Notes under the pieces: model-generated
Database searches by the model: none
What the model was told of the DNA's origin: nothing
The model's input: the letters and a program-made list of their open reading frames with translations, nothing else
Shown: in pieces, positions 1 to 64,000 of the stretch
Position numbering within the stretch: the first letter of the stretch is position 1
How the letters are laid out: the number at the start of each line of letters is the position of its first letter
Position numbers and translations under genes: made by a program
Assembly: GCA_002702705.1 (NCBI GenBank)
Contig: PABH01000053.1
Span: forward strand, 186,001-250,000
Source of the DNA: Anaerolineaceae bacterium
GTDB lineage: Bacteria; Chloroflexota; Anaerolineae; Anaerolineales; Anaerolineaceae
Direction: 5' to 3'
DNA: 64,000 nucleotides

Positions 1-2
1 AA

Positions 3-389
3 ACACTTGATGTTACCCCGAAAAAAGTAGAAAACATGATTCAAGTTGCCCGGCGTCCTCTATCATTAGAGACCCCAACAGATGATGAAGAAGACTCCGT
101 ATTAGGTGATTTTATTGAAGACGATGAAGCTCCACCTCCGGATGATACAGCAACTTATAATTTATTAAAGGAACACTTGGAAGAAGTTTTAAGTGATTTG
201 CCGCCAAGGGAAGTCCGAATATTACAACTTCGTTATGGGTTGCTCGACGGTCAGGCTTATACATTAGAAGAAGTTGGTCGGAAAATGGGTGTAACGAGGG
301 AACGCGTACGCCAGATTGAGGCGCAAGCCTTAAGTCGTTTACGACACCCGGTTATTCGTCGAAAATTAAGGGATTATTTAGGAGATTAA
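3..389 (+). CDS. rpoD: Primary RNA polymerase sigma factor, C-terminal part (5' end outside window)
   Basis: This is the end of a principal sigma-70 factor. The frame is already open at base 3, so the true start lies upstream of the window. The visible 128 residues begin in region 3 (LDVTPKKVENM) and run through the acidic linker typical of RpoD (PLSLETP, then LGDFIEDDEAP). They end with region 4, whose helix-turn-helix YTLEEVGRKMGVTRERVRQI contacts the -35 element. The intact 4.2 helix and the RpoD-type region 3 linker argue for the housekeeping factor rather than a group 3 or ECF factor. A strong intrinsic terminator follows within 6 bases, so the next gene has its own promoter. The symbol is inferred from the family; the missing regions 1-2 cannot be checked here. 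Confidence 0.93.
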   Translation, partial: TLDVTPKKVENMIQVARRPLSLETPTDDEEDSVLGDFIEDDEAPPPDDTATYNLLKEHLEEVLSDLPPREVRILQLRYGLLDGQAYTLEEVGRKMGVTRERVRQIEAQALSRLRHPVIRRKLRDYLGD

Positions 390-394
390 GCTTG

Positions 395-426
395 ATGAAG
401 CGTGGTAAAACACGCTTCATTTTTTA
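395..426 (+). terminator. Intrinsic terminator of the sigma factor gene
   Basis: A perfect 10-bp stem (ATGAAGCGTG with CACGCTTCAT) around a 6-base loop is followed directly by five T residues. It sits just after the sigma factor stop codon. Confidence 0.9.
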
Positions 427-471
427 TTAGTATGTTAGCTATAATTAATCAATATCTTATAAAATCCCATC

Positions 472-487
472 AGGAACAATGATTGCA
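472..487 (+). promoter_or_regulatory. Possible sigma-54 (-24/-12) promoter before the TPR/PDWL gene
   Basis: AGGAACAATGATTGCA has GG and GC separated by exactly 10 bases and a good TTGCA -12 element, but three mismatches to the usual TGGCACG -24 box. The predicted start would be near base 498, about 65 bases ahead of the ATG at 563. An RpoN gene is present in this window, so the site is worth listing. It is much weaker than the two sites near 44.8 and 49.4 kb. Confidence 0.3.
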
Positions 488-562
488 ACCAAAACAATTT
501 GTGGATTCTAAAATACTTGCATAATCAATTAACTTATTGCATACTAAACGTTGGAGGTGGCA

Positions 563-3500
563 ATGGCAAAAATATCTTTAAGAGAATATATCCGTGAAAT
601 TGAAAACCTGATTGACCGGGGCGAAACAGATCAAGCAATAAGTCACTGTAAACATATTCTAAAATATTATCCAAAACATATTGATTCTTATCGATTGTTA
701 GGGAAAGCTTTTTTAGAAAAACAGAAATACGGTGATGCTGGTGACATTTTCCAGCGGGTTTTATCCTCCGTACCTGAAGATTTCATTTCTCACATTGGTA
801 TGAGTATCATCCGCGAAGATGAAAACAATCTGGATGCTGCCATCTGGCACATGGAAAGAGCCTTTGAAGTCCAACCCTCCAATAAAGCTGTTCAAGATGA
901 ATTAAGGCGTCTATATGCAAACCGAGATGGAATTGCACCTCCCAAAATCAGATTAACACGAGGCGCACTTGTACGGATGTACGCCAGAGGAGATTTATAC
1001 ACCCAGGCTATCGCGGAAATTCGTGCTGCTTTGGTAGAAGATCCAAATCGGACAGATCTGGAAGTGATTTTAGCTCGACTGTATTATTTACAAGGACAAG
1101 AAGTTGAGGCAACTGAAGTATGTTCGAAATTAATCATTAAACTTCCATATTGTTATGAAGCAAATCGCATTTTGTCAGAAGTATTACAAGGAACTTCACG
1201 TACAGAAGATGAAAAAATTTTCCGTCAACGGGTTATTGACCTCGACCCATATAACCAATTTTTAACTGACACGATAAAATCTCCTGCCGATGTTCCTGAC
1301 AATGCAGTTATGATTGATTATTTAGAATGGGATCCAACTTTATTAGAAACTGATCAACCAGATTGGGCTCAGTCCATCGGTGTGAAAGTAAATGAAGATG
1401 AAGAACAGGCATATGAATGGGATGCTTTTGATAATTCTTTAGAAGATTACAATGAACAGGATAAGGAAGAGCAACAAAATCCACCTGAAATTGATCAACC
1501 TGATTTAGAAGAACCTGAAACACTGGAAAGACCCATTATTCCTTCTTTTGGTTCAGATGAAGAGGAAGAAATCCCCGAATGGATGAGAGAAGCTGGATGG
1601 GAAGTCTCTGAAAATGATAATGTTGAGGCTGAAAGAGGATTTAACATTGATATGCAGGATGTTGAAATCCCTCAAGCAGATGAAACTTCTGGACTAGAGC
1701 CAGCCGATATTCCTGAATGGCTTCAAGACATAGCACCTGAGATTTCTCCTTCAGAAGATGATAAAGTTGGTCTTGATGAAATTGTTGAAGATGAAGAAGA
1801 AATCGAAAAATTTGAAAGTTTATTTTCTGACTCTAAATCGTCCAACGAAGATGTAGATTTTTCACCACCACTAAATGAAGAAACATCTCCTATCTGGCTC
1901 CGTGACTTGGCAAATGCCTCTGAAACGGAATCAAGCGAACCTACCTCCGAGATACCTTCCAGTGAAACACCAGACTGGTTGGCCGATCTCACTGATGAGG
2001 AAGTAACAGAAGAAACACCTGAACCCATCGCTGAACCAGCCATCAGCGAAACACCAGACTGGTTGGCCGATCTCACTGGTGAGGATGATACAGAAGAAAC
2101 GTCAGAACCCATCGCTGAACCAACGGCCAGCGAAACTCCAGACTGGTTGACCGATCTCACTGGTGATGACGATACAGAAGAAACACCTGAACCCATCGCT
2201 GAACCAACCGCCAGCGAAACACCAGACTGGTTGGCCGATCTCACTGGTGATGACGATACAGAAGAAACACCTGAACCCATCGCTGAACCAACCGCCAGTG
2301 AAACACCAGACTGGTTGGCCGATCTCACCGGTGAGGATGAAACTGAAGAAACGCCCGAACCCATCGCTGAACCAACTGCCAGCGAAACACCAGACTGGTT
2401 GTCCGATCTCACTGATGAGGACGTAACAGAAGAAACACCTGAACCCATCGCTGAACCAACTGCCAGCGAAACACCAGACTGGTTGTCCGATCTCACTGGT
2501 GAGGATGATACTGAAGAAACACCAGAACCCATCGCTGAACCAACCGGCAGCGAAACACCAGACTGGTTAACCGATCTCACTGGTGAGGATGATACAGAAG
2601 AAACTCCCGAACCCATTACTGATCCAGTTGACAATGAAATTCCAGCCTGGATAAAAGGTCTTTCTGAGGATGAAATTGAAGATGAAGCAATAGAATTTGA
2701 AGAAGAAGACACAATTTCAACCTCAATAATCACAGATGTGCCTTCTGAATCTGAAAGTATGGATTGGACTCCAGAATATCCGAAATCAGATAATTCGGAA
2801 GAGAAATCTGACGAAGATTTACCAGGTCGTTTTGAAGAAACCGACAAAACAGAGATAGATGAAGAAGATGCATTTGCTTGGTTGGAATCTTTGGCTGCCA
2901 AACAAGGAGCCCAAGATGGAACCCTGTTAACCTCAACTGAAGAACGAAAAGAAGAGACACCTGATTGGATAAAAGAAGCCCTGCAAGATGAAACAATGGA
3001 CACGGTAATCTCAAAAAACGAAGAGGAAGTAGATGAAATTGATGAATTAGTAATTCAGGAATCAGAAATTTCTAGTTCAGAACTTTCTCAAAACGAGGAA
3101 TATCTCGTTCAAGAAGAGAATCGATCCGAAACGCAAAAACAAGATTTTGACGTATCAGAAATTGAAGGGATGGATATTGAATCGGCAATGGCTTGGATGG
3201 AAGGGCTAGCTGCAAAACAAGGCGCAGAAGAAGAGACCTTGTCTTCCAAACCACAAGACCGAACAGAGGAACCCCCAGAATGGGTGTCAAAACAAGCTCA
3301 AGATATCATCGAACAGCAATTAAATTCCGATTTTATTGAGGAAGATTTGGTTAGTGAAGATCAAATAGAAGCCTTACAATGGCTGGATAAAAAAAGTGAT
3401 TCCGCTTCAGATTTCGATGAAATAGAAGAAGAAATCCTCAGTGCCACAGCCCAAACAGATCGGTTACGCCCGCTTTCTGATGTCTCAACAGATTCAAGTG

Positions 3501-4330
3501 ATGAGGAAGTGCCATTAACAGAGTTTGATCAGGAAGTCAGTACAGATCTCGAATCCAATGATTGGGAAATCTCCGAATCGCTATTTGAGCAGGAAGCTGA
3601 TAAATCTGATAACAAGTTTATCAATGCTGAACTCGAGACAGCAGATGATGAAAATACAGACCAAGAAAACTTACATGGGATACAAAAGACAGTAGAAGAA
3701 GACAAAAGAACATTAGCTGACATATATGAATTAAAAACCGAACAGGAAACTCAATCAATTTCAGAATATTCACAGGAAGAACCGACTTCCTCAACAAACG
3801 AGATCATTGAAGAGATAACACCATCTTCAAAAGAAGATTTGGAAACTCAAGAGAAAGATACATCTGAGACGATCCAAGAAGAGGATCTCGTCAAATTTGA
3901 TTACGATATAAAAACACCATTTGGCGACACGGATGTACCTATCACTACTGAGCCAGAAAACCTCCCTGAAATCGATCCTGATATCGAAAATGAAAAACAA
4001 ACTGTATCAGAAGTTTACGAATTAAATTCTGACCAGGAATCTCAACTATCAACCGAAGAACCGGATGAAATAAATCCATTAAAAGAACAATTAATTGCTG
4101 CTAAAACCTCTTTACAAAAAGGAGAATTTGAAACAGCATTAAATACCTATAATGAATTGATTCAGGCTGAATTGATGTTAGATCAAGTCATTGATGATAT
4201 AAAACAGGCTTTAGATTTCCAATATCCGATTGAAATCTCACTATGGCAAGCATTAGGGGATGCATACTTAAGAAATGAACAATTAGAAGAAGCATTAAAA
4301 GCTTATTCCAAGGCAGAAGAATTATTATAG
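563..4330 (+). CDS. Large acidic TPR protein with tandem 28-residue PDWL repeats
   Basis: Function unknown; probably a cytoplasmic scaffold, since no signal peptide or membrane segment is visible. The 1255 residues start at ATG 563, preceded by GGAGG; an upstream TTG at 551 overlaps that ribosome site and is less likely. Residues 1 to about 240 are TPR-like helical repeats (KYGDAGDIFQRVL, LDAAIWHMERAFEV). The middle is very acidic. It holds eight near-identical 28-residue repeats (SETPDWLADLTGEDDTEETP and variants) plus scattered degenerate copies of P-x-W-[LIM]. Two further paired repeats contain LAAKQGA. The last 90 residues return to TPR form (LWQALGDAYLRNEQLEEALK). ndk follows after 21 bases and is probably co-transcribed. 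The short W-centred motifs look like docking peptides; that is inference. Confidence 0.85.
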   Translation: MAKISLREYIREIENLIDRGETDQAISHCKHILKYYPKHIDSYRLLGKAFLEKQKYGDAGDIFQRVLSSVPEDFISHIGMSIIREDENNLDAAIWHMERAFEVQPSNKAVQDELRRLYANRDGIAPPKIRLTRGALVRMYARGDLYTQAIAEIRAALVEDPNRTDLEVILARLYYLQGQEVEATEVCSKLIIKLPYCYEANRILSEVLQGTSRTEDEKIFRQRVIDLDPYNQFLTDTIKSPADVPDNAVMIDYLEWDPTLLETDQPDWAQSIGVKVNEDEEQAYEWDAFDNSLEDYNEQDKEEQQNPPEIDQPDLEEPETLERPIIPSFGSDEEEEIPEWMREAGWEVSENDNVEAERGFNIDMQDVEIPQADETSGLEPADIPEWLQDIAPEISPSEDDKVGLDEIVEDEEEIEKFESLFSDSKSSNEDVDFSPPLNEETSPIWLRDLANASETESSEPTSEIPSSETPDWLADLTDEEVTEETPEPIAEPAISETPDWLADLTGEDDTEETSEPIAEPTASETPDWLTDLTGDDDTEETPEPIAEPTASETPDWLADLTGDDDTEETPEPIAEPTASETPDWLADLTGEDETEETPEPIAEPTASETPDWLSDLTDEDVTEETPEPIAEPTASETPDWLSDLTGEDDTEETPEPIAEPTGSETPDWLTDLTGEDDTEETPEPITDPVDNEIPAWIKGLSEDEIEDEAIEFEEEDTISTSIITDVPSESESMDWTPEYPKSDNSEEKSDEDLPGRFEETDKTEIDEEDAFAWLESLAAKQGAQDGTLLTSTEERKEETPDWIKEALQDETMDTVISKNEEEVDEIDELVIQESEISSSELSQNEEYLVQEENRSETQKQDFDVSEIEGMDIESAMAWMEGLAAKQGAEEETLSSKPQDRTEEPPEWVSKQAQDIIEQQLNSDFIEEDLVSEDQIEALQWLDKKSDSASDFDEIEEEILSATAQTDRLRPLSDVSTDSSDEEVPLTEFDQEVSTDLESNDWEISESLFEQEADKSDNKFINAELETADDENTDQENLHGIQKTVEEDKRTLADIYELKTEQETQSISEYSQEEPTSSTNEIIEEITPSSKEDLETQEKDTSETIQEEDLVKFDYDIKTPFGDTDVPITTEPENLPEIDPDIENEKQTVSEVYELNSDQESQLSTEEPDEINPLKEQLIAAKTSLQKGEFETALNTYNELIQAELMLDQVIDDIKQALDFQYPIEISLWQALGDAYLRNEQLEEALKAYSKAEELL
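1961..2632 (+). repeat. Eight tandem 84-bp in-frame repeats
   Basis: The 672 bases hold eight units of exactly 84 bp, each encoding 28 residues that begin S-E-T-P-D-W-L and end near E-P-T-A. Units 2-7 differ by only a few bases. The repeats preserve the reading frame. They also keep one antisense frame free of stops, which creates a long false ORF on the other strand. Confidence 0.95.
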
Positions 4331-4351
4331 TTATTAAACTGGAGGATTTTT

Positions 4352-4807
4352 GTGGAACGAACATTTGTACTTATAAAACCTGATGGAGTTCAGCGTGGGT
4401 TATCTGGTGAAATTATTAAAAGACTCGAACAACGCGGACTGAAATTAATTGCCTGTAAGTTTTTATCGGTTTCCCAAGAATTAGCTGAAAAACATTATGC
4501 TGCCCATGTCGGTAAACCATTTTATGCTGGATTAATAAAATATATCAGTTCTGCACCAGTCATGGCAATGATTTGGGAAGGGCCAGAGGCAATTGCTGCT
4601 GTTCGTCAAACTATGGGTGCAACTGATCCGGTGAAGGCTGATCCTGGCTCAATTCGCCACGATTACGGTATCCTTATCAGTAGAAATTTGACCCATGCTT
4701 CCGATTCTGTGGAATCTGCCTCTTTTGAAATCAATTTATGGTTTACACCGGAAGAAATTTTCCCGTGGGATCGATGCTCTGATCCATGGTTACTTGGAAA
4801 AAATTAA
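4352..4807 (+). CDS. ndk: Nucleoside diphosphate kinase
   Basis: Transfers the gamma phosphate from ATP to NDPs through a phosphohistidine intermediate to balance NTP pools in the cytoplasm. The 151-residue protein has the family start ERTFVLIKPDGVQRG and the active-site signature NLTHASDSVESA, with the catalytic histidine at about residue 115. The start is GTG 4352, placed 6 bases after GGAGG; no ATG is nearby. The length is normal for the family (about 140-155). It lies 21 bases after the TPR/PDWL gene with no terminator between them, so the two probably share a transcript. A tRNA gene with its own promoter follows. Confidence 0.97.
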   Translation: MERTFVLIKPDGVQRGLSGEIIKRLEQRGLKLIACKFLSVSQELAEKHYAAHVGKPFYAGLIKYISSAPVMAMIWEGPEAIAAVRQTMGATDPVKADPGSIRHDYGILISRNLTHASDSVESASFEINLWFTPEEIFPWDRCSDPWLLGKN

Positions 4808-4829
4808 TATAAATTTCAATCACCGTGAA

Positions 4830-4857
4830 TTGACTATTTTTACATTTATGGTAATAT
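4830..4857 (+). promoter_or_regulatory. Predicted sigma-70 promoter of tRNA-Asp
   Basis: TTGACT and TAATAT are separated by 16 bases and lie 11 bases upstream of the tRNA 5' end. Both hexamers are close to consensus. This position would give a very short tRNA leader. Confidence 0.55.
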
Positions 4858-4868
4858 TGAATGGCATT

Positions 4869-4944
4869 GGGGGCGTGGTGTAGTGGCTAACATGCGGCCC
4901 TGTCAAGGCCGAGATCGCGGGTTCGAACCCCGTCGCTCCCGCCA
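4869..4944 (+). tRNA. tRNA-Asp (GTC anticodon)
   Basis: The 76 bases fold as a complete cloverleaf: 7-bp acceptor GGGGGCG/CGCTCCC with one G-T pair, a 4-bp D stem, an anticodon stem CGGCC/GGCCG enclosing CTGTCAA, and a T arm with TTCGAAC. The anticodon GTC is at 4902-4904. The discriminator is G, as expected for Asp, and the CCA end is encoded. An intrinsic terminator starts 6 bases downstream. Confidence 0.98.
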
Positions 4945-4950
4945 CTCGTA

Positions 4951-4980
4951 AAAGACCTGTCGAAAGACGGGTCTTTTTTT
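4951..4980 (+). terminator. Intrinsic terminator after tRNA-Asp
   Basis: AAAGACCTGTC and GACGGGTCTTT pair (one G-T) around a GAAA tetraloop, ending in a run of T residues. Confidence 0.88.
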
Positions 4981-5183
4981 GTCGAGGTCAGCTACCCACT
5001 TCTAAGGAATTTCTTCAAACCCCGTTCTTTACAGATGCTGCCTTGTTGCTCGCGCCAATCTTAAAAGATTTATAGAAAAATAAGCCTCTTCATAATAGTA
5101 TTTACCACAATTTAATCGAATGATTTACTTATTAGTTCCGTTTGTTTGTTTCAATTGATGAATAACGCCTTACCGAGGATTCA

Positions 5184-5720
5184 TCATCTTATTTTATCTT
5201 CAACAATTTTCAACCATTCCAACATACCTTGCATTTGAATAGTTCTATAATCCCCCATCAATTCTCCAAAATAAGAATCAACCCCTTGCATTTTTTCTTC
5301 ATGATTGCTTAACCAATTAAAACATTCTTGTTTTTGATTCCGAGTAAGCATTAATGCTTTTTCTTTTGAGATCTTTAATGCAAAATATAATTTTGCTAAA
5401 AATTCTTGGCGCATTTCTCGACCATGGTTAACTGGAGATAAAACCCAGTTATGAAATTTTTCTTCACCTGCTGTGGTTAATCGATACTCTTTCCGGTCCG
5501 GGTAATTTCCACCATCTTGAAGTTGTATTTCAAGATAACCATCTTGATAAAAATGGTCTAGGATCGCGTAGAATTGACTTTGTTTTAAGTGCCAAATCAA
5601 ATTAAATGATGAGTTTTGCATTAAAGAACGATACAAATCATACCCATAATTCGGTTTTTCGATAAAAAAACCAAGGATCGAGATGTGCAAAGAATTATCT
5701 ACTTTTTTTCTTGGACTCAT
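5184..5720 (-). CDS. PadR-family transcriptional regulator
   Basis: The 178 residues match the PadR layout. An N-terminal winged helix-turn-helix (LHISILGFFIEKPNYGYDLY, then SQFYAILDHFYQDGYLEIQ, then RKEYRLTTAGEEKF) is followed by a helical dimerisation arm in the C-terminal half (VSPVNHGREMRQEFLAKLYFA region). PadR proteins usually repress a neighbouring gene, often one for a membrane or transport protein, in response to a small molecule. Here a small predicted membrane protein lies 22 bases upstream on the same strand, which fits a regulator-target pair. The ligand cannot be inferred. No strong ribosome site precedes the ATG at 5720. Confidence 0.85.
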   Translation of the reverse strand: MSPRKKVDNSLHISILGFFIEKPNYGYDLYRSLMQNSSFNLIWHLKQSQFYAILDHFYQDGYLEIQLQDGGNYPDRKEYRLTTAGEEKFHNWVLSPVNHGREMRQEFLAKLYFALKISKEKALMLTRNQKQECFNWLSNHEEKMQGVDSYFGELMGDYRTIQMQGMLEWLKIVEDKIR

Positions 5721-5742
5721 TAACCTATTATATCAATTCATG

Positions 5743-5979
5743 TTAAAAACCAATAAACGAATTTAATAAGGACCATAAAAAAATGATGAACAGAATCACC
5801 AGTATCAAAATCTCGATTAGCAATTCGATTATTATTTTTTTCTTTTTTGATTTAAAGCTCACGATATGATAAACGTTATTTTCTTTCGGGCCTGTTAATA
5901 AAAAGAAAATATTCTTGATAACAGCGATACTTGTTGGAAAAATAATAAAAAACAGGCATAAACTAATAACATAAACCAT
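5743..5979 (-). CDS. Small two-helix membrane protein, hypothetical
   Basis: Not recognised. The 78 residues predict two hydrophobic helices (about residues 3-27 and 50-75) separated by a lysine-rich loop (SFKSKKKK), which suggests both ends lie outside or in the membrane and the loop is cytoplasmic. It ends 22 bases before the PadR start on the same strand, so the two could be co-transcribed. The ribosome-binding site is poor, and in AT-rich DNA a hydrophobic ORF can arise by chance. Moderate to low confidence that it is a real gene. Confidence 0.4.
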   Translation of the reverse strand: MVYVISLCLFFIIFPTSIAVIKNIFFLLTGPKENNVYHIVSFKSKKKKIIIELLIEILILVILFIIFLWSLLNSFIGF

Positions 5980-6070
5980 ATCTTATTTTAACATTCAATT
6001 TATCTAGCACCTTATAGGAACGCATAAGGTATAATCAAAAATAAATCGCCGCAACTTTGGAGGTAAACCA

Positions 6071-6682
6071 TTGAAATTCCCAAGCCCATTTTATCGATGG
6101 AGACCACATCCCTGGCATGGATTAGAAGTTGGTCCCAACCCACCTCAAATCATCCACGCTTATATTGAAATTACACCATTTGATTTGGTTAAATACGAGG
6201 TCGATAAAGAGACAGGATACCTTCGTGTTGATCGTCCACAACGTAGTTCTTCCCAACCACCAACATTATATGGGTTTATTCCACGAACCTTTTGTGGTGA
6301 AAGGGTCCGGAAATTATCCCCGCAGTCAGAACGGGGTGATAATGACCCTTTAGACATCTGTGTCATTAGTGAGAGACCTATTAATAAATCTGAAATCATA
6401 TTAAATGTTCGCGTTGTTGGCGGCATTCAAATGATTGATGGCGGCGAGGCTGATGACAAAATTATTGCTGTACTGTCAAATGACAATTTTTGGGAGAAAG
6501 CCAATAACCTTTCAGATATCCCAAAAGCTTTAGTGGAACGATTAACCCACTATTTCAGCACCTATAAATTGACACCAGGTGAAGAAAGATCCACCTTTAT
6601 TTCTGATGTATATGATGTAAACCATGCAATTAAAGTTATAAAAGCAAGTTTACTTGATTATGAAGAGACCTTTGGGGGATAA
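6071..6682 (+). CDS. ppa: Family I inorganic pyrophosphatase
   Basis: Hydrolyses pyrophosphate to phosphate in the cytoplasm, pulling biosynthetic reactions forward. The 203 residues include the family I features [26 protein letters not shown], the metal-binding block [10 protein letters not shown], and [18 protein letters not shown]. The start is TTG 6071 with GGAGG seven bases upstream; no ATG fits the conserved N terminus. The length is at the long end for bacterial family I enzymes (about 170-200). It is convergent with a polyphosphate kinase 15 bases away, and both genes act on phosphoanhydrides. Confidence 0.94.
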
Positions 6683-6697
6683 AAAGGCTCTTCATAA

Positions 6698-7501
6698 TTA
6701 TTCAATTTCTATATTATCGAGACCATCCTCAGGCAAGGGATATTCCATATTTAAAGACTCAAGTTTTTTAACCAGAATGGACGAAATTAGATAATTTCGA
6801 TACCAATTTCTATTGGCAGGAATAATATACCAGGGTGCATAGTCTGTACTTGTCTTTTCCAAAACGTCTTCATAAGCTTTTTGGTATTCATCCCATAATG
6901 CACGTTCTTTCAAATCTCCACTAGAAAACTTCCAATTTTTTTCAGGCACATCCCATCGTTCTTGTAAACGCTCTTTTTGTTCATCCTTAGAGATATGCAA
7001 GAATATTTTAATAATAGTTGCACCTTCATCAGTCAGCATTTTTTCAAAGTTATTGATATGATCATATCTTTTTTTCCAAATGTCTTTATCTACCAGATTA
7101 TGAACTCTCACCACCAATACATCTTCGTAATGGCTTCTGTTAAAAATTACAATTTCACCTTTTCCCGGTGTGTGCTGATGAATCCGCCATAAAAAATCAT
7201 GATCACTTTCAATTGCTGTAGGAACTTTAAAACTCGCAACTTTTACTCCAGCCGGATTTACCCCTTCAAATACTGCCCGGATAGTCCCATCTTTCCCGCC
7301 GGTATCCAATGCTTGCAATACGACCAAAACTTTTTGTTTATGCTCTGCATACAATAGTTCTTGCAATGCTTCGAGTTTTTTATTTAATTTTTTCGTTTTA
7401 TCTTTTGCTGCTTTTTTTCCTTCAGGAAATAAACTAATTTCATTCGCATCCCAATCTTCTAAATTTATCGTTTGCCCTTGTTTCACTCGATATTTGTCCA
7501 T
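6698..7501 (-). CDS. Polyphosphate kinase 2 family enzyme
   Basis: PPK2 enzymes move phosphate between polyphosphate and nucleotides. The 267 residues have the family's Walker A (ALDTGGKDGT, about 64-73), the adjoining FEGVNPAGVKVASFK, and the Walker B region EIVIFNRSHYEDVLV. They continue with RERWDVPEKNWKFS-like and YAPWYIIPANRNWYRN-like blocks. It is a single-domain protein of the usual length for class I or III members; which class, and so AMP versus ADP preference, cannot be settled by eye. The ATG at 7501 follows GGAGGTG at good spacing. The neighbouring pyrophosphatase is convergent. Confidence 0.92.
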   Translation of the reverse strand: MDKYRVKQGQTINLEDWDANEISLFPEGKKAAKDKTKKLNKKLEALQELLYAEHKQKVLVVLQALDTGGKDGTIRAVFEGVNPAGVKVASFKVPTAIESDHDFLWRIHQHTPGKGEIVIFNRSHYEDVLVVRVHNLVDKDIWKKRYDHINNFEKMLTDEGATIIKIFLHISKDEQKERLQERWDVPEKNWKFSSGDLKERALWDEYQKAYEDVLEKTSTDYAPWYIIPANRNWYRNYLISSILVKKLESLNMEYPLPEDGLDNIEIE

Positions 7502-7516
7502 CCCACACCTCCACTA

Positions 7517-7558
7517 AAATAAAAAGAATGCAGTTGAATTATAGTACACCTGCATTCT
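7517..7558 (-). terminator. Intrinsic terminator of the FAD oxidase gene
   Basis: Read on the minus strand, AGAATGCAG pairs with CTGCATTCT around a 16-base loop, followed by TTTTTATTTT. It separates the FAD oxidase stop from the PPK2 gene start. Confidence 0.75.
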
Positions 7559-7580
7559 TATTATCAAAAAAATTAATAAT

Positions 7581-9317
7581 CTAATCCAAATCCATACTCC
7601 AAATCTTATTTTTTTGTTCTTTATTCATATCGAAACCTAACGTACCTCCGGGATTGAGGATGTTATTTGGGTCTAAGTAAGTTTTCACATGGTGCATCAA
7701 ATCGAACTGAAATTGACCAATATTTTCTTCTAACCAAGGTGATGTTTGCTTACCAACACCGTGATGATGGCTTATGGCCGCCCCACTCTTTTGTATATGT
7801 TCTAAAATTCCATATTGCAAATCAAGATATTCTTTGATCGAATTCATTTTCTTAATAAAAATAAAATACAAATTCCCGCCTTGTTCATAGGAGTGAGATA
7901 AATGGGTCATACAAATTGTGTCTGTATGAGATTTTACAAAATCTCTAACATAAGCGTGAACTTTGGGCATTTGTTCCCAAGTCACTGCACATTCTAACGT
8001 GTCAATCACAATACCATAATCAACCAGATCTTCTCGAAGGTATGGGTCTCTAAATCGATCTTTTTCCCAACGTTGGGCCACGTTAAATAAACTAAGGTCA
8101 AACGATTTGTATTTCCGGCAAATCTTCCTTATTTGTCGATTTACCATTTTCGTATATGGTGCACTGCCGTCTGTTGTTCCCAATAATAAACATTTTTTAT
8201 TTCTTGCAAAACCAAGCGATTGCAAAAGTTTATCTGCAGGACTTCCATCAACACCATATAATTTCATAGCCACATCCGTTTCTTCAGCATCGGAAAGCCG
8301 AAAGACCGAAGGTTTTCCAATCTCTCCCTGCATAACTTCACGACAGGCCATTAATGCGTCTTCCCAATTTCGGAACATATAACTATAATATCTGCGGTTT
8401 TGAGGTAAATAACGGAAAATTTTTAAAGTGACCTCAGTTAAAACACCGTAACTACCTTCTGAGCCAATCATTAATGCGTCTACACCGGGGCCTGTTGCTT
8501 TTCGTGGGAAGGGATTGGATTTAAATACACCTCTTGGGGTAATATATTCTTGTGCCAATACCATATCTTCAATTTTTCCGTAATAGGTAGAATTTTGCCC
8601 AGCACCGCGTGTTACCACCCACCCACCAACGCTCGAAAATTCAAAAGACTGGGGAAAATGACCACACGTATAATTATCTGACTTACCGAACTTTATTTTT
8701 GCATTATTTAATCCATCTTCCAATGCTGGACCTGAAATCCCCGCCTGCACAGTGACTGTTTGATTTATTTCATTTATATGTAAAATTTTGTTAAAGCGTT
8801 TACTTAAATCTAAACATACGCCCCCCTTAACAGCTTCAATACCGCGTGTAACAGTCGATCCACCGCCAAATATGTAAACGGGTAACTTGTGATCATCACA
8901 ATAGGAAACAATGGATTGGATATGTTCTTTCTTTTCCGGCCATAAAACAACATCGGGTAAATTTTCCACGATTTTTTTTCTTAATCGCAATTGGTCTATC
9001 ATGCCTTTTCCATAAGAAGCTTTTACTCGGGTAAATGTATCTGTTATTACATTTTCTTTACCAAGCAAATTAACAAAAAAGGAAAAGTGTTCATTTTTTA
9101 TCTGTGTTGGAATCTCCAACTCGAATTTTTCCAAACCTAAATCAATTGGTTTTCCAAAATCAGTGTCTACCATGTGAAATGCTTCGCGCATTAATTCAAA
9201 CAAACGCTGATTCGGATGCTTAAATGAGGAAAGATCTCCCCACTTAAACAATGCACGATAAGATTGGAGTGGTGCGGTTTCTTCATACCAATTGGGAACG
9301 AAACGTTTGGAATTCAT
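7581..9317 (-). CDS. FAD-binding oxidase of the alkyldihydroxyacetonephosphate synthase type
   Basis: The 578 residues form a VAO/PCMH-fold flavoprotein. The FAD domain contains VYIFGGGSTVTRG and GHFPQSFEFSSVGGWVVTRG, followed by YGKIEDMVLAQEYITPRG. The latter two closely resemble alkyl-DHAP synthase (AGPS). The C-terminal cap ends with AISHHHGVGKQTSPWL, matching the histidine motif of the AGPS active site. True AGPS makes the ether bond of ether lipids; bacterial relatives such as E. coli YgcU have uncertain substrates, so I call the type and not the reaction. No signal peptide. Its promoter carries an operator nearly identical to one before the FadR-like gene at 24984, which links it to the FGGY kinase there. 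Confidence 0.82.
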   Translation of the reverse strand: MNSKRFVPNWYEETAPLQSYRALFKWGDLSSFKHPNQRLFELMREAFHMVDTDFGKPIDLGLEKFELEIPTQIKNEHFSFFVNLLGKENVITDTFTRVKASYGKGMIDQLRLRKKIVENLPDVVLWPEKKEHIQSIVSYCDDHKLPVYIFGGGSTVTRGIEAVKGGVCLDLSKRFNKILHINEINQTVTVQAGISGPALEDGLNNAKIKFGKSDNYTCGHFPQSFEFSSVGGWVVTRGAGQNSTYYGKIEDMVLAQEYITPRGVFKSNPFPRKATGPGVDALMIGSEGSYGVLTEVTLKIFRYLPQNRRYYSYMFRNWEDALMACREVMQGEIGKPSVFRLSDAEETDVAMKLYGVDGSPADKLLQSLGFARNKKCLLLGTTDGSAPYTKMVNRQIRKICRKYKSFDLSLFNVAQRWEKDRFRDPYLREDLVDYGIVIDTLECAVTWEQMPKVHAYVRDFVKSHTDTICMTHLSHSYEQGGNLYFIFIKKMNSIKEYLDLQYGILEHIQKSGAAISHHHGVGKQTSPWLEENIGQFQFDLMHHVKTYLDPNNILNPGGTLGFDMNKEQKNKIWSMDLD

Positions 9318-9350
9318 GAAAAATATTCTCCTAAATTAGGTAATAAATTT

Positions 9351-9403
9351 AACTGGTTAGTGGTCTTACCAGTTAGTATAGCAATATTTATAATAAAAAA
9401 CAA
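9351..9403 (-). promoter_or_regulatory. Promoter and FadR/GntR-type operator of the FAD oxidase gene
   Basis: On the minus strand a sigma-70 promoter TTGTTT-17 bases-TATACT (9375-9403) is followed at once by a 24-bp near-palindrome (9351-9374). Its arms AACTGGTTAG and CTTACCAGTT match at 9 of 10 pairs. It includes TGGTAAGACCA, which fits the TGGT-N3-ACCA form bound by FadR-type regulators. The operator covers the predicted transcription start, 34 bases before the ATG, as expected for repression. The same element occurs at 24949-24964. Confidence 0.65.
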
Positions 9404-9426
9404 TCAGAAAATTCTGATTGTTTTTT
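9395..9426 (-). terminator. Intrinsic terminator of the rhodanese gene
   Basis: CAATCAGA and TCTGATTG form a tight hairpin flanked by A and T runs, placed just downstream of the rhodanese stop on the minus strand. Its end overlaps the -35 box of the next gene's promoter. Confidence 0.8.
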
Positions 9427-9456
9427 ATATTTAAATTAATTTGACAAATCGGTTTT

Positions 9457-9870
9457 TTAAGGTCCCGTTACAACCTCATAACCTTGATTAGCCCATTCAT
9501 TCATCCCTCCCCCCATACTCGTAACATCAGAAAAACCAGCATCTAATAAAATATCGCGCCCAGTTGCACTGCGGTTACCAGATCGACATACTACAACGAT
9601 GGTTTCATCTTGCGGAATTTCACTAACCCGATTCTCCAATTCTCCTAATGGAATCAATGTTGCATCAGGAATATGTCCAGCTTCCCATTCTTCCGGTTGA
9701 CGAACATCTAATATAAAAGCACCTTGTTCACGTAAAGAATAAGCTTCCTCAACGTCAACTTCTAACGCCAATCCAGTTGTTGTGGCGGGTGAACATGCAG
9801 CTAAAAACATGGCCATCATCATGAATAATGTGAATAACCAATAAAATTTTTTCGGTTTAATCGATTTCAT
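9457..9870 (-). CDS. Rhodanese-domain lipoprotein
   Basis: A 137-residue exported protein. Residues 1-26 are a lipoprotein signal with lipobox LAAC (lipidation cysteine about 26), so it should be tethered outside the cytoplasmic membrane. The rest is one rhodanese domain (ILDVRQPEEWEAGHIPDA) with the active-site loop VVCRSGNRS, catalytic cysteine about 95. Such domains handle sulfane sulfur or serve as persulfide carriers; the physiological donor is unknown. The ATG at 9870 is preceded by AGGAGT. It lies 72 bases downstream of a small unknown gene on the same strand and has its own terminator. Confidence 0.9.
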   Translation of the reverse strand: MKSIKPKKFYWLFTLFMMMAMFLAACSPATTTGLALEVDVEEAYSLREQGAFILDVRQPEEWEAGHIPDATLIPLGELENRVSEIPQDETIVVVCRSGNRSATGRDILLDAGFSDVTSMGGGMNEWANQGYEVVTGP

Positions 9871-9942
9871 ACAATACTCCTGTACAGTATTTTTTTCTAT
9901 TTTAACTAATCTTTTATAAAAAAAGAGAAAATAATATAACCT

Positions 9943-10341
9943 TTAAATTTTTTCAATGACGACTCTATTAGGGGTTACTTCAATTGCCCAGGTGCCATTA
10001 TTCGCAAAATTATACACGGCTAACAAATGGTCATTTTCCCGTTTCATCGTCTCTAACTTAATCCCTTTTTTGAATTTAAAGGTTACAATTTCATCGTCCC
10101 ATTCCCCTTGTTCGGTTTCATCATATCCCTCCGGCGGGGTTCGGGTAGAAACAATTTCAGTTTCATTCAATATCAATCTTAACATTGCTTCTGGAATATC
10201 AACGGATAACATCAAACTTGCGGCTGCTTGTGTTTCCAACTCCATAATTTGTTCTTCTTTTGTCTGTTCCCACTGAACGGGCGACCAAATCCCTGGCAAA
10301 TCATCTACATGAAAGGTTAATGGATCAATAATTCCTGGCAT
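9943..10341 (-). CDS. Hypothetical protein, 132 residues
   Basis: Not recognised. It is an acidic soluble protein with no signal peptide or membrane helix. Predicted character: an N-terminal segment with WSPVQWEQTKEEQIMELE followed by a helix rich in A, L and M (QAAASLMLSVDIPEAMLRLI), then a beta-rich C-terminal half (EIVTFKFKKGIKLE, GTWAIEVTPNRVVIEK). GGAGG precedes the ATG at good spacing, and the codon use resembles that of its neighbours, so it is likely a real gene. It is divergent from the DMT permease with only 51 bases between the starts. Confidence 0.7.
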   Translation of the reverse strand: MPGIIDPLTFHVDDLPGIWSPVQWEQTKEEQIMELETQAAASLMLSVDIPEAMLRLILNETEIVSTRTPPEGYDETEQGEWDDEIVTFKFKKGIKLETMKRENDHLLAVYNFANNGTWAIEVTPNRVVIEKI

Positions 10342-10392
10342 TTATTCCTCCATGAAACAAAATTGTATTTTTAAAATTATAATAGGAAAATT

Positions 10393-11271
10393 TTGAGGTA
10401 TTCATTGATTGGATTAATTAGCGCTCTTTTTGCAGCAATATTATGGGCTTTAGCATCAATATTATATAAAAACTCTGGAGAAGTTGAGCACCCGATAAAG
10501 TTGAATTTTCTTAAAGGAATTATCGCCTTATTTTTATTAACAGTTACTGCATTAATCAACAAAACCGATTTTTTAATATTAAGAAATGATTTTTTATTAT
10601 TGGCATTAAGTGGACTTATCGGAATTGGAATCGGAGATACAGCCTATTTTTACGCATTAAAATTGATTGGTGCCCAACAAACACTTTTAATTGCAACTTT
10701 AGCTCCTGGGGTGACAATCATATTAGGTGGAATTTTTTTAAATGAAATACTGACAATCCAAACATTCTTTTCATTATTAATTTCCATAGTCGGCATCATC
10801 TTAGTCATTACTGCTGGCGAAAATAACAAAAATCTTCACTCAATTCGTGGTTACATCTGGTCATTATTAGCCATGTCGTCTCAAGCAATTGGTATTTTAT
10901 TATCCAGGCTTACCATGCGGACATCCGCAATTCCTGCATTAAGCAGTGCAATGGTCAGGTTATTTTTTGGAGTAATTTTCCTTTTTATATTAATTCTTAT
11001 CCAAAAAAGAAATATTTTCAAATATAAATTCGAGTCAAAGAACTTGTTTTTAACTTTTTTAATAGCTGTATTTTTCGGTACGTTTATTACAATGTGGTTA
11101 CAACAAAACGCATTAAAATTTCTTGAAGCAGGAATTGCCCAAACGTTGTTATCAACAAGCCCAATATTTATTGCAATTTTTCATATTATCTCCGGAAAAA
11201 AAGTAAAGCCCCAAACTATCTTGGGAATTCTCCTTTCTCTGATTGGGGTTTTTGTGTTATTTTTATTATGA
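10393..11271 (+). CDS. EamA/DMT-family permease
   Basis: A 292-residue integral membrane protein with ten hydrophobic helices in two similar halves, the pattern of the drug/metabolite transporter (EamA) family. Typical features include the start SLIGLISALFAAILWALASI and the repeated proline/glycine-rich turns such as GLIGIGIGDTAYFYALKLIG and ISTS/LLSTSPIFIAIF at the second-half loop. The substrate is unknown. The start is TTG 10393 after a weak AGGA; the stop overlaps the next gene's ATG in an ATGA, so the two are translationally coupled. Confidence 0.85.
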   Translation: MRYSLIGLISALFAAILWALASILYKNSGEVEHPIKLNFLKGIIALFLLTVTALINKTDFLILRNDFLLLALSGLIGIGIGDTAYFYALKLIGAQQTLLIATLAPGVTIILGGIFLNEILTIQTFFSLLISIVGIILVITAGENNKNLHSIRGYIWSLLAMSSQAIGILLSRLTMRTSAIPALSSAMVRLFFGVIFLFILILIQKRNIFKYKFESKNLFLTFLIAVFFGTFITMWLQQNALKFLEAGIAQTLLSTSPIFIAIFHIISGKKVKPQTILGILLSLIGVFVLFLL

Positions 11272-12140
11272 TGAATATTAATTTTTCAGTTGTCACCAAT
11301 CCAAATCAGACCAATATGTTTGATCACCTTCAATTAACAGTGCCAGGTGATTTATCAAACGAAGAAATCAAAGAAGTAATATACTTCGTAAAAAAGTACA
11401 TGCAACAAAAATTTGGGGTCACAATACAGGAAAATCCTAAGCAAACACCTGCGGTTCAAAGAACAAAACAAATAACAATACATCATTTTTATAATTATTT
11501 ATCACTCGTAAAGATCAGGAAAGGAGTTCGGGACCTTGAATTCAATTTTGATCTAAGTGAATTGAAGGGGCAGATACTTCTTTTTTTTCAAAATGAAGAT
11601 GAAGAGCTGTATTACATAAAATGGACCAGGGAAAGTTTCTTAAAACTACCTGAAAATTATTTATTACAACTGAAAGATAATGAGCTTCCCTGGAGTGGAA
11701 CGTTTATTGAAAGTAGCAATCTATTGCCAATTGAACTCACCTATCCGATCGAATCGTTAGACCTGATTTTAGTGGATAAATATCTACCCACATTATCTGA
11801 GTCGGCACGCACCTTTTGGGAAAACCAACTTCTTCCATTGATAAAAAAACACCAAAATGTTTTATTAGCTTGGGAAAATCATTTTTCATGTATTAATTCT
11901 CCCCAGCGGCTCTCTTACCGGATGGAAAACTCTGAAGAAAAAGAAATTGAATACTCAATCACCTGCACTCTATCTCCAGCGGGTTTTGATTCCATTTTTG
12001 GTTTATGGGTGCTTTTATGCGAAAAAAATGAGGAAATCATCATTCCGCTCTCTCAAATTATGAATTTTGAAAACCCCACTCTTGATCAAGTATTATCATT
12101 CTATAAAGATTGGATGCAAATCTTCTGCCCTGAAACATAA
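11268..12140 (+). CDS. Hypothetical protein, 290 residues
   Basis: Not recognised. A soluble, slightly acidic protein with no signal peptide, membrane segment or clear motif. Residues 85-150 look beta-rich (VRDLEFNFDLSELKGQILLF), and the second half is mixed with several aromatic residues (SARTFWENQL, VLLAWENHFSC, LVGFYKDWMQ-like end). It overlaps the DMT permease stop by 4 bases (start ATG 11268 or the adjacent ATG 11271). A strong terminator follows, so it is the last gene of a two-gene operon. A role linked to the permease is possible but unsupported. Confidence 0.7.
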   Translation: MMNINFSVVTNPNQTNMFDHLQLTVPGDLSNEEIKEVIYFVKKYMQQKFGVTIQENPKQTPAVQRTKQITIHHFYNYLSLVKIRKGVRDLEFNFDLSELKGQILLFFQNEDEELYYIKWTRESFLKLPENYLLQLKDNELPWSGTFIESSNLLPIELTYPIESLDLILVDKYLPTLSESARTFWENQLLPLIKKHQNVLLAWENHFSCINSPQRLSYRMENSEEKEIEYSITCTLSPAGFDSIFGLWVLLCEKNEEIIIPLSQIMNFENPTLDQVLSFYKDWMQIFCPET

Positions 12141-12169
12141 AAAGACCGGCTTTCGCCGGTCCTTTTTTT
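12139..12169. terminator. Bidirectional intrinsic terminator
   Basis: GACCGGC and GCCGGTC pair around TTTC, flanked by A residues on the left and a long T run on the right. It can stop transcription from both convergent genes. Confidence 0.9.
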
Positions 12170-12177
12170 ATAATGTT

Positions 12178-13389
12178 TTATTTATCCAAACGAGGTGCCA
12201 ACCAGAAGATATTTGATGTAGTTTCACTTCGATTACTGATTCCTAAGATTAGCTGAACTTTTTTACCATTATAGGCTGACAGGTCTACATCAATCGATGT
12301 TATCTTTTTATCGTAACTCTCAGTCCATTTACCCAAGTTCTTAATACTTCCATCCACTTTGATATCCAAGCTGATTACAGCATCGCAGGATGAATTACCA
12401 TTCACACAACCAATTATTGAAATGAAATGCTCTCCATTAATTTCAACCTCTGGATAAAATCCCTGTATCCAGCTATCTTTTTTACCATCAAGGTGCATAA
12501 TAATTGATCGTTCGTCATCTTGATAATCATTTTCAAATTTTGGGCTCATATCCACTGCGACCCAAGAATTAGAATTAAATTTATCTGAGTCACATGGATA
12601 AGCGATTTTATCAAAACTACCGTCCCATGTTGCGGAACATATTTTTGCAGTAAAATCATAATCATATTTGACAGTGGGTACGTCATCGGTTTTGTAATCA
12701 TCGACAACCACACTAACCCAGAAGGATTGATCCGCATTACTTCCTACGCCAAACAGTTTTCCGGAGTCAGATCGCAACATCCAATACCCTTTGTAACTTC
12801 CAGCTTTTTCTGGTGCTGTAAATTCAATCGACAAATCCACTGTCTCACCTGGGTTAACCGCTTTCGAAATATCAATAGCAGCTGGAGCACCCATAGCATT
12901 TCCACTTACAAATACCAAATCATATGATGTAGTCCAAACCGTTGAACCTGAATTTTTAAGCCGCCAAGTTTTCGTGAATTTGCTGCCACTCTCGACAATG
13001 GTTCCATCGGGAATAGTAACATCTTTTTCGAAATTAACTTTGTCATAAGATGATGGGGTTGGGGTCTTCGTTGGTAAAGCTTGAGTTGGAACCGGTGTAT
13101 TGGTTACTGCAACAGAAGTCCGGGTAGGTTCTTCTACTACCGCGGTTGGTAAAATCGCTGTTTCTGTTGAATTCGGTGATGCATCGGTAGGTAAAGGAGC
13201 AATCTGTGTAGCTTCAGCCACCAAGGTAGAAAAAGCTTGTTCCGTCATCATTGCCTGTACTGTTTGCATTGCAATGGTACTAATCGTGTTTGGATCAGAA
13301 ATATCCGGGGTCTGGGCTTGCCAGGAACATGCAGCCAGGATTAGGATAATAATTAATGATACTGGAAAGATAAAAATTTTTTTATTCAT
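12178..13389 (-). CDS. Lipoprotein with NBR1-type Ig-like domain
   Basis: A 403-residue surface lipoprotein. Signal peptide with lipobox LAAC (cysteine about 21), then a Thr/Pro-rich linker (residues about 60-112, including PVPTQALPTKTPTPSS) typical of Anaerolineae exported proteins. Residues about 115-230 form an NBR1-like Ig domain: TIPDGTIVESGSKFTKTWRL, GSTVWTT, and a GYWMLRSDSGKLFG strand. The last 150 residues are beta-rich with paired cysteines (KICSAT, YPCDSD, IGCVNGNSSC) that could form disulfides. Function is probably binding or adhesion; the ligand is unknown. AGAGG precedes the ATG at 13389. Confidence 0.85.
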   Translation of the reverse strand: MNKKIFIFPVSLIIILILAACSWQAQTPDISDPNTISTIAMQTVQAMMTEQAFSTLVAEATQIAPLPTDASPNSTETAILPTAVVEEPTRTSVAVTNTPVPTQALPTKTPTPSSYDKVNFEKDVTIPDGTIVESGSKFTKTWRLKNSGSTVWTTSYDLVFVSGNAMGAPAAIDISKAVNPGETVDLSIEFTAPEKAGSYKGYWMLRSDSGKLFGVGSNADQSFWVSVVVDDYKTDDVPTVKYDYDFTAKICSATWDGSFDKIAYPCDSDKFNSNSWVAVDMSPKFENDYQDDERSIIMHLDGKKDSWIQGFYPEVEINGEHFISIIGCVNGNSSCDAVISLDIKVDGSIKNLGKWTESYDKKITSIDVDLSAYNGKKVQLILGISNRSETTSNIFWLAPRLDK

Positions 13390-13491
13390 GATTAACCTCT
13401 TTTATTTGTATTTCTATATCGCTAAGACGATTTATCGCTGTAAAATGTTCCAATTGATAAGACAGCAAAAAATCGATTAAAATAACCAACA

Positions 13492-14451
13492 ATGAATAAC
13501 AATCAGAACGTAAAATTTTTTATCGGTGATATTCCAATCTATAACCCAGTTATGTTAGCTCCTATGGATGGTTTCACTGATTTACCATTTCGAACCATTG
13601 CAAAATCTTTCGGGGCAGGAATTGTTTTTTCGGAATTTATCAATGGGTTGGATGTATTAAACAACCACCCCCATTTACATCAGTTAACAAAATTTTCAGA
13701 ATCGGAAAGGGTATTTGCATACCAAATCTTTGATGATTCTCCTCAGCGGATTCTGGATACTGCGCTTATCTTACAAGATAAAAAACCCGATTTCATTGAT
13801 ATTAATATGGGTTGTTCAGCAAAAAATGTATCCAGCCGAGGAGCTGGTGCGGGTTTATTAAAAACACCAGAAAAAATAAAAACCATTTTTCAATTATTAA
13901 CAAGCAGTTTGCAGATTCCAATCACAGGAAAAATTCGTTTGGGATGGGATAACGATCACTTAAACTACCTCGAAGTAGCAAAAATCTTGGAAGATAACGG
14001 TGCTGCCATGATTACTGTACATGGACGCACCAAACAACAAGGTTATTCAGGTTTCGCCGATTGGAAAAAAATTACAGAAGTTAAACGGGCTGTTAAAATC
14101 CCTGTGATCGCAAATGGTGATGTCCTAAAAGTTGCTGACATTGAACGAATTATTTCTGAAACAGGCTGTGATGGGGTTATGATTGGTAGAGCTGCTCTAA
14201 AAAACCCTTGGATCTTTTCCTATAAGGACAAAAACCAGATTTCTAAAGAAGAAATCTGGCGTGTATTTAACCTTCACCTACACAGCATGATTGAGTTTTA
14301 TGGAGTGAAAACTGGATTATTATTGTTTCGAAAACATATCCGCAGTTATATCGATGTGACAAATTTGACAAGGGAAGAACGAACCCATTTATTTAATCAA
14401 AAAAAGCCGGACCGCCTCATCTCAAAAGCAGCAGCCTACCTGTTTGAATGA
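13492..14451 (+). CDS. dus: tRNA-dihydrouridine synthase
   Basis: An FMN enzyme that reduces uridines in the D loop of tRNA. The 319 residues start the TIM-barrel with VMLAPMDGFTDLPFRTIA and keep the catalytic-cysteine loop DINMGCSAKNVSSRGAGAGL, cysteine about 108. They also keep the FMN phosphate-binding blocks ITVHGRT, IPVIANGDV and CDGVMIGRAAL. The overall form is closest to the DusB/Dus bacterial group; which positions are modified cannot be told. No strong ribosome site precedes the ATG. It is divergent from the Ig-domain lipoprotein and nearly abuts the convergent AhpD-like gene. Confidence 0.93.
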   Translation: MNNNQNVKFFIGDIPIYNPVMLAPMDGFTDLPFRTIAKSFGAGIVFSEFINGLDVLNNHPHLHQLTKFSESERVFAYQIFDDSPQRILDTALILQDKKPDFIDINMGCSAKNVSSRGAGAGLLKTPEKIKTIFQLLTSSLQIPITGKIRLGWDNDHLNYLEVAKILEDNGAAMITVHGRTKQQGYSGFADWKKITEVKRAVKIPVIANGDVLKVADIERIISETGCDGVMIGRAALKNPWIFSYKDKNQISKEEIWRVFNLHLHSMIEFYGVKTGLLLFRKHIRSYIDVTNLTREERTHLFNQKKPDRLISKAAAYLFE

Positions 14452-14452
14452 T

Positions 14453-14797
14453 TTATTGATTTTCTAGAGCCATATCAAGCGTTTCCACTGCATGACGAAG
14501 ATGAGGTATAACTATACTCCCACCTACAACCAATGCAATATTAAAAATTTCATACAACTCATCTGGGGTTGCTCCTTCAGCCACACATTGCAAAATATGG
14601 TAATCAATACAATCATTACATCTTAAAACCATCGAAGCCACCAACCCCATCATTTCTTTCGTCTTTTGGTCCAAAACACCATTTTCATATGCTTTTGTAT
14701 CCAAATTAAAAAATCTTTTGATACCCAAATGATCAATCTCAAAAATCCGTTCATTCATTTTTTTACGGTAAGTATTAAATTCATCAATTCTTGACAT
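14453..14797 (-). CDS. Carboxymuconolactone decarboxylase/AhpD-like protein
   Basis: A 114-residue, all-helical protein of the CMD/AhpD superfamily. It has the redox motif C60-N-D-C63 followed by H67 (VLRCNDCIDYHILQCVAEGA), as in AhpD-type peroxidase or disulfide reductase members, and the family's GATPDELYEIFNIALVVGG helix. It probably works as a small thiol peroxidase or disulfide reductase, but most members have no known substrate. It is convergent with the dihydrouridine synthase with 1 base between the stops. Confidence 0.87.
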   Translation of the reverse strand: MSRIDEFNTYRKKMNERIFEIDHLGIKRFFNLDTKAYENGVLDQKTKEMMGLVASMVLRCNDCIDYHILQCVAEGATPDELYEIFNIALVVGGSIVIPHLRHAVETLDMALENQ

Positions 14798-14856
14798 AAT
14801 TTTTCATATTCCTTCTCACATGATAAAATTTACAAAACAATTTTTATAGTATATCA

Positions 14857-16158
14857 ATGAGTAAAAATATGACACAAGCAAACTGGACTCCTCCACAAGA
14901 TTTTATTGAAGTTCCCTCCGCTGATGACAAAATCCGTGTTTGGGCACCAATTCCCCAATCGGAACTATCAGAAACAAGCCACACATATAACTGTCCAAAC
15001 TGCGGTGCACCAACAAAGTTTGATATAACAACAAGTGGACTGTCGTGTGTTCACTGTGGATATCAAGTAAAACCTGATTCAAAAAACATTGGAAAAGCTG
15101 CTCAAGAATTAGAGTTTCGAACAGAAACAATTAAAAAAGCCGATATGTCATGGTACGAAAACCGAAATCAGGTCCATTGTGAAAATTGTGGAGCAAACTT
15201 GTTGGTAGAAAAAAATGACGTTTCTGTAAAATGTCTATTTTGCGCTTCAAATAAAGTGATTCTCCAAAAGGCACCTTCACAGGAATTTTACCCTAGCGCA
15301 ATTATTCCTTTTAAGACAAAACCTGCACAAGTTGAAAACTCAATTCTTACTTGGTTGGAAAAAGGTTGGTTTCATCCAAAAGAATTACAACAAAATGCAA
15401 AAATCAACAAATTATCACCAATTTATATTCCAGCATGGACTTTTGATACAGACATCGACGCACAGTGGAAAGCTTTAGTTGGGTATGAAAGACAAAAAAG
15501 ATATTATGATTCCAGTTCAAAAACCTGGAAAACCAAAACCGTAATTGACTGGTGTTGGGAAGATGGACAAGTAAAAGAAACAATCGATGATTTCTTGATC
15601 TCAGGATCGGACAAAATCCAAGATCATTTATTTGTGAATATATCAAATTTTAACCTTTCCGACTTAATGGAATTTTCACCAGATTTTTTAGTCGGTATTA
15701 AAGCCCAGTTATATTCCAAACATTTACCAGAGGCATGGAATGAAGCCAAAGGCAAATTGCGTGAATACATGAAAGATGCTTGTTACCATGATATACCAAC
15801 ATCCCACGTCCGCAATTTTAGTCTTGTCGCAGATTTTCAAAATGAAACCTGGCGCATCATTTTTTTACCAATTTACATCATTACCTATATTTATCAACAA
15901 AACACATATCAAGTGGTTGTTAATGGACAAACCAACCAACTGGCAGGCCAAAAACCTGTTGACTGGAACAAGATTTGGTTGGCTTTCGCTGGGTTGTTCG
16001 CACCGGGTATTTTCGCAGCATTTATTTCATTAATTTTATTGGTTTTAGGAACTCCAGGACTAATCGGATTATTGATTAGTTTTTTCCTATTGGTCATTGG
16101 TGGAATTATTGCTGTATCAATCTATCAGAAAGCAAAAGCATCCGAAAAAGGTTCTTAA
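14857..16158 (+). CDS. Membrane-anchored protein with two zinc ribbons (paralogue 1)
   Basis: Function unknown. The 433 residues begin with two zinc ribbons: CPNC/CVHC (about residues 46-68) and CENC/CLFC (about 107-128). A large soluble domain follows (IIPFKTKPAQVENSIL, YIPAWTFDTDIDAQWKALVG, DFLVGIKAQLY, NETWRIIFLPIYIITYIY). The C terminus has two strong hydrophobic helices (about 375-400 and 403-425). The next gene encodes a clear paralogue, overlapping by one base (TAATG), so both are made together and may form a heteromer. The zinc ribbons face the cytoplasm if the two helices form a hairpin; this is inference. Confidence 0.75.
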   Translation: MSKNMTQANWTPPQDFIEVPSADDKIRVWAPIPQSELSETSHTYNCPNCGAPTKFDITTSGLSCVHCGYQVKPDSKNIGKAAQELEFRTETIKKADMSWYENRNQVHCENCGANLLVEKNDVSVKCLFCASNKVILQKAPSQEFYPSAIIPFKTKPAQVENSILTWLEKGWFHPKELQQNAKINKLSPIYIPAWTFDTDIDAQWKALVGYERQKRYYDSSSKTWKTKTVIDWCWEDGQVKETIDDFLISGSDKIQDHLFVNISNFNLSDLMEFSPDFLVGIKAQLYSKHLPEAWNEAKGKLREYMKDACYHDIPTSHVRNFSLVADFQNETWRIIFLPIYIITYIYQQNTYQVVVNGQTNQLAGQKPVDWNKIWLAFAGLFAPGIFAAFISLILLVLGTPGLIGLLISFFLLVIGGIIAVSIYQKAKASEKGS

Positions 16159-17237
16159 TGAAAACAAATATTATTGAGTTTTTATCGATAACAAAAACAT
16201 GGGGTTGTGAAAAATGCGGAAGTCTTTATCTTAAACATGATAAGTCCAGCTTCTGTCCGGTCTGTGGTGATAAACATGTTCAGGAAATTAATACCAATAC
16301 ACAATATCCCGAAATTGAATTAATACTAAATTTCCATAAAAACGTACAGGATTACGAAGACAAAATCCAAAATTTTATTCAACCTGTTAAATTTAAAACT
16401 GAACAACTTAATCTGAATACAATAAAAAAGAACGGAGAATGGGTATTTTTCCCATTTTGGTTAGTTGACAGCAAAGCCAATGGGTCTTGGAAAGCTGAGT
16501 TCGGCTTTAATTATTTAGTAGAAAGTTCAGTTGAACACTTACAACATGGAGAATGGATCAGCCAAAAAACAAATGAAACCCGAATTGATTGGAAGCCCCG
16601 ACAAGGTACAGTAGAAAAAGAATATTCCAATATCTCTATCTCCGCGTTATCTTATTACAATCAGTTAGAAAGAATTTTCGGGTCTTATAATTTATCAAAC
16701 GATAACAAATCCTTAACCGATTATCAATTTACCAATCAGATAACTTTAATTTATCCAAATATTGATAAAAATACCGGTTGGCAGTTTGCAAAAGAATCTT
16801 TAATAAAAAAAATAAATAGCGATTGTCAGAGCGCGGCAGGTGCCCAACATACAAAAACATTTTCACAGCAAGTTCAATTCAGTGACCAAAACTGGACTTT
16901 ATTACTTCTGCCTTATTTTGTTTCTCATTACTCTGATGAGGCAGGAAATCCTTATTCCATTTGGATCAATGGTCAATCTCTTAGAATTCAAGGCGATCGT
17001 TATTCATCCCCCGCCAAAGGAAAACAGTTCGGTTTTGTATTTTTATTAATCTCTTTTGTACTTTTTTTGCTATTCCTCTTATTTGGATACTTATCAAGAA
17101 TGTCGGATCTTGTGGCGATTTTGGCATTTTTTAGCTTATTAGCTAGTATTGGTTTTTTGATTGGTTCTATTTACTCCTTTTTTTACCCATCAAACTGGAA
17201 CAAAAAAAATACCAATACTTTTAATAAAGCTGGGTAA
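16158..17237 (+). CDS. Membrane-anchored zinc-ribbon protein (paralogue 2)
   Basis: Function unknown. The 359 residues start with one zinc ribbon (CEKC ... CPVC, about 17-37) and share the core of the preceding protein: a W-rich block FFPFWLVDSKANGSWKAEFG, then TGWQFAKESLIKKINSDCQ, NWTLLLLPYFVSHYSDEAG and SIWINGQSLRIQG. Two hydrophobic helices follow at about 295-345. The start codon shares its A with the previous stop (TAATG). Its last 17 bases overlap the convergent gene at 17221, which also encodes a zinc-ribbon membrane protein. Confidence 0.75.
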   Translation: MKTNIIEFLSITKTWGCEKCGSLYLKHDKSSFCPVCGDKHVQEINTNTQYPEIELILNFHKNVQDYEDKIQNFIQPVKFKTEQLNLNTIKKNGEWVFFPFWLVDSKANGSWKAEFGFNYLVESSVEHLQHGEWISQKTNETRIDWKPRQGTVEKEYSNISISALSYYNQLERIFGSYNLSNDNKSLTDYQFTNQITLIYPNIDKNTGWQFAKESLIKKINSDCQSAAGAQHTKTFSQQVQFSDQNWTLLLLPYFVSHYSDEAGNPYSIWINGQSLRIQGDRYSSPAKGKQFGFVFLLISFVLFLLFLLFGYLSRMSDLVAILAFFSLLASIGFLIGSIYSFFYPSNWNKKNTNTFNKAG

Positions 17238-17889
17238 CTAAAGCAGCTAATCCTAAACCTATTCCCACACCTATAAGGGAAAAAATAAAACCACCAATTC
17301 CACCTAATAAAGGGCGTATTTTTTCATAGATGTTTTTTTGCCTTGGTTTCCGTATGTGTCCTCCGATAAAAACCGAAAAACTGCTGAACAAAAACACAAC
17401 AAAAAGAATGATTGTTGGGCCAAGGCCTAAAACCGATAACAATATACCCACCACTGCACCAATAATAAAACCAATCGGAGTCCCAACCAATAACCATAAA
17501 TAAGATTTAATAACAATCCCCACCAATATACCAAAGCTTATTCCTGCGATTATTCCCCAAACAGGTAAAGAAGTTGCCCCGCCAATAACACCCAATCCAA
17601 AACTGACGACTGCAATTGTGATCGCTTCCCCAATCGTACGCCAAAACAACCCATACAGGCCCCATACTTGTTTAGAAAGCTCATCAGCATCTTTGCCCAC
17701 CTTTTTTGCAGTTTCCAAATATTCTTTTTCTGGTTTTGTTTTTATCTCCTCAAACGGAATAGATTTTCTCTCTATTTCCGAGTTAAAAGTTTGCTTTGTT
17801 GTTGTTAACGGTGCACCACAAGCAGCACATGATTCTTGGTCAGATGAATTTATCGTTTGACAATAAAGGCAAAGTTTTTTATTTATCAT
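17221..17889 (-). CDS. Zinc-ribbon multi-helix membrane protein
   Basis: Function unknown. A 222-residue protein with an N-terminal zinc ribbon (CLYCQTINSSDQESCAACG, residues about 7-25), a charged linker, and then five or six glycine-rich hydrophobic helices (for example GIIAGISFGILVGIVIKSYL). The glycine-zipper character suggests tight helix packing. Its ATG lies inside the last codons of the upstream 572-aa gene (11-base overlap), so the two are coupled. The 3' end overlaps that of the convergent zinc-ribbon gene by 17 bases, with no terminator between. Confidence 0.72.
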   Translation of the reverse strand: MINKKLCLYCQTINSSDQESCAACGAPLTTTKQTFNSEIERKSIPFEEIKTKPEKEYLETAKKVGKDADELSKQVWGLYGLFWRTIGEAITIAVVSFGLGVIGGATSLPVWGIIAGISFGILVGIVIKSYLWLLVGTPIGFIIGAVVGILLSVLGLGPTIILFVVFLFSSFSVFIGGHIRKPRQKNIYEKIRPLLGGIGGFIFSLIGVGIGLGLAALVTQLY

Positions 17890-19597
17890 TATTAATTAAA
17901 CGTCTTTTTTCCATCTTAAAAATTCTTCGAAGGATAGCTAAAGAAGCTGCATAAGTGGAATCCATACCCAGATAAGATAATGTTCCAGCACCCAAATTTT
18001 TACCTTTACTCAGTGGTGTATCTGATGCGTAATGTACCACGCCTAAATCAAAAGGAAGGCCATATAAATTAACAATTTCATTAACTGGATGTCGTGTTGG
18101 TCGGTACATTTCATATATAGCAGATAAAACAGGTCCAGCTTCCATCTCAATATCGGAATACCCCTCACGATAAAAGACTTCAGCCAATTTTCCATTTTGT
18201 AAAAATGTCCCCAGCACTGTAACTGCTTTTTGATTGTCCATTACCGTACCGTAAATTAAATCTTCAGATACGTCCTTGGCTGAAAAAGCATTCTTAAACA
18301 TATATGTATTTTTTGAGTGCTCATCATGCACAACATTTGGAATCATAACATCACCCAAAACCCCATTCAGGGTAGCTGCCTTTCCCATAATATAAACACC
18401 CAAGACCGGTGAAACGTGTTCTGCAACTTTAGTTAGGATGTTATAGGCTGCCAGTCCCAAAGGATAATCGATATTTAATATCAAGGCATTACTATTTTTT
18501 AAGTAAGCTAAATCAGAATGATTTAATAAACGCGGATCTAGCTCTTCAACATTTATCCGATTAATCGGAATAACTTGTGCATCAACATCAAAATAATGTT
18601 TGCTGGCTATGCGAATTATCCCAAGCTCTTTTTCATATGCCCGTTGTTCTTTTTTTAAGTAAGTCCAACCGGGGGTTTGTTGTGCTTTTTTTAGAAGGTA
18701 ATACAAAAAATTCTCTAAGTTTGTTTGGCTTTCACTGTTTTTAATTTGTTCCCATTCATCCTTTAATTTCTCATCGCCTTCTTTTTCTAAAAACGCCATT
18801 AGGATATCTTTTTTTCGAAACGCAAATCCGGTTAGAAGATTTGTGATAGAGTGTGTATTCGAGGAAACAAAATAAACGGGATTTTTTAATAGATCCGGGT
18901 AAGATCGTTCAATATTTTCCCACCAGGCGCGTGTCGCTCGCCAATATTCAGTTAAGGAACCAGTTAACAAATTAACCCGAAAAGCACATTTATGATCTTT
19001 AATTAACTTGAGGTAATCAATAAATTCGTCCTCCCATATGATACGGAGACGTAATAAATCCTCTTCTGCTAAATTTAAATGAGCAGCCAAGGATGAAAAT
19101 GCTTCATTTGAGATTAAGATATCATCAATTTTAAAATCTGTAGGGATTTTTTGCATCAGCAAATGCAATTTATTCCACTCAATTTGGTAAGCAGTTAGGC
19201 TAGGTAATACATCTTCAATATCGGTTCTACTAGCAATAAAACAACCTAAACGGTCTTTACCATCAAAATAACATCTTCGCCGTCTGGCTTTTGCTGTTAC
19301 AGGCTGCCAGCTCTCAACATCGCAAATACCATGCTGGTCAAAAACCGCACTGCTCTGACCTAAAATTATAAGGCGCACTTTGGACATACAATCGGGAAGC
19401 CTTAATATACTATATATAAAAGCAGCCGCATCCGGAGAATCATTCCGCGCATCAGGATGTAACAAAGAATTCATTCCCGCATGAACTTCTTCCAAAGTAC
19501 GAATTTGTATTTCTGTTGTTGATCTTAACAAAGAGTAAACTGTTCTTAGATACAAATCGATTTCTTCAGTTGCTGTTTTTGGGACTGTTCTTTCCAT
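17879..19597 (-). CDS. Large conserved hypothetical protein with nucleoside-phosphorylase-like C-terminal half
   Basis: A 572-residue soluble protein. The N-terminal 330 residues are mostly helical and I do not recognise them. The C-terminal half has features reminiscent of the purine nucleoside phosphorylase fold: ATLNGVLGDVMIPNVVHDEH, a GTVMDNQKAVTVLGTF strand-turn, and SDIEMEAGPVLSAI, comparable to the family's E-M-E-A segment. It may correspond to a DUF6909-type Chloroflexota family, but I cannot confirm that. GGAGG stands ahead of the ATG at 19597. The following zinc-ribbon membrane gene overlaps it by 11 bases, so the two likely work together. Confidence 0.65.
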   Translation of the reverse strand: MERTVPKTATEEIDLYLRTVYSLLRSTTEIQIRTLEEVHAGMNSLLHPDARNDSPDAAAFIYSILRLPDCMSKVRLIILGQSSAVFDQHGICDVESWQPVTAKARRRRCYFDGKDRLGCFIASRTDIEDVLPSLTAYQIEWNKLHLLMQKIPTDFKIDDILISNEAFSSLAAHLNLAEEDLLRLRIIWEDEFIDYLKLIKDHKCAFRVNLLTGSLTEYWRATRAWWENIERSYPDLLKNPVYFVSSNTHSITNLLTGFAFRKKDILMAFLEKEGDEKLKDEWEQIKNSESQTNLENFLYYLLKKAQQTPGWTYLKKEQRAYEKELGIIRIASKHYFDVDAQVIPINRINVEELDPRLLNHSDLAYLKNSNALILNIDYPLGLAAYNILTKVAEHVSPVLGVYIMGKAATLNGVLGDVMIPNVVHDEHSKNTYMFKNAFSAKDVSEDLIYGTVMDNQKAVTVLGTFLQNGKLAEVFYREGYSDIEMEAGPVLSAIYEMYRPTRHPVNEIVNLYGLPFDLGVVHYASDTPLSKGKNLGAGTLSYLGMDSTYAASLAILRRIFKMEKRRLINNDK

Positions 19598-19783
19598 TTT
19601 TCCTCCGGGTTGATTTGTTGTATTATAGCGGAAAATTAAATATTATTAAAATCGCTTAATTATTAATCCCTGTTTATAATTGTACTGTCTTTAATATAAT
19701 AAAAATTTCACATTACCGTTTATCCCTTTTTATGAAAAAATTAATAGATTAAATCCACGGTTACAATAGGCGAAATTAATTAA

Positions 19784-22054
19784 ATGACGAATAATATAAA
19801 GGTTATAGAAGCAAACAACATGGACAGATTCGACAGGTTTATCACAGAAATTTCTTCTGAATTTATCAATCTTGAATATCACGAAATTTCTGAAGCTATC
19901 ATACTGGGTTTACAAAAAATATCTGAGTTATTAGATATTGAGCGAATTGTTATTTATGTCATTTCCAATGAATTTAATGAGTCAGTGTTTGAATGGAAAA
20001 ATCATAAAAGCAAGTACCGCAACCTAACCACAAAAGAGAAAATTAAAATTCAATTTCCATGGTTAATTTGCCAGCTCGAGAAGAGTCCGCAAGTTTATAT
20101 TTCTGATTTATCTCTGCTGCCTGAATCAGCCCATATAGAAAAAGGTTTGTTTTTATCAGAAAAAATACTTTCTTTGGTAGCAGTTCCTGTCTTTCACAAA
20201 AGCAATCTCGCTGCTTGGATGGAGCTTTCCTCCTCAAAAAAATCTTTTGAACTTGACCATGACGTTATTTCTAGGATTAAAAACTGTGCCAATATTTTTA
20301 TGAGTGCTTTAACTCGAAAAAAGAACGAAGAAAAAATAATTCTCCTAAATAACGAACTTGAAAAGAAGATCCATGAAAAATCTATTGAATTAACAACTTT
20401 ATTAAATATTCAAAAAGCCCTAACAACCGAATTACATGTTGATCATGTCATTCAATTAATTGCTGATGAAGCACGAAGATTAACCAACACAAAAATTGGC
20501 ACGCTTTTCCTGCTTGAAGATGATATTTTAAAATTAAAGACTTTTTCTGGAGATCAGCGGTTTGGTTTGCCAATAGGTTATGAAATCTCTTTAAAACAGT
20601 CTATTCCCGGTGTTGCTTTAAAAACTGGTTCTCCTCTTTTGATAGAAGATGTAAACGATACGCCGGAAATTTTTCATGATTTTGTGAATACCATTAAAGT
20701 CAAATGCATTTTGTTGGTTCCCCTGTTATCAGGTCGAACCACAATTGGTGTTATTTCTGTTGCAGATAAAGAAACAGGGGTGTTAGGAAAAGATGATGAA
20801 CGCTTATTAAAAATGTTTGCTAATGTTGCTACGATAGCATTAGGAAATGCACATATTTATCAACAAGAGCAAGATCGTAGAGAAGAGGCAGAGCGTGGAC
20901 AAAAAATTGCTGAAGCATTAAGAGATATTTTAAGGATATTAAACTCGAAATTGGAATTACCAGAAGTTCTTTTTTATATTGCCAATCAGTCTAAAGATTT
21001 ATTGAGCGCAACGTCCACCATGGTCAGAAAAATCAATTATGAAAAAAGCACTGTAATAACGGAGGCATCTGCCAATTTACCACAAGCTTTTGATGTTATT
21101 AAAGAAATTCCTTTTTATGAGGGTGGATCGGATCGCATTTTACGTGAAAACAAACCGGTCGCAGTATCTGATTTAAGTGAAAGTTTAGGTCGATATCTTG
21201 AAGATCCGCAAGAATTATCTGATCCACAAAAAGCATGGGTAGAGGTAATTTTAAGGTATTTTAAATCTCACCTGATTGTGCCCTTGATTATTAGCGAGGA
21301 TCTCTATGGAACTTTAACATTCTATTATGAAAAACAACGTGAGTTTACCACAGAAGATATTCACCTCGCACTAACCTTAGCAACACAAGTATCACTTGCT
21401 ATAGAAAATGCCCGTCTTCGAAATACAGAGAAAGAAATTGCTGTAGCAGCCGAAAGAAATCGTTTAGCAAGAGATTTACACGATGCCGTTACACAAACTT
21501 TATTTTCAGCAACCTTAATTGCAGAAGTATTACCAAAACTCTGGAAAAAAAATCCATCGGAAGCCGAACAGAGATTAGAAGAACTTCGTCAACTGACTCG
21601 TGGAGCTTTAGCAGAAATGCGAACCCTCTTGTTGGAATTAAGACCATCCGCATTGATGGATGCTTCACTTCCGGAATTAATGAAACAATTATGTGAAGCA
21701 CTTAATGGGCGTTCTCGCTTACCGGTTGATTTGCAAATTCTCGGTGATGAAGAATTACCAGGTGAAGTCAAGGTGGCTGTATACCGGATCGCCCAAGAAG
21801 CTTTAAATAACATCGCCAAACATGCTGACCCGGAAGAGGTTTTTATCCAAATACAACTTCAAAAAGACCATTTTCGAATGATGATTCATGATGACGGCAA
21901 AGGCATGGTCATTAATAAGGAAGCACCATCTAACCACCTCGGTCTTAATATTATGCGAGAAAGAGCGCAATCGATTAATGCCAAATTATCCATTGAAAGT
22001 GAACCAAAAGAAGGCACAACCATTATTGTTGACTGGGAAAAACAAAAAAATTGA
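19784..22054 (+). CDS. Soluble sensor histidine kinase with three GAF domains (NarL/LiaS-type core)
   Basis: A 756-residue cytoplasmic kinase; no membrane helix is present. Three GAF sensor domains occupy about residues 15-185, 215-370 and 385-550, joined by coiled coils (EKIILLNNELEKKIHEKSIE). The HisKA_3 dimerisation helix carries the phosphorylated histidine in RNRLARDLHDAVTQTLF (about residue 566). An HATPase domain follows (YRIAQEALNNIAKHA, HDDGKGM, HLGLNIMRERAQ). Kinases of this type normally signal to a NarL/LuxR response regulator, but none lies next to it, so it is an orphan here. Multi-GAF kinases often sense redox state, cyclic nucleotides or small molecules; the ligand is unknown. 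Confidence 0.9.
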   Translation: MTNNIKVIEANNMDRFDRFITEISSEFINLEYHEISEAIILGLQKISELLDIERIVIYVISNEFNESVFEWKNHKSKYRNLTTKEKIKIQFPWLICQLEKSPQVYISDLSLLPESAHIEKGLFLSEKILSLVAVPVFHKSNLAAWMELSSSKKSFELDHDVISRIKNCANIFMSALTRKKNEEKIILLNNELEKKIHEKSIELTTLLNIQKALTTELHVDHVIQLIADEARRLTNTKIGTLFLLEDDILKLKTFSGDQRFGLPIGYEISLKQSIPGVALKTGSPLLIEDVNDTPEIFHDFVNTIKVKCILLVPLLSGRTTIGVISVADKETGVLGKDDERLLKMFANVATIALGNAHIYQQEQDRREEAERGQKIAEALRDILRILNSKLELPEVLFYIANQSKDLLSATSTMVRKINYEKSTVITEASANLPQAFDVIKEIPFYEGGSDRILRENKPVAVSDLSESLGRYLEDPQELSDPQKAWVEVILRYFKSHLIVPLIISEDLYGTLTFYYEKQREFTTEDIHLALTLATQVSLAIENARLRNTEKEIAVAAERNRLARDLHDAVTQTLFSATLIAEVLPKLWKKNPSEAEQRLEELRQLTRGALAEMRTLLLELRPSALMDASLPELMKQLCEALNGRSRLPVDLQILGDEELPGEVKVAVYRIAQEALNNIAKHADPEEVFIQIQLQKDHFRMMIHDDGKGMVINKEAPSNHLGLNIMRERAQSINAKLSIESEPKEGTTIIVDWEKQKN

Positions 22055-22107
22055 TATTTTATCTGCTCTATTGATTTAATTTCTTTTTTTATTTTTTGGG
22101 ACCAAGC

Positions 22108-22142
22108 ATTGACATCATCGAAAGTCTGAATGTGATGTCAAT
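22108..22142. repeat. Inverted repeat between convergent genes
   Basis: ATTGACATCA and TGATGTCAAT form perfect 10-bp arms separated by 15 bases. There is no T run after the stem on either strand, so it is not a standard terminator, though it lies between a convergent gene pair. Confidence 0.5.
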
Positions 22143-22165
22143 ATCATAATCTTGGAAAAATTCGT

Positions 22166-23245
22166 TTAAGCATACTTATCTAAAAGAAATGTAATAACCT
22201 GATCAGCCCCATTTATTTTATTTTGTACAGATCTGGCTTGGTTTTTCATAATTTTTTCAGCCTTATTAACCCATCCTCCAGATAATAAATCAGTTTCACT
22301 GAGTTCTCTCCCGATCATTGATCTGTGAATGAAATTCTCCAATTCTTGAGATTCGGGGAACATTAAACGAGGAATATACAATAGAGGTGTATCAGCATGG
22401 TAAGCTTCTGAAATAGTACTATAACCAACCTTTGCAATAATTAAATCCGCTGCTTGTACTAGATCTGGGTGGAAATAACGATGATTATGTGGAAGTAAAT
22501 GAAAATTTTTATATATTTTTTCTTCAGTTATATTTCCAACAGGAAATATAATTTTAAAATTTGAAGGCACTTTACTTAACATTGCTTCTTCGAAGTTTAT
22601 TGGAACACCACCCATTGTTATTAAAACCATTTTATCATCGGGTCGAACTTTCAATCTTTCTCTTATGATCTCTCTTGAATTCCTTGGAATACGTGAGATC
22701 GGCTCTATAGGAGAATAAGCAGATTGAAGTTTACAATATGGTTTTGTCACCAAATGATGTGTGGTTCGAGAAAAAACATCTGAAAAATATTTAATCCAAT
22801 TTTCTAGTTCCGGATTTTTTGGAAGATAAGCTTCATAGATCCAATCCCATGTAAAATTCTCAATTAATATAGAATCACAACCAATAGCCTCGGCAGCAAG
22901 TATACCTAATGGTGAAATATCCGAAAAAACAAGTTCAATCATTTGTACCTTAAGTTGTTTTACTAACTTTTGGAAAGTTGTTGCTTCTGGGGGAAAGATA
23001 CTTCGTAGTGACTGAATAGTTTGGGTAATATCTTCTTCAAATGGATTCTTTTGAATAAGCCCAACATCAGTGGACCATTGAATATAATCAAATTGATTTT
23101 CAGGTATAGAATTTGTAAAAAACCATTTCGGTGTATTAGTGTATATAAATACTCGATGCCCATTGGCGATAAGAAGATTAATAACAGCACTTGAGCGTGC
23201 TGCATGCCCAAATCCATGCGAAGAGATAAAATAAGCAATATTCAT
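22166..23245 (-). CDS. GT-B glycosyltransferase-like protein
   Basis: A 359-residue protein with the GT-B fold pattern. The start MNIAYFISSHGFGHAARS is the motif shared by MurG-like transferases and by the N-terminal domain of plant arabinokinase. The donor-binding half contains VLITMGGVPINFEEAML, DLVQAADLIIAKVGYSTISE and TPLLYIPRLMFPESQELENF, the classic GT28/GT1 C-terminal pattern. Donor and acceptor are unknown; cell-envelope or lipid glycosylation is possible. There is no signal peptide. GAGG precedes the ATG closely. The SpoIIE phosphatase and methyltransferase lie upstream on the same strand with short gaps, so an operon is possible. Confidence 0.78.
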   Translation of the reverse strand: MNIAYFISSHGFGHAARSSAVINLLIANGHRVFIYTNTPKWFFTNSIPENQFDYIQWSTDVGLIQKNPFEEDITQTIQSLRSIFPPEATTFQKLVKQLKVQMIELVFSDISPLGILAAEAIGCDSILIENFTWDWIYEAYLPKNPELENWIKYFSDVFSRTTHHLVTKPYCKLQSAYSPIEPISRIPRNSREIIRERLKVRPDDKMVLITMGGVPINFEEAMLSKVPSNFKIIFPVGNITEEKIYKNFHLLPHNHRYFHPDLVQAADLIIAKVGYSTISEAYHADTPLLYIPRLMFPESQELENFIHRSMIGRELSETDLLSGGWVNKAEKIMKNQARSVQNKINGADQVITFLLDKYA

Positions 23246-23313
23246 TTATCCTCAGTTATATAGGCAAAAATGAATCATAATAATCTGTTATAAAAACAGC
23301 TATCGCTGCCTTC

Positions 23314-24039
23314 TTACAAATCAAAATTGTAATCAGTCTGAACCGGTAAACGGATTCCCATTCTTCGAATATTATCCGTTTGTTTTGAAATCACTCTTAG
23401 TACAACAACACTCATATCATCATTTGGTTCATTTTGATCCAAACGTAATGCGTGGCCCAACAAAGAATCTGCTACATATTGAGCAGAAGGTTCTTGTTCA
23501 TCCAGATAAGCTTGTGTCATGGAACATATATCCAATGAGTGTCCATATTTTGATCCAGCTTGCGATATACCGTCGGTATACATAACAATTGTTGTTCCAG
23601 CCCTCAATGGGACTTCCGTGATTGCTGGCCGAATATTTCGCATGTGTCCAACTCCAACACTTTCACTGGAAACACACTCCACGTGGTTACCTTGTGCAAT
23701 AAACACTGGAGTTGGGTTATTTCGCGAAATGACAATCGTCTGCGTTTGCAAATCTGCGGACAATATGTTCATATATACAGAACTGGTACCGCCTCGTTCC
23801 ATAAATAAATAATCAGAGGCTGCCCGAGCAGCTGCGCCATCACGTACACCATCTGCCAATAAGGATATTACTTTTCGAACAACCATTGAAGAAATGTTTT
23901 TTGCATTATGGCCAGAATCTCTTCCGTCCACAAGAACTACCGATACGCCACCCATTGGTCGTTCAACTACTTCCAAGGTATCTCCGCTCTCGGTAGAGGT
24001 GTATTTCACAGCTTTTGCAACCGATAATTGAATTTCCAT
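23314..24039 (-). CDS. SpoIIE/PP2C-type serine phosphatase
   Basis: A single 241-residue PPM-family phosphatase domain without sensor domains. The metal-binding aspartates appear in SVVLVDGRDSGHNAKNIS, TTIVMYTDGISQAG and EPNDDMSVVVLRV, as in SpoIIE/RsbU/RsbX. Such enzymes dephosphorylate anti-sigma-antagonist proteins or other phosphoproteins. Its small stand-alone form resembles RsbX. No antagonist or anti-sigma kinase gene is adjacent, so its partner must be elsewhere. No clear ribosome site precedes the ATG at 24039. Confidence 0.87.
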   Translation of the reverse strand: MEIQLSVAKAVKYTSTESGDTLEVVERPMGGVSVVLVDGRDSGHNAKNISSMVVRKVISLLADGVRDGAAARAASDYLFMERGGTSSVYMNILSADLQTQTIVISRNNPTPVFIAQGNHVECVSSESVGVGHMRNIRPAITEVPLRAGTTIVMYTDGISQAGSKYGHSLDICSMTQAYLDEQEPSAQYVADSLLGHALRLDQNEPNDDMSVVVLRVISKQTDNIRRMGIRLPVQTDYNFDL

Positions 24040-24084
24040 AATAAGATTTTAATACAAAATCCAAAAAATGTAAGGTCATTTGTA

Positions 24085-24726
24085 TTATTTTTCTGCAATA
24101 AGTATGATTAATTTATGGGTATTTAACTTTTTATCGACAAAACTCACATTTTTAAATCTGGAAAATTGATTCTGATCTAGTATTGCGCGAGCTATATTCG
24201 GATTTATTTGTTGCCCTGTTATAGAATAAATCATCCTGTAAATCTTATCTCTAATAGAATTTCCAGTAAATTCGACACCTAATAAAATTATAAAACATCC
24301 GTCTGGTTTTAATAATTTACATATTTCTTCTTGATAAACAGTAAGGAAAACATATTCACTTGGAAAAATTGCAATAATCCTGTCAAATTGATTTGATAAA
24401 AATGGTAAATTAAGTACATTTGCCCGAACTAATCTTGCATGCGAGTATGTTTTGAGCCTTCGACGAGAAATCTTAGCCATAGAAGAGCTTTCATCGATTC
24501 CTATAATATTAAAATCATTCTTTAGTAAATGCTCTTGAAAATGACCAGTACCGAACCCTAGTTCTAGTATTGTCAGATCATCCGAAACAAATTCAGATAA
24601 ACTTTTTCCCCAATCAAACCATTTTCCGCTTGATACAACGTTGGCAACAATATCATAAGCCCAAGCAAAGTTATGATACAAATGAAAAAACAAAAATGAC
24701 ATCATTTTTTGAAATAATCTTCCCAT
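24085..24726 (-). CDS. Class I SAM-dependent methyltransferase
   Basis: A 213-residue Rossmann methyltransferase. Motif I is ILELGFGTGHFQEHLL (about residues 53-68), the ribose-binding acid is in FNIIGIDESSSMAKIS, and the later motifs are LVRANVLNLPFLSNQFDRII and LLKPDGCFIILLG. The N-terminal 30 residues are hydrophobic and aromatic (MMSFLFFHLYHNFAWAYDIV), typical of family members that act on lipids or quinones, but the substrate is unknown. A small inverted repeat (ATACTAC/GTAGTAT) overlaps the start codon region at 24725-24744. Confidence 0.82.
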   Translation of the reverse strand: MGRLFQKMMSFLFFHLYHNFAWAYDIVANVVSSGKWFDWGKSLSEFVSDDLTILELGFGTGHFQEHLLKNDFNIIGIDESSSMAKISRRRLKTYSHARLVRANVLNLPFLSNQFDRIIAIFPSEYVFLTVYQEEICKLLKPDGCFIILLGVEFTGNSIRDKIYRMIYSITGQQINPNIARAILDQNQFSRFKNVSFVDKKLNTHKLIILIAEK

Positions 24727-24913
24727 ACTACTCTATTGTAGTATAGTAAATAAAAATAAATAAAAACCATAGAATTTCCCGTTCAAACATTTTAGTTTTT
24801 CTTATTAATTCAATTAAATGAGCAAACAAAAAAAGCTTGGGAGTTCTTAAGGCAAACAACACATAATCAAAACAGCTAATTAAAATTTCCTTTCCAGATT
24901 AAATTTAAAAAAC

Positions 24914-24964
24914 TTGAATCAACTTTTATTTTTTGTTACACTCATTAAGGTAAGACCTCTTACC
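24914..24964 (+). promoter_or_regulatory. Promoter with FadR-type operator before the GntR/FGGY operon
   Basis: TTGAAT-17 bases-TACACT (24914-24942) is a plausible sigma-70 promoter. The perfect palindrome GGTAAGA-CC-TCTTACC (24949-24964) lies on the predicted transcription start, 19 bases before the ATG. Its core AGGTAAGACCT is a palindrome of the GGT-N3-ACC class read by FadR-type regulators. The 17-base sequence GGTAAGACCTCTTACCA differs at only two positions from the one in the FAD oxidase promoter (9354-9370). Confidence 0.7.
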
Positions 24965-24983
24965 ACAACAAGGATATTTATTT

Positions 24984-25670
24984 ATGAATTGGTATACCCC
25001 ACTAAAACCTGCTGAAATCGCGGAGCAGCGTCTCGTTCAAGCGATTTTAGAAAATGTTTTTCCTATTAACTCATTTTTACCACCTGAAAGAGATTTGTCT
25101 GCAAAAATTGGTGTTACTCGTCCCACCTTACGAGAAGCACTACAACGTCTTGCACGTGATGGATGGTTAGAAATCCATCAAGGCAAACCTACCCGTGTCC
25201 GCGATTATTGGAGTGAAGGAAATTTATCTGTATTATCATCTATTGCCAAGTATGAGAAAGATATTTCTCCAAACTTTATTATTCAACTCCTGGAAATTCG
25301 GGTATTACTAAGCCCAACCTATACTCAACTTGCAATCCAAAAAAAGCCAAAACTAATCGCAGATTATTTATCCAACAGGCCTCAGAATAACGACCTGGCT
25401 GAGCATTTTGCAAAATTTGATTGGGAATTACAACAATTATTGGCACAAAATTCGGGAAATCCGATATTCACCCTTATTCTAAATGGCTTTGAAGAACTTT
25501 ATAAACAAAAAGGGATACTTTATTTTTCAACACATGCAGCAAGGGAAAATTCAGAAAATTTTTATAAACAGTTATGGCAGGCAGCTTTGGAGAAAGACCA
25601 TCAATTGGCTTTCCAAATTGCCCTTCAGACCATGCAAACAAGTATCCAACTTATGAAATCAATCCTATAA
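24984..25670 (+). CDS. FadR-like GntR-family transcriptional regulator
   Basis: A 228-residue GntR/FadR regulator. The N-terminal winged helix (LPPERDLSAKIGVTRPTLRE, then LQRLARDGWLEIHQGKPTRV) is strikingly close to E. coli FadR as I remember it. The C-terminal helical domain keeps SGNPIFTLILNGFEELY, also FadR-like. E. coli FadR binds acyl-CoA; the residues near the C terminus differ, so the ligand may be different. A perfect palindromic operator covers its own promoter, suggesting autorepression, and a near-identical site lies before the FAD oxidase gene. The FGGY kinase gene follows after 13 bases and is presumably co-transcribed and co-regulated. Confidence 0.88.
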   Translation: MNWYTPLKPAEIAEQRLVQAILENVFPINSFLPPERDLSAKIGVTRPTLREALQRLARDGWLEIHQGKPTRVRDYWSEGNLSVLSSIAKYEKDISPNFIIQLLEIRVLLSPTYTQLAIQKKPKLIADYLSNRPQNNDLAEHFAKFDWELQQLLAQNSGNPIFTLILNGFEELYKQKGILYFSTHAARENSENFYKQLWQAALEKDHQLAFQIALQTMQTSIQLMKSIL

Positions 25671-25683
25671 TCCGGGAGTAACA

Positions 25684-27246
25684 ATGTCAGAAGAGTATAT
25701 TCTAGCCATCGATAATGGAACTCAAAGCATTCGCGCCATGATATTTGATGTAAATGGGAATTTATGCGAAAAAGCACAGGTGTCAATAACGGAATACAAA
25801 AACCCGGCTCCAGGATTAAATGAAATCGATCCCGATGTTTTTTGGAGAAATTTATGTGAGGTTTGCCATTTACTATGGTCAAAATCAAAAATTGAAAAAG
25901 AACAAATCGCCGGACTTTCCATTACAACGCAGCGTGGAACGCTTATTAACCTTGATAAACAGGGCAATCCACTCAGACCTGCAATCGTTTGGCTTGATCA
26001 ACGCCGAACAGAAAATTTAAAGCCTGTCAGCGGTCTGTGGGGAGCTGCTTTTGCAATCGCCGGTATGAGAGAAACCGTTGCCTATTTACAAAGTGAAGCC
26101 GAATGTAATTGGATACGTATTCACCAACCGGAAATATGGAAAAATACCCATAAGTTTCTTTTCTTATCCGGATATCTTCACTTCAAACTAACCGGGAAAT
26201 TTGTTGACTCAGTCGGGAATCAAGTTGGATATATCCCTTTTGACTATAAAAGTCAAAATTGGGCCAGCCCTTGGGATTGGAAGTGGCAGGCCGTCCCCAT
26301 GGAAAAAAAATTGTTGCCAGATTTAATCCCTCCCACTCAAATCATCGGTTATATTACCACGCAAGCAAGCCAAGAAACCGGTATCCCTGAAAATCTCCCC
26401 ATAGTTGCTGCTGCAGCAGATAAAGCTTGTGAAGTTATTGGAGCAGGATGCATTGACCCGAATGTTGCTTGCATCAGTTACGGGACTACAGCCACAATTA
26501 ACACTACTCATACCAAATATACAGAAGTAATTCCATTAATTCCACCTTATCCATCAGCTATACCAAACGCCTACAGTCTTGAAATGCAAATTTACCGTGG
26601 CTTTTGGATGGTTAGTTGGTTTAAACGAGAATTTGGTCAAAATGAAGAACGGTTAGCAAAAAAACATGGTGTTTTACCTGAAACATTATTTGATGATTTG
26701 GTTAATTCAGTTCCACCCGGATCAATGGGGTTGATGTTACAACCATTTTGGTCCCCTGGTCTAAAAAATCCCGGTCCTGAAGCAAAGGGTGCTATCATTG
26801 GTTTTGGTGATGTACATACACGGGCGCATCTCTATCGCTCAATATTAGAAGGACTTGCATATGCATTACGTGAAGGGGCAGAAAGAACTGAAAAGCGTTC
26901 AAAAATACCCATCACTGAAATCAGAGTTGCAGGTGGAGGTAGCCAAAGTAATGCAGCAATGCAAATCACTGCTGATATATTTGGAAAACCCGTCTCCAGA
27001 CCACACACTTATGAAGCATCCGGCTTGGGAGCTGCGATAGACGCTGCAGTTGGTTTGGGCTTTTATTCAAACTTTCATGATGCAGTAAAAAATATGACTC
27101 ATGTCGGTGAAACTTTTGAACCAAATAAGCAGACCCATGAAATGTACAATCGTTTATATAATCGAGTGTATTTACCAATGTATAAACGACTAAAACCTTT
27201 ATATGAAGAAATTCGAGAAATTACTGGCTATCCACCAAAAGATTAA
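25684..27246 (+). CDS. FGGY-family carbohydrate kinase
   Basis: A 520-residue sugar or polyol kinase. The N-terminal FGGY domain starts ILAIDNGTQSIRAMIFD and has LSITTQRGTLINLD and PAIVWLDQRR. The second domain has AAAADKACEVIGAG, the usual place of the catalytic aspartate, and ends with the ATP-site signature ITEIRVAGGGSQSNAAMQ and ADIFGKPVSRP. The substrate is not determined; relatives act on glycerol, xylulose, gluconate and others. Its regulator is FadR-like and shares an operator with an AGPS/YgcU-like oxidase. This recalls the E. coli ygc cluster, where an FGGY kinase (YgcE) and YgcU occur together. GGGAG precedes the ATG. Confidence 0.87.
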   Translation: MSEEYILAIDNGTQSIRAMIFDVNGNLCEKAQVSITEYKNPAPGLNEIDPDVFWRNLCEVCHLLWSKSKIEKEQIAGLSITTQRGTLINLDKQGNPLRPAIVWLDQRRTENLKPVSGLWGAAFAIAGMRETVAYLQSEAECNWIRIHQPEIWKNTHKFLFLSGYLHFKLTGKFVDSVGNQVGYIPFDYKSQNWASPWDWKWQAVPMEKKLLPDLIPPTQIIGYITTQASQETGIPENLPIVAAAADKACEVIGAGCIDPNVACISYGTTATINTTHTKYTEVIPLIPPYPSAIPNAYSLEMQIYRGFWMVSWFKREFGQNEERLAKKHGVLPETLFDDLVNSVPPGSMGLMLQPFWSPGLKNPGPEAKGAIIGFGDVHTRAHLYRSILEGLAYALREGAERTEKRSKIPITEIRVAGGGSQSNAAMQITADIFGKPVSRPHTYEASGLGAAIDAAVGLGFYSNFHDAVKNMTHVGETFEPNKQTHEMYNRLYNRVYLPMYKRLKPLYEEIREITGYPPKD

Positions 27247-27277
27247 GTTTTACTAAAAAGAAGAACCTTTTGTTATC

Positions 27278-27306
27278 TTGACTTTTTATTTTCACTTCAA
27301 TAGAAT
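27278..27306 (+). promoter_or_regulatory. Predicted sigma-70 promoter of the gcv operon
   Basis: TTGACT and TAGAAT are separated by 17 bases. The predicted start (about 27313) is some 12 bases ahead of the first base of the riboswitch P1 helix, the expected geometry. Confidence 0.7.
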
Positions 27307-27324
27307 GGTAAAGTAGTTTAATAT

Positions 27325-27452
27325 AATAATGGCTAAGAGATCGAGGGAACTCGACACCGAAGGGGCAAGTTTTCACACCGCAATGTGAAGATGAAACTCT
27401 CAGGTAAAAGGAATCCATTATTGATAAATCCTGGACGCATTTGTCGAACAGG
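27325..27452 (+). ncRNA. Glycine riboswitch (single aptamer plus ghost hairpin)
   Basis: The conserved core is plain: CGACACCGAAGGGGCAAG, then GATGAAACTCTCAGGTAAAA and GGA. The P1 helix is an 8-bp pair of AATAATGG (27325-27332) with CCATTATT (27415-27422). Only one aptamer is present. A small hairpin (CCTGGAC ... GTC ... CAGG, 27430-27452) follows, at the place where the second aptamer would be. This fits the singlet glycine riboswitches with a downstream ghost aptamer. An intrinsic terminator and gcvH follow, so glycine binding should control readthrough into the glycine cleavage operon, most likely turning it on. Confidence 0.95.
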
Positions 27453-27453
27453 T

Positions 27454-27479
27454 AATAGCGCTCAGGCGCTATTTTTTTT
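27454..27479 (+). terminator. Riboswitch-controlled terminator in the gcv leader
   Basis: AATAGCGC and GCGCTATT form an 8-bp stem around TCAG, ending in a run of T residues. It lies between the ghost hairpin and gcvH, so it is the expression platform. It starts one base after the ghost hairpin ends, which would allow competition between the two. Confidence 0.88.
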
Positions 27480-27522
27480 CCAAAGAACTAAATAATCCCA
27501 AAAGAGAAAATAGGAGCAAAAA

Positions 27523-27915
27523 ATGAACAATCCCACCAATTTAAAATACACAAAATCTGATGAATGGATAAAAGTTGATGGAAATATCGCTACAATTGGT
27601 ATTTCAGATTATGCACAATCACAATTATCCGATATTGTTTACCTTGAGTATTTGGTCGATGTTGATGATGAAGTGTCCAAAGGGGACGCATGTGTCACAC
27701 TTGAATCAGTGAAAGCCGCTGCGGATGTGAACTGTCCACTTTCCGGAAAGGTTACAGAAATTAATGAATCATTAAGTGATGAATTTGAAGCTGTTAACTC
27801 TGATCCATTTGGTAAAGCTTGGATGGTGAAAATCGAATTTACTGATGCATCCGAGTTGGATGAATATATGACAGCGGAAGAATACTCAAAATATAATGAA
27901 GAGCGAGAACACTAA
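27523..27915 (+). CDS. gcvH: Glycine cleavage system H protein
   Basis: Carries the aminomethyl group on a lipoyl-lysine between the P, T and L proteins. The 130 residues show the lipoyl domain with the attachment lysine in ESVKAAADVN (about residue 64) and the typical start KYTKSDEWIKVDGNIATIGI. It is the first gene behind the glycine riboswitch. AGGAGC precedes the ATG, and the stop overlaps the gcvPA start in a TAATG. The C terminus (about 115-130) is a short charged tail slightly longer than in many homologues. Confidence 0.97.
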   Translation: MNNPTNLKYTKSDEWIKVDGNIATIGISDYAQSQLSDIVYLEYLVDVDDEVSKGDACVTLESVKAAADVNCPLSGKVTEINESLSDEFEAVNSDPFGKAWMVKIEFTDASELDEYMTAEEYSKYNEEREH

Positions 27916-29264
27916 TGTTCATACCAAATAGTGATGCAGATCGTGAAGAAATGCTCCGCACGATTGGTATCAAAAAATTAGATGATTTATTTGCTGACGT
28001 GCCGGATCATTTAAAATATCCGGTTCTAAACATTCCAGATGGCAAAACAGAAATGGAAGCTATTCAGGATGTTAAAGATTTGGCAGCTGTTAATGATTCA
28101 CTCGATGAATTAGTCTCATTTTTAGGTGCAGGGGCTTACCATCATTACATCCCTGCCGCTGTGGATGCGATTATAAGCCGCGGTGAATTCCTAACCGCTT
28201 ATACTCCCTACCAACCTGAAGTATCACAGGGCACATTACAAGCTGTTTTTGAGTACCAAAGCCTGGTAGCAGCTTTAACAGGCATGGAAATCAGCAACGC
28301 ATCGCATTATGATGGTGCGACAGCTGCTGCGGAAGCTTGTGTATTAGCTTACCACCATTTCCGGGGAAAAAAATCAAAATTTGTTCTTTCTGCCAATCTC
28401 AATCCACAATATCGAGAAACCATCCGAACTTACTTTTTGGGAACAGATAAAATTAAAATTGTTGGGGATGAAACCCAGTGCGGTCCACAAGATCCAAATG
28501 AGTTGTTAGCATTAATCGATTCATCAACCGCTCTTGTTTACATCCAATATCCCGATTTCTTCGGCTGCATTCGTGACTATACTGAATTCGCCAAAGAAGT
28601 GCATGCAAGAGGGGCACTTTTAGCTATTTCTGTAAATCCCATTGCTTTAGGCTTATTAAAACCACCTGGAGAATTTGATGCTGATATTGTCACTGGTGAG
28701 GGTCAACCTTTAGGGATACCTTTGTCTTTTGGCGGGCCATATTTAGGCTTATTTGCAGCGAAAAAAGAATTTGTTCGAAAATTAGCCGGAAGAATTGTAG
28801 GTGAAACTGTTGATAAGGATGGCAAAAAAGGATATGTGTTAACATTGACGGCTAGAGAACAACATATTCGCCGTGAACGGGCTACTTCCAATATATGCAC
28901 CAATCAAGGTTTAATTGCTTTGGCTTCCACAATTTATATGTCGCTCTTAGGAAAGAATGGGTTACAACAAGTGGCAAAATTGTGTTATGACAAAGCTCAT
29001 TACGCCGCAGAACAAATCAACAATATACCCGGTTTTGAAGTCGTTGCATGCGGAGACTTTTTTAATGAATTCATCGTCCATTGCCCAATTCCTGTAGAAG
29101 AACTCAACGAAAAATTGTTGGAACATGATGTTCTTGGTGGTTACGATCTATCAGCTGATTACGATGAGATGAATAATCATTTGTTGGTAGCCGTCACGGA
29201 ATTAAATACCAAAGAAGAAATAGACTTTTTTGTTGAAACACTTAAGGAGGTGACCAATGACTGA
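27915..29264 (+). CDS. gcvPA: Glycine dehydrogenase (decarboxylating) subunit 1
   Basis: The N-terminal half of the split P protein, used together with GcvPB as an alpha2-beta2 glycine decarboxylase. The 449 residues start FIPNSDADREEMLRTIGI and include VSFLGAGAYHHYIPAAVD, TPYQPEVSQGTLQ, SHYDGATAAAEAC and TSNICTNQGLIAL, all standard for this subunit. It overlaps gcvH by one base and gcvPB by eight, so the three genes are tightly coupled. The split form is common in Gram-positives, Chloroflexota and thermophiles, in contrast to the single GcvP of proteobacteria. Confidence 0.96.
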   Translation: MFIPNSDADREEMLRTIGIKKLDDLFADVPDHLKYPVLNIPDGKTEMEAIQDVKDLAAVNDSLDELVSFLGAGAYHHYIPAAVDAIISRGEFLTAYTPYQPEVSQGTLQAVFEYQSLVAALTGMEISNASHYDGATAAAEACVLAYHHFRGKKSKFVLSANLNPQYRETIRTYFLGTDKIKIVGDETQCGPQDPNELLALIDSSTALVYIQYPDFFGCIRDYTEFAKEVHARGALLAISVNPIALGLLKPPGEFDADIVTGEGQPLGIPLSFGGPYLGLFAAKKEFVRKLAGRIVGETVDKDGKKGYVLTLTAREQHIRRERATSNICTNQGLIALASTIYMSLLGKNGLQQVAKLCYDKAHYAAEQINNIPGFEVVACGDFFNEFIVHCPIPVEELNEKLLEHDVLGGYDLSADYDEMNNHLLVAVTELNTKEEIDFFVETLKEVTND

Positions 29265-30723
29265 ACCAACTATTTTTGAATTATCATCTCCTGGTCGAAA
29301 AGGGGTTACTTTTCCAAAAAGTGACGTGCCAGAAACCAAAGTTCCTCAAAACCTGGCCAGAACTATTCTTCCTATGCCCGAAGTCTCGGAAATTGATGTA
29401 ATCCGTCATTTTACCCGGCTTTCACAGTTAAATTATTGTATTGATACTGGTTTCTATCCGTTAGGATCATGCACCATGAAATACAATCCAAAGATTAACG
29501 AAGTTGCCGCCAGACTTCCAGGTATTGCAAATGTCCACCCTTTACAGCCGGAAGTCACGGTTCAAGGTAATTTGGCATTAATGTACGAACTGCAGCAGTG
29601 GTTATTGGAAATAAGTGGTTTCGCAGGTATAACCATGCAGCCAGCAGCAGGGGCGCATGGTGAATATGTTGGTATTTTGATTATTCGGGCGTACCACCTC
29701 TCACGAGGAGACAAACAACGAACAAAAATGCTCATTCCGGATTCAGCACATGGAACAAACCCTGCCAGCTCGTCTATGAGTGGATTTGATGTTGTTAAAG
29801 TCGCTACGGATGAAAATGGTAATGTGGACCTTGATTCCTTAAGATCAGTTTGTGATGATAAAGTAGCAGGCCTGATGCTGACCAATCCGAATACATTAGG
29901 ACTTTTTGAACAACAGGTCCAAGAAGTTGCACAAATTGTTCATGAGGCAGGAGGTTTGGTCTATGGAGATGGTGCTAATTTAAATGCACTTTTGGGTATC
30001 GTTAGACCCGGCGATCTAGGTATAGATGTTATGCACTTCAACCTGCATAAAACCTTCTCTACACCACATGGTGGCGGGGGTCCGGGATCTGGCCCTGTTG
30101 GTGTCGTTGAGAAACTGATCGACTTTTTACCTTTCCCAGTTGTGGAAATGTTGGAACCAGCAACAGCAGAGCTTCCCCCATATTTCGGATTGGTTAAACC
30201 TCTTCATTCAATTGGCCGTATAAAATCCTTTAATGGGCATTTTGGAATGATGGTTAGGGCTTATACATATATCAATATGTATGGAGGGAATGGATTAAGA
30301 AGAATTGGCGAAAATGCCGTATTAAATGCCAATTATTTAATGAGCTTAGTGAAAGACACCTATAAATTAGCATATGATCGTTCCTGTATGCATGAATTTG
30401 TTGTGGAAGGTCACTGGGCAGATGCGCCAGACATTCACGCATTGGATATTGCCAAACGTCTGATGGATTACAACTTCCATCCACCCACAAATTACTTCCC
30501 ATTAATTGTCCCGGAAGCATTGATGATTGAACCAACTGAAACGGAAAGCAAACAATCTCTGGATGATTTTGCAAACGCCCTTTTACAAATCGCCAAAGAA
30601 GCAAAAGAAAATCCACAATTATTAAAAGATGCACCGCATAATACGCCAATTGGAAGGCTGGACGAGGTAAAAGCAGCAAAGGATTTGGTTTTATGCTGTT
30701 GGATTCCTGAAAATTATCAATAA
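29257..30723 (+). CDS. gcvPB: Glycine dehydrogenase (decarboxylating) subunit 2
   Basis: The PLP-carrying C-terminal half of the split P protein. The 488 residues show the cofactor lysine in FNLHKTFSTPHGGGGPGSGP (about residue 265), plus FYPLGSCTMKYNP, QPAAGAHGEY and DSAHGTNPASSSMSG. GGAGGTGA, within the end of gcvPA, is its ribosome site; the two genes overlap by 8 bases. A strong terminator follows, ending the operon. gcvT and the lipoamide dehydrogenase gene are not in this operon or elsewhere in the window, so those parts of the complex must be encoded elsewhere. Confidence 0.97.
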   Translation: MTEPTIFELSSPGRKGVTFPKSDVPETKVPQNLARTILPMPEVSEIDVIRHFTRLSQLNYCIDTGFYPLGSCTMKYNPKINEVAARLPGIANVHPLQPEVTVQGNLALMYELQQWLLEISGFAGITMQPAAGAHGEYVGILIIRAYHLSRGDKQRTKMLIPDSAHGTNPASSSMSGFDVVKVATDENGNVDLDSLRSVCDDKVAGLMLTNPNTLGLFEQQVQEVAQIVHEAGGLVYGDGANLNALLGIVRPGDLGIDVMHFNLHKTFSTPHGGGGPGSGPVGVVEKLIDFLPFPVVEMLEPATAELPPYFGLVKPLHSIGRIKSFNGHFGMMVRAYTYINMYGGNGLRRIGENAVLNANYLMSLVKDTYKLAYDRSCMHEFVVEGHWADAPDIHALDIAKRLMDYNFHPPTNYFPLIVPEALMIEPTETESKQSLDDFANALLQIAKEAKENPQLLKDAPHNTPIGRLDEVKAAKDLVLCCWIPENYQ

Positions 30724-30735
30724 AGATTCAAAATA

Positions 30736-30770
30736 CAAAAGAGCTTGGATTTCTCCAAGCTCTTTTGTTT
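30736..30770 (+). terminator. Terminator of the gcv operon
   Basis: A perfect 14-bp stem (CAAAAGAGCTTGGA with TCCAAGCTCTTTTG) around TTTC, followed by TTT and further T-rich sequence. Confidence 0.93.
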
Positions 30771-30879
30771 TAATTTAACAAATTATTTATGGTCTTTTTA
30801 AAACAATTTCTGAAAATTCTTATAAAATCAATATATTCAATTTATTATCAAAATTATTTATTCATGAAAGGAGGTTTAC

Positions 30880-31023
30880 ATGTTATTGTCCAAAGAACAA
30901 GGACAAGGTTTACTTGAATATGCTTTAATAATTTCATTAGTTGTCGTAATCGTTATCGTCCTTGTTTATTTAATTGGCCCACAAGTTGGTAATATGTATA
31001 GTGATGTTATAGAAATAATTTAA
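30880..31023 (+). CDS. Flp-family type IVb pilin (small, orphan)
   Basis: A 47-residue protein starting at ATG 30880 after GAAAGGAGG. It has the class IVb prepilin pattern: a short leader MLLSKEQGQG, glutamate at position 5 of the mature part (LLEYAL), and one hydrophobic helix (IISLVVVIVIVLVYLIG). Cleavage after G10 would give a mature peptide of about 37 residues. Flp pilins are normally built by a Tad machine, but no tad or prepilin peptidase gene lies in the window. A perfect 21-bp terminator follows at once, so it is a single-gene unit and likely abundantly expressed. Confidence 0.85.
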   Translation: MLLSKEQGQGLLEYALIISLVVVIVIVLVYLIGPQVGNMYSDVIEII

Positions 31024-31033
31024 GCAAGATCTA

Positions 31034-31079
31034 TTTTAACAGAAAAAGCCGGAAAAAATTCCGGCTTTTTCTGTTAAAA
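31034..31079. terminator. Very strong terminator after the pilin gene
   Basis: The two arms (31034-31054 and 31059-31079) are perfectly complementary over 21 bases around an AAAA loop. The stem itself contains T and A runs, so it should work in both directions. Confidence 0.9.
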
Positions 31080-31227
31080 TAATACCTATTATCTTTTATG
31101 AAAACATCTTAGAAGGAATAACGCTATAAAAAACAACTCGTTCCGACTGTTAAATCATTTACAAAAAAAGAATTTCGATCACATCGATAAATTTCCTGGT
31201 GATACAGGGAATCCTTTTGATGTTATC

Positions 31228-32274
31228 TTGCATTTCTTTAACAAAATACAATTCATTCCATTAATTATATTCATATTAATTCTGTTTATCCTTACCGGAG
31301 TTGTGGCATTATTTACTTTCATGCGGTGGATACCACTTTTATTCTTTTGTCTGGTTGATTTGTTGATTTTGTATTTTATACCACAAATAAAAATTTCATT
31401 TGGTCCACCGAAACCACAGGCATTATTATTGATGTTTTTAAGAACACCGTTTATTTGGCTGCCTTTGCCGATAAACCTTGTTTTTCAAATTATTGGAACA
31501 GGTCTGGTAATTTGGGGTTTTATTTATGAACCGAGCAGAATCAACATTACACATAAAGAAATCAACACCCATCTCCATACCGATCAAACAACAAAGTTTA
31601 TCCATATCGGGGACCTTCATTTAGAAAAAATCGGTCGTAGAGAAGAAGAACTACTGACCAAGCTCACAATTACAAAGCCAGACTTTATTCTCTTTACTGG
31701 TGATTTTTTAAACCTTTCCTACCGTTCTAATCCGGAAGCCATAAAAACGGTAGCTGAATATTTTAACAAAATCCAACAAATAGCACCAATCTATTGGGTA
31801 ACAGGTAGTCCTGCAGTTGACCTAGAAAAGTCAATTACTGAAATAGATTCATTAACTCAAGCAACATGGATAAAAGATTCAGCGATCCTCATTAAGAACA
31901 ATATCGAATTAATTGGGATAAATTGTACGCACCAACCTCAAAACGATATTTTAAAATTAGATATTGTAAAGCGAATCAATCAACCCGTTTTCACAATATT
32001 GATTTATCACTCACCTGATCTAATTTTAGAATTAGATTCACACAAAATTGACCTTATGTTATCTGGCCATACTCATGGAGGACAAGTTCGGTTTCCCTTG
32101 ATTGGAGCACTTTTTACTGGTTCATTATATGGAAGAAATTTACAGGCGGGAGAATACTGGTTTCATAATACAATGCTTTATATCACCCGAGGAATTGGAT
32201 TGGAAGGTCTGGGAGCACCACGAGTCAGGTTTTTATGCCCTCCAGAAATCATCGAATGGACAATTCGACATTAA
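31228..32274 (+). CDS. Membrane-anchored metallophosphoesterase-like protein
   Basis: The 348 residues begin with two or three hydrophobic helices (about 8-60 and 75-100), followed by a calcineurin-like phosphoesterase domain of the YaeI/YkoQ type. Metal-site motifs are seen as GDLHLE, FTGDFLN, the later histidine in IYHSPD, and SGHTHGGQVRFP. The usual GNH[DE] motif is replaced by VTGSPAVD, so two expected ligands are missing. The TTG at 31228 has no ribosome site. The frame stays open and protein-like back to 31102, with AGAAGGA standing 8 bases before an ATA at 31126. The true start may be that ATA (382 residues). pepA follows after 14 bases. Confidence 0.72.
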   Translation: MHFFNKIQFIPLIIFILILFILTGVVALFTFMRWIPLLFFCLVDLLILYFIPQIKISFGPPKPQALLLMFLRTPFIWLPLPINLVFQIIGTGLVIWGFIYEPSRINITHKEINTHLHTDQTTKFIHIGDLHLEKIGRREEELLTKLTITKPDFILFTGDFLNLSYRSNPEAIKTVAEYFNKIQQIAPIYWVTGSPAVDLEKSITEIDSLTQATWIKDSAILIKNNIELIGINCTHQPQNDILKLDIVKRINQPVFTILIYHSPDLILELDSHKIDLMLSGHTHGGQVRFPLIGALFTGSLYGRNLQAGEYWFHNTMLYITRGIGLEGLGAPRVRFLCPPEIIEWTIRH

Positions 32275-32288
32275 ACCAAGGAGTAAAA

Positions 32289-33692
32289 ATGGAATTCACT
32301 CTAACAGAAAAAACAATACATTACTATGATACCAAACCAAATTATGTTACTTTAAAGATCTTGGAAGCAGGACAGCAAAACCAATCCGTTTATCAAGGAT
32401 ATTTAGAAATTGATTTTAATACAACCGATAATATTTTGGTTTGCCAAACTGGGAAATTCTCAGAGTTATCTGTCCAAAAAGCCCGTTTATTAGGCGGAAC
32501 AATTTCAACTTGGTTAAAAAAACATGGAATTAATAACATTTGTTTACCTAACGAAGATGAAGATATTTTTTCCATAACCAACCATTTCTACCCTTTTTTT
32601 GAAGGCTTTTTTATAGGTGGTTATTCATTTGACAAATACAAACAAACTGACCGCAAAAATTGGTCAATCGCGGTTCATTTACCAAAGAAATATGCAGATA
32701 AAAATGAAGGGCTAATTAATATCCAAAAATATGCACTTGCGATGGATATTGCTCGCACTTTAGGAAATGAACCAGCAAATGTCATAAATCCTGTCAGTCT
32801 TGCAGAAACCTGTCGCCAATTAGGTGATCAATACGGATTTACCGTAAAAATAATGGATGAGATAGAGCTAACAAACATAGGTGCTGGGGGCGTTTTATCC
32901 GTTGGACAGGGAAGCGTAAATAAATCTCGGTTAATCGTATTAGAGCATAACGGGCTGCAGGATAATGAAAATCCAATCGTATTGGTTGGAAAGGCAATCA
33001 CCTTTGATACAGGTGGGTATTCCTTAAAAAGCGTAGAAGGAATACAAGGCATGAAATATGACAAACTTGGCGGAATAACCGTAATCGGTCTTATGTTAGC
33101 AGCTGCTTTATTAAATCTCCCCCAGCGAATAGTGGGAATTATCGCCGCAGCAGAAAACATGGTTTCCGATTTCGCTTATCGTCCGGACGACATCATTAAA
33201 ACACTTTCAGGAAAAACGGTGGAAATAATAACAACAGACGCGGAAGGAAGGCTTGTCCTTGCAGATGGCTTAACCTACGCGCAAAACAATTATTCCCCAA
33301 AATACTTAATAGATTTTGCCACCCTTACCGGAGGGATTGTCACTGCACTTGGAAATGTTCGTGCTGGTCTCTTTAGTAATAATGATGATCTCGCACAAAA
33401 ACTTTTCACAGCGGGAGAAAACAGTGCTGAAAAACTGTGGCGTATGCCTTTGGATGATGAGTATTTTGATTTCATAAAAGGAGATTTTGCTGATCTTAAA
33501 AATTCTGGTGGTCGAAAAGGCCATCCGATTATGGGTGGGATTTTCTTAAAACAATTTATCCAAAACAACACACCTTGGGCACATATCGATATTGCAGGCA
33601 CTTCCAAAAATGATAAGGCAGATGGTTTGAATCCGATCGGTGCAAATGGTTTTGGTATCCGATTAATGCTTGAATTTATAAAAAACCTCTAA
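32289..33692 (+). CDS. pepA: Leucyl aminopeptidase (M17 family)
   Basis: A cytoplasmic two-metal aminopeptidase, usually hexameric. The 467 residues start at ATG 32289, six bases after AAGGAG; an upstream TTG would overlap the previous gene. The C-terminal catalytic domain carries the metal and active-site motifs: GKAITFDTGGYSLKS, MKYDKLGG and TTDAEGRLVLADGLTYA. FATLTGGIVTALG follows. The common NTDAEGR here reads TTDAEGR, a conservative change. The N-terminal domain is divergent, as is usual. It probably shares a transcript with the metallophosphoesterase; a strong terminator follows. Confidence 0.94.
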   Translation: MEFTLTEKTIHYYDTKPNYVTLKILEAGQQNQSVYQGYLEIDFNTTDNILVCQTGKFSELSVQKARLLGGTISTWLKKHGINNICLPNEDEDIFSITNHFYPFFEGFFIGGYSFDKYKQTDRKNWSIAVHLPKKYADKNEGLINIQKYALAMDIARTLGNEPANVINPVSLAETCRQLGDQYGFTVKIMDEIELTNIGAGGVLSVGQGSVNKSRLIVLEHNGLQDNENPIVLVGKAITFDTGGYSLKSVEGIQGMKYDKLGGITVIGLMLAAALLNLPQRIVGIIAAAENMVSDFAYRPDDIIKTLSGKTVEIITTDAEGRLVLADGLTYAQNNYSPKYLIDFATLTGGIVTALGNVRAGLFSNNDDLAQKLFTAGENSAEKLWRMPLDDEYFDFIKGDFADLKNSGGRKGHPIMGGIFLKQFIQNNTPWAHIDIAGTSKNDKADGLNPIGANGFGIRLMLEFIKNL

Positions 33693-33700
33693 TAGTATAA

Positions 33701-33731
33701 AACAGGCTGCTCCTTGTTGGAGCAGCCTGTT
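33701..33731. terminator. Terminator between pepA and alaS
   Basis: A perfect 13-bp stem (AACAGGCTGCTCC with GGAGCAGCCTGTT) around TTGTT, between two convergent genes. The T tract is short (TTCTTCTATTT). Confidence 0.82.
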
Positions 33732-33734
33732 CTT

Positions 33735-36470
33735 CTATTTAATCATTTCATTTAATAAATCTGGCACTTTATCTAAGGCAGCTTGTAATTTTTCAGGGTC
33801 CTTTCCCCCAGCCTGAGCTAAGGCTGGTTTTCCACCCCCACCTCCGCCAACCATCTGCGCTAAAGCCCGCACTAGATTTCCAGCGTGTGCTCCACGTTTG
33901 ATTGCTCCAACGCTAGCCGCTGCAACAATCAAAGGTTTGTCATTGATCACACTAGCGACTACAATCACTCCAATATCATATTTTTCCCGGAATTTATCGG
34001 TAAGGGATCGAAGCACATCGTTATCCGCTTCTGGCAATACTTTTACAAATACTTTAATACCATTGATATCATCAACATCTGTAAATTGAGTATCAAATAC
34101 TGCGGCGGCTGCTTCTTTTTTAATTCGTGTTATTTCTTTTCGCTCTGTTTCTAATTCGCTTCGTAAACCGTTTACCTTATCAACAATATTTTCCGGTGGT
34201 GCAGATAAAAGCGCTGAGAGTTGTTTTACCATTTTCGAGCGGTTTTTAATCACCTCATAAGCACGAACACCTGTAATCGCTTCAATTCTCCGAATGCCGG
34301 CAGCTGCACTTCCTTCATTTATTATGATGAATGTACCGATGTCTGCAGTTTCATCCACATGCGTACCACCGCATAATTCATATGATAATGTCTTATCATG
34401 GTCAATGATCTGCACCGTTCGCACATCTTCGGCGTATTTCTCACCAAATAACGCCATTGCACCTTCTTCTACCGCTTGAGAAAGTTTCTTTTCTTCTTTT
34501 CTCAGTGGATAGTTGCTTAAAATCTTTTGATTTACCCCGTCTTCCACCATTTCCAATTCTTTTTGAGTAAGACCTTCAGGATGAGTAAAATCAAAACGCA
34601 GACGATCTGGAGCCACCAAAGACCCTGCCTGCCTTGCATGTTCACCAAGTACTTTTCTCAATTCTGCATGTAAAAGATGTGTAGCTGTGTGATTTCGCAT
34701 GATTGCTTTCCGGCGATCTAAATCAACTTTTGCTACACCGATCACCCCAGATTGTACAGTACCTTTTTCAACGGTTCCCAAATGGACAATAACCCCAGCC
34801 GCTGGACGACGCACATCATTAATTTTAACAATCCAAGAATTATCTTCCGCTTCAATTATGCCTGTATCGGAAACTTGCCCACCTGATTCAATGTAAAAAT
34901 TCGTTTCAGGCAAGAGCAATTCCACATGATCACCTTCAAAAACCTGGTCAACAAACATACCATCTTTGAACAATGCTAAAATTGCAACTTTTTTCTCTTC
35001 AATTGAGTAAGGATTGTACCGAACACCTATCTGGTCAAGAATATTTTTTTCTTTTAACTGTTCAAAAACATCACGATATACATCAACATCATCCCCACCC
35101 ATCAATCCAAATGCCTTACCTGCTCCAGACGCAACGCGGTGCATCTCCATAGCATCTTTAAACCCAGCCTCATCTACCTGGTACCCCTGTTCTCTTGCTA
35201 TATCGCGGGTTAGTTCTAATGGTAAGCCATGGGTTGCATAAAGATCAAAAATCTTTTGACCATCCAAAATCGTTCCATTATTACTTTGCAATTCCTCAAA
35301 CAGTTCATTTAAGTACACTAGACCGGCATCCAAAGTTTTTTGGAATCTTTCCTCCTCACGAGTGATGTTATCCAAAATGGTCTTTTTATTCTTTTGTAAT
35401 TCAGGGTATGCATCACCATAATTTTGGATAACTACCTCTGCAACCTGCGCCATAAAAGGTTCACTTAATCCTATTTTGCCAGCAAACCGAGCGGCTCTTC
35501 GAATAATCATACGACATATGTAATTTCTTCCAGTGTTTCCTGGAATAACGCCATCTGCGATTAAAAATGTTGCTGCACGAGAATGGTCTGCAATCACACG
35601 ATAAGCAGTATAGTTGGCAAAAACAGCTTCATCTGACATGCCGGTTAAACTTTGCACTTTGTTTATTAATGGTTTTAATAAATCCGTCTGATAATTTGAG
35701 TTTGTATTTTGTAATACCGACACAATCCGTTCAAAACCCATACCTGTATCAACATGTGTGGATGCCAATGAAACCAATCGGTTTTCATCCAATCGGTTGT
35801 ATTGAATAAATACATTGTTCCAGATTTCTAAGTAACGCTGGCAAACTCCATTAACCTGGCATTTATGGTCCTTATCGTCCTTCCGGTCGCAAAAATCTGG
35901 TCCACGATCAATATGAATTTCAGAGCACGGTCCACAAGGTCCGGTTTCTGCCATTTCCCAAAAATTATCCTTGCGCCCAAAGTAGAGTACATGATCCTTT
36001 ATTAATCCAGGTTGTTCTCGCCAGATACCAGCCGCTTCTTCGTCAGTAGGAATTTCTTCTTTCTCATCTTTAAAAACGGTCACCCAAAGTTTGGATTTAT
36101 CAATTTGCCAAACATCCGTTAATAATTCCCATGCCCAAGAAATTGCTTCTTTTTTATAATAATCTCCAAAGGACCAATTACCTAACATCTCAAAAAAAGT
36201 ATGGTGCCAATCATCTCGGCCAACATCATCAAGATCATTGTGTTTTCCTGCTACACGCATACATTTTTGAGAATTAACTGCCCGGGTATAAGGGCGTTGG
36301 TCGGTACCCAAAAATACGTCTTTAAACTGAACCATTCCGGCGTTTGTAAATAATAAAGTGGCATCACCACCCGGCACCAGTGAAGATGAAGGAACAAATG
36401 TGTGTCCTCGATCAACAAAAAATTGGATAAATGTTTTTCGAATCTGATTACCGGTTAAATCTTCTTTCAT
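33735..36470 (-). CDS. alaS: Alanyl-tRNA synthetase
   Basis: Charges tRNA-Ala. The 911 residues have the full bacterial layout: class II catalytic core (FVPSSSLVPGGDATLLFTNA, QKCMRVAGKHNDLDDVGRD, GNWSFGDYYKKEAISW) and a tRNA-recognition region. The editing domain has the zinc ligands in RNHTATHLLHAELR and YELCGGTHVDETADIG. The C-Ala/DHHA1 domain ends with VRALAQMVGGGGGGKPALAQ. Length is normal. GGGAG precedes the ATG. Its predicted promoter (TTGCGG-17-TATAAT) lies in the 92-base gap after the protease gene on the same strand. Confidence 0.98.
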   Translation of the reverse strand: MKEDLTGNQIRKTFIQFFVDRGHTFVPSSSLVPGGDATLLFTNAGMVQFKDVFLGTDQRPYTRAVNSQKCMRVAGKHNDLDDVGRDDWHHTFFEMLGNWSFGDYYKKEAISWAWELLTDVWQIDKSKLWVTVFKDEKEEIPTDEEAAGIWREQPGLIKDHVLYFGRKDNFWEMAETGPCGPCSEIHIDRGPDFCDRKDDKDHKCQVNGVCQRYLEIWNNVFIQYNRLDENRLVSLASTHVDTGMGFERIVSVLQNTNSNYQTDLLKPLINKVQSLTGMSDEAVFANYTAYRVIADHSRAATFLIADGVIPGNTGRNYICRMIIRRAARFAGKIGLSEPFMAQVAEVVIQNYGDAYPELQKNKKTILDNITREEERFQKTLDAGLVYLNELFEELQSNNGTILDGQKIFDLYATHGLPLELTRDIAREQGYQVDEAGFKDAMEMHRVASGAGKAFGLMGGDDVDVYRDVFEQLKEKNILDQIGVRYNPYSIEEKKVAILALFKDGMFVDQVFEGDHVELLLPETNFYIESGGQVSDTGIIEAEDNSWIVKINDVRRPAAGVIVHLGTVEKGTVQSGVIGVAKVDLDRRKAIMRNHTATHLLHAELRKVLGEHARQAGSLVAPDRLRFDFTHPEGLTQKELEMVEDGVNQKILSNYPLRKEEKKLSQAVEEGAMALFGEKYAEDVRTVQIIDHDKTLSYELCGGTHVDETADIGTFIIINEGSAAAGIRRIEAITGVRAYEVIKNRSKMVKQLSALLSAPPENIVDKVNGLRSELETERKEITRIKKEAAAAVFDTQFTDVDDINGIKVFVKVLPEADNDVLRSLTDKFREKYDIGVIVVASVINDKPLIVAAASVGAIKRGAHAGNLVRALAQMVGGGGGGKPALAQAGGKDPEKLQAALDKVPDLLNEMIK

Positions 36471-36489
36471 AATTGCTCCCTATCGTTAA

Positions 36490-36521
36490 AATTAAAATGG
36501 GCAAGGAAATTACCTTGCCCA
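36490..36521 (-). terminator. Hairpin ending the protease operon and opening the alaS leader
   Basis: On the minus strand TGGGCAAGG pairs with CCTTGCCCA around a 6-base loop, then TTTTAATTTT. It can terminate the upstream protease operon. Because the alaS -10 box lies just before it, the hairpin would also form the extreme 5' end of the alaS mRNA. Confidence 0.75.
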
Positions 36522-36523
36522 CC

Positions 36524-36552
36524 ATTATAAGCTATCCAATAGAGCACCGCAA
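36524..36552 (-). promoter_or_regulatory. Predicted sigma-70 promoter of alaS
   Basis: TTGCGG-17 bases-TATAAT on the minus strand, with a consensus -10. The predicted start is about 7 bases further on, inside the first arm of the hairpin at 36490-36521. Confidence 0.6.
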
Positions 36553-36562
36553 TAACTTCAGA

Positions 36563-39091
36563 TTATCGGGATACTACTGTCTTTAGTATTTTTCCTTTTG
36601 AATCTAAAGTAACACGTGCAATTTGGAAACTGGTTTGTTTATTGATATTAATTGGGTTTTGTAATGTAACTACTACCCGATCACGTACTGTTTTAATTGA
36701 TCGAGATTGATCTCCTTTGGTAGATATTTCACCCATCTCACCGTAATGCAGTAAATTTGTCTTTAATTTTGCATGTTCAATTCCTGGCAAATACGGCATT
36801 AAAATTGACTTTACCTGCGCAATGGTTTCAGATGGAATACTTACCGTGTCTTCCTGTCCTTGCTGCAGGTCGGAGACTGTTTTAACTTGTGGCGTTTTTT
36901 CAAAAGGATTTACCCTTTTCTTTTGATAATCAGAACGCTCATATGCAAAAAAGGGATCACCATATAAAACGAATTGAATCAGTGTTTTCTGATCTTCCCC
37001 ATCAAGATATCCTTGCCGTTTCATCATCTCTTGCACCAAGGATAGTTTTGCCTTTTGTAAGGCTTCCCCAGCCCATAAACCACCTCGAATATTTTGCCAA
37101 AATATCTTTGATAATAAGTCTGCTGCAATTAACGGTGTCGTTATGGATCCGTAAGAAGTACATGTTGAACCAACTACAATGGGCGTACCCACTGAAAGAA
37201 ATTTTAATGCATTGCTTTCGGTTTCATTTTTCCCAAAAACATGTGCTCCGAAACAGGCTTCTGTAAATACAATTTTTGGTTGTTTTCCATTATTTTTGAT
37301 ATCTTCGGGAATTAATGCTACGGGATAATCGTCCCCTGGAGGATCAAGAAAATCTCTTTGCCCATACCATCCCGATTCTTTTTCCATTCCGTGCAGATTA
37401 TAATAACCTAATTCTTTTTCGTTGATGAAATTAAAAGGCAGCTTTTTGGTTTTACCATTTGGTGAAATAAAAACGTTTTTTGAATCCCCCAAAGTTTTAT
37501 ATACCGCAATTGAGGACCTTTTCCATACCGAAGCTGTATAGCCAAAACTAGATGTGGTTTTTTGATTGATCATTCCAAGAATTGAACGCAACAAGTATTC
37601 CCAAAATCGTTTTACAGATTTAGGTTGCGCGTGGTATTGTTGAACACTACGAATTTGTTGAATTAACAACCCCGCATCCGATCCAACCTCTCCAACCAAA
37701 CGACCTGTCGGCCAATCTGGCACAAAATAATTTCCATCCATTGCACTATAAGGATTATCTGAAAAGACTTCTTCGTCAGCGTCATCTGTAGGATTGGGTA
37801 ATCGATGAAATGGCACAATTTCATCCCCACCAATAATCAATAACGCACCAATTCGCTCCCCTCGCTTAGATAACGCAGAATCTAATTCCTGAATAGATAA
37901 CCTTAACGTACCTGCGTCGATCGTTTTAACTGGGGTTAAATTAAATTCTTTTCGATAAATTTCATCATCAGGAATGCATAATACAGAATCCCAACCTGGT
38001 TTACTTTTAATTAAAAGTTGAATTTGCCTGAGATGTTGAAGGATAACCTGATAGGTTTGTTCACCATATTCTTTAACCAATCCTGTTTTGGTAGTAAAAA
38101 TTGTATAAGTTGGAAAACGCCCATCGAACATACTTCCTTTTTTGTTCTTTAATTTTTCATTAATCCGCTCAAACTCTTTTTCAACTTCTTTACCAACCGC
38201 TGATGAGATATATTTATTATTTTTTTCAATATTCCGATTTGAATTAATCGATTCACTCCCCTTTCCTAAATCAATTCGCTCGATTAACTCTGGTTCAGGA
38301 AGAACATTCCACCCTAAGTCAAAAATTACTTCTTTTGGAATTTGCAAATCGATGTTTATTTCAAATTGATCCGGCCAAAGTGGCAAGAAGTTATGTTGGT
38401 CACCCCACCACCGCCTTGCCACAATACCCACAGAATCCTTAGATACACAATCATGCAGCAATGCTACAGCTTCCTCTTCTTCACCAGTTTCTAATTTTTT
38501 CTCCGCTAAGATCATTTTTGTTGCAATTACTCGAGGCCATTTTTTATGGTACATTTCAGCTAGCTTGAGGATCGTATTCTCATCTTGTTGTAAATAAACT
38601 GTCTGCAAATGAAATAAACTAACTAAAGGGATTTCTTGTTGAATAGACAAAATTCGATAAACCAACTGTGCAGCATCATCAAATCGCTCAGTAGAAATTG
38701 CTTTGCCAACCGCATGTAATGCTGGGCTCCACATTGGTAAAGAGCGTTTTTCTTGTACGTTTCCTCCAAGCGCATGTATGGACGCAAAACACACATCTTT
38801 TTCTTTATTACTGATAGGGAGTTCTGCTTTCAATATATAGGCTTCTACATATTGCGGATCAACCGCCAATACCTCATTAATAATCTCAATAGCTTTTTCT
38901 GGATGCCCTTCCATTTGATAGGTTTTCGCTAAAAAATATTGCATTTCCAGGTCACCTGAAAACTTGCCCAACCAGGATAAAACCAATTCTCGGACGAAAA
39001 TTATTTTTCCATGGTGTAAAGCTGAAACAATCATTTGAATCGCTGTCCCACGGCTTATTAACATTTTATGAGTGCTGTTATGGCTTTCCAT
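36563..39091 (-). CDS. TPR protein with gingipain/caspase-like (C25, clan CD) protease domain
   Basis: An 842-residue soluble protein. Residues about 1-220 are TPR-like helical repeats (YFLAKTYQMEGHPEKAIEII). Residues about 320-720 resemble peptidase C25: LLIIGGDEIVPFHRLPNP, NYFVPDWPTGRLVGE, then the histidine loop YYNLHGMEKESGWYG (H567) and the cysteine loop KIVFTEACFGAHVFG (C613). They end with GTPIVVGSTCTSYGSITTPL and a GEALQKAKLSL helix. Both catalytic residues are present, so activity is plausible. No signal peptide, unlike true gingipains, so it should act inside the cell. It starts directly after the stop of the 1790-aa TPR gene with GGAGG in that gene's end. It is the last gene of the sigma-54-controlled operon. 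Confidence 0.8.
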   Translation of the reverse strand: MESHNSTHKMLISRGTAIQMIVSALHHGKIIFVRELVLSWLGKFSGDLEMQYFLAKTYQMEGHPEKAIEIINEVLAVDPQYVEAYILKAELPISNKEKDVCFASIHALGGNVQEKRSLPMWSPALHAVGKAISTERFDDAAQLVYRILSIQQEIPLVSLFHLQTVYLQQDENTILKLAEMYHKKWPRVIATKMILAEKKLETGEEEEAVALLHDCVSKDSVGIVARRWWGDQHNFLPLWPDQFEINIDLQIPKEVIFDLGWNVLPEPELIERIDLGKGSESINSNRNIEKNNKYISSAVGKEVEKEFERINEKLKNKKGSMFDGRFPTYTIFTTKTGLVKEYGEQTYQVILQHLRQIQLLIKSKPGWDSVLCIPDDEIYRKEFNLTPVKTIDAGTLRLSIQELDSALSKRGERIGALLIIGGDEIVPFHRLPNPTDDADEEVFSDNPYSAMDGNYFVPDWPTGRLVGEVGSDAGLLIQQIRSVQQYHAQPKSVKRFWEYLLRSILGMINQKTTSSFGYTASVWKRSSIAVYKTLGDSKNVFISPNGKTKKLPFNFINEKELGYYNLHGMEKESGWYGQRDFLDPPGDDYPVALIPEDIKNNGKQPKIVFTEACFGAHVFGKNETESNALKFLSVGTPIVVGSTCTSYGSITTPLIAADLLSKIFWQNIRGGLWAGEALQKAKLSLVQEMMKRQGYLDGEDQKTLIQFVLYGDPFFAYERSDYQKKRVNPFEKTPQVKTVSDLQQGQEDTVSIPSETIAQVKSILMPYLPGIEHAKLKTNLLHYGEMGEISTKGDQSRSIKTVRDRVVVTLQNPININKQTSFQIARVTLDSKGKILKTVVSR

Positions 39092-42000
39092 TTATTTAAC
39101 CTCCGCAGGTGTGTGAACAAAGTTTAAGGCTACAACACCAGCCAATTGGCGGCGAATATTTGTATCCTTTGGATTTAGTTCTGAAGCAATTCGCAGCATT
39201 TTTTCTGCGCCTTGATAATCTTTTATTTCACGCATAATAATTCCAGCTTCATAATAAGCCTGGGATTCGTCACCATCTCTTTTGATCGCTTCTTGATAAG
39301 AAATCAATGCTTGTTGAAAATCCTTCATTCGATAATAAATTTTTCCCATTTCAATACAAGGCGTTGAATTTTCTTTATCTATTGCTGCTGCCTCACCCAA
39401 ATAATGTAATGCCTGATCATATTGACCTTGATCAGCCAAAATCTGAGCTAGCATTGTCCTCAATTCAGGAAAACCTTGCTCACTATTCCGAATTGCAGCT
39501 TTAGCGGCATGTTCAGCTGAATGATAATCGCCCATCCGCAAATAAAGATCAGCGACTTTTGCATTAAATTCGGGATGATCGTAAAAAGTTTCCTTTAACT
39601 CAGCAGAATACTTAGCCGCCTCATCATAACGACCCAGGTCAATCAAAACATCAAGCTTTTCTAACTTGAAAGCCATTTCAACGGGAATATGAACCAAAGC
39701 AAGATCAATCAAACGAATCGTATCATCTAATTTTCCTGCTCGTTTGTTAGAAGAAATCAACAATTTCGTAGCGTCAATATCTTCTGGATGAATATTGACA
39801 AAAGATTTTGCAAATTGAGCCGAATGCTCAAATTGCCCTAGTTTATAGTAAACCTTTGCTTTCCAGAAATTTAATTCTGGATTATTCTTATCAAAATGTT
39901 CAGCTCGCTTGCAAGCTTCTAATGCTTTTTCAAACTTACCAGATTTATAATAAATTTTAACCATCAGAAAATATGTCTCAAATTTTTCAGACAAATCATT
40001 TTGATATGATGCCAAAACCCTTTCTGCTTCAGATATCTGATTAGAATTGATAAGGAGGTTCAGATATGGGATTAAAATTTCATCTTTTTGATACGATGAT
40101 TGTTCCAATAATTCTTGCCACAGCCCACAAGCCTCTTCTGCCTGTCCAGATTGAGTTAATAAATCAGCTAACTTTACCTTCCAGTTCAATTGGTCATCCC
40201 AAAGTAAGATTGCTTTTCTCAAATCAACAACTGCGACATTAATCAGTTCATTCTGGAAATTTACCAAACCTTTTAAGAACAAAAATACAGGATCGTCATA
40301 GTCAGGTAGGCGATCTAATACCAGTTTTGCTTCTAATGGATAATTATCAATAATATTCGCAGCATAAATCATAGAACCCAAAAAATCTGGTTGCTGGATT
40401 AACAACTTATCCACAAGAGCAATCTCTTCACGTTTCAATAATTCTAAAATCAGAATTCCTGCTAATTCTGGTATTTTTTCACCGTACAATAGTTCCAAAT
40501 CTTTAGTTGGTTTGTCTTCAAGCCCAGATAAAATCTGTTCTAAAGCGTGACGAAGTTTAGAATTTGGAATCTCCTCCACCAGCGGCAACAATGACACCTC
40601 CAAAGCATTTTCCGTTGATAATGGGTATTGGATACTGTTGCGCTTTTTTTCTGCTCCTACTTTCTCAAATAGATATTCGTATCCTCGATAAGAAAAATTA
40701 GTTAGCACTTGATAATAAGGTAATTCATTTTCAAAAACTTCGCTCAATTTCATTTGATTAAAAAACATTTCCAAAGATTTGTAATCATTCATTTGATTGG
40801 CGCAAACCAACAATAACCGGAACAAAATCGCTGAAGTAAATTGGTGAATTCCGAATTTTTTTGGAATAAAAGAATCACCTTGTTTTTGTTTCATCTCATC
40901 TAAAACAACCTGATAGTGATTTGAGCCCACAGAAACCTGATGTTGATTGAGATAAACAAATGCGTTCATAGCTTGTGAAAGCACAAGGTTTTGATTTTGA
41001 ATGTATTCCATTTCTGGGATTGGTCTTTTTAACATATAAGACAAAAACAACTCATATGAAAAACGAAGTTCTTTATCTTCTTCATTAAAAATTTGATTTT
41101 TCTTTGCTTCTGCTAATTTATGGAAAGCCATACCGAAATCATTTGTTCTTATGAATAACTCAATGATTTGAAAATAATTAAACCCACCAGCTGTATTTTC
41201 TGAAATTTGGTTTTCTAAAATTGAAATTGCTTTAATATATTCTTTTTCATCAACCCATAGATTAATTAAATTTTGATTGATTAATTGCTTGTTTTCAAAA
41301 TCCCTAATCCAAGATTCAGGAATAAAAACTGGGGATTCGGTTTGTTCATAAAGCAAATCCCCTAACCCGTTTTTAAGTTCTAATGCTTGATTCAGCGAAG
41401 TAATGGAGGCCTGGCGTTGTTTAAGATTTTGATATGCATGGGCTTGAATCACATGATAAGCCATATAATCATATCCCTCAAAATCTTCCCTAGTTATGAG
41501 AGCTAAAACTTGGTCCCATTCGTTATTAAGGAAATACAAATAAATTAACTCTGTTTTTATTTCCAAATTAATTTTGCCAGATACTCGATCCAACCCAATT
41601 TTGTAGAAATTTAATGCGTCTTTTGTCTTATCGATTCGCAAATAAGTCGTAGCCGCTGTTCGGAAATCATAAAATGATGCTTCGTGGTCTTGAGTAATAC
41701 CTTCTAAAACCCGCACAGCCTCATCTTCTTTTCCTTGAAGAATATATTCAACGGCTAATTGGTTATTAATTTTTGCATTATTTTTAGTGAATTGGAGAGC
41801 TTGTTCTAAAGCTTCAATTCTTTCCAAAGGCCGATTAATCTTTCTAGCTATATCCGCAAACCACAAGATACTGTTTAAATCATCACGGCGGAGATTAAAA
41901 ATTTCGTATGCGATCTTTAGTGCTTCATCCGGTAAATTAGCCAAATAATATATGTCAGCCAATTTTCGTTTAAGTGCAATATTGGAAGGATTTGATTTTG

Positions 42001-44464
42001 ATGCCTGCCCAATCAACACCAATGCTTCTTCATATTTTTTGTCAAAAGCACGAACCATTCCTAATCCGGCAAACACACGCCAACCAATGTCGATGTGATG
42101 AATATTCGATTTATTTTCTGAAAATATCTCTTCAAAAAGACTTTTTGCACGGCCGTGCTCCTCCAAAAGAAAGTAAACTTCCGCTAATAAAACCTTTACG
42201 ACAAGTGAATTTTCCTTATCTTTCTGAGCTAGCAGACTCTGGAGCGTTTTTTGAGAAATTAATAGTTGTTCAGTTGTAATTTGGTTATGATCTGCAAGTA
42301 ACCAGGTGTCTTTTTCTTCAAATAAGATAGTTTCTACTAACAACAAATACCACTCACTTGGTATTGTCTCTGGATTACCGTCTGTTGCAATTTTTAATAC
42401 CGAAATGGCTTCCTTCTTTTTTCCCTCTTCCAATAATCGCTTTGCGTCTAAATAAGCAAACTTTTGTTCGGTTGGCCATTCTCTTCTTACAAATGACAAA
42501 TATTTAAACGCCTCTTCCCATAAACCAACAACCTGTAATGTACTTATTAAAGGATAATAATATTCAGGATTATATTGATTTAACACAACTGCTTTTCGCA
42601 AGTGTTTTAAAGCCTCTGAATAGGATTCTGTACACAAAAAAAGGCGAGCAAGATTAAAATATAGATCAGCATGATCTGGAGTTGCAAATATTCCTGATTT
42701 CAGGCTGGATAATGCACTTTCATTATCGCCTTCTATTTCATATACTTTACTAAGATATACCCAAGAATCCGCTTCTTCAGGATAAAACTTAACCGCATCT
42801 TTTAAACACAATTTAGCTTCGGCGTAGTTTCCCTCTAAGAAAGCAATTTGCCCTCTTATTCCGGATAGTTTGGAAGAGTCATAATCAGATTCAAGCAAAG
42901 TATTCAACATCGTTCTTGCTGAAACCAAATCCATTGCCTTACAGGCTGTTTTGGCATAACTCAGCCATTCTTCTTGGTCCAGATCAAATGTTTCCGAATA
43001 CAATTTCCATTCTGCCAAAGCTGAAGACCAAAACTGCCCAAGTGTTAATAGGTTTATTAATTTTTGGTGTTTTTCACGCTGATCCGGATTAAGAATTAAA
43101 CTCTTTTTGGTATTCAGATAGATTTTTTCTTGATTCTGTTGTTCCTCAAAATAACAAACGATAAAATTCCGGATAACAGGCTGATCACCCATAAATTGAT
43201 CCAAAATTTGGAGGTATCGATTAACTAAATTAAACAAATTTAGTTTTTCTAACAACGAAACCAAATAGTCATGATTTACATTCATTAAAAATACGGATGA
43301 TTCAAAATCAATACCTTTATTAATTAAATTATTTATCCAATCACCAAATTCAATCGTAGCAAGTTCTGCAGCCCGTACTTTTTCTCCGGATAATGCTATT
43401 TCATTTAATGTCTCCAAACGCGATATAATCCCGTGCTCTTTTTCAGAATACTGAACGTATTGTTCGTGATTTTGAATTTTCATTGAGTTGGAGACAACAA
43501 CATCATCGAAATATTCACCTATTCCAGATTGCTCATTCCAAATAAAAGGTAATTCATAAAACTCACTAACACCGATTTTAAGCATCTCAATATTTATTAA
43601 TAACCTTTTTGAAATTTGTGCAGCCAGATCAAAATATTGTTTTGATTGTTGTTTGGATTCTAATAACAAAAAGCGGTAAGCATTCAACAGTGCTTCTACC
43701 AGACTGGAATTTGCACTTCGAATATCTTTAATTTCTTGAAAATTATATTGAGTATTATATTGATTCGATTTCTTTTGGTTTTCGACAACCCGTTTACCTA
43801 TTTGTGGTGATTTAACTGATAATAACTGCAACCATTGTAATTTTTCTTCATCACTTGCCTGTTCATAGAATTGATAGATTAATTTAACTTTTTCTTCTGT
43901 GGATAAAAATTGAGTGATAATTAGCTGAAAAATCAGTTCAATAGCCCTTGAAATTTCCACCTCATTAAAAATCGTGTTTATCAACTCTAAATCATAATTT
44001 GATGCACAAAATAAAATTGACAAAACTGTTTGCCAACTTTGAAGATTAGAAAAGTTCTTTTTCTTATTATTAAAATCTATTTCTGTTAAGAGACCTTTCC
44101 AAGACTTTACTTTAACCCATCTCTCGTATAAAGCTAAAGATATTAAACTGGCTTCTTTAAATCCTTCAATCGGGTTCTCACTTTTCCGAAGTGCTTCAAA
44201 CCGCCTGACAGCGAGTGGTAAATATTTTTTTTCATTTAATTCTTTTGTAAGAATATCGTCTGGCAGATCTAATGCAATAAAAGCGTAACTCAACAAGGAT
44301 GTCTGATCATAACTTTTACCAAAATCAATATAATATTTGTTAAACCCCCCTTCCTGTAACCAAGTTGCTAACATTGGATCTCTATCAATAATTGAAATTA
44401 GCTGTGCTTGCTCTGTTTTTAAAAGACTTGATGAAAGAAGGTCATAAAATGTTATATTTTTCAT
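39092..44464 (-). CDS. Giant TPR protein (1790 residues)
   Basis: An all-helical scaffold made mostly of TPR and TPR-like repeats along its length (for example EADSWVYLSKVYEIEGDNES, and near the end STPCIEMGKIYYRMKDFQQA). The first 400 residues are less regular. No signal peptide, transmembrane helix or catalytic motif is visible. The start is ATG 44464, preceded by AGGTG; a GTG at 44473 overlaps that site. It lies 20 bases after the small membrane protein gene and immediately before the TPR-protease gene, so the three should be made together. It may hold substrates or partners for the protease. Function unknown. Confidence 0.85.
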   Translation of the reverse strand: MKNITFYDLLSSSLLKTEQAQLISIIDRDPMLATWLQEGGFNKYYIDFGKSYDQTSLLSYAFIALDLPDDILTKELNEKKYLPLAVRRFEALRKSENPIEGFKEASLISLALYERWVKVKSWKGLLTEIDFNNKKKNFSNLQSWQTVLSILFCASNYDLELINTIFNEVEISRAIELIFQLIITQFLSTEEKVKLIYQFYEQASDEEKLQWLQLLSVKSPQIGKRVVENQKKSNQYNTQYNFQEIKDIRSANSSLVEALLNAYRFLLLESKQQSKQYFDLAAQISKRLLINIEMLKIGVSEFYELPFIWNEQSGIGEYFDDVVVSNSMKIQNHEQYVQYSEKEHGIISRLETLNEIALSGEKVRAAELATIEFGDWINNLINKGIDFESSVFLMNVNHDYLVSLLEKLNLFNLVNRYLQILDQFMGDQPVIRNFIVCYFEEQQNQEKIYLNTKKSLILNPDQREKHQKLINLLTLGQFWSSALAEWKLYSETFDLDQEEWLSYAKTACKAMDLVSARTMLNTLLESDYDSSKLSGIRGQIAFLEGNYAEAKLCLKDAVKFYPEEADSWVYLSKVYEIEGDNESALSSLKSGIFATPDHADLYFNLARLFLCTESYSEALKHLRKAVVLNQYNPEYYYPLISTLQVVGLWEEAFKYLSFVRREWPTEQKFAYLDAKRLLEEGKKKEAISVLKIATDGNPETIPSEWYLLLVETILFEEKDTWLLADHNQITTEQLLISQKTLQSLLAQKDKENSLVVKVLLAEVYFLLEEHGRAKSLFEEIFSENKSNIHHIDIGWRVFAGLGMVRAFDKKYEEALVLIGQASKSNPSNIALKRKLADIYYLANLPDEALKIAYEIFNLRRDDLNSILWFADIARKINRPLERIEALEQALQFTKNNAKINNQLAVEYILQGKEDEAVRVLEGITQDHEASFYDFRTAATTYLRIDKTKDALNFYKIGLDRVSGKINLEIKTELIYLYFLNNEWDQVLALITREDFEGYDYMAYHVIQAHAYQNLKQRQASITSLNQALELKNGLGDLLYEQTESPVFIPESWIRDFENKQLINQNLINLWVDEKEYIKAISILENQISENTAGGFNYFQIIELFIRTNDFGMAFHKLAEAKKNQIFNEEDKELRFSYELFLSYMLKRPIPEMEYIQNQNLVLSQAMNAFVYLNQHQVSVGSNHYQVVLDEMKQKQGDSFIPKKFGIHQFTSAILFRLLLVCANQMNDYKSLEMFFNQMKLSEVFENELPYYQVLTNFSYRGYEYLFEKVGAEKKRNSIQYPLSTENALEVSLLPLVEEIPNSKLRHALEQILSGLEDKPTKDLELLYGEKIPELAGILILELLKREEIALVDKLLIQQPDFLGSMIYAANIIDNYPLEAKLVLDRLPDYDDPVFLFLKGLVNFQNELINVAVVDLRKAILLWDDQLNWKVKLADLLTQSGQAEEACGLWQELLEQSSYQKDEILIPYLNLLINSNQISEAERVLASYQNDLSEKFETYFLMVKIYYKSGKFEKALEACKRAEHFDKNNPELNFWKAKVYYKLGQFEHSAQFAKSFVNIHPEDIDATKLLISSNKRAGKLDDTIRLIDLALVHIPVEMAFKLEKLDVLIDLGRYDEAAKYSAELKETFYDHPEFNAKVADLYLRMGDYHSAEHAAKAAIRNSEQGFPELRTMLAQILADQGQYDQALHYLGEAAAIDKENSTPCIEMGKIYYRMKDFQQALISYQEAIKRDGDESQAYYEAGIIMREIKDYQGAEKMLRIASELNPKDTNIRRQLAGVVALNFVHTPAEVK

Positions 44465-44484
44465 GGAAATCACCTGATCAGGAA

Positions 44485-44799
44485 TTATTGAAGTTGAATT
44501 AATACGTATAAAGAACCAGTCATAAACAAAATACCGATAATGATAAGAAAAACTCCCACTCCAGTGGCTGTTTTTATCAAATCATTTATTGAATTTAATA
44601 ATATTGAAGCATTGCCAACCAAACCTGCTACTTCTTCAGCTATTCCCTTTTGCACAATTTTTTTTGTTTCCATTGCAATCTTTGCAATACTGTTTCCCAT
44701 AATTTTGGATAAAATAACTATTAATCCCGAAAAAAAGGATACCGTTCCTATTCCTAAAAACAAAATCGATACAATAAGCAGCAAATCATTAATTTTCAT
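44485..44799 (-). CDS. Small two-helix membrane protein of the sigma-54 operon
   Basis: Function unknown. The 104 residues have two hydrophobic helices (about 5-33 and 75-100) flanking an amphipathic helical segment (NSIAKIAMETKKIVQKGIAE). ATG 44799 stands about 7 bases after GGGAGG; an upstream in-frame TTG (44817) would swallow that site. It is the first gene behind the -24/-12 promoter at 44834-44850. It could anchor the giant TPR protein or its protease partner at the membrane; this is inference from gene order only. Confidence 0.7.
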   Translation of the reverse strand: MKINDLLLIVSILFLGIGTVSFFSGLIVILSKIMGNSIAKIAMETKKIVQKGIAEEVAGLVGNASILLNSINDLIKTATGVGVFLIIIGILFMTGSLYVLIQLQ

Positions 44800-44805
44800 A
44801 AAAAA

Positions 44806-44830
44806 ACCTCCCGACAATACTTCAGGAGGT
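44806..44830 (-). promoter_or_regulatory. Hairpin that would hide the ribosome site in readthrough mRNA
   Basis: In minus-strand RNA, ACCTCCT (44830-44824) can pair with GGGAGGT (44812-44806), which contains the Shine-Dalgarno sequence of the gene starting at 44799. The predicted sigma-54 start is about 44824, so a transcript begun there would lack most of the anti-SD arm. Confidence 0.4.
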
Positions 44831-44833
44831 ATG

Positions 44834-44850
44834 ATGCAAGATCTATGCCA
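44834..44850 (-). promoter_or_regulatory. Sigma-54 promoter of the membrane protein/TPR/protease operon
   Basis: Minus-strand TGGCATAGATCTTGCA has GG and GC exactly 10 bases apart. It matches 14 of the 16 positions of the consensus TGGCACG-R-N3-TTGCW. It lies in the 57-base gap after the activator gene and just upstream of the membrane protein gene. The promoter before rpoN (49425-49440) differs from it at only two positions. Confidence 0.8.
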
Positions 44851-44856
44851 GCGTAC

Positions 44857-46026
44857 TTATTCTTTGGCTATATTTAATGGCAAGTCATAACTGTCAATAA
44901 CCCCAGTATCACAAAATAACATGGCACTTTCAATTGCATTGCTTAACTCACGGATATTACCCGGCCAGTTATACTCCATGAGAGCCTCCATTGCTCGTGG
45001 AGATATACTCTCAATGTTAACCCCCATTTTTGCATTTTTGTGTTTTATAAAAAATCCAACCAACTCTGGTATATCATTTTTGCGTTCCCGCAATGGAGGA
45101 ATATGTAAATCCACAACTTTTAATCTGTAGTAAAGATCCTGTCTAAATTGTTCTTTTTCAATCATTTCTAATAAATTACGATTTGATGCAGCAATAACCT
45201 GAACATCGACGTTAATCAAATTATTTCCACCTACTCGACGAAATGCACGAGATTCTATCGCACGTAATAATTTTGCTTGCATATCTAACGGCATTGAAGA
45301 AATTTCATCTAAAAACAGAACACCGCCATCAGCTGTTTCCATTAGACCGTGTTTTCTTTTATCAGCACCTGTAAATGCACCCGATTCATGTCCGAAAAGC
45401 TCCGATTCCAACATCGTACTTTGGATTGCAGCACAATTGATCGGTACGTATGTTTTTGATTTACGAGTACCAATGGAGTAAATATATTGAGCTAAAACAT
45501 CTTTACCAACACCAGTTTCACCGGTAATTAAAACAGAAACGGAAGCATACGCTGCTCTCTCAGCCTGCATTAAGACCCGCTGCATGGCTTTGCTATTACC
45601 TGCAACAAATTGAACACTATTTTTTTGAGAATCTCGAAACATTGATAGTTCACGATGCATCTTCACAATCTCAACAGCCCTATTTAATGACTGTTCTAAT
45701 TGCTCAACTTTTATAGGTTTGATTAGAAAATCCTGCGCCCCATTTTTCATTGCCTCTACTGCGATTTCGATATCAGGATATCCTGTAATTTGAATTACAG
45801 GAGGACGGTGAGGTAACTGAGGAGTTTCATATAACAAGTTTGGGCCATAACCATCAGGAAGCTGCACATCTAACAATACAACATCACCAATCCCTTTGGC
45901 AAGAATCTCACGGGCTTCACTTAATGTCCCAACCCCAATTACTTCATACCCTAAAGGTGTTAAAATTCCTTCAAGATTTGTTCGAAAATTTTCTTCATCA
46001 TCTACGATCAAAATGGTAATACCCAT
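44857..46026 (-). CDS. NtrC-like sigma-54 activator lacking the DNA-binding domain
   Basis: The 389 residues comprise a receiver domain (ILIVDDEENF, phosphorylatable aspartate about 53 in VVLLDVQLPDG, FLIKPIK) and a sigma-54-interacting AAA+ domain. The AAA+ domain has Walker A GETGVGKD, the sigma-contact loop ESGAFTGADKRKHG, Walker B GGVLFLDEIS, and ends YNWPGNIRELSNAIESA. The protein stops about 25 residues later, without the Fis-type helix-turn-helix of normal NtrC proteins. Known HTH-less activators such as FlgR of Helicobacter work from solution. ATG 46026 fits the GGAG spacing better than the GTG at 46035 that overlaps the kinase stop. Its cognate kinase is the gene just upstream. Confidence 0.9.
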   Translation of the reverse strand: MGITILIVDDEENFRTNLEGILTPLGYEVIGVGTLSEAREILAKGIGDVVLLDVQLPDGYGPNLLYETPQLPHRPPVIQITGYPDIEIAVEAMKNGAQDFLIKPIKVEQLEQSLNRAVEIVKMHRELSMFRDSQKNSVQFVAGNSKAMQRVLMQAERAAYASVSVLITGETGVGKDVLAQYIYSIGTRKSKTYVPINCAAIQSTMLESELFGHESGAFTGADKRKHGLMETADGGVLFLDEISSMPLDMQAKLLRAIESRAFRRVGGNNLINVDVQVIAASNRNLLEMIEKEQFRQDLYYRLKVVDLHIPPLRERKNDIPELVGFFIKHKNAKMGVNIESISPRAMEALMEYNWPGNIRELSNAIESAMLFCDTGVIDSYDLPLNIAKE

Positions 46027-46031
46027 TAATT

Positions 46032-47996
46032 TCACTCTCCCTGTTTAATCGGTAAAAACACGGAAAACACAGTTCCACCTGGAAAAGAATTAACCGTAAT
46101 ATTGCCGCGGTGTGCTGTAATTATTCGTTTACAAATTGCTAACCCAAGACCTGTACCACTTTTTTTTGTAGTAACAAATGGTTCAAAAACCTGTCCTCGT
46201 ACTTCTTCTGGAATACCTGGACCACTGTCAATAATTTTCACTACAACCTGGGGATGGTTCTTAATTTCATAAGATTCTTCAATATGGACAGCCAGTGTCC
46301 CCCCTTTATTTGTCTCCATCGCTTCGATCGCATTGCTAATTAAATTAGTAAAAACCTGATCCAAAGATCGACTGTCGGCCATAATCACAGGAATCTTTTC
46401 AGGTTTTTGAATAAATTCGGTAATACCATTCTTTAGGATTTTTTGTTTCAAACGACCAATTACCCTGTCCAACAAAAATCCCAAATTCGTCTCTTCAAAC
46501 TGTGTGTTTAAAGGTTTTGAATAAGCTAAAACGGATTCCATCAAGGTAGTCAACCGATCACAATCTTGGAGCATTCGATACGATATATCTTTGGTTTGTT
46601 CATCGTTTGCGTATTTTCTCGCTAAAAGCTGAACGCCCATGGAAATATTATTAATAGGATTACGAACATCATGAGCAAAAACAGCTGTCACTTCACCTAA
46701 TTTTGCATGTTTTTCCAATTGTTCTGCTCTGGCACGAACTTCTTCCAGTTCATTTAAGTCTTTTATAAAGATAATATAAGACAAAACTTGTTCATTATGT
46801 AAAGTGGGAACAAATTTTGCATCAACAAAACAAGTATCTCCATTTCTCATATGAACATTAATTCTTCCGAATTGGTATTCGTCTTTAATATCTAACAAGG
46901 TTTTTTTTAAGACAGCCAAATGGTCAGGAGTAACAAAAATATTTTCTAACGGCTGACCGATAGCATCATTCTGCGTGTAACCCAGCATCTGTTCTGCTTT
47001 GGGATTAATTGTAAGGATTTCAAGTTTTTCATTTATTAGAATCACGCCATCGAACGTATGATGAAGCATTTTTTCATATACTGCTTCATGTCCCTTATGT
47101 TGGATAATTTGTCTTCTAAGTGTTGAAACCAAAATGAAATATTGAAAAAGAGTAGACAAATTTGATCGGAATATTTCTAGAATTTCTTGAAAACTTCTTC
47201 CTGGCGGATTAATTCTTTGAGCTATTACCAAAAATGCCGATGCAGTATTTCCTGGGCCCAATGCTGTTGAAACGAGGTATGAAAACCCATTCGCTCTAGC
47301 AATTTTTTGCAATTCAGTTCGTACTGCCTGACCAGGCGTCCATAAATTTATGGGAGTATCAAGGATTATTTCACTTGAATTTAACTTTTCAGGAAAAATT
47401 GATTCTTTTAAATTAATATATTTTTTTTCTAAGATAGGTTTTTCACTCTTTACTTGATAAACCATAACATATTCTGTCTCAAAAAAGCGGGAAATTAACC
47501 GGACAGCCTTGGTTAATGCAATTGATAAATTTTCCTCTTCAATTAAACGGATCAATTGTTGAGTTGTGTGAAAAACCTTATCCTGCCAAATTTTTTGGTC
47601 TTCACGATAGACTTGCTCATGGGCTAAATATAAAACTACCAAATCACCTGATGAATCGATAATTTTTTTCTTTAAGTAGACCCCTATACTTTTTTGTTTA
47701 TGACCAATTAACTCAAAATAAAATGGTGCATCAACTGGAATCTCTTGTATCTGAGAAATATTTATTAGTGAATTTAAAGATAAATTTAGTAATTCTTGTT
47801 GGGTATAAGCCGTTAATTTTGAAAACTCACTATTGCTTAGTAAGATTTTGTTTTGAGAAAGACTGGCTAAAATCGCTGGAAATTCGAGAATATTAATAAT
47901 AGTACGATAAATTGATTCATCTAAATCTTGATTTTTCGTATTGAAAACGTTTTTTAACCAACTTGACCCAAAAGAGTTCATCATCTTATGTTGCAT
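46032..47996 (-). CDS. NtrB-like PAS/GAF sensor histidine kinase
   Basis: A 654-residue soluble kinase. A PAS-like N-terminal segment (about 30-130), a GAF-like domain (about 145-300) and a clear PAS domain (about 320-430, DGVILINEKLEILTINPKAE) lead to the HisKA helix VTAVFAHDVRNPINNIS (histidine about 442). An HATPase domain follows (NLISNAIEAME, DSGPGIPEE, GTGLGLAICKRII). The H-D-V-R-N-P box is typical of NtrB-type partners of sigma-54 activators. It overlaps the rpoN stop by 11 bases and runs straight into the activator gene, forming a sigma factor-kinase-activator operon. The signal is unknown; with no membrane helix it must be cytoplasmic. Confidence 0.92.
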   Translation of the reverse strand: MQHKMMNSFGSSWLKNVFNTKNQDLDESIYRTIINILEFPAILASLSQNKILLSNSEFSKLTAYTQQELLNLSLNSLINISQIQEIPVDAPFYFELIGHKQKSIGVYLKKKIIDSSGDLVVLYLAHEQVYREDQKIWQDKVFHTTQQLIRLIEEENLSIALTKAVRLISRFFETEYVMVYQVKSEKPILEKKYINLKESIFPEKLNSSEIILDTPINLWTPGQAVRTELQKIARANGFSYLVSTALGPGNTASAFLVIAQRINPPGRSFQEILEIFRSNLSTLFQYFILVSTLRRQIIQHKGHEAVYEKMLHHTFDGVILINEKLEILTINPKAEQMLGYTQNDAIGQPLENIFVTPDHLAVLKKTLLDIKDEYQFGRINVHMRNGDTCFVDAKFVPTLHNEQVLSYIIFIKDLNELEEVRARAEQLEKHAKLGEVTAVFAHDVRNPINNISMGVQLLARKYANDEQTKDISYRMLQDCDRLTTLMESVLAYSKPLNTQFEETNLGFLLDRVIGRLKQKILKNGITEFIQKPEKIPVIMADSRSLDQVFTNLISNAIEAMETNKGGTLAVHIEESYEIKNHPQVVVKIIDSGPGIPEEVRGQVFEPFVTTKKSGTGLGLAICKRIITAHRGNITVNSFPGGTVFSVFLPIKQGE

Positions 47997-49383
47997 GCCT
48001 TAAGTGAGCAGGTAGGATTCCTTCCATCGATCGATATTTGGCAACTGTTCTTCGAGCAACTTTAATGCCTCGTTCTTCCAGTTTTTTTCTAATCTCTGTA
48101 TCACTAAGTGGTCTTTTCTCAGTTGAGATAATCTCTCGAAGAATAGAACGAGCTGACAAGCTTCGATCAAAAAATGCAGCCATCGGAACAATTTTTCGAT
48201 TTGGTAACTCTACTATTTTACCTGAAACTGCTCTGGAAATAGTAGATTCATGCACACCTAATTCAATTGCCAAACTGGCTCTGGTAATGGGTTTTAAGTA
48301 TTTTTCACCTTTCGATAAATATGATCTTTGAATGACAACCAGCTTTTCCAATAATCGCTGCATCGTATGATTACGTTGCTGTAAACATTTTACAAATAAT
48401 GAAGCTCGATCCATATCACTTTGCATTGCGTCCTTTGATTCACCTTCGCTTTCCTTGAGCGCTTTTTTATACATGGCATTAATGCTTAAAGTACCCCCAA
48501 TTGGCATAATAATTTCAACAATTAACTGGGCGGATGGATCATCATTCAAGAATTTTATAATAACATCAGGTTGGTGATAAACCGATGTTTCGGGTGTACT
48601 TGGATTACGAACATTTCCCCAATGGGCTCTGGCAGGAAAAGGGTTTAAGTTTTCTCCAATGAAATTTGCAATTTTTTCAACGCGTTGTTGCCCTATACCT
48701 ATTCGTTTTGCAATTTCTCCGTACTGTCTCTTGCTCAATAAATCCATAAACTGATCAATGATTTCTTCAGAATATTCCGGAATGGCCTTATTCTCAGCGA
48801 TCACCTTCAACTGCACCAATAATGCCTCTCGTGGATTTGCAGAACCGACTCCGATCGGATCAGCAAGCTGAATAATTTGCTGTACTTCTTCGACATCTCT
48901 TAGCGAAACATGAAAATATCTCGCCACCTCAAACAATGTCACACTCAGGAAACCATCTTCATCCAAATTCGATAATAAATGTACTGCAATCAGTTGTTGC
49001 TTATGATCTAACTCAGGTGCAATTTGTTTAATCACGTATGTCGTCAAATTGTCAGTTGCTGCTGAAAGGGGTTCATCAGGGTACATATCATCAGAATACT
49101 CCCTGCTAGGGACAAAATCGTCTCTCGGAGAAACATACACTACTGGTTCTGTCACATCCATTGTTTTAGGTAACGAACATACCGGACAATTTCCATGTGC
49201 TGATAAAATCCGCTTACAATGGGGACAACGTCTTTCTTCAATCAATTCCAAAGCAGGATTAGACGCCAACTCGGATTCGATTTGTTGTTTTAATTCAAAC
49301 GCTGATAAACTTAAGAGCGTCATGGTTTGAGCCAAATGAGCCGTTGTAAGTGGTTTTTGAACTTGATAATGTAGTTGAAACAT
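47986..49383 (-). CDS. rpoN: RNA polymerase sigma-54 factor with zinc-ribbon insert
   Basis: The 465 residues have the glutamine/leucine-rich region I (TTAHLAQTMTLLSLSAFELK ... NPALEL), the core-binding region (LDEDGFLSVTL, DPIGVGSANPREALLVQL) and the -12-binding HTH (ITRASLAIELGVHESTISRA). They end with an RpoN box variant, ARRTVAKYRSMEGI, that reads the -24 element. Between region I and the core domain there is a four-cysteine ribbon, C53-PH-C56 ... C66-PV-C69, that I do not know from standard RpoN. ATG 49383 fits GAGGATAA and lies downstream of the predicted sigma-54 start (about 49414), so the longer frame to 49446 is unlikely. It heads the kinase-activator operon. Confidence 0.94.
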   Translation of the reverse strand: MFQLHYQVQKPLTTAHLAQTMTLLSLSAFELKQQIESELASNPALELIEERRCPHCKRILSAHGNCPVCSLPKTMDVTEPVVYVSPRDDFVPSREYSDDMYPDEPLSAATDNLTTYVIKQIAPELDHKQQLIAVHLLSNLDEDGFLSVTLFEVARYFHVSLRDVEEVQQIIQLADPIGVGSANPREALLVQLKVIAENKAIPEYSEEIIDQFMDLLSKRQYGEIAKRIGIGQQRVEKIANFIGENLNPFPARAHWGNVRNPSTPETSVYHQPDVIIKFLNDDPSAQLIVEIIMPIGGTLSINAMYKKALKESEGESKDAMQSDMDRASLFVKCLQQRNHTMQRLLEKLVVIQRSYLSKGEKYLKPITRASLAIELGVHESTISRAVSGKIVELPNRKIVPMAAFFDRSLSARSILREIISTEKRPLSDTEIRKKLEERGIKVARRTVAKYRSMEGILPAHLRHAT

Positions 49384-49424
49384 GGGATTATCCTCATAAA
49401 AGTATATTGATCTTTTCACTATGT

Positions 49425-49440
49425 TGCAAGGTTTATGCCA
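49425..49440 (-). promoter_or_regulatory. Sigma-54 promoter of the rpoN operon
   Basis: Minus-strand TGGCATAAACCTTGCA has GG and GC exactly 10 bases apart and matches 14 of the 16 consensus positions. The predicted start is about 49414, giving a 30-base leader with GAGGATAA before the ATG at 49383. RpoN would therefore drive its own operon. Confidence 0.8.
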
Positions 49441-49468
49441 TGCCAATTTTTGAATATTATAGGATTCA

Positions 49469-50824
49469 ATGATGAATAATCAAACAATCATTGTGGTCGG
49501 TGCCGGACTTGCAGGCAGTGAAGCGGCCTGGCAATTAGCCGAAAAAGGATTTCACGTCCAACTTTATGAAATGAGACCAAATAAACAAACCGGAGCACAC
49601 ATTTCCGATAAATTTGGCGAATTGGTTTGCTCTAATTCCTTAGGTTCAAACATGCCAGATCGAGCTGCTGGTGTATTAAAATCTGAATTACGGAAACTAA
49701 ATTCATTATTAATGAAAATTGCTGATGAAACTGCACTCCCTGCCGGCGGTGCCTTAGCAGTTGATCGAGATCTATTCGCAGCTCGAATCACGGAACAATT
49801 ATCCAATCATTCAAATATAGAAATCTTTCGAGAAGAAGTTACCAAAATCACTGAAAATCCAACGATTATCGCCAGTGGACCACTTACATCGAACACCTTA
49901 AATAAGGCTATTTCTGAAATTTCCAATCAAGATCATCTATATTTTTATGATGCGATTGCTCCAATTGTATATGCGGATTCAATCGATATGTCAATCGCAT
50001 TCAGTGCTTCAAGATATGAGAGAGGTTTGAAAGAAGAGGGCGATTATATCAACTGCCCTTTTACAAAGGAACAATACCTTGCCTTCATCCATGAATTAAT
50101 TAATGCGGAAAGAATACAATTAAGACCTTTTGAGAGAGAGATTGAAGACGGAGTTGATGCAGGCCCGAAAAAATTTTTTGAAGGGTGTTTACCAGTAGAA
50201 GTTTTGGCTAATCGAAATATTCAGGCTTTAGCCTATGGGCCTTTACGCCCTGTTGGTTTATTTGATCCTCGATCGGATCAAAAGCCCTATGCTGTACTTC
50301 AATTACGACAGGATAATTTAGCAGGTGATTTATATAATATTGTTGGATTCCAAACGAACTTAACTTTTAAAGAACAAAAAAGGGTCTTTCGTTTAATTCC
50401 TGGCCTTAATAATGCGAGGTTTGCCCGCTATGGTCAAATGCACAGAAACACCTTCATTAATTCACCAGTTTTGTTAGAACCTACATTAAAATTTAAAAAT
50501 AAACCGCAACTTTTTTTTGCAGGACAAATTACCGGTGTAGAAGGTTACGTTGGAAATATTGCAACTGGACTAATAGCTGCTATTAATCTAGCCCGATTGA
50601 TTAATGATGAACCTCTGCTTGAACTTCCACAAACCACCATGTTGGGTGCACTTTTACATTATATAACCCATGCTAATTCTCGAGATTTCCAACCAATGAA
50701 AGCCAATTTTGGTATTCTCCCACCTCTGGAGAAAAAAATCAGAAGTAAAAATGATCGATATGCGATGTATTCAAAAAGAGCAAACATCGATTTTGAAAAT
50801 TTCACACAAATACATAGAATATAA
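49469..50824 (+). CDS. trmFO: tRNA (uracil-54,C5)-methyltransferase, folate- and FAD-dependent
   Basis: Makes ribothymidine at position 54 of the tRNA T loop using methylenetetrahydrofolate and FADH2. The 451 residues open with the FAD-binding loop [20 protein letters not shown] and the family signature [20 protein letters not shown], then [10 protein letters not shown]. The later blocks [24 protein letters not shown] and [19 protein letters not shown] are also diagnostic. It is divergent from rpoN with 85 bases between the start codons, so the two promoters overlap or abut. Confidence 0.97.
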
Positions 50825-50827
50825 AGT

Positions 50828-51715
50828 ATGAAAAAATCTTTTTATTTAATCCTACTTTCAAACTTCATCTTGATATTATCGTCCTGTAGCCGTCAGCAGA
50901 CAATTCCGTTTGATGGACAATCAGCTTTTTCATTTGTAGAAAAACAAATGGAATTTGGGCAGCGTTCACCTGGGACTGAGGGACATGCAGCTGTTGTGGA
51001 ATGGATTTCATCCACCCTGATAGATTATGAGTGGGAAGTCGAACTTCAACAAGTCACAATTCAGAATAAACCTATAAACAATATCATAGCCAAACGGAAA
51101 ACCACGGAGCAAAATAACCTGATAATTATCGGAGCACACTACGATACACGTTTTTTTGCTGATTATGATGAGTTTCCAGAAAACCATACTTTGCCAGTTC
51201 CAGGGGCAAATGATGGTGCTTCAGGTGTAGCGGTATTACTAGAACTTGCCAGAGTGCTTCCCAAAAATCTCGACAATGATGTCAGTTTGGTCTTTTTTGA
51301 TGCAGAAGATCAGGGAAATATCGAAGACTGGGATTGGATAATGGGATCAAGAGCATTTGTTGCCGAATTAGATAAAAAACCTGATGCGGTTATTATTGTT
51401 GACATGATTGGCGATGCGGACCTCAATATTTATTATGAAAAAAACTCAGATCCCCAATTACAAAAAGAAATTTGGGATATCGCATCATCACTGGGTTACC
51501 AGGATATTTTTATTCCGGAATTTAAATACAGTATTTTAGATGACCATACACCATTTTTAGAAAATGGAATTAAAGCGATAGACATCATCGATTTTGACTA
51601 TCCCTATTGGCATACAACAAACGATACATTAGATAAAATATCAGCAGAAAGTCTTCACGCTGTAGGTGATACACTTTATCATTGGTTAATCATGTCAGAA
51701 AACATTAGAAATTAA
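50828..51715 (+). CDS. M28/glutaminyl-cyclase-like zinc lipoprotein
   Basis: A 295-residue lipoprotein with lipobox LSSC (cysteine about 20). The remainder is an M28-fold zinc domain: GAHYDTR, PGANDGASGVAVLLELAR, VFFDAEDQG, IVDMIGDADLNI, and the late block DDHTPFLENGIKAIDIIDFD followed by YWHTTNDTLDK. The last block and the single-zinc ligand set (H, D, E, D, H) are closer to glutaminyl cyclases than to aminopeptidases. The reaction could be N-terminal pyroglutamate formation or peptide cleavage outside the membrane. It follows trmFO after 3 bases, so it is co-transcribed with it. Confidence 0.83.
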   Translation: MKKSFYLILLSNFILILSSCSRQQTIPFDGQSAFSFVEKQMEFGQRSPGTEGHAAVVEWISSTLIDYEWEVELQQVTIQNKPINNIIAKRKTTEQNNLIIIGAHYDTRFFADYDEFPENHTLPVPGANDGASGVAVLLELARVLPKNLDNDVSLVFFDAEDQGNIEDWDWIMGSRAFVAELDKKPDAVIIVDMIGDADLNIYYEKNSDPQLQKEIWDIASSLGYQDIFIPEFKYSILDDHTPFLENGIKAIDIIDFDYPYWHTTNDTLDKISAESLHAVGDTLYHWLIMSENIRN

Positions 51716-51741
51716 TCAGATTTAAGATTAGACTACGATAA

Positions 51742-52965
51742 ATGAATCCTTCAGAAACAATTAAAACCATCAAAGAAATCTGGCTTAAGCGATTGATTAA
51801 ACAATTTGCTAAAGGTGATCATTTAAAAAGTGATCTTACGGATCAATTTTTATTATATTTTAATCTTATGGAGCAATCTTTAGAAACCGGGGAGGCTGGC
51901 TGGTTTGATTCTTTAATGGATACCTGGTCAACTTCGTTAACCCAAAGTGATTTGGAAGGAAATGATAACTCATTAACCGATTTTGTTAAACAAATTGTCT
52001 CTATCACTCATCAAGTATGTTTAGAACAACTAGATCCAGAAAGTGCCGTCATATTACTAACTGACCTTTTGCCAATCTCTTTGTATGTTCTCGAAAAAGC
52101 AGCCCATTATGAAACTGAAGCAAAAATTTCATATGTAACAAGACAGTTAGATCAAGTTAGGTTATCTTTAGAAAAGTTAGATCGTAGTAAAAGTGGATTT
52201 ATTGCTGTTGCAGCCCACGAACTTAAAACTCCTTTAACTCTGGTTGATGGATATACATCTATGTTATCCGATACAGTATGTTTTGACGAAAACAATCTTC
52301 AACACCGTGCATATATCAATGGTATCCAAAAGGGTACTAAAAGGCTGCGTGCAATAATCGATGATATGATCGATGTTAGCTTAATTGACAATAATTTAAT
52401 GTCTCTTAATTTTCAACCATTTTGGATCAATCGCCTGATGGATGTATTATTAATTGAAATGAAACCGTCGATTGATGAAAGAAATATAACAATTAAAATT
52501 CAAGATTTTGAGGGATATAAAGAATTAAATTTCGGTGATCCTGAAAGAATATTACAAGTCTTAAGAAATTTGTTGATGAATGCAATAAAGTACACTCCGG
52601 ATGGCGGTGAAATTGAATTTTATGGACGAAAACTACCCGGATTTGTTGAAATTTGTGTTCACGATACGGGAATCGGAATAGATTCTGAAGATCAATCGCT
52701 GATTTTTGAAAAGTTTTCCAGAATCGGGAATGTATCTTTGCATTCTAGTGGTAAAACAAAATTCAAGGGTGGTGGTCCTGGATTGGGATTGCATATCGCA
52801 AAAGGAATTATTGAGGCCCACGGAGGAACAATTTGGGTTGAATCACCTGGATATGACGAAAATACTTGCCCGGGGTCCACTTTTCATTTGCTCTTGCCTT
52901 CACGTGAAACTCCCCCGGATGATAAAACTGCTAAATTATTTGAAGATTTAAAAGCGAAAGGTTAG
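51742..52965 (+). CDS. Soluble sensor histidine kinase
   Basis: A 407-residue kinase. About 150 N-terminal helical residues of unknown type are followed by a HisKA helix (SGFIAVAAHELKTPLTLVDG, histidine about 159) and an HATPase domain (NLLMNAIKYTPDGGEIEF, HDTGIGIDSEDQ, GGGPGLGLHIAKGIIEAHGG). No membrane helix is present and no response regulator is adjacent. It lies 26 bases after the M28-like gene and 4 bases before the aminotransferase gene, in a long plus-strand run from trmFO to hflX. The input signal is unknown. Confidence 0.88.
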   Translation: MNPSETIKTIKEIWLKRLIKQFAKGDHLKSDLTDQFLLYFNLMEQSLETGEAGWFDSLMDTWSTSLTQSDLEGNDNSLTDFVKQIVSITHQVCLEQLDPESAVILLTDLLPISLYVLEKAAHYETEAKISYVTRQLDQVRLSLEKLDRSKSGFIAVAAHELKTPLTLVDGYTSMLSDTVCFDENNLQHRAYINGIQKGTKRLRAIIDDMIDVSLIDNNLMSLNFQPFWINRLMDVLLIEMKPSIDERNITIKIQDFEGYKELNFGDPERILQVLRNLLMNAIKYTPDGGEIEFYGRKLPGFVEICVHDTGIGIDSEDQSLIFEKFSRIGNVSLHSSGKTKFKGGGPGLGLHIAKGIIEAHGGTIWVESPGYDENTCPGSTFHLLLPSRETPPDDKTAKLFEDLKAKG

Positions 52966-52969
52966 TGCC

Positions 52970-54157
52970 ATGACCGAGAATAACATTGTAATCGAACCAG
53001 CACATCGAATTGCTGCATTCAAACCCTATTTTTTCGCTTCACTTGCTAAAAATATTAGTGAACTTAAAGAAAAAGGTATTGATGTAATTCGAATAGATAT
53101 GGGCTCGCCAGATTTACCCCCCGAAGATTTCATCATAGATAAACTAGCTTCTGCTGCAAAAAATAAAAATGCTCATGGATATACTGCCAACGGAGGAACA
53201 CCTGCATTCCGCCTGGCAATTTCAAATTATTACAAGAGACGATTCAATGTAATTCTTGATCCAGCAACCGAAACACTTGGTCTGATTGGTTCAAAAGAGG
53301 GCTTGTTTCATCTGGCTCAGGTATTAATAAATCCTGGTGATTTAGTAATCATTCCTGATCCAGGATATCCAGTCTATTCAGCCAGCACAAAAATTGCAGG
53401 TGGAGAAATTTACACATTACCTTTGCGCGCGGAAAACAAATTCCTACCCGATTTGAATGAAATTCCTGAAAATATTGCAAAAAGAGCAAAGCTGATTTGG
53501 ATAAATTACCCTAACAATCCCACCGGAGCAACCGCGGATTTGTCTTTTTTTGAAACCATCGTTGATTTTGCTTTAAAACATAACATTTTTATCGCCCATG
53601 ATGCACCATACGTTGATATTTGTTTTAATGATTATATCGCTCCTAGTATTCTTCAGATACCAGAAGCAAAAAATATCTCGATTGAATTTAATTCATTATC
53701 AAAAACCTATAATATGGCAGGGTGGCGACTAGGTATGGCTGTAGGTAATAAAGATGTGATAAAACTCATCCATACCTATAAGAGTCAATTAGATTCATCT
53801 CACTTTGGCCCAATTATGGAAGCCGGAATTGTGGCCATGGAAGGAGACCAAACATGGTTATCCAAACGCAATCAAGTTTATGAAAAACGAAGGGATATTG
53901 TAGTTAAAGGATTAAGAGAAGTGGGTTTTGAACTTAACATCCCACCTGCTGCAATTTACGTGTGGGCAAAACTGCCTCAACCCTTCACTGATAGTTACAA
54001 ATTTTGTGCTGATTTATTAAACGAAACCGGTGTCAGCACCACCCCAGGTGATGTATATGGAAATTTTGGAAAAGGTTATATCCGCATATCCTTGGGCACT
54101 GAAACCAGTAAAATTGAAGAAGCAATCAATAGATTAAGAACCTGGATAAAACAATAA
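52970..54157 (+). CDS. Class I/II PLP-dependent aminotransferase
   Basis: A 395-residue fold-type I aminotransferase. PLP lysine in FNSLSKTYNMAGWRLGMAVG (about residue 244), with IWINYPNNPTGATADLSFFE and IAHDAPYVDICF for the pyridine-binding Asn and Asp. The substrate-side arginine is in KGYIRISLGTE. The family includes LL-diaminopimelate, alanine and aspartate aminotransferases; the start RIAAFKPYFFASLAKNISEL resembles the DapL-like/alanine group, but I cannot fix the substrate. It is 4 bases after the histidine kinase gene and 12 before hflX, so the three are probably one transcript. Confidence 0.88.
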   Translation: MTENNIVIEPAHRIAAFKPYFFASLAKNISELKEKGIDVIRIDMGSPDLPPEDFIIDKLASAAKNKNAHGYTANGGTPAFRLAISNYYKRRFNVILDPATETLGLIGSKEGLFHLAQVLINPGDLVIIPDPGYPVYSASTKIAGGEIYTLPLRAENKFLPDLNEIPENIAKRAKLIWINYPNNPTGATADLSFFETIVDFALKHNIFIAHDAPYVDICFNDYIAPSILQIPEAKNISIEFNSLSKTYNMAGWRLGMAVGNKDVIKLIHTYKSQLDSSHFGPIMEAGIVAMEGDQTWLSKRNQVYEKRRDIVVKGLREVGFELNIPPAAIYVWAKLPQPFTDSYKFCADLLNETGVSTTPGDVYGNFGKGYIRISLGTETSKIEEAINRLRTWIKQ

Positions 54158-54169
54158 TTAAGGAAAAAT

Positions 54170-55546
54170 ATGGCTAAAAAATACCCAGAAGAAACCAGAA
54201 TGTATAAAGAAAAAGCATTCTTGGTTGGTGTTAGCGTGTTTAATGATAAATCTTGGCTATCGATCGAAGACTCATTAGCTGAGTTAGAGCTTTTGGCTCA
54301 GACCGCCGGGTTAGATGTAGTCGGGGAAATTTCCCAGACTCTATCAAAACCGAATGCCCAAACATTTATTGGCTCTGGCAAAGTTGAGGAAGTTCAATTA
54401 TTAGTCAATGAAACCAAGGCGGACGTACTCATTTTTGATAATGAACTAATTCCGCGACATCAACGTGAATTGGAAAAAATATTCGGAGAAAATGTTCGTG
54501 TTTTGGATCGAACCGCGTTAATCTTGGATATATTTGCCCAACATGCCAGCACGAGAGAAGGAATATTACAAGTCGAATTAGCTCAATATGAATACCGTTT
54601 ACCTCGATTAACGAGAGCCTGGACCCATCTAGCCCGGCAAGCAGGGGGAGGAGGTGGTAGATCAGGTAGTGTTGGAGGCGTTGGTTTAAGAGGACCAGGT
54701 GAAACCCAATTGGAAGTTGACCGGCGTGAAATTAGAAAAAAAATTACTACCCTACGCACGGAATTAGAAAAAGTACGTGCTCATCGCAGCCGCCATCGAG
54801 AAAATCGGAAACGTTCACAAATTCCAACGGTTGCTCTTGTTGGATACACGAATGCAGGCAAATCTACATTATTAAATAAATTAGCTAACTCAGAAGTGTT
54901 TGTTGCTAACCAACTCTTTGCAACGCTAGATCCAACAACGAGAAGAGTAGAGCTTCCAGAAGGGAACACTGCTTTATTTACGGATACCGTTGGGTTTATT
55001 CAAAAATTACCAACCCAGTTGGTCGCTGCTTTTCGTGCAACATTGGAAGAAATAACAGAAGCAGATATCTTACTTCACGTGGTTGATATATCTCACCCAA
55101 ATGCCTTGGCGCAATGGGAAAGTGTTAATGCAACATTGGAAGAGATTGGTGCAGAAGATTTACCGATAATCACTGTATTAAACAAAATAGATAAGATACA
55201 GGATCAGGAAATCATACGAGAGCTTAATAATGCTTTTTCAAATGCAGTATCAATTTCAGCACTATCAGGTGAAGGTATCCGCTCATTACTAAAAAAAATT
55301 GAGGAAGAACTTTATTTCAACTTAATTCCAATTACAGTGTTTTTGCCTTACAAACAAGGTAGATTGATTTCCGTTTTTCATGAAACGGGAAAAATCGATG
55401 AATTAAAAAATCTTGCTGATGGTGTATACATTGATGGCAGCATCCCTGGACGTTTTTTTTCAGAATTTGAACCATTTTTTCACTCTTCTGAACCCAATGA
55501 GCTTTTAGAAACCACTGGAGATGATCTTGATGGAACAGATTTCTAA
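54170..55546 (+). CDS. hflX: GTPase HflX
   Basis: A ribosome-associated GTPase that splits stalled 70S or 100S ribosomes under stress. The 458 residues have the HflX N-terminal domain (LVGVSVFNDKSWLSIEDSLA, FIGSGKVEEV, VRVLDRTALILDIFAQHAST) and the glycine-rich linker GGGGGRSGSVGGVGLRGPGE. The G domain has GYTNAGKSTL, DPTTRR, TDTVGFI and NKID. A C-terminal arm of about 90 residues follows. AAGGA precedes the ATG. The 3' end overlaps the next small gene by 17 bases. Confidence 0.96.
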   Translation: MAKKYPEETRMYKEKAFLVGVSVFNDKSWLSIEDSLAELELLAQTAGLDVVGEISQTLSKPNAQTFIGSGKVEEVQLLVNETKADVLIFDNELIPRHQRELEKIFGENVRVLDRTALILDIFAQHASTREGILQVELAQYEYRLPRLTRAWTHLARQAGGGGGRSGSVGGVGLRGPGETQLEVDRREIRKKITTLRTELEKVRAHRSRHRENRKRSQIPTVALVGYTNAGKSTLLNKLANSEVFVANQLFATLDPTTRRVELPEGNTALFTDTVGFIQKLPTQLVAAFRATLEEITEADILLHVVDISHPNALAQWESVNATLEEIGAEDLPIITVLNKIDKIQDQEIIRELNNAFSNAVSISALSGEGIRSLLKKIEEELYFNLIPITVFLPYKQGRLISVFHETGKIDELKNLADGVYIDGSIPGRFFSEFEPFFHSSEPNELLETTGDDLDGTDF

Positions 55547-55736
55547 GATTTTAGACAAAGCCTCAAATTTTTTTGCCCATCGCAAAGGTCTTTTACCTTT
55601 AATAGGGATTTTACTCGTTTTGATTAACTTTATCATTCAATTTTTTGTACCGGGATGGATAGCCGAAAGTAATCTCTTTTTACACATCGGGGTGATAATC
55701 TCAATTATTGGAATGATGCTTGCGTGGGCGTTATAA
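55530..55736 (+). CDS. Small membrane protein overlapping hflX
   Basis: Not recognised. 68 residues with two hydrophobic helices (about 22-42 and 47-66), preceded by a short amphipathic stretch (EQISKILDKASNFFAHRKG) with positive charges that would keep the N terminus inside. ATG 55530 sits 9 bases after GGAG within hflX; an ATG at 55521 is too close to it. The overlap with hflX suggests translational coupling. A bidirectional terminator follows. Confidence 0.65.
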   Translation: MEQISKILDKASNFFAHRKGLLPLIGILLVLINFIIQFFVPGWIAESNLFLHIGVIISIIGMMLAWAL

Positions 55737-55749
55737 ATCCCCTCTTTAA

Positions 55750-55786
55750 AAAAAAAGTCCCCTATAAAAAGGGGACTGATTTTTTT
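55750..55786. terminator. Bidirectional terminator between the hflX operon and rpmF
   Basis: AGTCCCCT and AGGGGACT pair around ATAAAA, with an A run on the left and a T run on the right. It serves both convergent units. Confidence 0.92.
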
Positions 55787-55794
55787 ACGAAAAA

Positions 55795-55989
55795 CTAGCT
55801 GCGTTTTTCTTTATCAACTTGCACTACTTCACGGCCTTGATATTGACCGCAGCTTGGACAAACAGTATGCGGAAGACGCATCTCACCACAATTGTTACAT
55901 TGCACAAGATTTGCAGTTTTGATGCTGTCATGTGCTCGTCGTCGATCTCGTCGGCCTTTTGAAATTTTACGTTTTGGAAGCGGACCCAT
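55795..55989 (-). CDS. rpmF: 50S ribosomal protein L32 (zinc-binding form)
   Basis: A small large-subunit ribosomal protein. The 64 residues start MGPLPKRKISKGRRDRRRAH at ATG 55989, which follows GGAG; a longer upstream frame has no ribosome site. It has the zinc ribbon C31-NN-C34 ... C44-PS-C47, so this is the C+ (zinc-dependent) paralogue type. The usual upstream neighbour yceD/DUF177 is not present. It is divergent from secD, with TATAAT-like boxes for both directions in the gap. Confidence 0.95.
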   Translation of the reverse strand: MGPLPKRKISKGRRDRRRAHDSIKTANLVQCNNCGEMRLPHTVCPSCGQYQGREVVQVDKEKRS

Positions 55990-56258
55990 TGTATTAACTC
56001 CTATCTGAATTTTCCCAGTTATTTTTTCTGTTAAAGCCGTCAAATTATAACGGGTGGTATGAACTGCTGTCAAGGAATCCGTTTTTATAACACACTGTTA
56101 TTCGCAAACAAGTATTGTAAGAAGATGTAGTGGGCAAAAATCAACATTCCTAAGATCATTATAATCCTCCCCTACTCATATTTTTTGTAAGGGAGTATAA
56201 TTTTTCAGTTGTGCCAGCGGAAAGCTGGATTATGACAGGATTGGAGGCCAAATACACA

Positions 56259-57662
56259 ATGAATCGACGCTATGTCAACCTGATCATCATCCTGGTGCTA
56301 TTAGCAACAGTGATTTGGATTGATCTTCCCTCAACTACCAAAGTTCCCTTCACTGAAAAATCAATTGCTACAGTTCTAGGTCTTGATCTTCAAGGTGGTA
56401 TGCAGGTTATTCTCAAAGCCGACATGCCCGAGGGACAAGAAGTCCCAGCAGATGCTTTACAAGTCGCCCGCCAAATTTTGGAAAACCGGTCTAATGGTTT
56501 AGGTGTTAGCGAAGTCGTGTTTCAAGTTGCCGGAAGTAACCGTATCGTTGGTGAATTTCCTGGTGCTTCAAATGCTGAATCTGTCGTTGAAACCATCAAA
56601 AAAGCTGGTGTTTTAGAATTTGTTGACCTCGGTGACAACGAATTCCGATTGGTCAGTGGTGATGAAATTTTAACTGACTTCAAATTAGATGACGCTAACA
56701 AAGTAACGGGTGTTCCCTCACTAGCAGATTTCCCTGCTGCAACTGGCAATGACGCTTTAGGAACAGATCAAAACCCAGCACCACAACCAGTTTTCCATAC
56801 AATTATGACTGGTAGCGATCTGGTTTCAGTTGCTGTCGATGCTTCCGTGCCAGGCACCTATGGAGTCAACTTTGAATTAACCAAAGAAGGTGCGGAAATT
56901 TTCAAGAATTACACAACAGCGAATGTTGGAAAATTTCTTGCGATTGTACTGGACAATAAGATAGTCTCTGCACCAACCATATCCACCCCTATTACTGATG
57001 GGGCTGGAAGCATTTCTGGAAACTTCACAGTTGATGAGGCGAATGAACTGGCCATTCAGCTCCGTTATGGCTCTTTGCCCATTCCACTAGAAGTCGAACA
57101 GATCCGCGTCATTGGACCTACTTTGGGGCAAGATTCTTTAGATAAGTCTATGGTGGCTGGTTTAATCGGTTTTGCATTGGTTGCTTTATTTATGGCAATC
57201 TTCTACAAAATACCTGGTATTATGGCTGATCTATCAATCATTATCTACGCATTGATCACATTGGCAATTTTCCGATTAATTCCCGTAACGTTAACTTTGC
57301 CTGGTATAGCTGGTTTCTTATTAAGTACTGGTTCAGCATTGGATGCAAATATTCTGATTTTTGAAAGATTAAAAGAAGAATTACGTAATGGAAGAACCTT
57401 GGGTCAAGCGATTGACCTTGGTTGGAAACGTGCCTGGCCGTCTATTCGGGATTCAAACTTCGCCACGATTATTACCAGTGCCATTCTGTTTTGGTTTGGT
57501 TCAACCTTTGGCGCAAGTTTTGTAAAAGGCTTCGCAATAACATTAGCTTTGGGTGTTGCTGTCAGTTTGTTCACAGCTATTTTTGTGACCCGCACATTCC
57601 TGGGCGTTGCCCTGGATTTGATTAAACATCCCGAAAACCACCTAAAATGGTTTGGAATATAG
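56259..57662 (+). CDS. secD: Protein translocase subunit SecD
   Basis: Part of the SecDF complex that uses the proton gradient to pull proteins out of the Sec channel. The 467 residues have a first membrane helix (NLIIILVLLATVIWIDLP) and the large external P1 region (VLGLDLQGGMQVILKADM, ILENRSNGLGVSE, IVGEFPG). Five more helices follow, with GPTLGQDSLDKSMVAG and the D-A-N-I motif GSALDANILIFERLKEELRNG. ATG 56259 is chosen because the first helix starts there; GGAGG is 11 bases upstream, slightly far. An in-frame GTG at 56211 is possible. secF follows 13 bases later. Confidence 0.95.
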   Translation: MNRRYVNLIIILVLLATVIWIDLPSTTKVPFTEKSIATVLGLDLQGGMQVILKADMPEGQEVPADALQVARQILENRSNGLGVSEVVFQVAGSNRIVGEFPGASNAESVVETIKKAGVLEFVDLGDNEFRLVSGDEILTDFKLDDANKVTGVPSLADFPAATGNDALGTDQNPAPQPVFHTIMTGSDLVSVAVDASVPGTYGVNFELTKEGAEIFKNYTTANVGKFLAIVLDNKIVSAPTISTPITDGAGSISGNFTVDEANELAIQLRYGSLPIPLEVEQIRVIGPTLGQDSLDKSMVAGLIGFALVALFMAIFYKIPGIMADLSIIIYALITLAIFRLIPVTLTLPGIAGFLLSTGSALDANILIFERLKEELRNGRTLGQAIDLGWKRAWPSIRDSNFATIITSAILFWFGSTFGASFVKGFAITLALGVAVSLFTAIFVTRTFLGVALDLIKHPENHLKWFGI

Positions 57663-57675
57663 AAAGGAGAAGTAT

Positions 57676-58614
57676 ATGTTGAATCTATTAGGAAAACGAT
57701 ACGTATTCTTCGCCGGTTCTTTGATCTTTATTTTGATAGGAATGATCATTCTTGCAACCAACGGGCTTCCCTTAGCGGTAGATTTCAAAGGTGGTTCGTT
57801 GTTGGAATTATCGTTTTCAACAACCGAATTACCGACGACAGAACAAATTAAATCAATTTACGATAAATACGAATTTAACGAAGTTACCGTACAAACCGCT
57901 TTAAATACGGATGGTGAAAGAACAATTCTTGTTATTCGCTCTCCGTTTATGAACGATACCCAAAAGACGGATATCATCAACGAAATTCAAACCCTAACAG
58001 CATCCGAAGCCACAATCAATCGATTTGATAGTGTAGGCCCAACTATCGCCGCACAGGTTGCCCGACGCGCTGCAATCGCTGTAGGTCTGGCCGCTTTGGC
58101 AGTTGTCATTTATATCACCTATGCTTTTCGAGGGATTGCCCACGCTTTCCGCTATGGAATTTGTGCGATTTTGGCAATGCTGCATGATGTGTTGATCGTC
58201 ATCAGTTTGGCTGCTATTGGTGGCATTCTTTTTGGTTGGCAGGCTGATTCCATGTTTCTGACTGCCTTATTGACTGTGATTGGGTTCTCAGTACAAGACA
58301 AGATTGTTGTGTTTGACAGAATTCGGGAAAATAGTGTTATTTTCCGCAAACTCGAATTTGAAAAATTAGTTAACCATTCAATCGTCCAAACCTTACAACG
58401 TTCGATTAACACCCAGTTAATGACAGTTGAATTTATGTTGTTAGCACTTGCCTTATTTGGTGGTGTCACATTACGTGAATTTGCGGTTCTCCTTCTGGTT
58501 GGTTTGTTCAGTGGTACCTATTCTTCCATTTTTGTTGCAGCCCCAATTTTAGTTGTCTGGGAAAATAAAGAATGGAAAAATTGGTTTGGTAAAGGAAAAC
58601 AATCTGTGGCATAA
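57676..58614 (+). CDS. secF: Protein translocase subunit SecF
   Basis: Partner of SecD in the translocase accessory complex. The 312 residues show six membrane helices, the start LLGKRYVFFAGSLIFILIGM, the glycine-rich DFKGGSLLELSFS of the first external loop, and TVIGFSVQDKIVVFDRIREN, equivalent to the S-V-x-D-x-I-V-V-F-D-R signature. ATG 57676 follows AAAGGAGA; a longer frame from 57652 overlaps secD and lacks a ribosome site. Two terminators lie downstream, so secD-secF is the whole operon. Confidence 0.96.
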   Translation: MLNLLGKRYVFFAGSLIFILIGMIILATNGLPLAVDFKGGSLLELSFSTTELPTTEQIKSIYDKYEFNEVTVQTALNTDGERTILVIRSPFMNDTQKTDIINEIQTLTASEATINRFDSVGPTIAAQVARRAAIAVGLAALAVVIYITYAFRGIAHAFRYGICAILAMLHDVLIVISLAAIGGILFGWQADSMFLTALLTVIGFSVQDKIVVFDRIRENSVIFRKLEFEKLVNHSIVQTLQRSINTQLMTVEFMLLALALFGGVTLREFAVLLLVGLFSGTYSSIFVAAPILVVWENKEWKNWFGKGKQSVA

Positions 58615-58628
58615 AACCTGTCATGGAT

Positions 58629-58656
58629 AAAAGGTTATACTCATCACCTTTTTTTC
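58629..58656 (+). terminator. Terminator after secF
   Basis: AAAAGGT and ACCTTTT form a 7-bp stem around a 10-base loop, followed by more T residues. Modest stability. Confidence 0.6.
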
Positions 58657-58680
58657 TTATCATTGACAATTGGTCAAACG

Positions 58681-58718
58681 AACGAGTTCTGCCATAATAC
58701 AGCAGAACTCGTTTTTTT
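58681..58718 (+). terminator. Second, stronger terminator before the SDR gene
   Basis: A perfect 12-bp stem (AACGAGTTCTGC with GCAGAACTCGTT) around a 9-base loop, followed by a T run. It ends only 28 bases before the next start codon. It could be a backup secDF terminator or an attenuator in that gene's leader. Confidence 0.85.
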
Positions 58719-58746
58719 ATATAACAAACCTATAGGAGTATATTCA

Positions 58747-59766
58747 ATGCGTAAAGAGGTTGTTTTAATTACCGGGGCAAATGGTGAAATTGGACATGAT
58801 TTAATAACGCATCTAACAGAAAAAGAAAATACAAATATCCTTGCTTTAGATGTGATGCCTCTGGATGAGGAATTACGCCCTAAATGTGAACGATTTATCC
58901 AGGGAGATATTTTGGACAATATGCTGCTTGGTAGACTTGTGGCAGAATATGAAATACGCGCCATCTACCACCTAGCTTCAATATTAAGCACTAAAGCAGA
59001 ATTTAATCCAGAAACAGCCCACAAAGTAAATGTTGAAGGAACCTTAAATTTGCTTCGTTTGGCAGTTGAACAAGCGGGCTGGCAAGGACGTCCGGTGAAA
59101 TTTCTTTATCCAAGTTCCATTGCAGCTTATGGATTACCGTCGATAGAAGCGAAAGCAAAGGCTGGTAAGATCACTGAAGAAGAATGGTGTCGACCAATCA
59201 CGATGTACGGATGTAATAAACTTTATTGTGAACACCTTGGTCGTTATTACACCACCAATTACAGACAATTAGCTGCAGATCAATCTCCTTCAGGTATTGA
59301 TTTCCGCAGCATTCGTTTCCCTGGATTAATTAGCGCAGTAACTACTCCAACCGGCGGAACAAGCGATTACGGGCCGGAAATGATCCATCACGCCGCCGCA
59401 GGAAAACCATACAATTGTTTTGTCAGACCGGATACTAGATTACCTTTTATGGCAATGCCGGATGCAGTCAAAGCGCTTTTAGACCTTGAAAAAGCACCAA
59501 AAGAAAACCTCACAAAACTGGTGTACAACGTCACAAGTTTCAACCCGACTGCCCAGGAATTTTATGATATCGTGATGAAAGCCTTTCCAAAAGCTGTCAT
59601 AAATTTTGTACCAGATGATGCCCGTCAAGGAATCGTTGATTCCTGGCCAGGCGATGTAGATGACAGCGCAGCTGCGCGTGATTGGGGTTGGAAGCCTGAT
59701 TATAATCAGGCACGAGCTTTTGAGGAATATTTATTACCTGCAGTAGCAGCAAGATATCAGTCTTAA
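58747..59766 (+). CDS. NAD-dependent epimerase/dehydratase, SDR-type L-threonine 3-dehydrogenase-like
   Basis: A 339-residue extended SDR. It has the NAD loop VVLITGANGEIGHDLI, the AIYHLASILS strand, the active-site Tyr/Lys in MYGCNKLYCEHLG, and the blocks SIRFPGLISAVTTPTGGTSD, DTRLPFMAMPDAVKALLDL and YNVTSFNPTAQEFYDIV. The last three strongly resemble the SDR form of threonine dehydrogenase, which makes 2-amino-3-ketobutyrate on the way to glycine. A nucleotide-sugar epimerase is the main alternative. ATG 58747 follows AGGAGT. It is a single-gene unit with terminators on both sides. A link with the glycine cleavage operon is metabolic inference. Confidence 0.8.
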   Translation: MRKEVVLITGANGEIGHDLITHLTEKENTNILALDVMPLDEELRPKCERFIQGDILDNMLLGRLVAEYEIRAIYHLASILSTKAEFNPETAHKVNVEGTLNLLRLAVEQAGWQGRPVKFLYPSSIAAYGLPSIEAKAKAGKITEEEWCRPITMYGCNKLYCEHLGRYYTTNYRQLAADQSPSGIDFRSIRFPGLISAVTTPTGGTSDYGPEMIHHAAAGKPYNCFVRPDTRLPFMAMPDAVKALLDLEKAPKENLTKLVYNVTSFNPTAQEFYDIVMKAFPKAVINFVPDDARQGIVDSWPGDVDDSAAARDWGWKPDYNQARAFEEYLLPAVAARYQS

Positions 59767-59775
59767 ATAATCTCT

Positions 59776-59806
59776 GGAGTAAGTGGAAATCACTTACTCC
59801 TTTTTT
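59776..59806 (+). terminator. Terminator after the SDR gene
   Basis: A perfect 10-bp stem (GGAGTAAGTG with CACTTACTCC) around GAAAT, then TTTTTT. Confidence 0.92.
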
Positions 59807-59876
59807 ATTTTTATAAAAATCTTATACTTCTAAATTATGATTACCTTATACACAACTATTAATAAGGGAGGTTGCT

Positions 59877-61757
59877 ATGGCAAAAAATAGCACATCTGAA
59901 CAACTTCAATTTAAAGCTGAAACCAAACAGTTATTAAACATCTTGATCCATTCTCTTTATACTGAAAGAGAAATATTTTTACGCGAAATCATATCCAATG
60001 CTTCGGATGCAATTGCAAGATTAAACTTTGAATTATTAACAAATAAAGAAGTCGTTGATGCTGGAACAGACCCAAAAATCACAATCACGACTGATAAAGA
60101 AAATCATATCCTAACCATTTCTGATACCGGTATTGGTATGAACAAAGAAGAACTGGTGAGTAATTTAGGCACAATCGCTCATTCCGGTGCAAAAGCCTTT
60201 TTAGAAGCCGCTGCGGCTTCTGGTGAAAATAATATTACCAATGTGATCGGTCAATTTGGAGTCGGTTTTTATTCGGCTTTCATGGTTGCAGATAAAATAG
60301 AAGTAAAGTCTCGATCGTATCGACCAGAAGATCAGGCGGTTGTGTGGACATCAGATGGTGGCGAAACATACGAAATCAGCCAAGGAAATAAGGAAAATCG
60401 AGGTACAGATATTGTTATTTACTTGAAAGAGGATGCCTACGAATTCGCTGAAGAATATCGTATCCGTCAAATAATAAAACGTCATTCAGATTATATTCCT
60501 TTCCCTATCATGTTAAATGACGAAGAAGAACAACTTAATCGTCAAACTGCGATCTGGCGCCAACAACCCCACCAGGTAAAACAAGAAGAATATGCTGACT
60601 TTTATAAACAATTCACCTATGATTTTAATGATCCGATTAGTCAATTACATTTATCAATTGACGCACCAATTCAGCTATACGCATTACTTTTCCTTCCTAA
60701 CTCCCCTGAACATGCAATTTATTCAGACCGAAAAGACTTTGGATTAAAACTATACGCACGTAAAGTCTTGATCCAAGAATATACCCGCGACCTTCTACCG
60801 GACTTTTTCCGCTTTATTCAAGGTGTCGTTGATTCAGAAGATATTCCATTAAATGTATCGCGTGAATCTTTCCAATCTACAAAAGCCATCTCTCAAATAA
60901 AGAAAATTCTTACCTCAAAAGTAATTGATCATATCCAAAAATTGTCGGAAAACGAACCCGAAAAATTTAAAAAATTCTGGGAAACCTTTGGCTTTTTTAT
61001 TAAAGAAGGCCTTGCAACAGATATGGAATATTTTGATCAGTTGGTTCCCTTGTTACGATTCAAAACCATTAATAATCCGGATCAATGGAATTCACTCGAA
61101 AACTATACAGAAAAAATGGTAACGGATCAAAAGAAAATTTATTATATCGTTGGTGAGGATTACAAGACCCTTATAAATTCCCCACATTTGGAAGCCCTTA
61201 AAAAACGAAATATTGACGTTATTGTCTTCCATGAACCAGTAGATCCATTTATGATTATGCGGTTAACAAAATTTAAAGATTTTGATTTTATAAATGTAAC
61301 CAGCAAGGATCTGGATTTACCGGAAGATAGCAATAAAGAAAGTGAAAACAAGGAAGAAGAGGACAAGGCCCCGGAAAATATTAATGAGGTCTTAACTTTT
61401 TTCAAAACAACACTCGGAGACCGAATAAAAGAAGTTCGAACAACAGACCAGCTTGTGGAATCACCGGCTCGATTAGTTGATTCTGATGACAGCCCAAGTA
61501 AAGAATTACAAATGGCATACCAATATTTGCAAAAAGAAATGGAAGCACCTAAAAAGGTTTTGGAAATCAACCCGCGCCATCCCATAATTAAGCAATTAAG
61601 TCACTTACAAGGCCTCAATCCTGTTCGAGAACTAGTAATTGAACAAATTTATGAAAATACATTGTTGGTTGAAGGGATGCACGTAAATGCATCTGAAATG
61701 GTAAGCCGCATTAATAAGCTGTTGGTGGCGGCTATGAAAACAAACGGGGCAGAATGA
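59877..61757 (+). CDS. htpG: Chaperone HtpG (Hsp90 family)
   Basis: Bacterial Hsp90. The 626 residues have the GHKL ATP site (LREIISNASDAIARLNFELL, ISDTGIGMNKEELVSNLGTI, GQFGVGFYSAFMVADKIEV), the middle domain with the catalytic arginine segment PLNVSRESFQ, and the C-terminal dimerisation domain. Length is typical. GGGAGG precedes the ATG. No CIRCE element is seen upstream. The stop overlaps the next gene's start in an ATGA, an unusual coupling of Hsp90 to a dehydrogenase. Confidence 0.97.
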   Translation: MAKNSTSEQLQFKAETKQLLNILIHSLYTEREIFLREIISNASDAIARLNFELLTNKEVVDAGTDPKITITTDKENHILTISDTGIGMNKEELVSNLGTIAHSGAKAFLEAAAASGENNITNVIGQFGVGFYSAFMVADKIEVKSRSYRPEDQAVVWTSDGGETYEISQGNKENRGTDIVIYLKEDAYEFAEEYRIRQIIKRHSDYIPFPIMLNDEEEQLNRQTAIWRQQPHQVKQEEYADFYKQFTYDFNDPISQLHLSIDAPIQLYALLFLPNSPEHAIYSDRKDFGLKLYARKVLIQEYTRDLLPDFFRFIQGVVDSEDIPLNVSRESFQSTKAISQIKKILTSKVIDHIQKLSENEPEKFKKFWETFGFFIKEGLATDMEYFDQLVPLLRFKTINNPDQWNSLENYTEKMVTDQKKIYYIVGEDYKTLINSPHLEALKKRNIDVIVFHEPVDPFMIMRLTKFKDFDFINVTSKDLDLPEDSNKESENKEEEDKAPENINEVLTFFKTTLGDRIKEVRTTDQLVESPARLVDSDDSPSKELQMAYQYLQKEMEAPKKVLEINPRHPIIKQLSHLQGLNPVRELVIEQIYENTLLVEGMHVNASEMVSRINKLLVAAMKTNGAE

Positions 61758-62731
61758 CAAATTACAGAACCTTAATCACCCGCGATATTGGCGAAAAAGC
61801 AATCGCAAGTATTCAGAAAATTTCCGAGGTCGATGTTTGGTTGGAATCCACACCACCATCAGCAGAACAAATTAAACAATCATTGAAAGATGTCGATGCA
61901 CTAGTTTGTATGTTAACTGATCCGATCTCACGTGAAATTATTGAGAGCGCTCCAAAACTGAAAGTAATCAGTCAGATGGCCGTTGGAACCGATAACATTG
62001 ATGTGGCGTTTGCAACCCAAAAGAAAATCCCCGTGGGACATACCCCGGATGTTTTATCGAACACAACAGCCGATTTTGCATTTGCATTACTTTTAGCCGT
62101 TGCACGGCGAGTCGTGGAATCACATAATGCAGTCCATCAAGGAAATTGGCAGCCATGGGGGCCCTACGTTTGGTCAGGACATGATGTAACCGGGAGTACG
62201 ATCGGCATCATCGGCATGGGAAGAATAGGCCAGGCTATGGCCAGACGCGCTGCAGGCTTTGATATGAAAATTCTATATCACTCAAGAACTAGAAAACCGG
62301 AAATCGAAAACAAACTTGATGCAGAATTTTTATCGTTAGATGCTTTGTTGGAACGCTCAGACTTTATTTCATTGCACACTTTTTTATCTGAGGATACTCA
62401 CCACCTGATTAACAAAAAAAGTTTTCAATTAATGAAAGAGAATGCCATCCTTATTAATACTGCCCGCGGAGCAGTAGTTGATCAAAAAGCCTTAATTGAT
62501 GCTCTACAAAGCGGAAAAATTGCTGGTGCAGGATTAGATGTCTCTGACCCGGAGCCCATCCATCCAACAGACCCGTTACTTAATTTACCAAATGTAGTCA
62601 TCACACCACACATAGGCAGTGCAAGTATTCAAACAAGAAAACGCATGGCAATGATGATGGCAGAAAACGTGACAGCAGCATTATCTGGCAAAGAAATTCC
62701 TTATTGTGCCAATCCGCAAGTTTATTCATGA
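61754..62731 (+). CDS. D-2-hydroxyacid dehydrogenase (glyoxylate/hydroxypyruvate reductase type)
   Basis: A 325-residue NAD(P)-dependent enzyme. It contains KVISQMAVGTDNIDVAFA, HTPDVLSNTTADFAFALLLA, the nucleotide loop IGIIGMGRIGQAMARRA, the catalytic Arg in LINTARGAVVDQKAL, Glu in GLDVSDPEPI, and His in VVITPHIGSAS. The pattern is nearest to glyoxylate/hydroxypyruvate reductases; lactate or phosphoglycerate dehydrogenase is less likely given its length. After the nucleotide loop comes ILYHSRTRK, and Ser-Arg after the strand suggests NADP preference. It is translated through overlap with htpG. A strong terminator follows. Confidence 0.9.
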   Translation: MTNYRTLITRDIGEKAIASIQKISEVDVWLESTPPSAEQIKQSLKDVDALVCMLTDPISREIIESAPKLKVISQMAVGTDNIDVAFATQKKIPVGHTPDVLSNTTADFAFALLLAVARRVVESHNAVHQGNWQPWGPYVWSGHDVTGSTIGIIGMGRIGQAMARRAAGFDMKILYHSRTRKPEIENKLDAEFLSLDALLERSDFISLHTFLSEDTHHLINKKSFQLMKENAILINTARGAVVDQKALIDALQSGKIAGAGLDVSDPEPIHPTDPLLNLPNVVITPHIGSASIQTRKRMAMMMAENVTAALSGKEIPYCANPQVYS

Positions 62732-62735
62732 TCAA

Positions 62736-62777
62736 AAAACCTGGAAGCCTGATCTAAGTTCAGCTTCCAGGTTTTTT
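62736..62777 (+). terminator. Terminator of the htpG operon
   Basis: A perfect 13-bp stem (AAAACCTGGAAGC with GCTTCCAGGTTTT) around a 14-base loop that can extend the stem further, then T residues. Confidence 0.9.
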
Positions 62778-63115
62778 CAATAAAAGTAAGGATATTAATC
62801 ATTACGATTAGGTACTTTTGTTTTGACAAAAAACCTTACAATAAATCATGACATGACATTCCTGTTTTAAGGTAAAATTACTGTATTATTGTCTGCTCGA
62901 ATTAAGGTATCGGATGTCTTATATATTGATCTATTGTGATGTGAAGAATATTCTGCACCAAAAGAATTCCTCCCAGGGTGAAATGTACCGGGAGGTATTT
63001 TATTAGATTCAAGATAAGATATTCCATTACAAAAATCTTGAAACCGGATTGTAACTTTGTCAGTTAACATAATACTTGGTTAGGAATATTTATAAATTTA
63101 TTAGGAGGATCAAAC
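62778..63115. other. Gene-poor stretch with one inverted repeat
   Basis: No convincing gene. A 67-codon minus-strand frame (62867-63070) has no ribosome site and no recognisable sequence. An inverted repeat CCTCCC (62969-62974)/GGGAGG (62990-62995) lies in the middle, with an inner AGGGT/ACC partial match and TATTTTATT after it on the plus strand. The last 20 bases hold AGGAGG, the ribosome site of the next gene. Confidence 0.6.
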
Positions 63116-64000
63116 GTGGAAAGTGTAGTCTTAGATGGCCTTCTTCGGCCAAAATCAATTGCTGTTATTGGTGCTTCAACAGACCCATCAAAAATCGGGT
63201 ACACGGTCGTAGATAATATTATTAAAAGTGGTTTTGAAGGACCAATTTACCCAATAAATCCCAGTGCTGATGAAATTTTAGGTTTAAAAGTTTACAGCTC
63301 AATTGGCGATTGCCCAGGTGAAGTTGATGCAGCAGTTATTACTGTCCCAGCTAAATTTGTTTTATCGGTAATTGAAGAAGCTGGAAAAAAAGGTGTGAAA
63401 GGTTTAATTATTATCACTTCTGGTTTTGGTGAAGTAGGTAATAAAGAATTAGAAGCTGAAGTTGTAGCCAAAGCCCATGAATATGGAATGCGTATTTTGG
63501 GGCCCAATATTGTTGGCACACTCTCAAATGCCGAAAAATTAAATGCATCCTTTGCTCCGGTGCTGCCACTTCCTGGAAAAGGCGCTCTTGTTTCGCAAAG
63601 TGGAGCACTATTGATCGCTATGGATATGGCTACTTTCACACGTAAGGTTGGTTTCGAAAAACTAATCTCGATTGGCAATATGTCAGATGTGGATTTTGCT
63701 GATCTAGTTGAGTGGCTTGACAACGACGATAACACATCTTGTATCTCTTTATATATTGAAGGGTTTAAAGATGGTAGAAAATTCTTAAATGCCGCTAAAA
63801 AAGCTAAAAAACCAGTTATCGCATTAAAATCTGGTGTATCCGCTCATGGAGCTGCAGCTGCAGCATCTCATACCGGATCTCTCGCAGGCGCAGCCAAAGT
63901 ATACGGTGCTGCTTTCCAACAAGCAGGTGTTGTACAAGCTACGGATCTAGGCAATTTATTTGATCTTTCTTTAGCTCTCTCCCTTCAACCTGCCATGAAA
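63116..64000 (+). CDS. ADP-forming acyl-CoA synthetase, CoA-binding part (3' end outside window)
   Basis: Converts acetyl-CoA or another acyl-CoA plus ADP and phosphate to the acid and ATP, a key energy step in fermenters. The visible 295 residues start at GTG 63116, seven bases after AGGAGG. They show the CoA-binding Rossmann fold (LLRPKSIAVIGASTDPSKIG, PIYPINPSADEILGLKVY, AAVITVPAKFV) and the succinyl-CoA-synthetase-like domain (IITSGFGEVGN, ILGPNIVGTLS, KGALVSQSGALLIAMD). The segment SHTGSLAGAAKVYGAAFQQA holds the histidine phosphorylated in catalysis. The frame is open to the last base, so I cannot tell whether the ATP-grasp subunit is fused or separate. Confidence 0.9.
   Translation, partial: MESVVLDGLLRPKSIAVIGASTDPSKIGYTVVDNIIKSGFEGPIYPINPSADEILGLKVYSSIGDCPGEVDAAVITVPAKFVLSVIEEAGKKGVKGLIIITSGFGEVGNKELEAEVVAKAHEYGMRILGPNIVGTLSNAEKLNASFAPVLPLPGKGALVSQSGALLIAMDMATFTRKVGFEKLISIGNMSDVDFADLVEWLDNDDNTSCISLYIEGFKDGRKFLNAAKKAKKPVIALKSGVSAHGAAAAASHTGSLAGAAKVYGAAFQQAGVVQATDLGNLFDLSLALSLQPAMK

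Follow-up and report, generated by a model that had tools for sequence, protein, structure and literature searches.

Does a FadR-like regulator control the gene of a FAD-linked oxidase that lies far away from it, and through which DNA element? The question was raised by a stretch of 64,000 nucleotides from an Anaerolineaceae bacterium of the Chloroflexota (the window), in which a sequence-only reading had placed one 17-base palindromic operator before both genes and proposed autorepression together with repression of the oxidase. Our results suggest that a FadR-type repressor controls its own gene, the oxidase gene and a third gene, glpD, through a shared operator, and that the three derive from one operon that was broken up. 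On the sequence comparisons described below, this reading is given a probability of about 0.88. The features of the window are collected in Table 1.

Operator copies in the window and the genome

The two 17-mers, GGTAAGACCTCTTACCA (24949-24965, plus strand) and GGTAAGACCACTAACCA (9354-9370, minus strand), differed by two mismatches, which confirmed the proposed agreement at 15 of 17 positions. A scan of the 64-kb window with up to three mismatches found these two places only (a third row in the output was the first palindrome on the opposite strand), and shuffled sequences gave 0.05 places on average and never more than one. The palindromic character claimed for both copies held in part. The outer arms of the oxidase copy (AACTGGT/ACCAGTT) were perfect, but its 17-mer was itself weakly palindromic; in the fadR copy, the inner arms were perfect and the outer arms imperfect (5/7). 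The sites were real, but their true extent had been missed, as both 17-mers were part of a 24-bp element with a consensus of about AACTGGTNNGACCWCTTACCAGTT. This element consisted of an E. coli-like FadR core, TGGTNNGACC, and a conserved third half-site 7 bp beyond it, in which A21 and C23 were invariant among 43 sites. The FadR-type core noticed earlier was present and conserved as TGGT-N3-ACC and, as judged from its letters, resembled the operators of E. coli FadR. The 11-bp core alone was rejected as a search pattern: with one mismatch it occurred 21 times in the window against 17.3 expected, which is the level of chance, and with at most one mismatch at 132 places in the genome, fewer than the 210 of a reversed control.

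In the window's genome (5.9 Mb in 74 contigs, 97% complete), the pattern GGTAAGACCWCTWACCA was found at only four places when up to two mismatches were allowed: the two window sites, a site upstream of glpD on contig C51 (one mismatch) and a match in a coding region (two mismatches). The match on contig C10 was discarded as an operator because it fell within a reading frame, as was an exact TGGTAAGACCA on contig C4, which lay within an apparent ABC-transporter gene. Of 45 distinct sequences of the site, 43 entered model R1, among them the genome's own sites, and two were left out: L069, where the match falls within a reading frame, and L049, which is one base from L047. With 150 of 1701 first-look candidates scored, R1 found three sites in this genome, upstream of fadR, the oxidase gene and glpD, and none further up to E 10. 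Operators of the E. coli fad/fab type were not found in this search, in which weak sites could be missed. Model R2 was built from 25 fadR-upstream sites of other genera only (L040-L066 without L049 and without L042, which is from the window's genus). Its three matches in the window's genome were again those of the fadR-kinase unit, the oxidase gene and glpD, which supports the earlier claim that a shared operator links the regulator and the oxidase. Across eight genomes of the genus, R2 gave 24 matches at E <=1 (in each genome, 150 out of 940-1503 candidates were scored), 21 of them upstream of fadR, glpD or the oxidase gene and three weak ones elsewhere. As only part of the candidates was scored in these genome-wide searches, weaker sites may be missed. 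The three weak matches (E 0.16-0.99) were rejected as targets, since the surrounding 5-kb stretches held no fadR, glpD, oxidase or kinase gene. One of them, in genome G174, was intergenic.

Both sites had also been described as covering the start point of a sigma-70 promoter. A strict scan found no sigma-70 promoter reading into fadR or the oxidase gene, and the hexamers given in Table 1 were weaker; it was the relatives that supported the position. Among 71 loci with the exact site in forward orientation, 42 had a -10-like hexamer (at least 5/6) whose end lay 1-8 bases ahead of the operator, versus 7/71 and 4/71 in two control stretches. A place directly after a sigma-70-like -10 box is therefore well supported for the predicted operator by the relatives only, and this place, over the expected start, is the one expected for repression.

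Table 1. Coordinates of genes, operator copies and putative promoters in the window
Feature	Position	Strand	Remarks
FAD-linked oxidase	7581..9317	-	578 aa; alkyldihydroxyacetonephosphate synthase (AGPS) family; HHHGVGK motif
Operator copy upstream of oxidase gene	9351..9374	-	24 bp; core TGGTAAGACCA at 9361-9371
Putative oxidase promoter	9375..9403	-	TTGTTT-17-TATACT; weak, below strict-scan threshold; abuts operator
Putative fadR promoter	24914..24942	+	TTGAAT-17-TACACT; weak, below strict-scan threshold
Operator copy upstream of fadR	24945..24968	+	24 bp; FadR core 24948-24958; model score below those of the target operators
fadR-like regulator	24984..25670	+	228 aa; GntR N-terminal domain and FadR_C; about 36-37% identity to E. 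coli FadR
FGGY kinase	25684..27246	+	520 aa; start 13 bases after fadR stop

The regulator and the enzyme genes

The domain pair of the regulator was found with E-values of 8e-36 (PF07840) and 1.5e-18 (PF00392). Among the curated FadR equivalog models, NF003444 scored above its cut-off (214 vs 189) and TIGR02812 (fadR_gamma) below (206 vs 249). The predicted fold was closest to E. coli FadR, with a TM of 0.83 to 1h9g. PMC4259882 lists R35, T44, R45, T46, T47, R49 and H65 as DNA-contact residues of E. coli FadR; five of the seven were identical in the window's protein, with T46 replaced by Pro and H65 by Gln. Orthologues were compared at 30 loci, the best matches among 55 genomes, whose species overlap with those of the 80 loci described below. 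In these best 30, R35, T44, R45, T47 and R49 were kept throughout, T46 was Pro in all 30, and H65 was Gln in 12, including the window's protein. By its domains, most of its DNA-contact residues and its predicted fold, the regulator is very probably a FadR. At the acyl-CoA site, S219 was present in 30/30 and W223 in 29/30 of the same best 30 of 55 (the exception is the window's protein, with Met in place of W223), whereas G216 was Met in all 30, which makes acyl-CoA uncertain as the signal.

The best solved relatives of the oxidase were AGPS structures (PDB 2UUU and 4BBY; E 5.8e-63 vs 8.8e-23 for the next family). The protein stood nearer to AGPS than to either GlcD or D-lactate dehydrogenase, and the GlcD equivalog model gave 138.7 against a cut-off of 567.9. 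In the alignment to 2UUU, the HHH motif was kept, as was the Tyr of H[LI]SH.Y; both have a catalytic role. From these comparisons, the protein annotated earlier as a FAD oxidase is a member of the alkyl-DHAP synthase family. The FGGY kinase gene follows fadR so closely that the two are probably cotranscribed. The kinase was not the canonical glycerol kinase GlpK (TIGR01311, 179 vs a cut-off of 590 bits); that enzyme was encoded elsewhere, on contig C30 (757 bits with the same model), so a role of the enzyme set in glycerol catabolism is not established. The regulon drawn from the sequence alone was supported for the oxidase as a target, but it missed the third target, glpD on contig C51, as well as the kinase beside the regulator and the family of the oxidase.

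Conservation in relatives and rival explanations

Relatives of the locus were analyzed in the best 80 of 242 loci. The site was located upstream of fadR in 78 of these 80 (73 exact, 5 near), so its conservation before orthologues was borne out, and within the 833 kb of these best 80 of 242 loci, exact matches to GGTNNGACCWCTWACC appeared upstream of fadR only. In 251 genomes of the order, the 54 exact matches to GGTNNGACCWCTWACC, sorted by hand, comprised 42 before fadR, 7 before glpD or the oxidase gene and 5 that fell within long reading frames; these five, in genes of other families, were rejected as operators. Fifty-five genomes of the order had a fadR-like match, 13 of them without the exact site: five carried it with 1-2 mismatches, three had FadR-core palindromes without the third half-site, three were distant paralogues with another palindrome, one had none and one lacked upstream sequence. 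The site was also found before fadR in other families and in one class outside the window's own; at L102, L188 and L200 it stood before fadR in reverse orientation. An oxidase homologue followed fadR within 7 kb on the same strand in 67 of the best 80 of 242 loci, and in 39 of these 80 the oxidase, GlpD and FGGY kinase genes all did so (some of the others end early). In most relatives, fadR, the oxidase gene, glpD and often the FGGY kinase gene formed one operon. In the window's genus, the operon was split and each piece carried an operator, so that one operon seems to have been dispersed, every fragment having its own copy of the switch.

These data bear on four other explanations. It is improbable that the operators belong to another GntR-type regulator with fadR merely among its targets. 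A candidate exists, as the genome encodes a second FadR_C protein (C51:62913-63365, E 9.8e-16), and, within the broad FadR subfamily, further GntR proteins have the GT-N3-AC spacing as well (PMC4494728). However, this paralogue is 26% identical and differs, by eye, in its recognition helix (SRPVLHQ vs TRPTLRE), the core is like that of the operators of FadR in E. coli, and it is the fadR orthologue itself that has the site in front of it in 78 of the best 80 of 242 loci, in other families and in another class. Just as improbably, FadR would bind but serve mainly as an activator of some units, the role of E. coli FadR at fabA; the E. coli protein plays both roles according to PMC4259882, but the majority of the relatives examined have the operator directly 3' of a -10-like box, where it covers the expected start. 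Very unlikely is a function of the palindrome at the RNA level, with the 5' end of the transcript folding into a hairpin. The outer arms could pair (77% of cells over 43 sites) and the element starts near the expected +1, but covariation was not clear (73 of 500 shuffles reached the score), the invariant G13, A14, C15, C16 and T19 sit in the would-be loop, the fadR copies of the genus lost part of the arm pairing while the core was retained, and the element is reversed at the three loci named above. A chance likeness of two promoter-proximal sequences agrees with the chance-level count of the core in the window and with a reversed control pattern that, counted by hand, occurred at about 93 places in the 251 genomes, whereas the pattern itself had 54. 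The evidence therefore lies in where the matches fall rather than in their raw number; by their position and their conservation before orthologues, a chance likeness was judged already refuted.

Proposed control and comparison with known systems

In the preferred reading, a dimer of the FadR-type repressor would bind TGGTNNGACC[A/T] in the register of E. coli FadR, and the third half-site would assist binding. The operator would overlap the transcription start of three units, namely fadR with the FGGY kinase gene, the AGPS-family oxidase gene 15.6 kb off and glpD on the other contig, where bound FadR would block RNA polymerase; at the fadR-kinase unit this would amount to autorepression. The autorepression and oxidase repression proposed at the outset are supported, with repression inferred from the position of the operator. 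A ligand, by descent long-chain acyl-CoA or else a related lipid intermediate, would release FadR and induce a set of enzymes acting around glycerol-3-phosphate, dihydroxyacetone phosphate and their acylated or alkylated forms. The three units may descend from one fadR operon whose pieces kept or acquired copies of the operator.

A broader proposal is more tentative and may well not hold. Across a number of families from two or more classes of the Chloroflexota, a FadR-type lipid sensor could control a dedicated module for the ether-lipid or glycerolipid backbone (AGPS-like oxidase, GlpD and FGGY kinase) through the three-half-site operator, with one genus displaying the stepwise change from an operon to a scattered regulon with an operator per fragment. 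Either a variant of acyl-CoA or an intermediate of the acyl/alkyl-DHAP type would serve as its ligand, which would explain the fixed Met at position 216. The graded series of one unit, two units, three near and three distant units offers material on this change. A regulon of this kind was not found among open-licence literature titles, and a database prediction may exist.

FadR is called exclusive to gammaproteobacteria in PMC4259882; the present system would carry it into a further phylum, in which the operator core is almost unchanged but the targets are others. The likeness to the gammaproteobacterial protein covers the domain pair, 36% identity, five of seven DNA-contact residues, the TGGTNNGACC-type core and the predicted fold, whereas the targets here are the kinase, glpD and AGPS-family oxidase genes instead of fad/fab genes, and the third half-site and Met at G216 set the Chloroflexota system apart. 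A 17-bp matrix from the Chloroflexota sites ranked the upstream sites of fadI and fadE top in their respective E. coli stretches (21.1 and 20.6) and scored those of fadB (10.3), fadL (10.3) and fadD (8.9) low; for fadB and fadD, a position of the stretch outside the promoter outscored the upstream site. The GntR survey tabulates six Chloroflexi members of the broad FadR subfamily, gives the GT-N3-AC spacing for FadR and reports half-sites adjacent to GntR-family palindromes 7-12 nt away (PMC4494728). Its extra box is described as weaker, whereas the third half-site of the Chloroflexota is nearly as conserved as the core. The oxidase has its closest solved relatives in AGPS and keeps the HHH motif; in contrast, many relatives carry a second oxidase type in the same operon slot, with an HQH motif in the six examined. 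By annotation, the enzyme set resembles PA3026-PA3024 of Pseudomonas aeruginosa (a FAD-binding oxidoreductase, a GlpD homologue and an FGGY kinase), for which a path from glycerol to alkylglycerone phosphate was proposed by its authors (PMC8151288). There, the AraC-type activator GliR (PA3027), unrelated to FadR, is in charge, and control by a lipid-sensor-type regulator in the Chloroflexota would provide a lead to the function of this enzyme trio.

The regulator and its predicted operators in the genome

A sequence-only reading had joined a FadR-like gene to a distant oxidase gene through a shared 17-base operator; the finding was correct, but its extent was larger than stated, a predicted FadR regulon in Chloroflexota. 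Both 17-mers were located where that reading had placed them, with no comparable place elsewhere in the window. A scan of the whole genome (5.9 Mb, 74 contigs) with GGTAAGACCWCTWACCA and at most two mismatches gave four places: the two window sites, a copy on contig C51 (one mismatch) and the interior of a reading frame (two mismatches). The C51 copy ended 27 bases short of the start codon of a glpD gene, whose 530-residue product belonged to the aerobic glycerol-3-phosphate dehydrogenase family and matched NCBI equivalogs below their cut-offs. Model R1, trained on 43 operators including these three, found only the three sites in this genome up to E 10, with 150 first-look candidates scored per genome, as for R2 below, from about a thousand or more. 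The 11-bp core TGGTTCGACCT within an apparent histidine kinase gene is probably meaningless, since the core alone is at chance level.

Coordinates of the features (window positions unless a contig is named)
Feature	Position	Strand	Remark
Polyphosphate kinase 2 gene	6698-7501	-	79 bases after oxidase
Oxidase gene (AGPS family)	7581-9317	-	
Operator before oxidase	9351-9374	-	
Hairpin	9393-9428		16 pairs, T runs; between rhodanese and oxidase genes
Exact 11-bp core	20731-20741		
Operator before fadR	24945-24968	+	
fadR-like gene	24984-25670	+	
FGGY kinase gene	25684-27246	+	
Apparent gcvH, gcvPA	27523-29264		276 bases after kinase; by eye
Second FadR_C-type GntR protein	C51:62913-63365		L224:4869-5675

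By its domains, most of its DNA-contact residues and its predicted fold, the regulator was FadR-like. Residues 12-72 of the regulator matched GntR and residues 74-223 matched FadR_C (8e-36), and the protein passed the NCBI equivalog NF003444, although not TIGR02812 (fadR_gamma). E. coli FadR was the nearest solved structure by sequence and also the nearest to the structure predicted with 12 orthologues (mean pLDDT 91), which aligned with structures of E. coli FadR, the myristoyl-CoA complex among them, at a TM of 0.83 and 37% identity. Among the residues with known roles in E. coli FadR (PMC4259882), the DNA contacts R35, T44, R45, T47 and R49 were kept in all 30 orthologues, T46 was replaced by Pro in all 30, and the H65 position was His in 18 orthologues, with Gln in the other 12. 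For acyl-CoA binding, S219 was kept in 30/30 and W223 in 29/30 (Met in the window's protein), and the G216 position was Met throughout. At E 1e-10, FadR_C was found in 19 of 400 sampled genomes of the phylum and, among 14 control genomes, in E. coli only. A second FadR_C-type protein of the same genome was 26% identical to the regulator with a different recognition helix, and no core-matrix site was found in the surrounding 10 kb.

Conservation and architecture of the operator

FadR matches at E 1e-20 or better occurred in 55 of the 251 genomes of the order. The operator preceded fadR in all of the best 30 of the 55 loci (27 exact to GGTNNGACCWCTWACC, three with one or two mismatches). The exact pattern occurred 54 times in the 251 genomes: 42 upstream of fadR, seven, all from the window's genus, upstream of glpD or the oxidase, and five in other long reading frames. 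Since the reversed pattern gave about 93 matches (hand count), the evidence is the position of the matches, not their number. Thirteen genomes with a fadR hit had no exact site: five carried it with one or two mismatches, three (G059, G077, G171) had FadR-core palindromes that lacked the third half-site (in tandem in two of them), three had distant paralogues with another palindrome, G101 showed neither, and G092 had no upstream sequence. In a named set of 80 loci (the best 80 of 242, overlapping in species with the first 30), 73 exact and five near sites were located within 120 bp of fadR, so the expected conservation before orthologues held in 78/80. The operator was not found in the 269 bases upstream of fadR in L198, and L155 had only 19 upstream bases; no exact operator occurred elsewhere in the 833,184 bases of the set. 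The 24-mer, with its last base or two variable, also preceded fadR in three genomes outside the window's class (G354, G318, G513) and two of another family within it (G386, G595), and was not found within the 209 available bases in G585. In three divergent FadR relatives (L240, L241, L242; 37-41% identity), 17-bp palindromes had the FadR core but no third half-site, and in L240 and L241 there were two of these, separated by about 33 bp.

Over the 43 sites, columns G9, T10, G13, A14, C15, C16, T19, A21 and C23 were invariant. The operator comprised two dyads with a common left arm. In the FadR register, TGGT-N3-ACC, the axis fell on column 12 and 75% of cells were symmetric; in the other, AACTGGT-N10-ACCAGTT, it fell between columns 15 and 16, and the figure was 77%. 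No clear covariation beyond shuffles was found in either dyad, as expected for DNA read by a protein and not for an RNA stem. In L044 and L143, the 17-bp palindrome AACTGGTCTGACCAGTT replaced the operator. In E. coli, fadI and fadE are FadR targets. A 17-bp matrix derived from the Chloroflexota operators placed their upstream sites at the top of their own stretches (21.1 and 20.6). For fadL, fadD and fadBA, also targets (PMC4259882), upstream sites scored lower (fadL 10.3, fadB 10.3, fadD 8.9), and a non-promoter position outscored them in the fadB and fadD stretches.

The proposed sigma-70 start beneath the operator was supported in relatives, but a strict promoter scan found none for fadR or the oxidase gene in the window. 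Of 71 relatives whose operator was exact, 42 had a -10-like hexamer (at least 5/6) within 16 bases upstream of it, mostly ending two or six bases away, versus seven and four in two control stretches; a -35-like hexamer (at least 4/6) 16-18 bases upstream was found in 52/62, versus 10/62 after a shift by 8. The operator thus probably covers the start point, which makes repression the likely effect of the predicted binding. Model R2, whose 25 training sites all stood upstream of fadR in other genera, gave 24 matches at E 1 or better in the eight genomes of the window's genus: eight before fadR, 13 before glpD or the oxidase and three weak ones elsewhere. The fadR sites scored 15.7-22.6 bits versus 27.4-30.2 for target sites, and the weaker own-promoter site is compatible with autorepression.

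A proposed path from operon to scattered regulon

In 39 of the 80 named loci, oxidase, glpD and kinase followed fadR within 7 kb on the same strand; the others had oxidase and glpD (26), kinase alone (6), glpD alone (4), oxidase alone (2) or none (3), counts to be read with many contigs ending early. The kinase-only loci (L121, L123, L124, L125, L133, L175) probably corresponded to genomes of the window's genus, L125 by its coordinates to G243. In that genus, two units (fadR-kinase; glpD then oxidase) with two sites were seen in G231, G251 and G252. The glpD site and the oxidase site were separated by 3-7 kb in G174, G243 and G254, and the fragmented assembly G253 had three sites on three contigs. 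In the window's genome, fadR and the oxidase were 15.6 kb apart and glpD was on another contig. From this series, a presumptive order of the break-up events can be inferred. The hairpin is probably a terminator setting the oxidase unit apart, and the polyphosphate kinase 2 gene might be cotranscribed with the oxidase. Relatives of the gcvH- and gcvPA-like glycine cleavage genes adjoined the kinase in L106 and L107 too.

Enzymes of the predicted regulon and known systems

The nearest solved relatives of the oxidase were alkyl-DHAP synthases (5.8e-63; the next family reached 8.8e-23), and both HHHGVGK and the HLSHSY tyrosine were conserved. Two types were seen among 13 oxidases examined, HHH in seven, the window's included, and HQH in six. 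Among the 67 loci that had an oxidase, it was nearer the window's type in 22, with glpD first, and nearer the other (L111, best match also AGPS) in 44, with the oxidase leading or glpD not seen; one was an exception. One operon slot (L097-L115, L121-L200) contained two types, one mostly with glpD first and the other with the oxidase first, possibly an enzyme replacement. The operon kinase was an unassigned FGGY kinase distinct from canonical GlpK, which was on contig C30 beside another glpD-related gene (28% identity). P. aeruginosa PA3026-PA3024, the same enzyme trio by annotation, is activated by GliR, with a proposed route from glycerol to alkylglycerone phosphate, and its deletion left growth unaffected under the conditions tried (PMC8151288). 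In Myxococcus, an agps gene serves alkenyl-ether formation, and homologues are present in Chloroflexota MAGs (PMC11868695). The AGPS-like oxidase, the non-GlpK kinase and these precedents favour, with moderate confidence, a glycerolipid or ether-lipid backbone role rather than simple catabolism of glycerol.

No description of this regulon was found among the open-licence papers listed on FadR in Chloroflexota. A FadR regulon is of a kind already known; the phylum, the targets, the third half-site and the apparent operon break-up make this one a variant. Extra half-sites 7-12 nt from palindromes are described in a survey of GntR regulators (PMC4494728), where they are weaker, whereas the extra half-site of this operator was strongly conserved.
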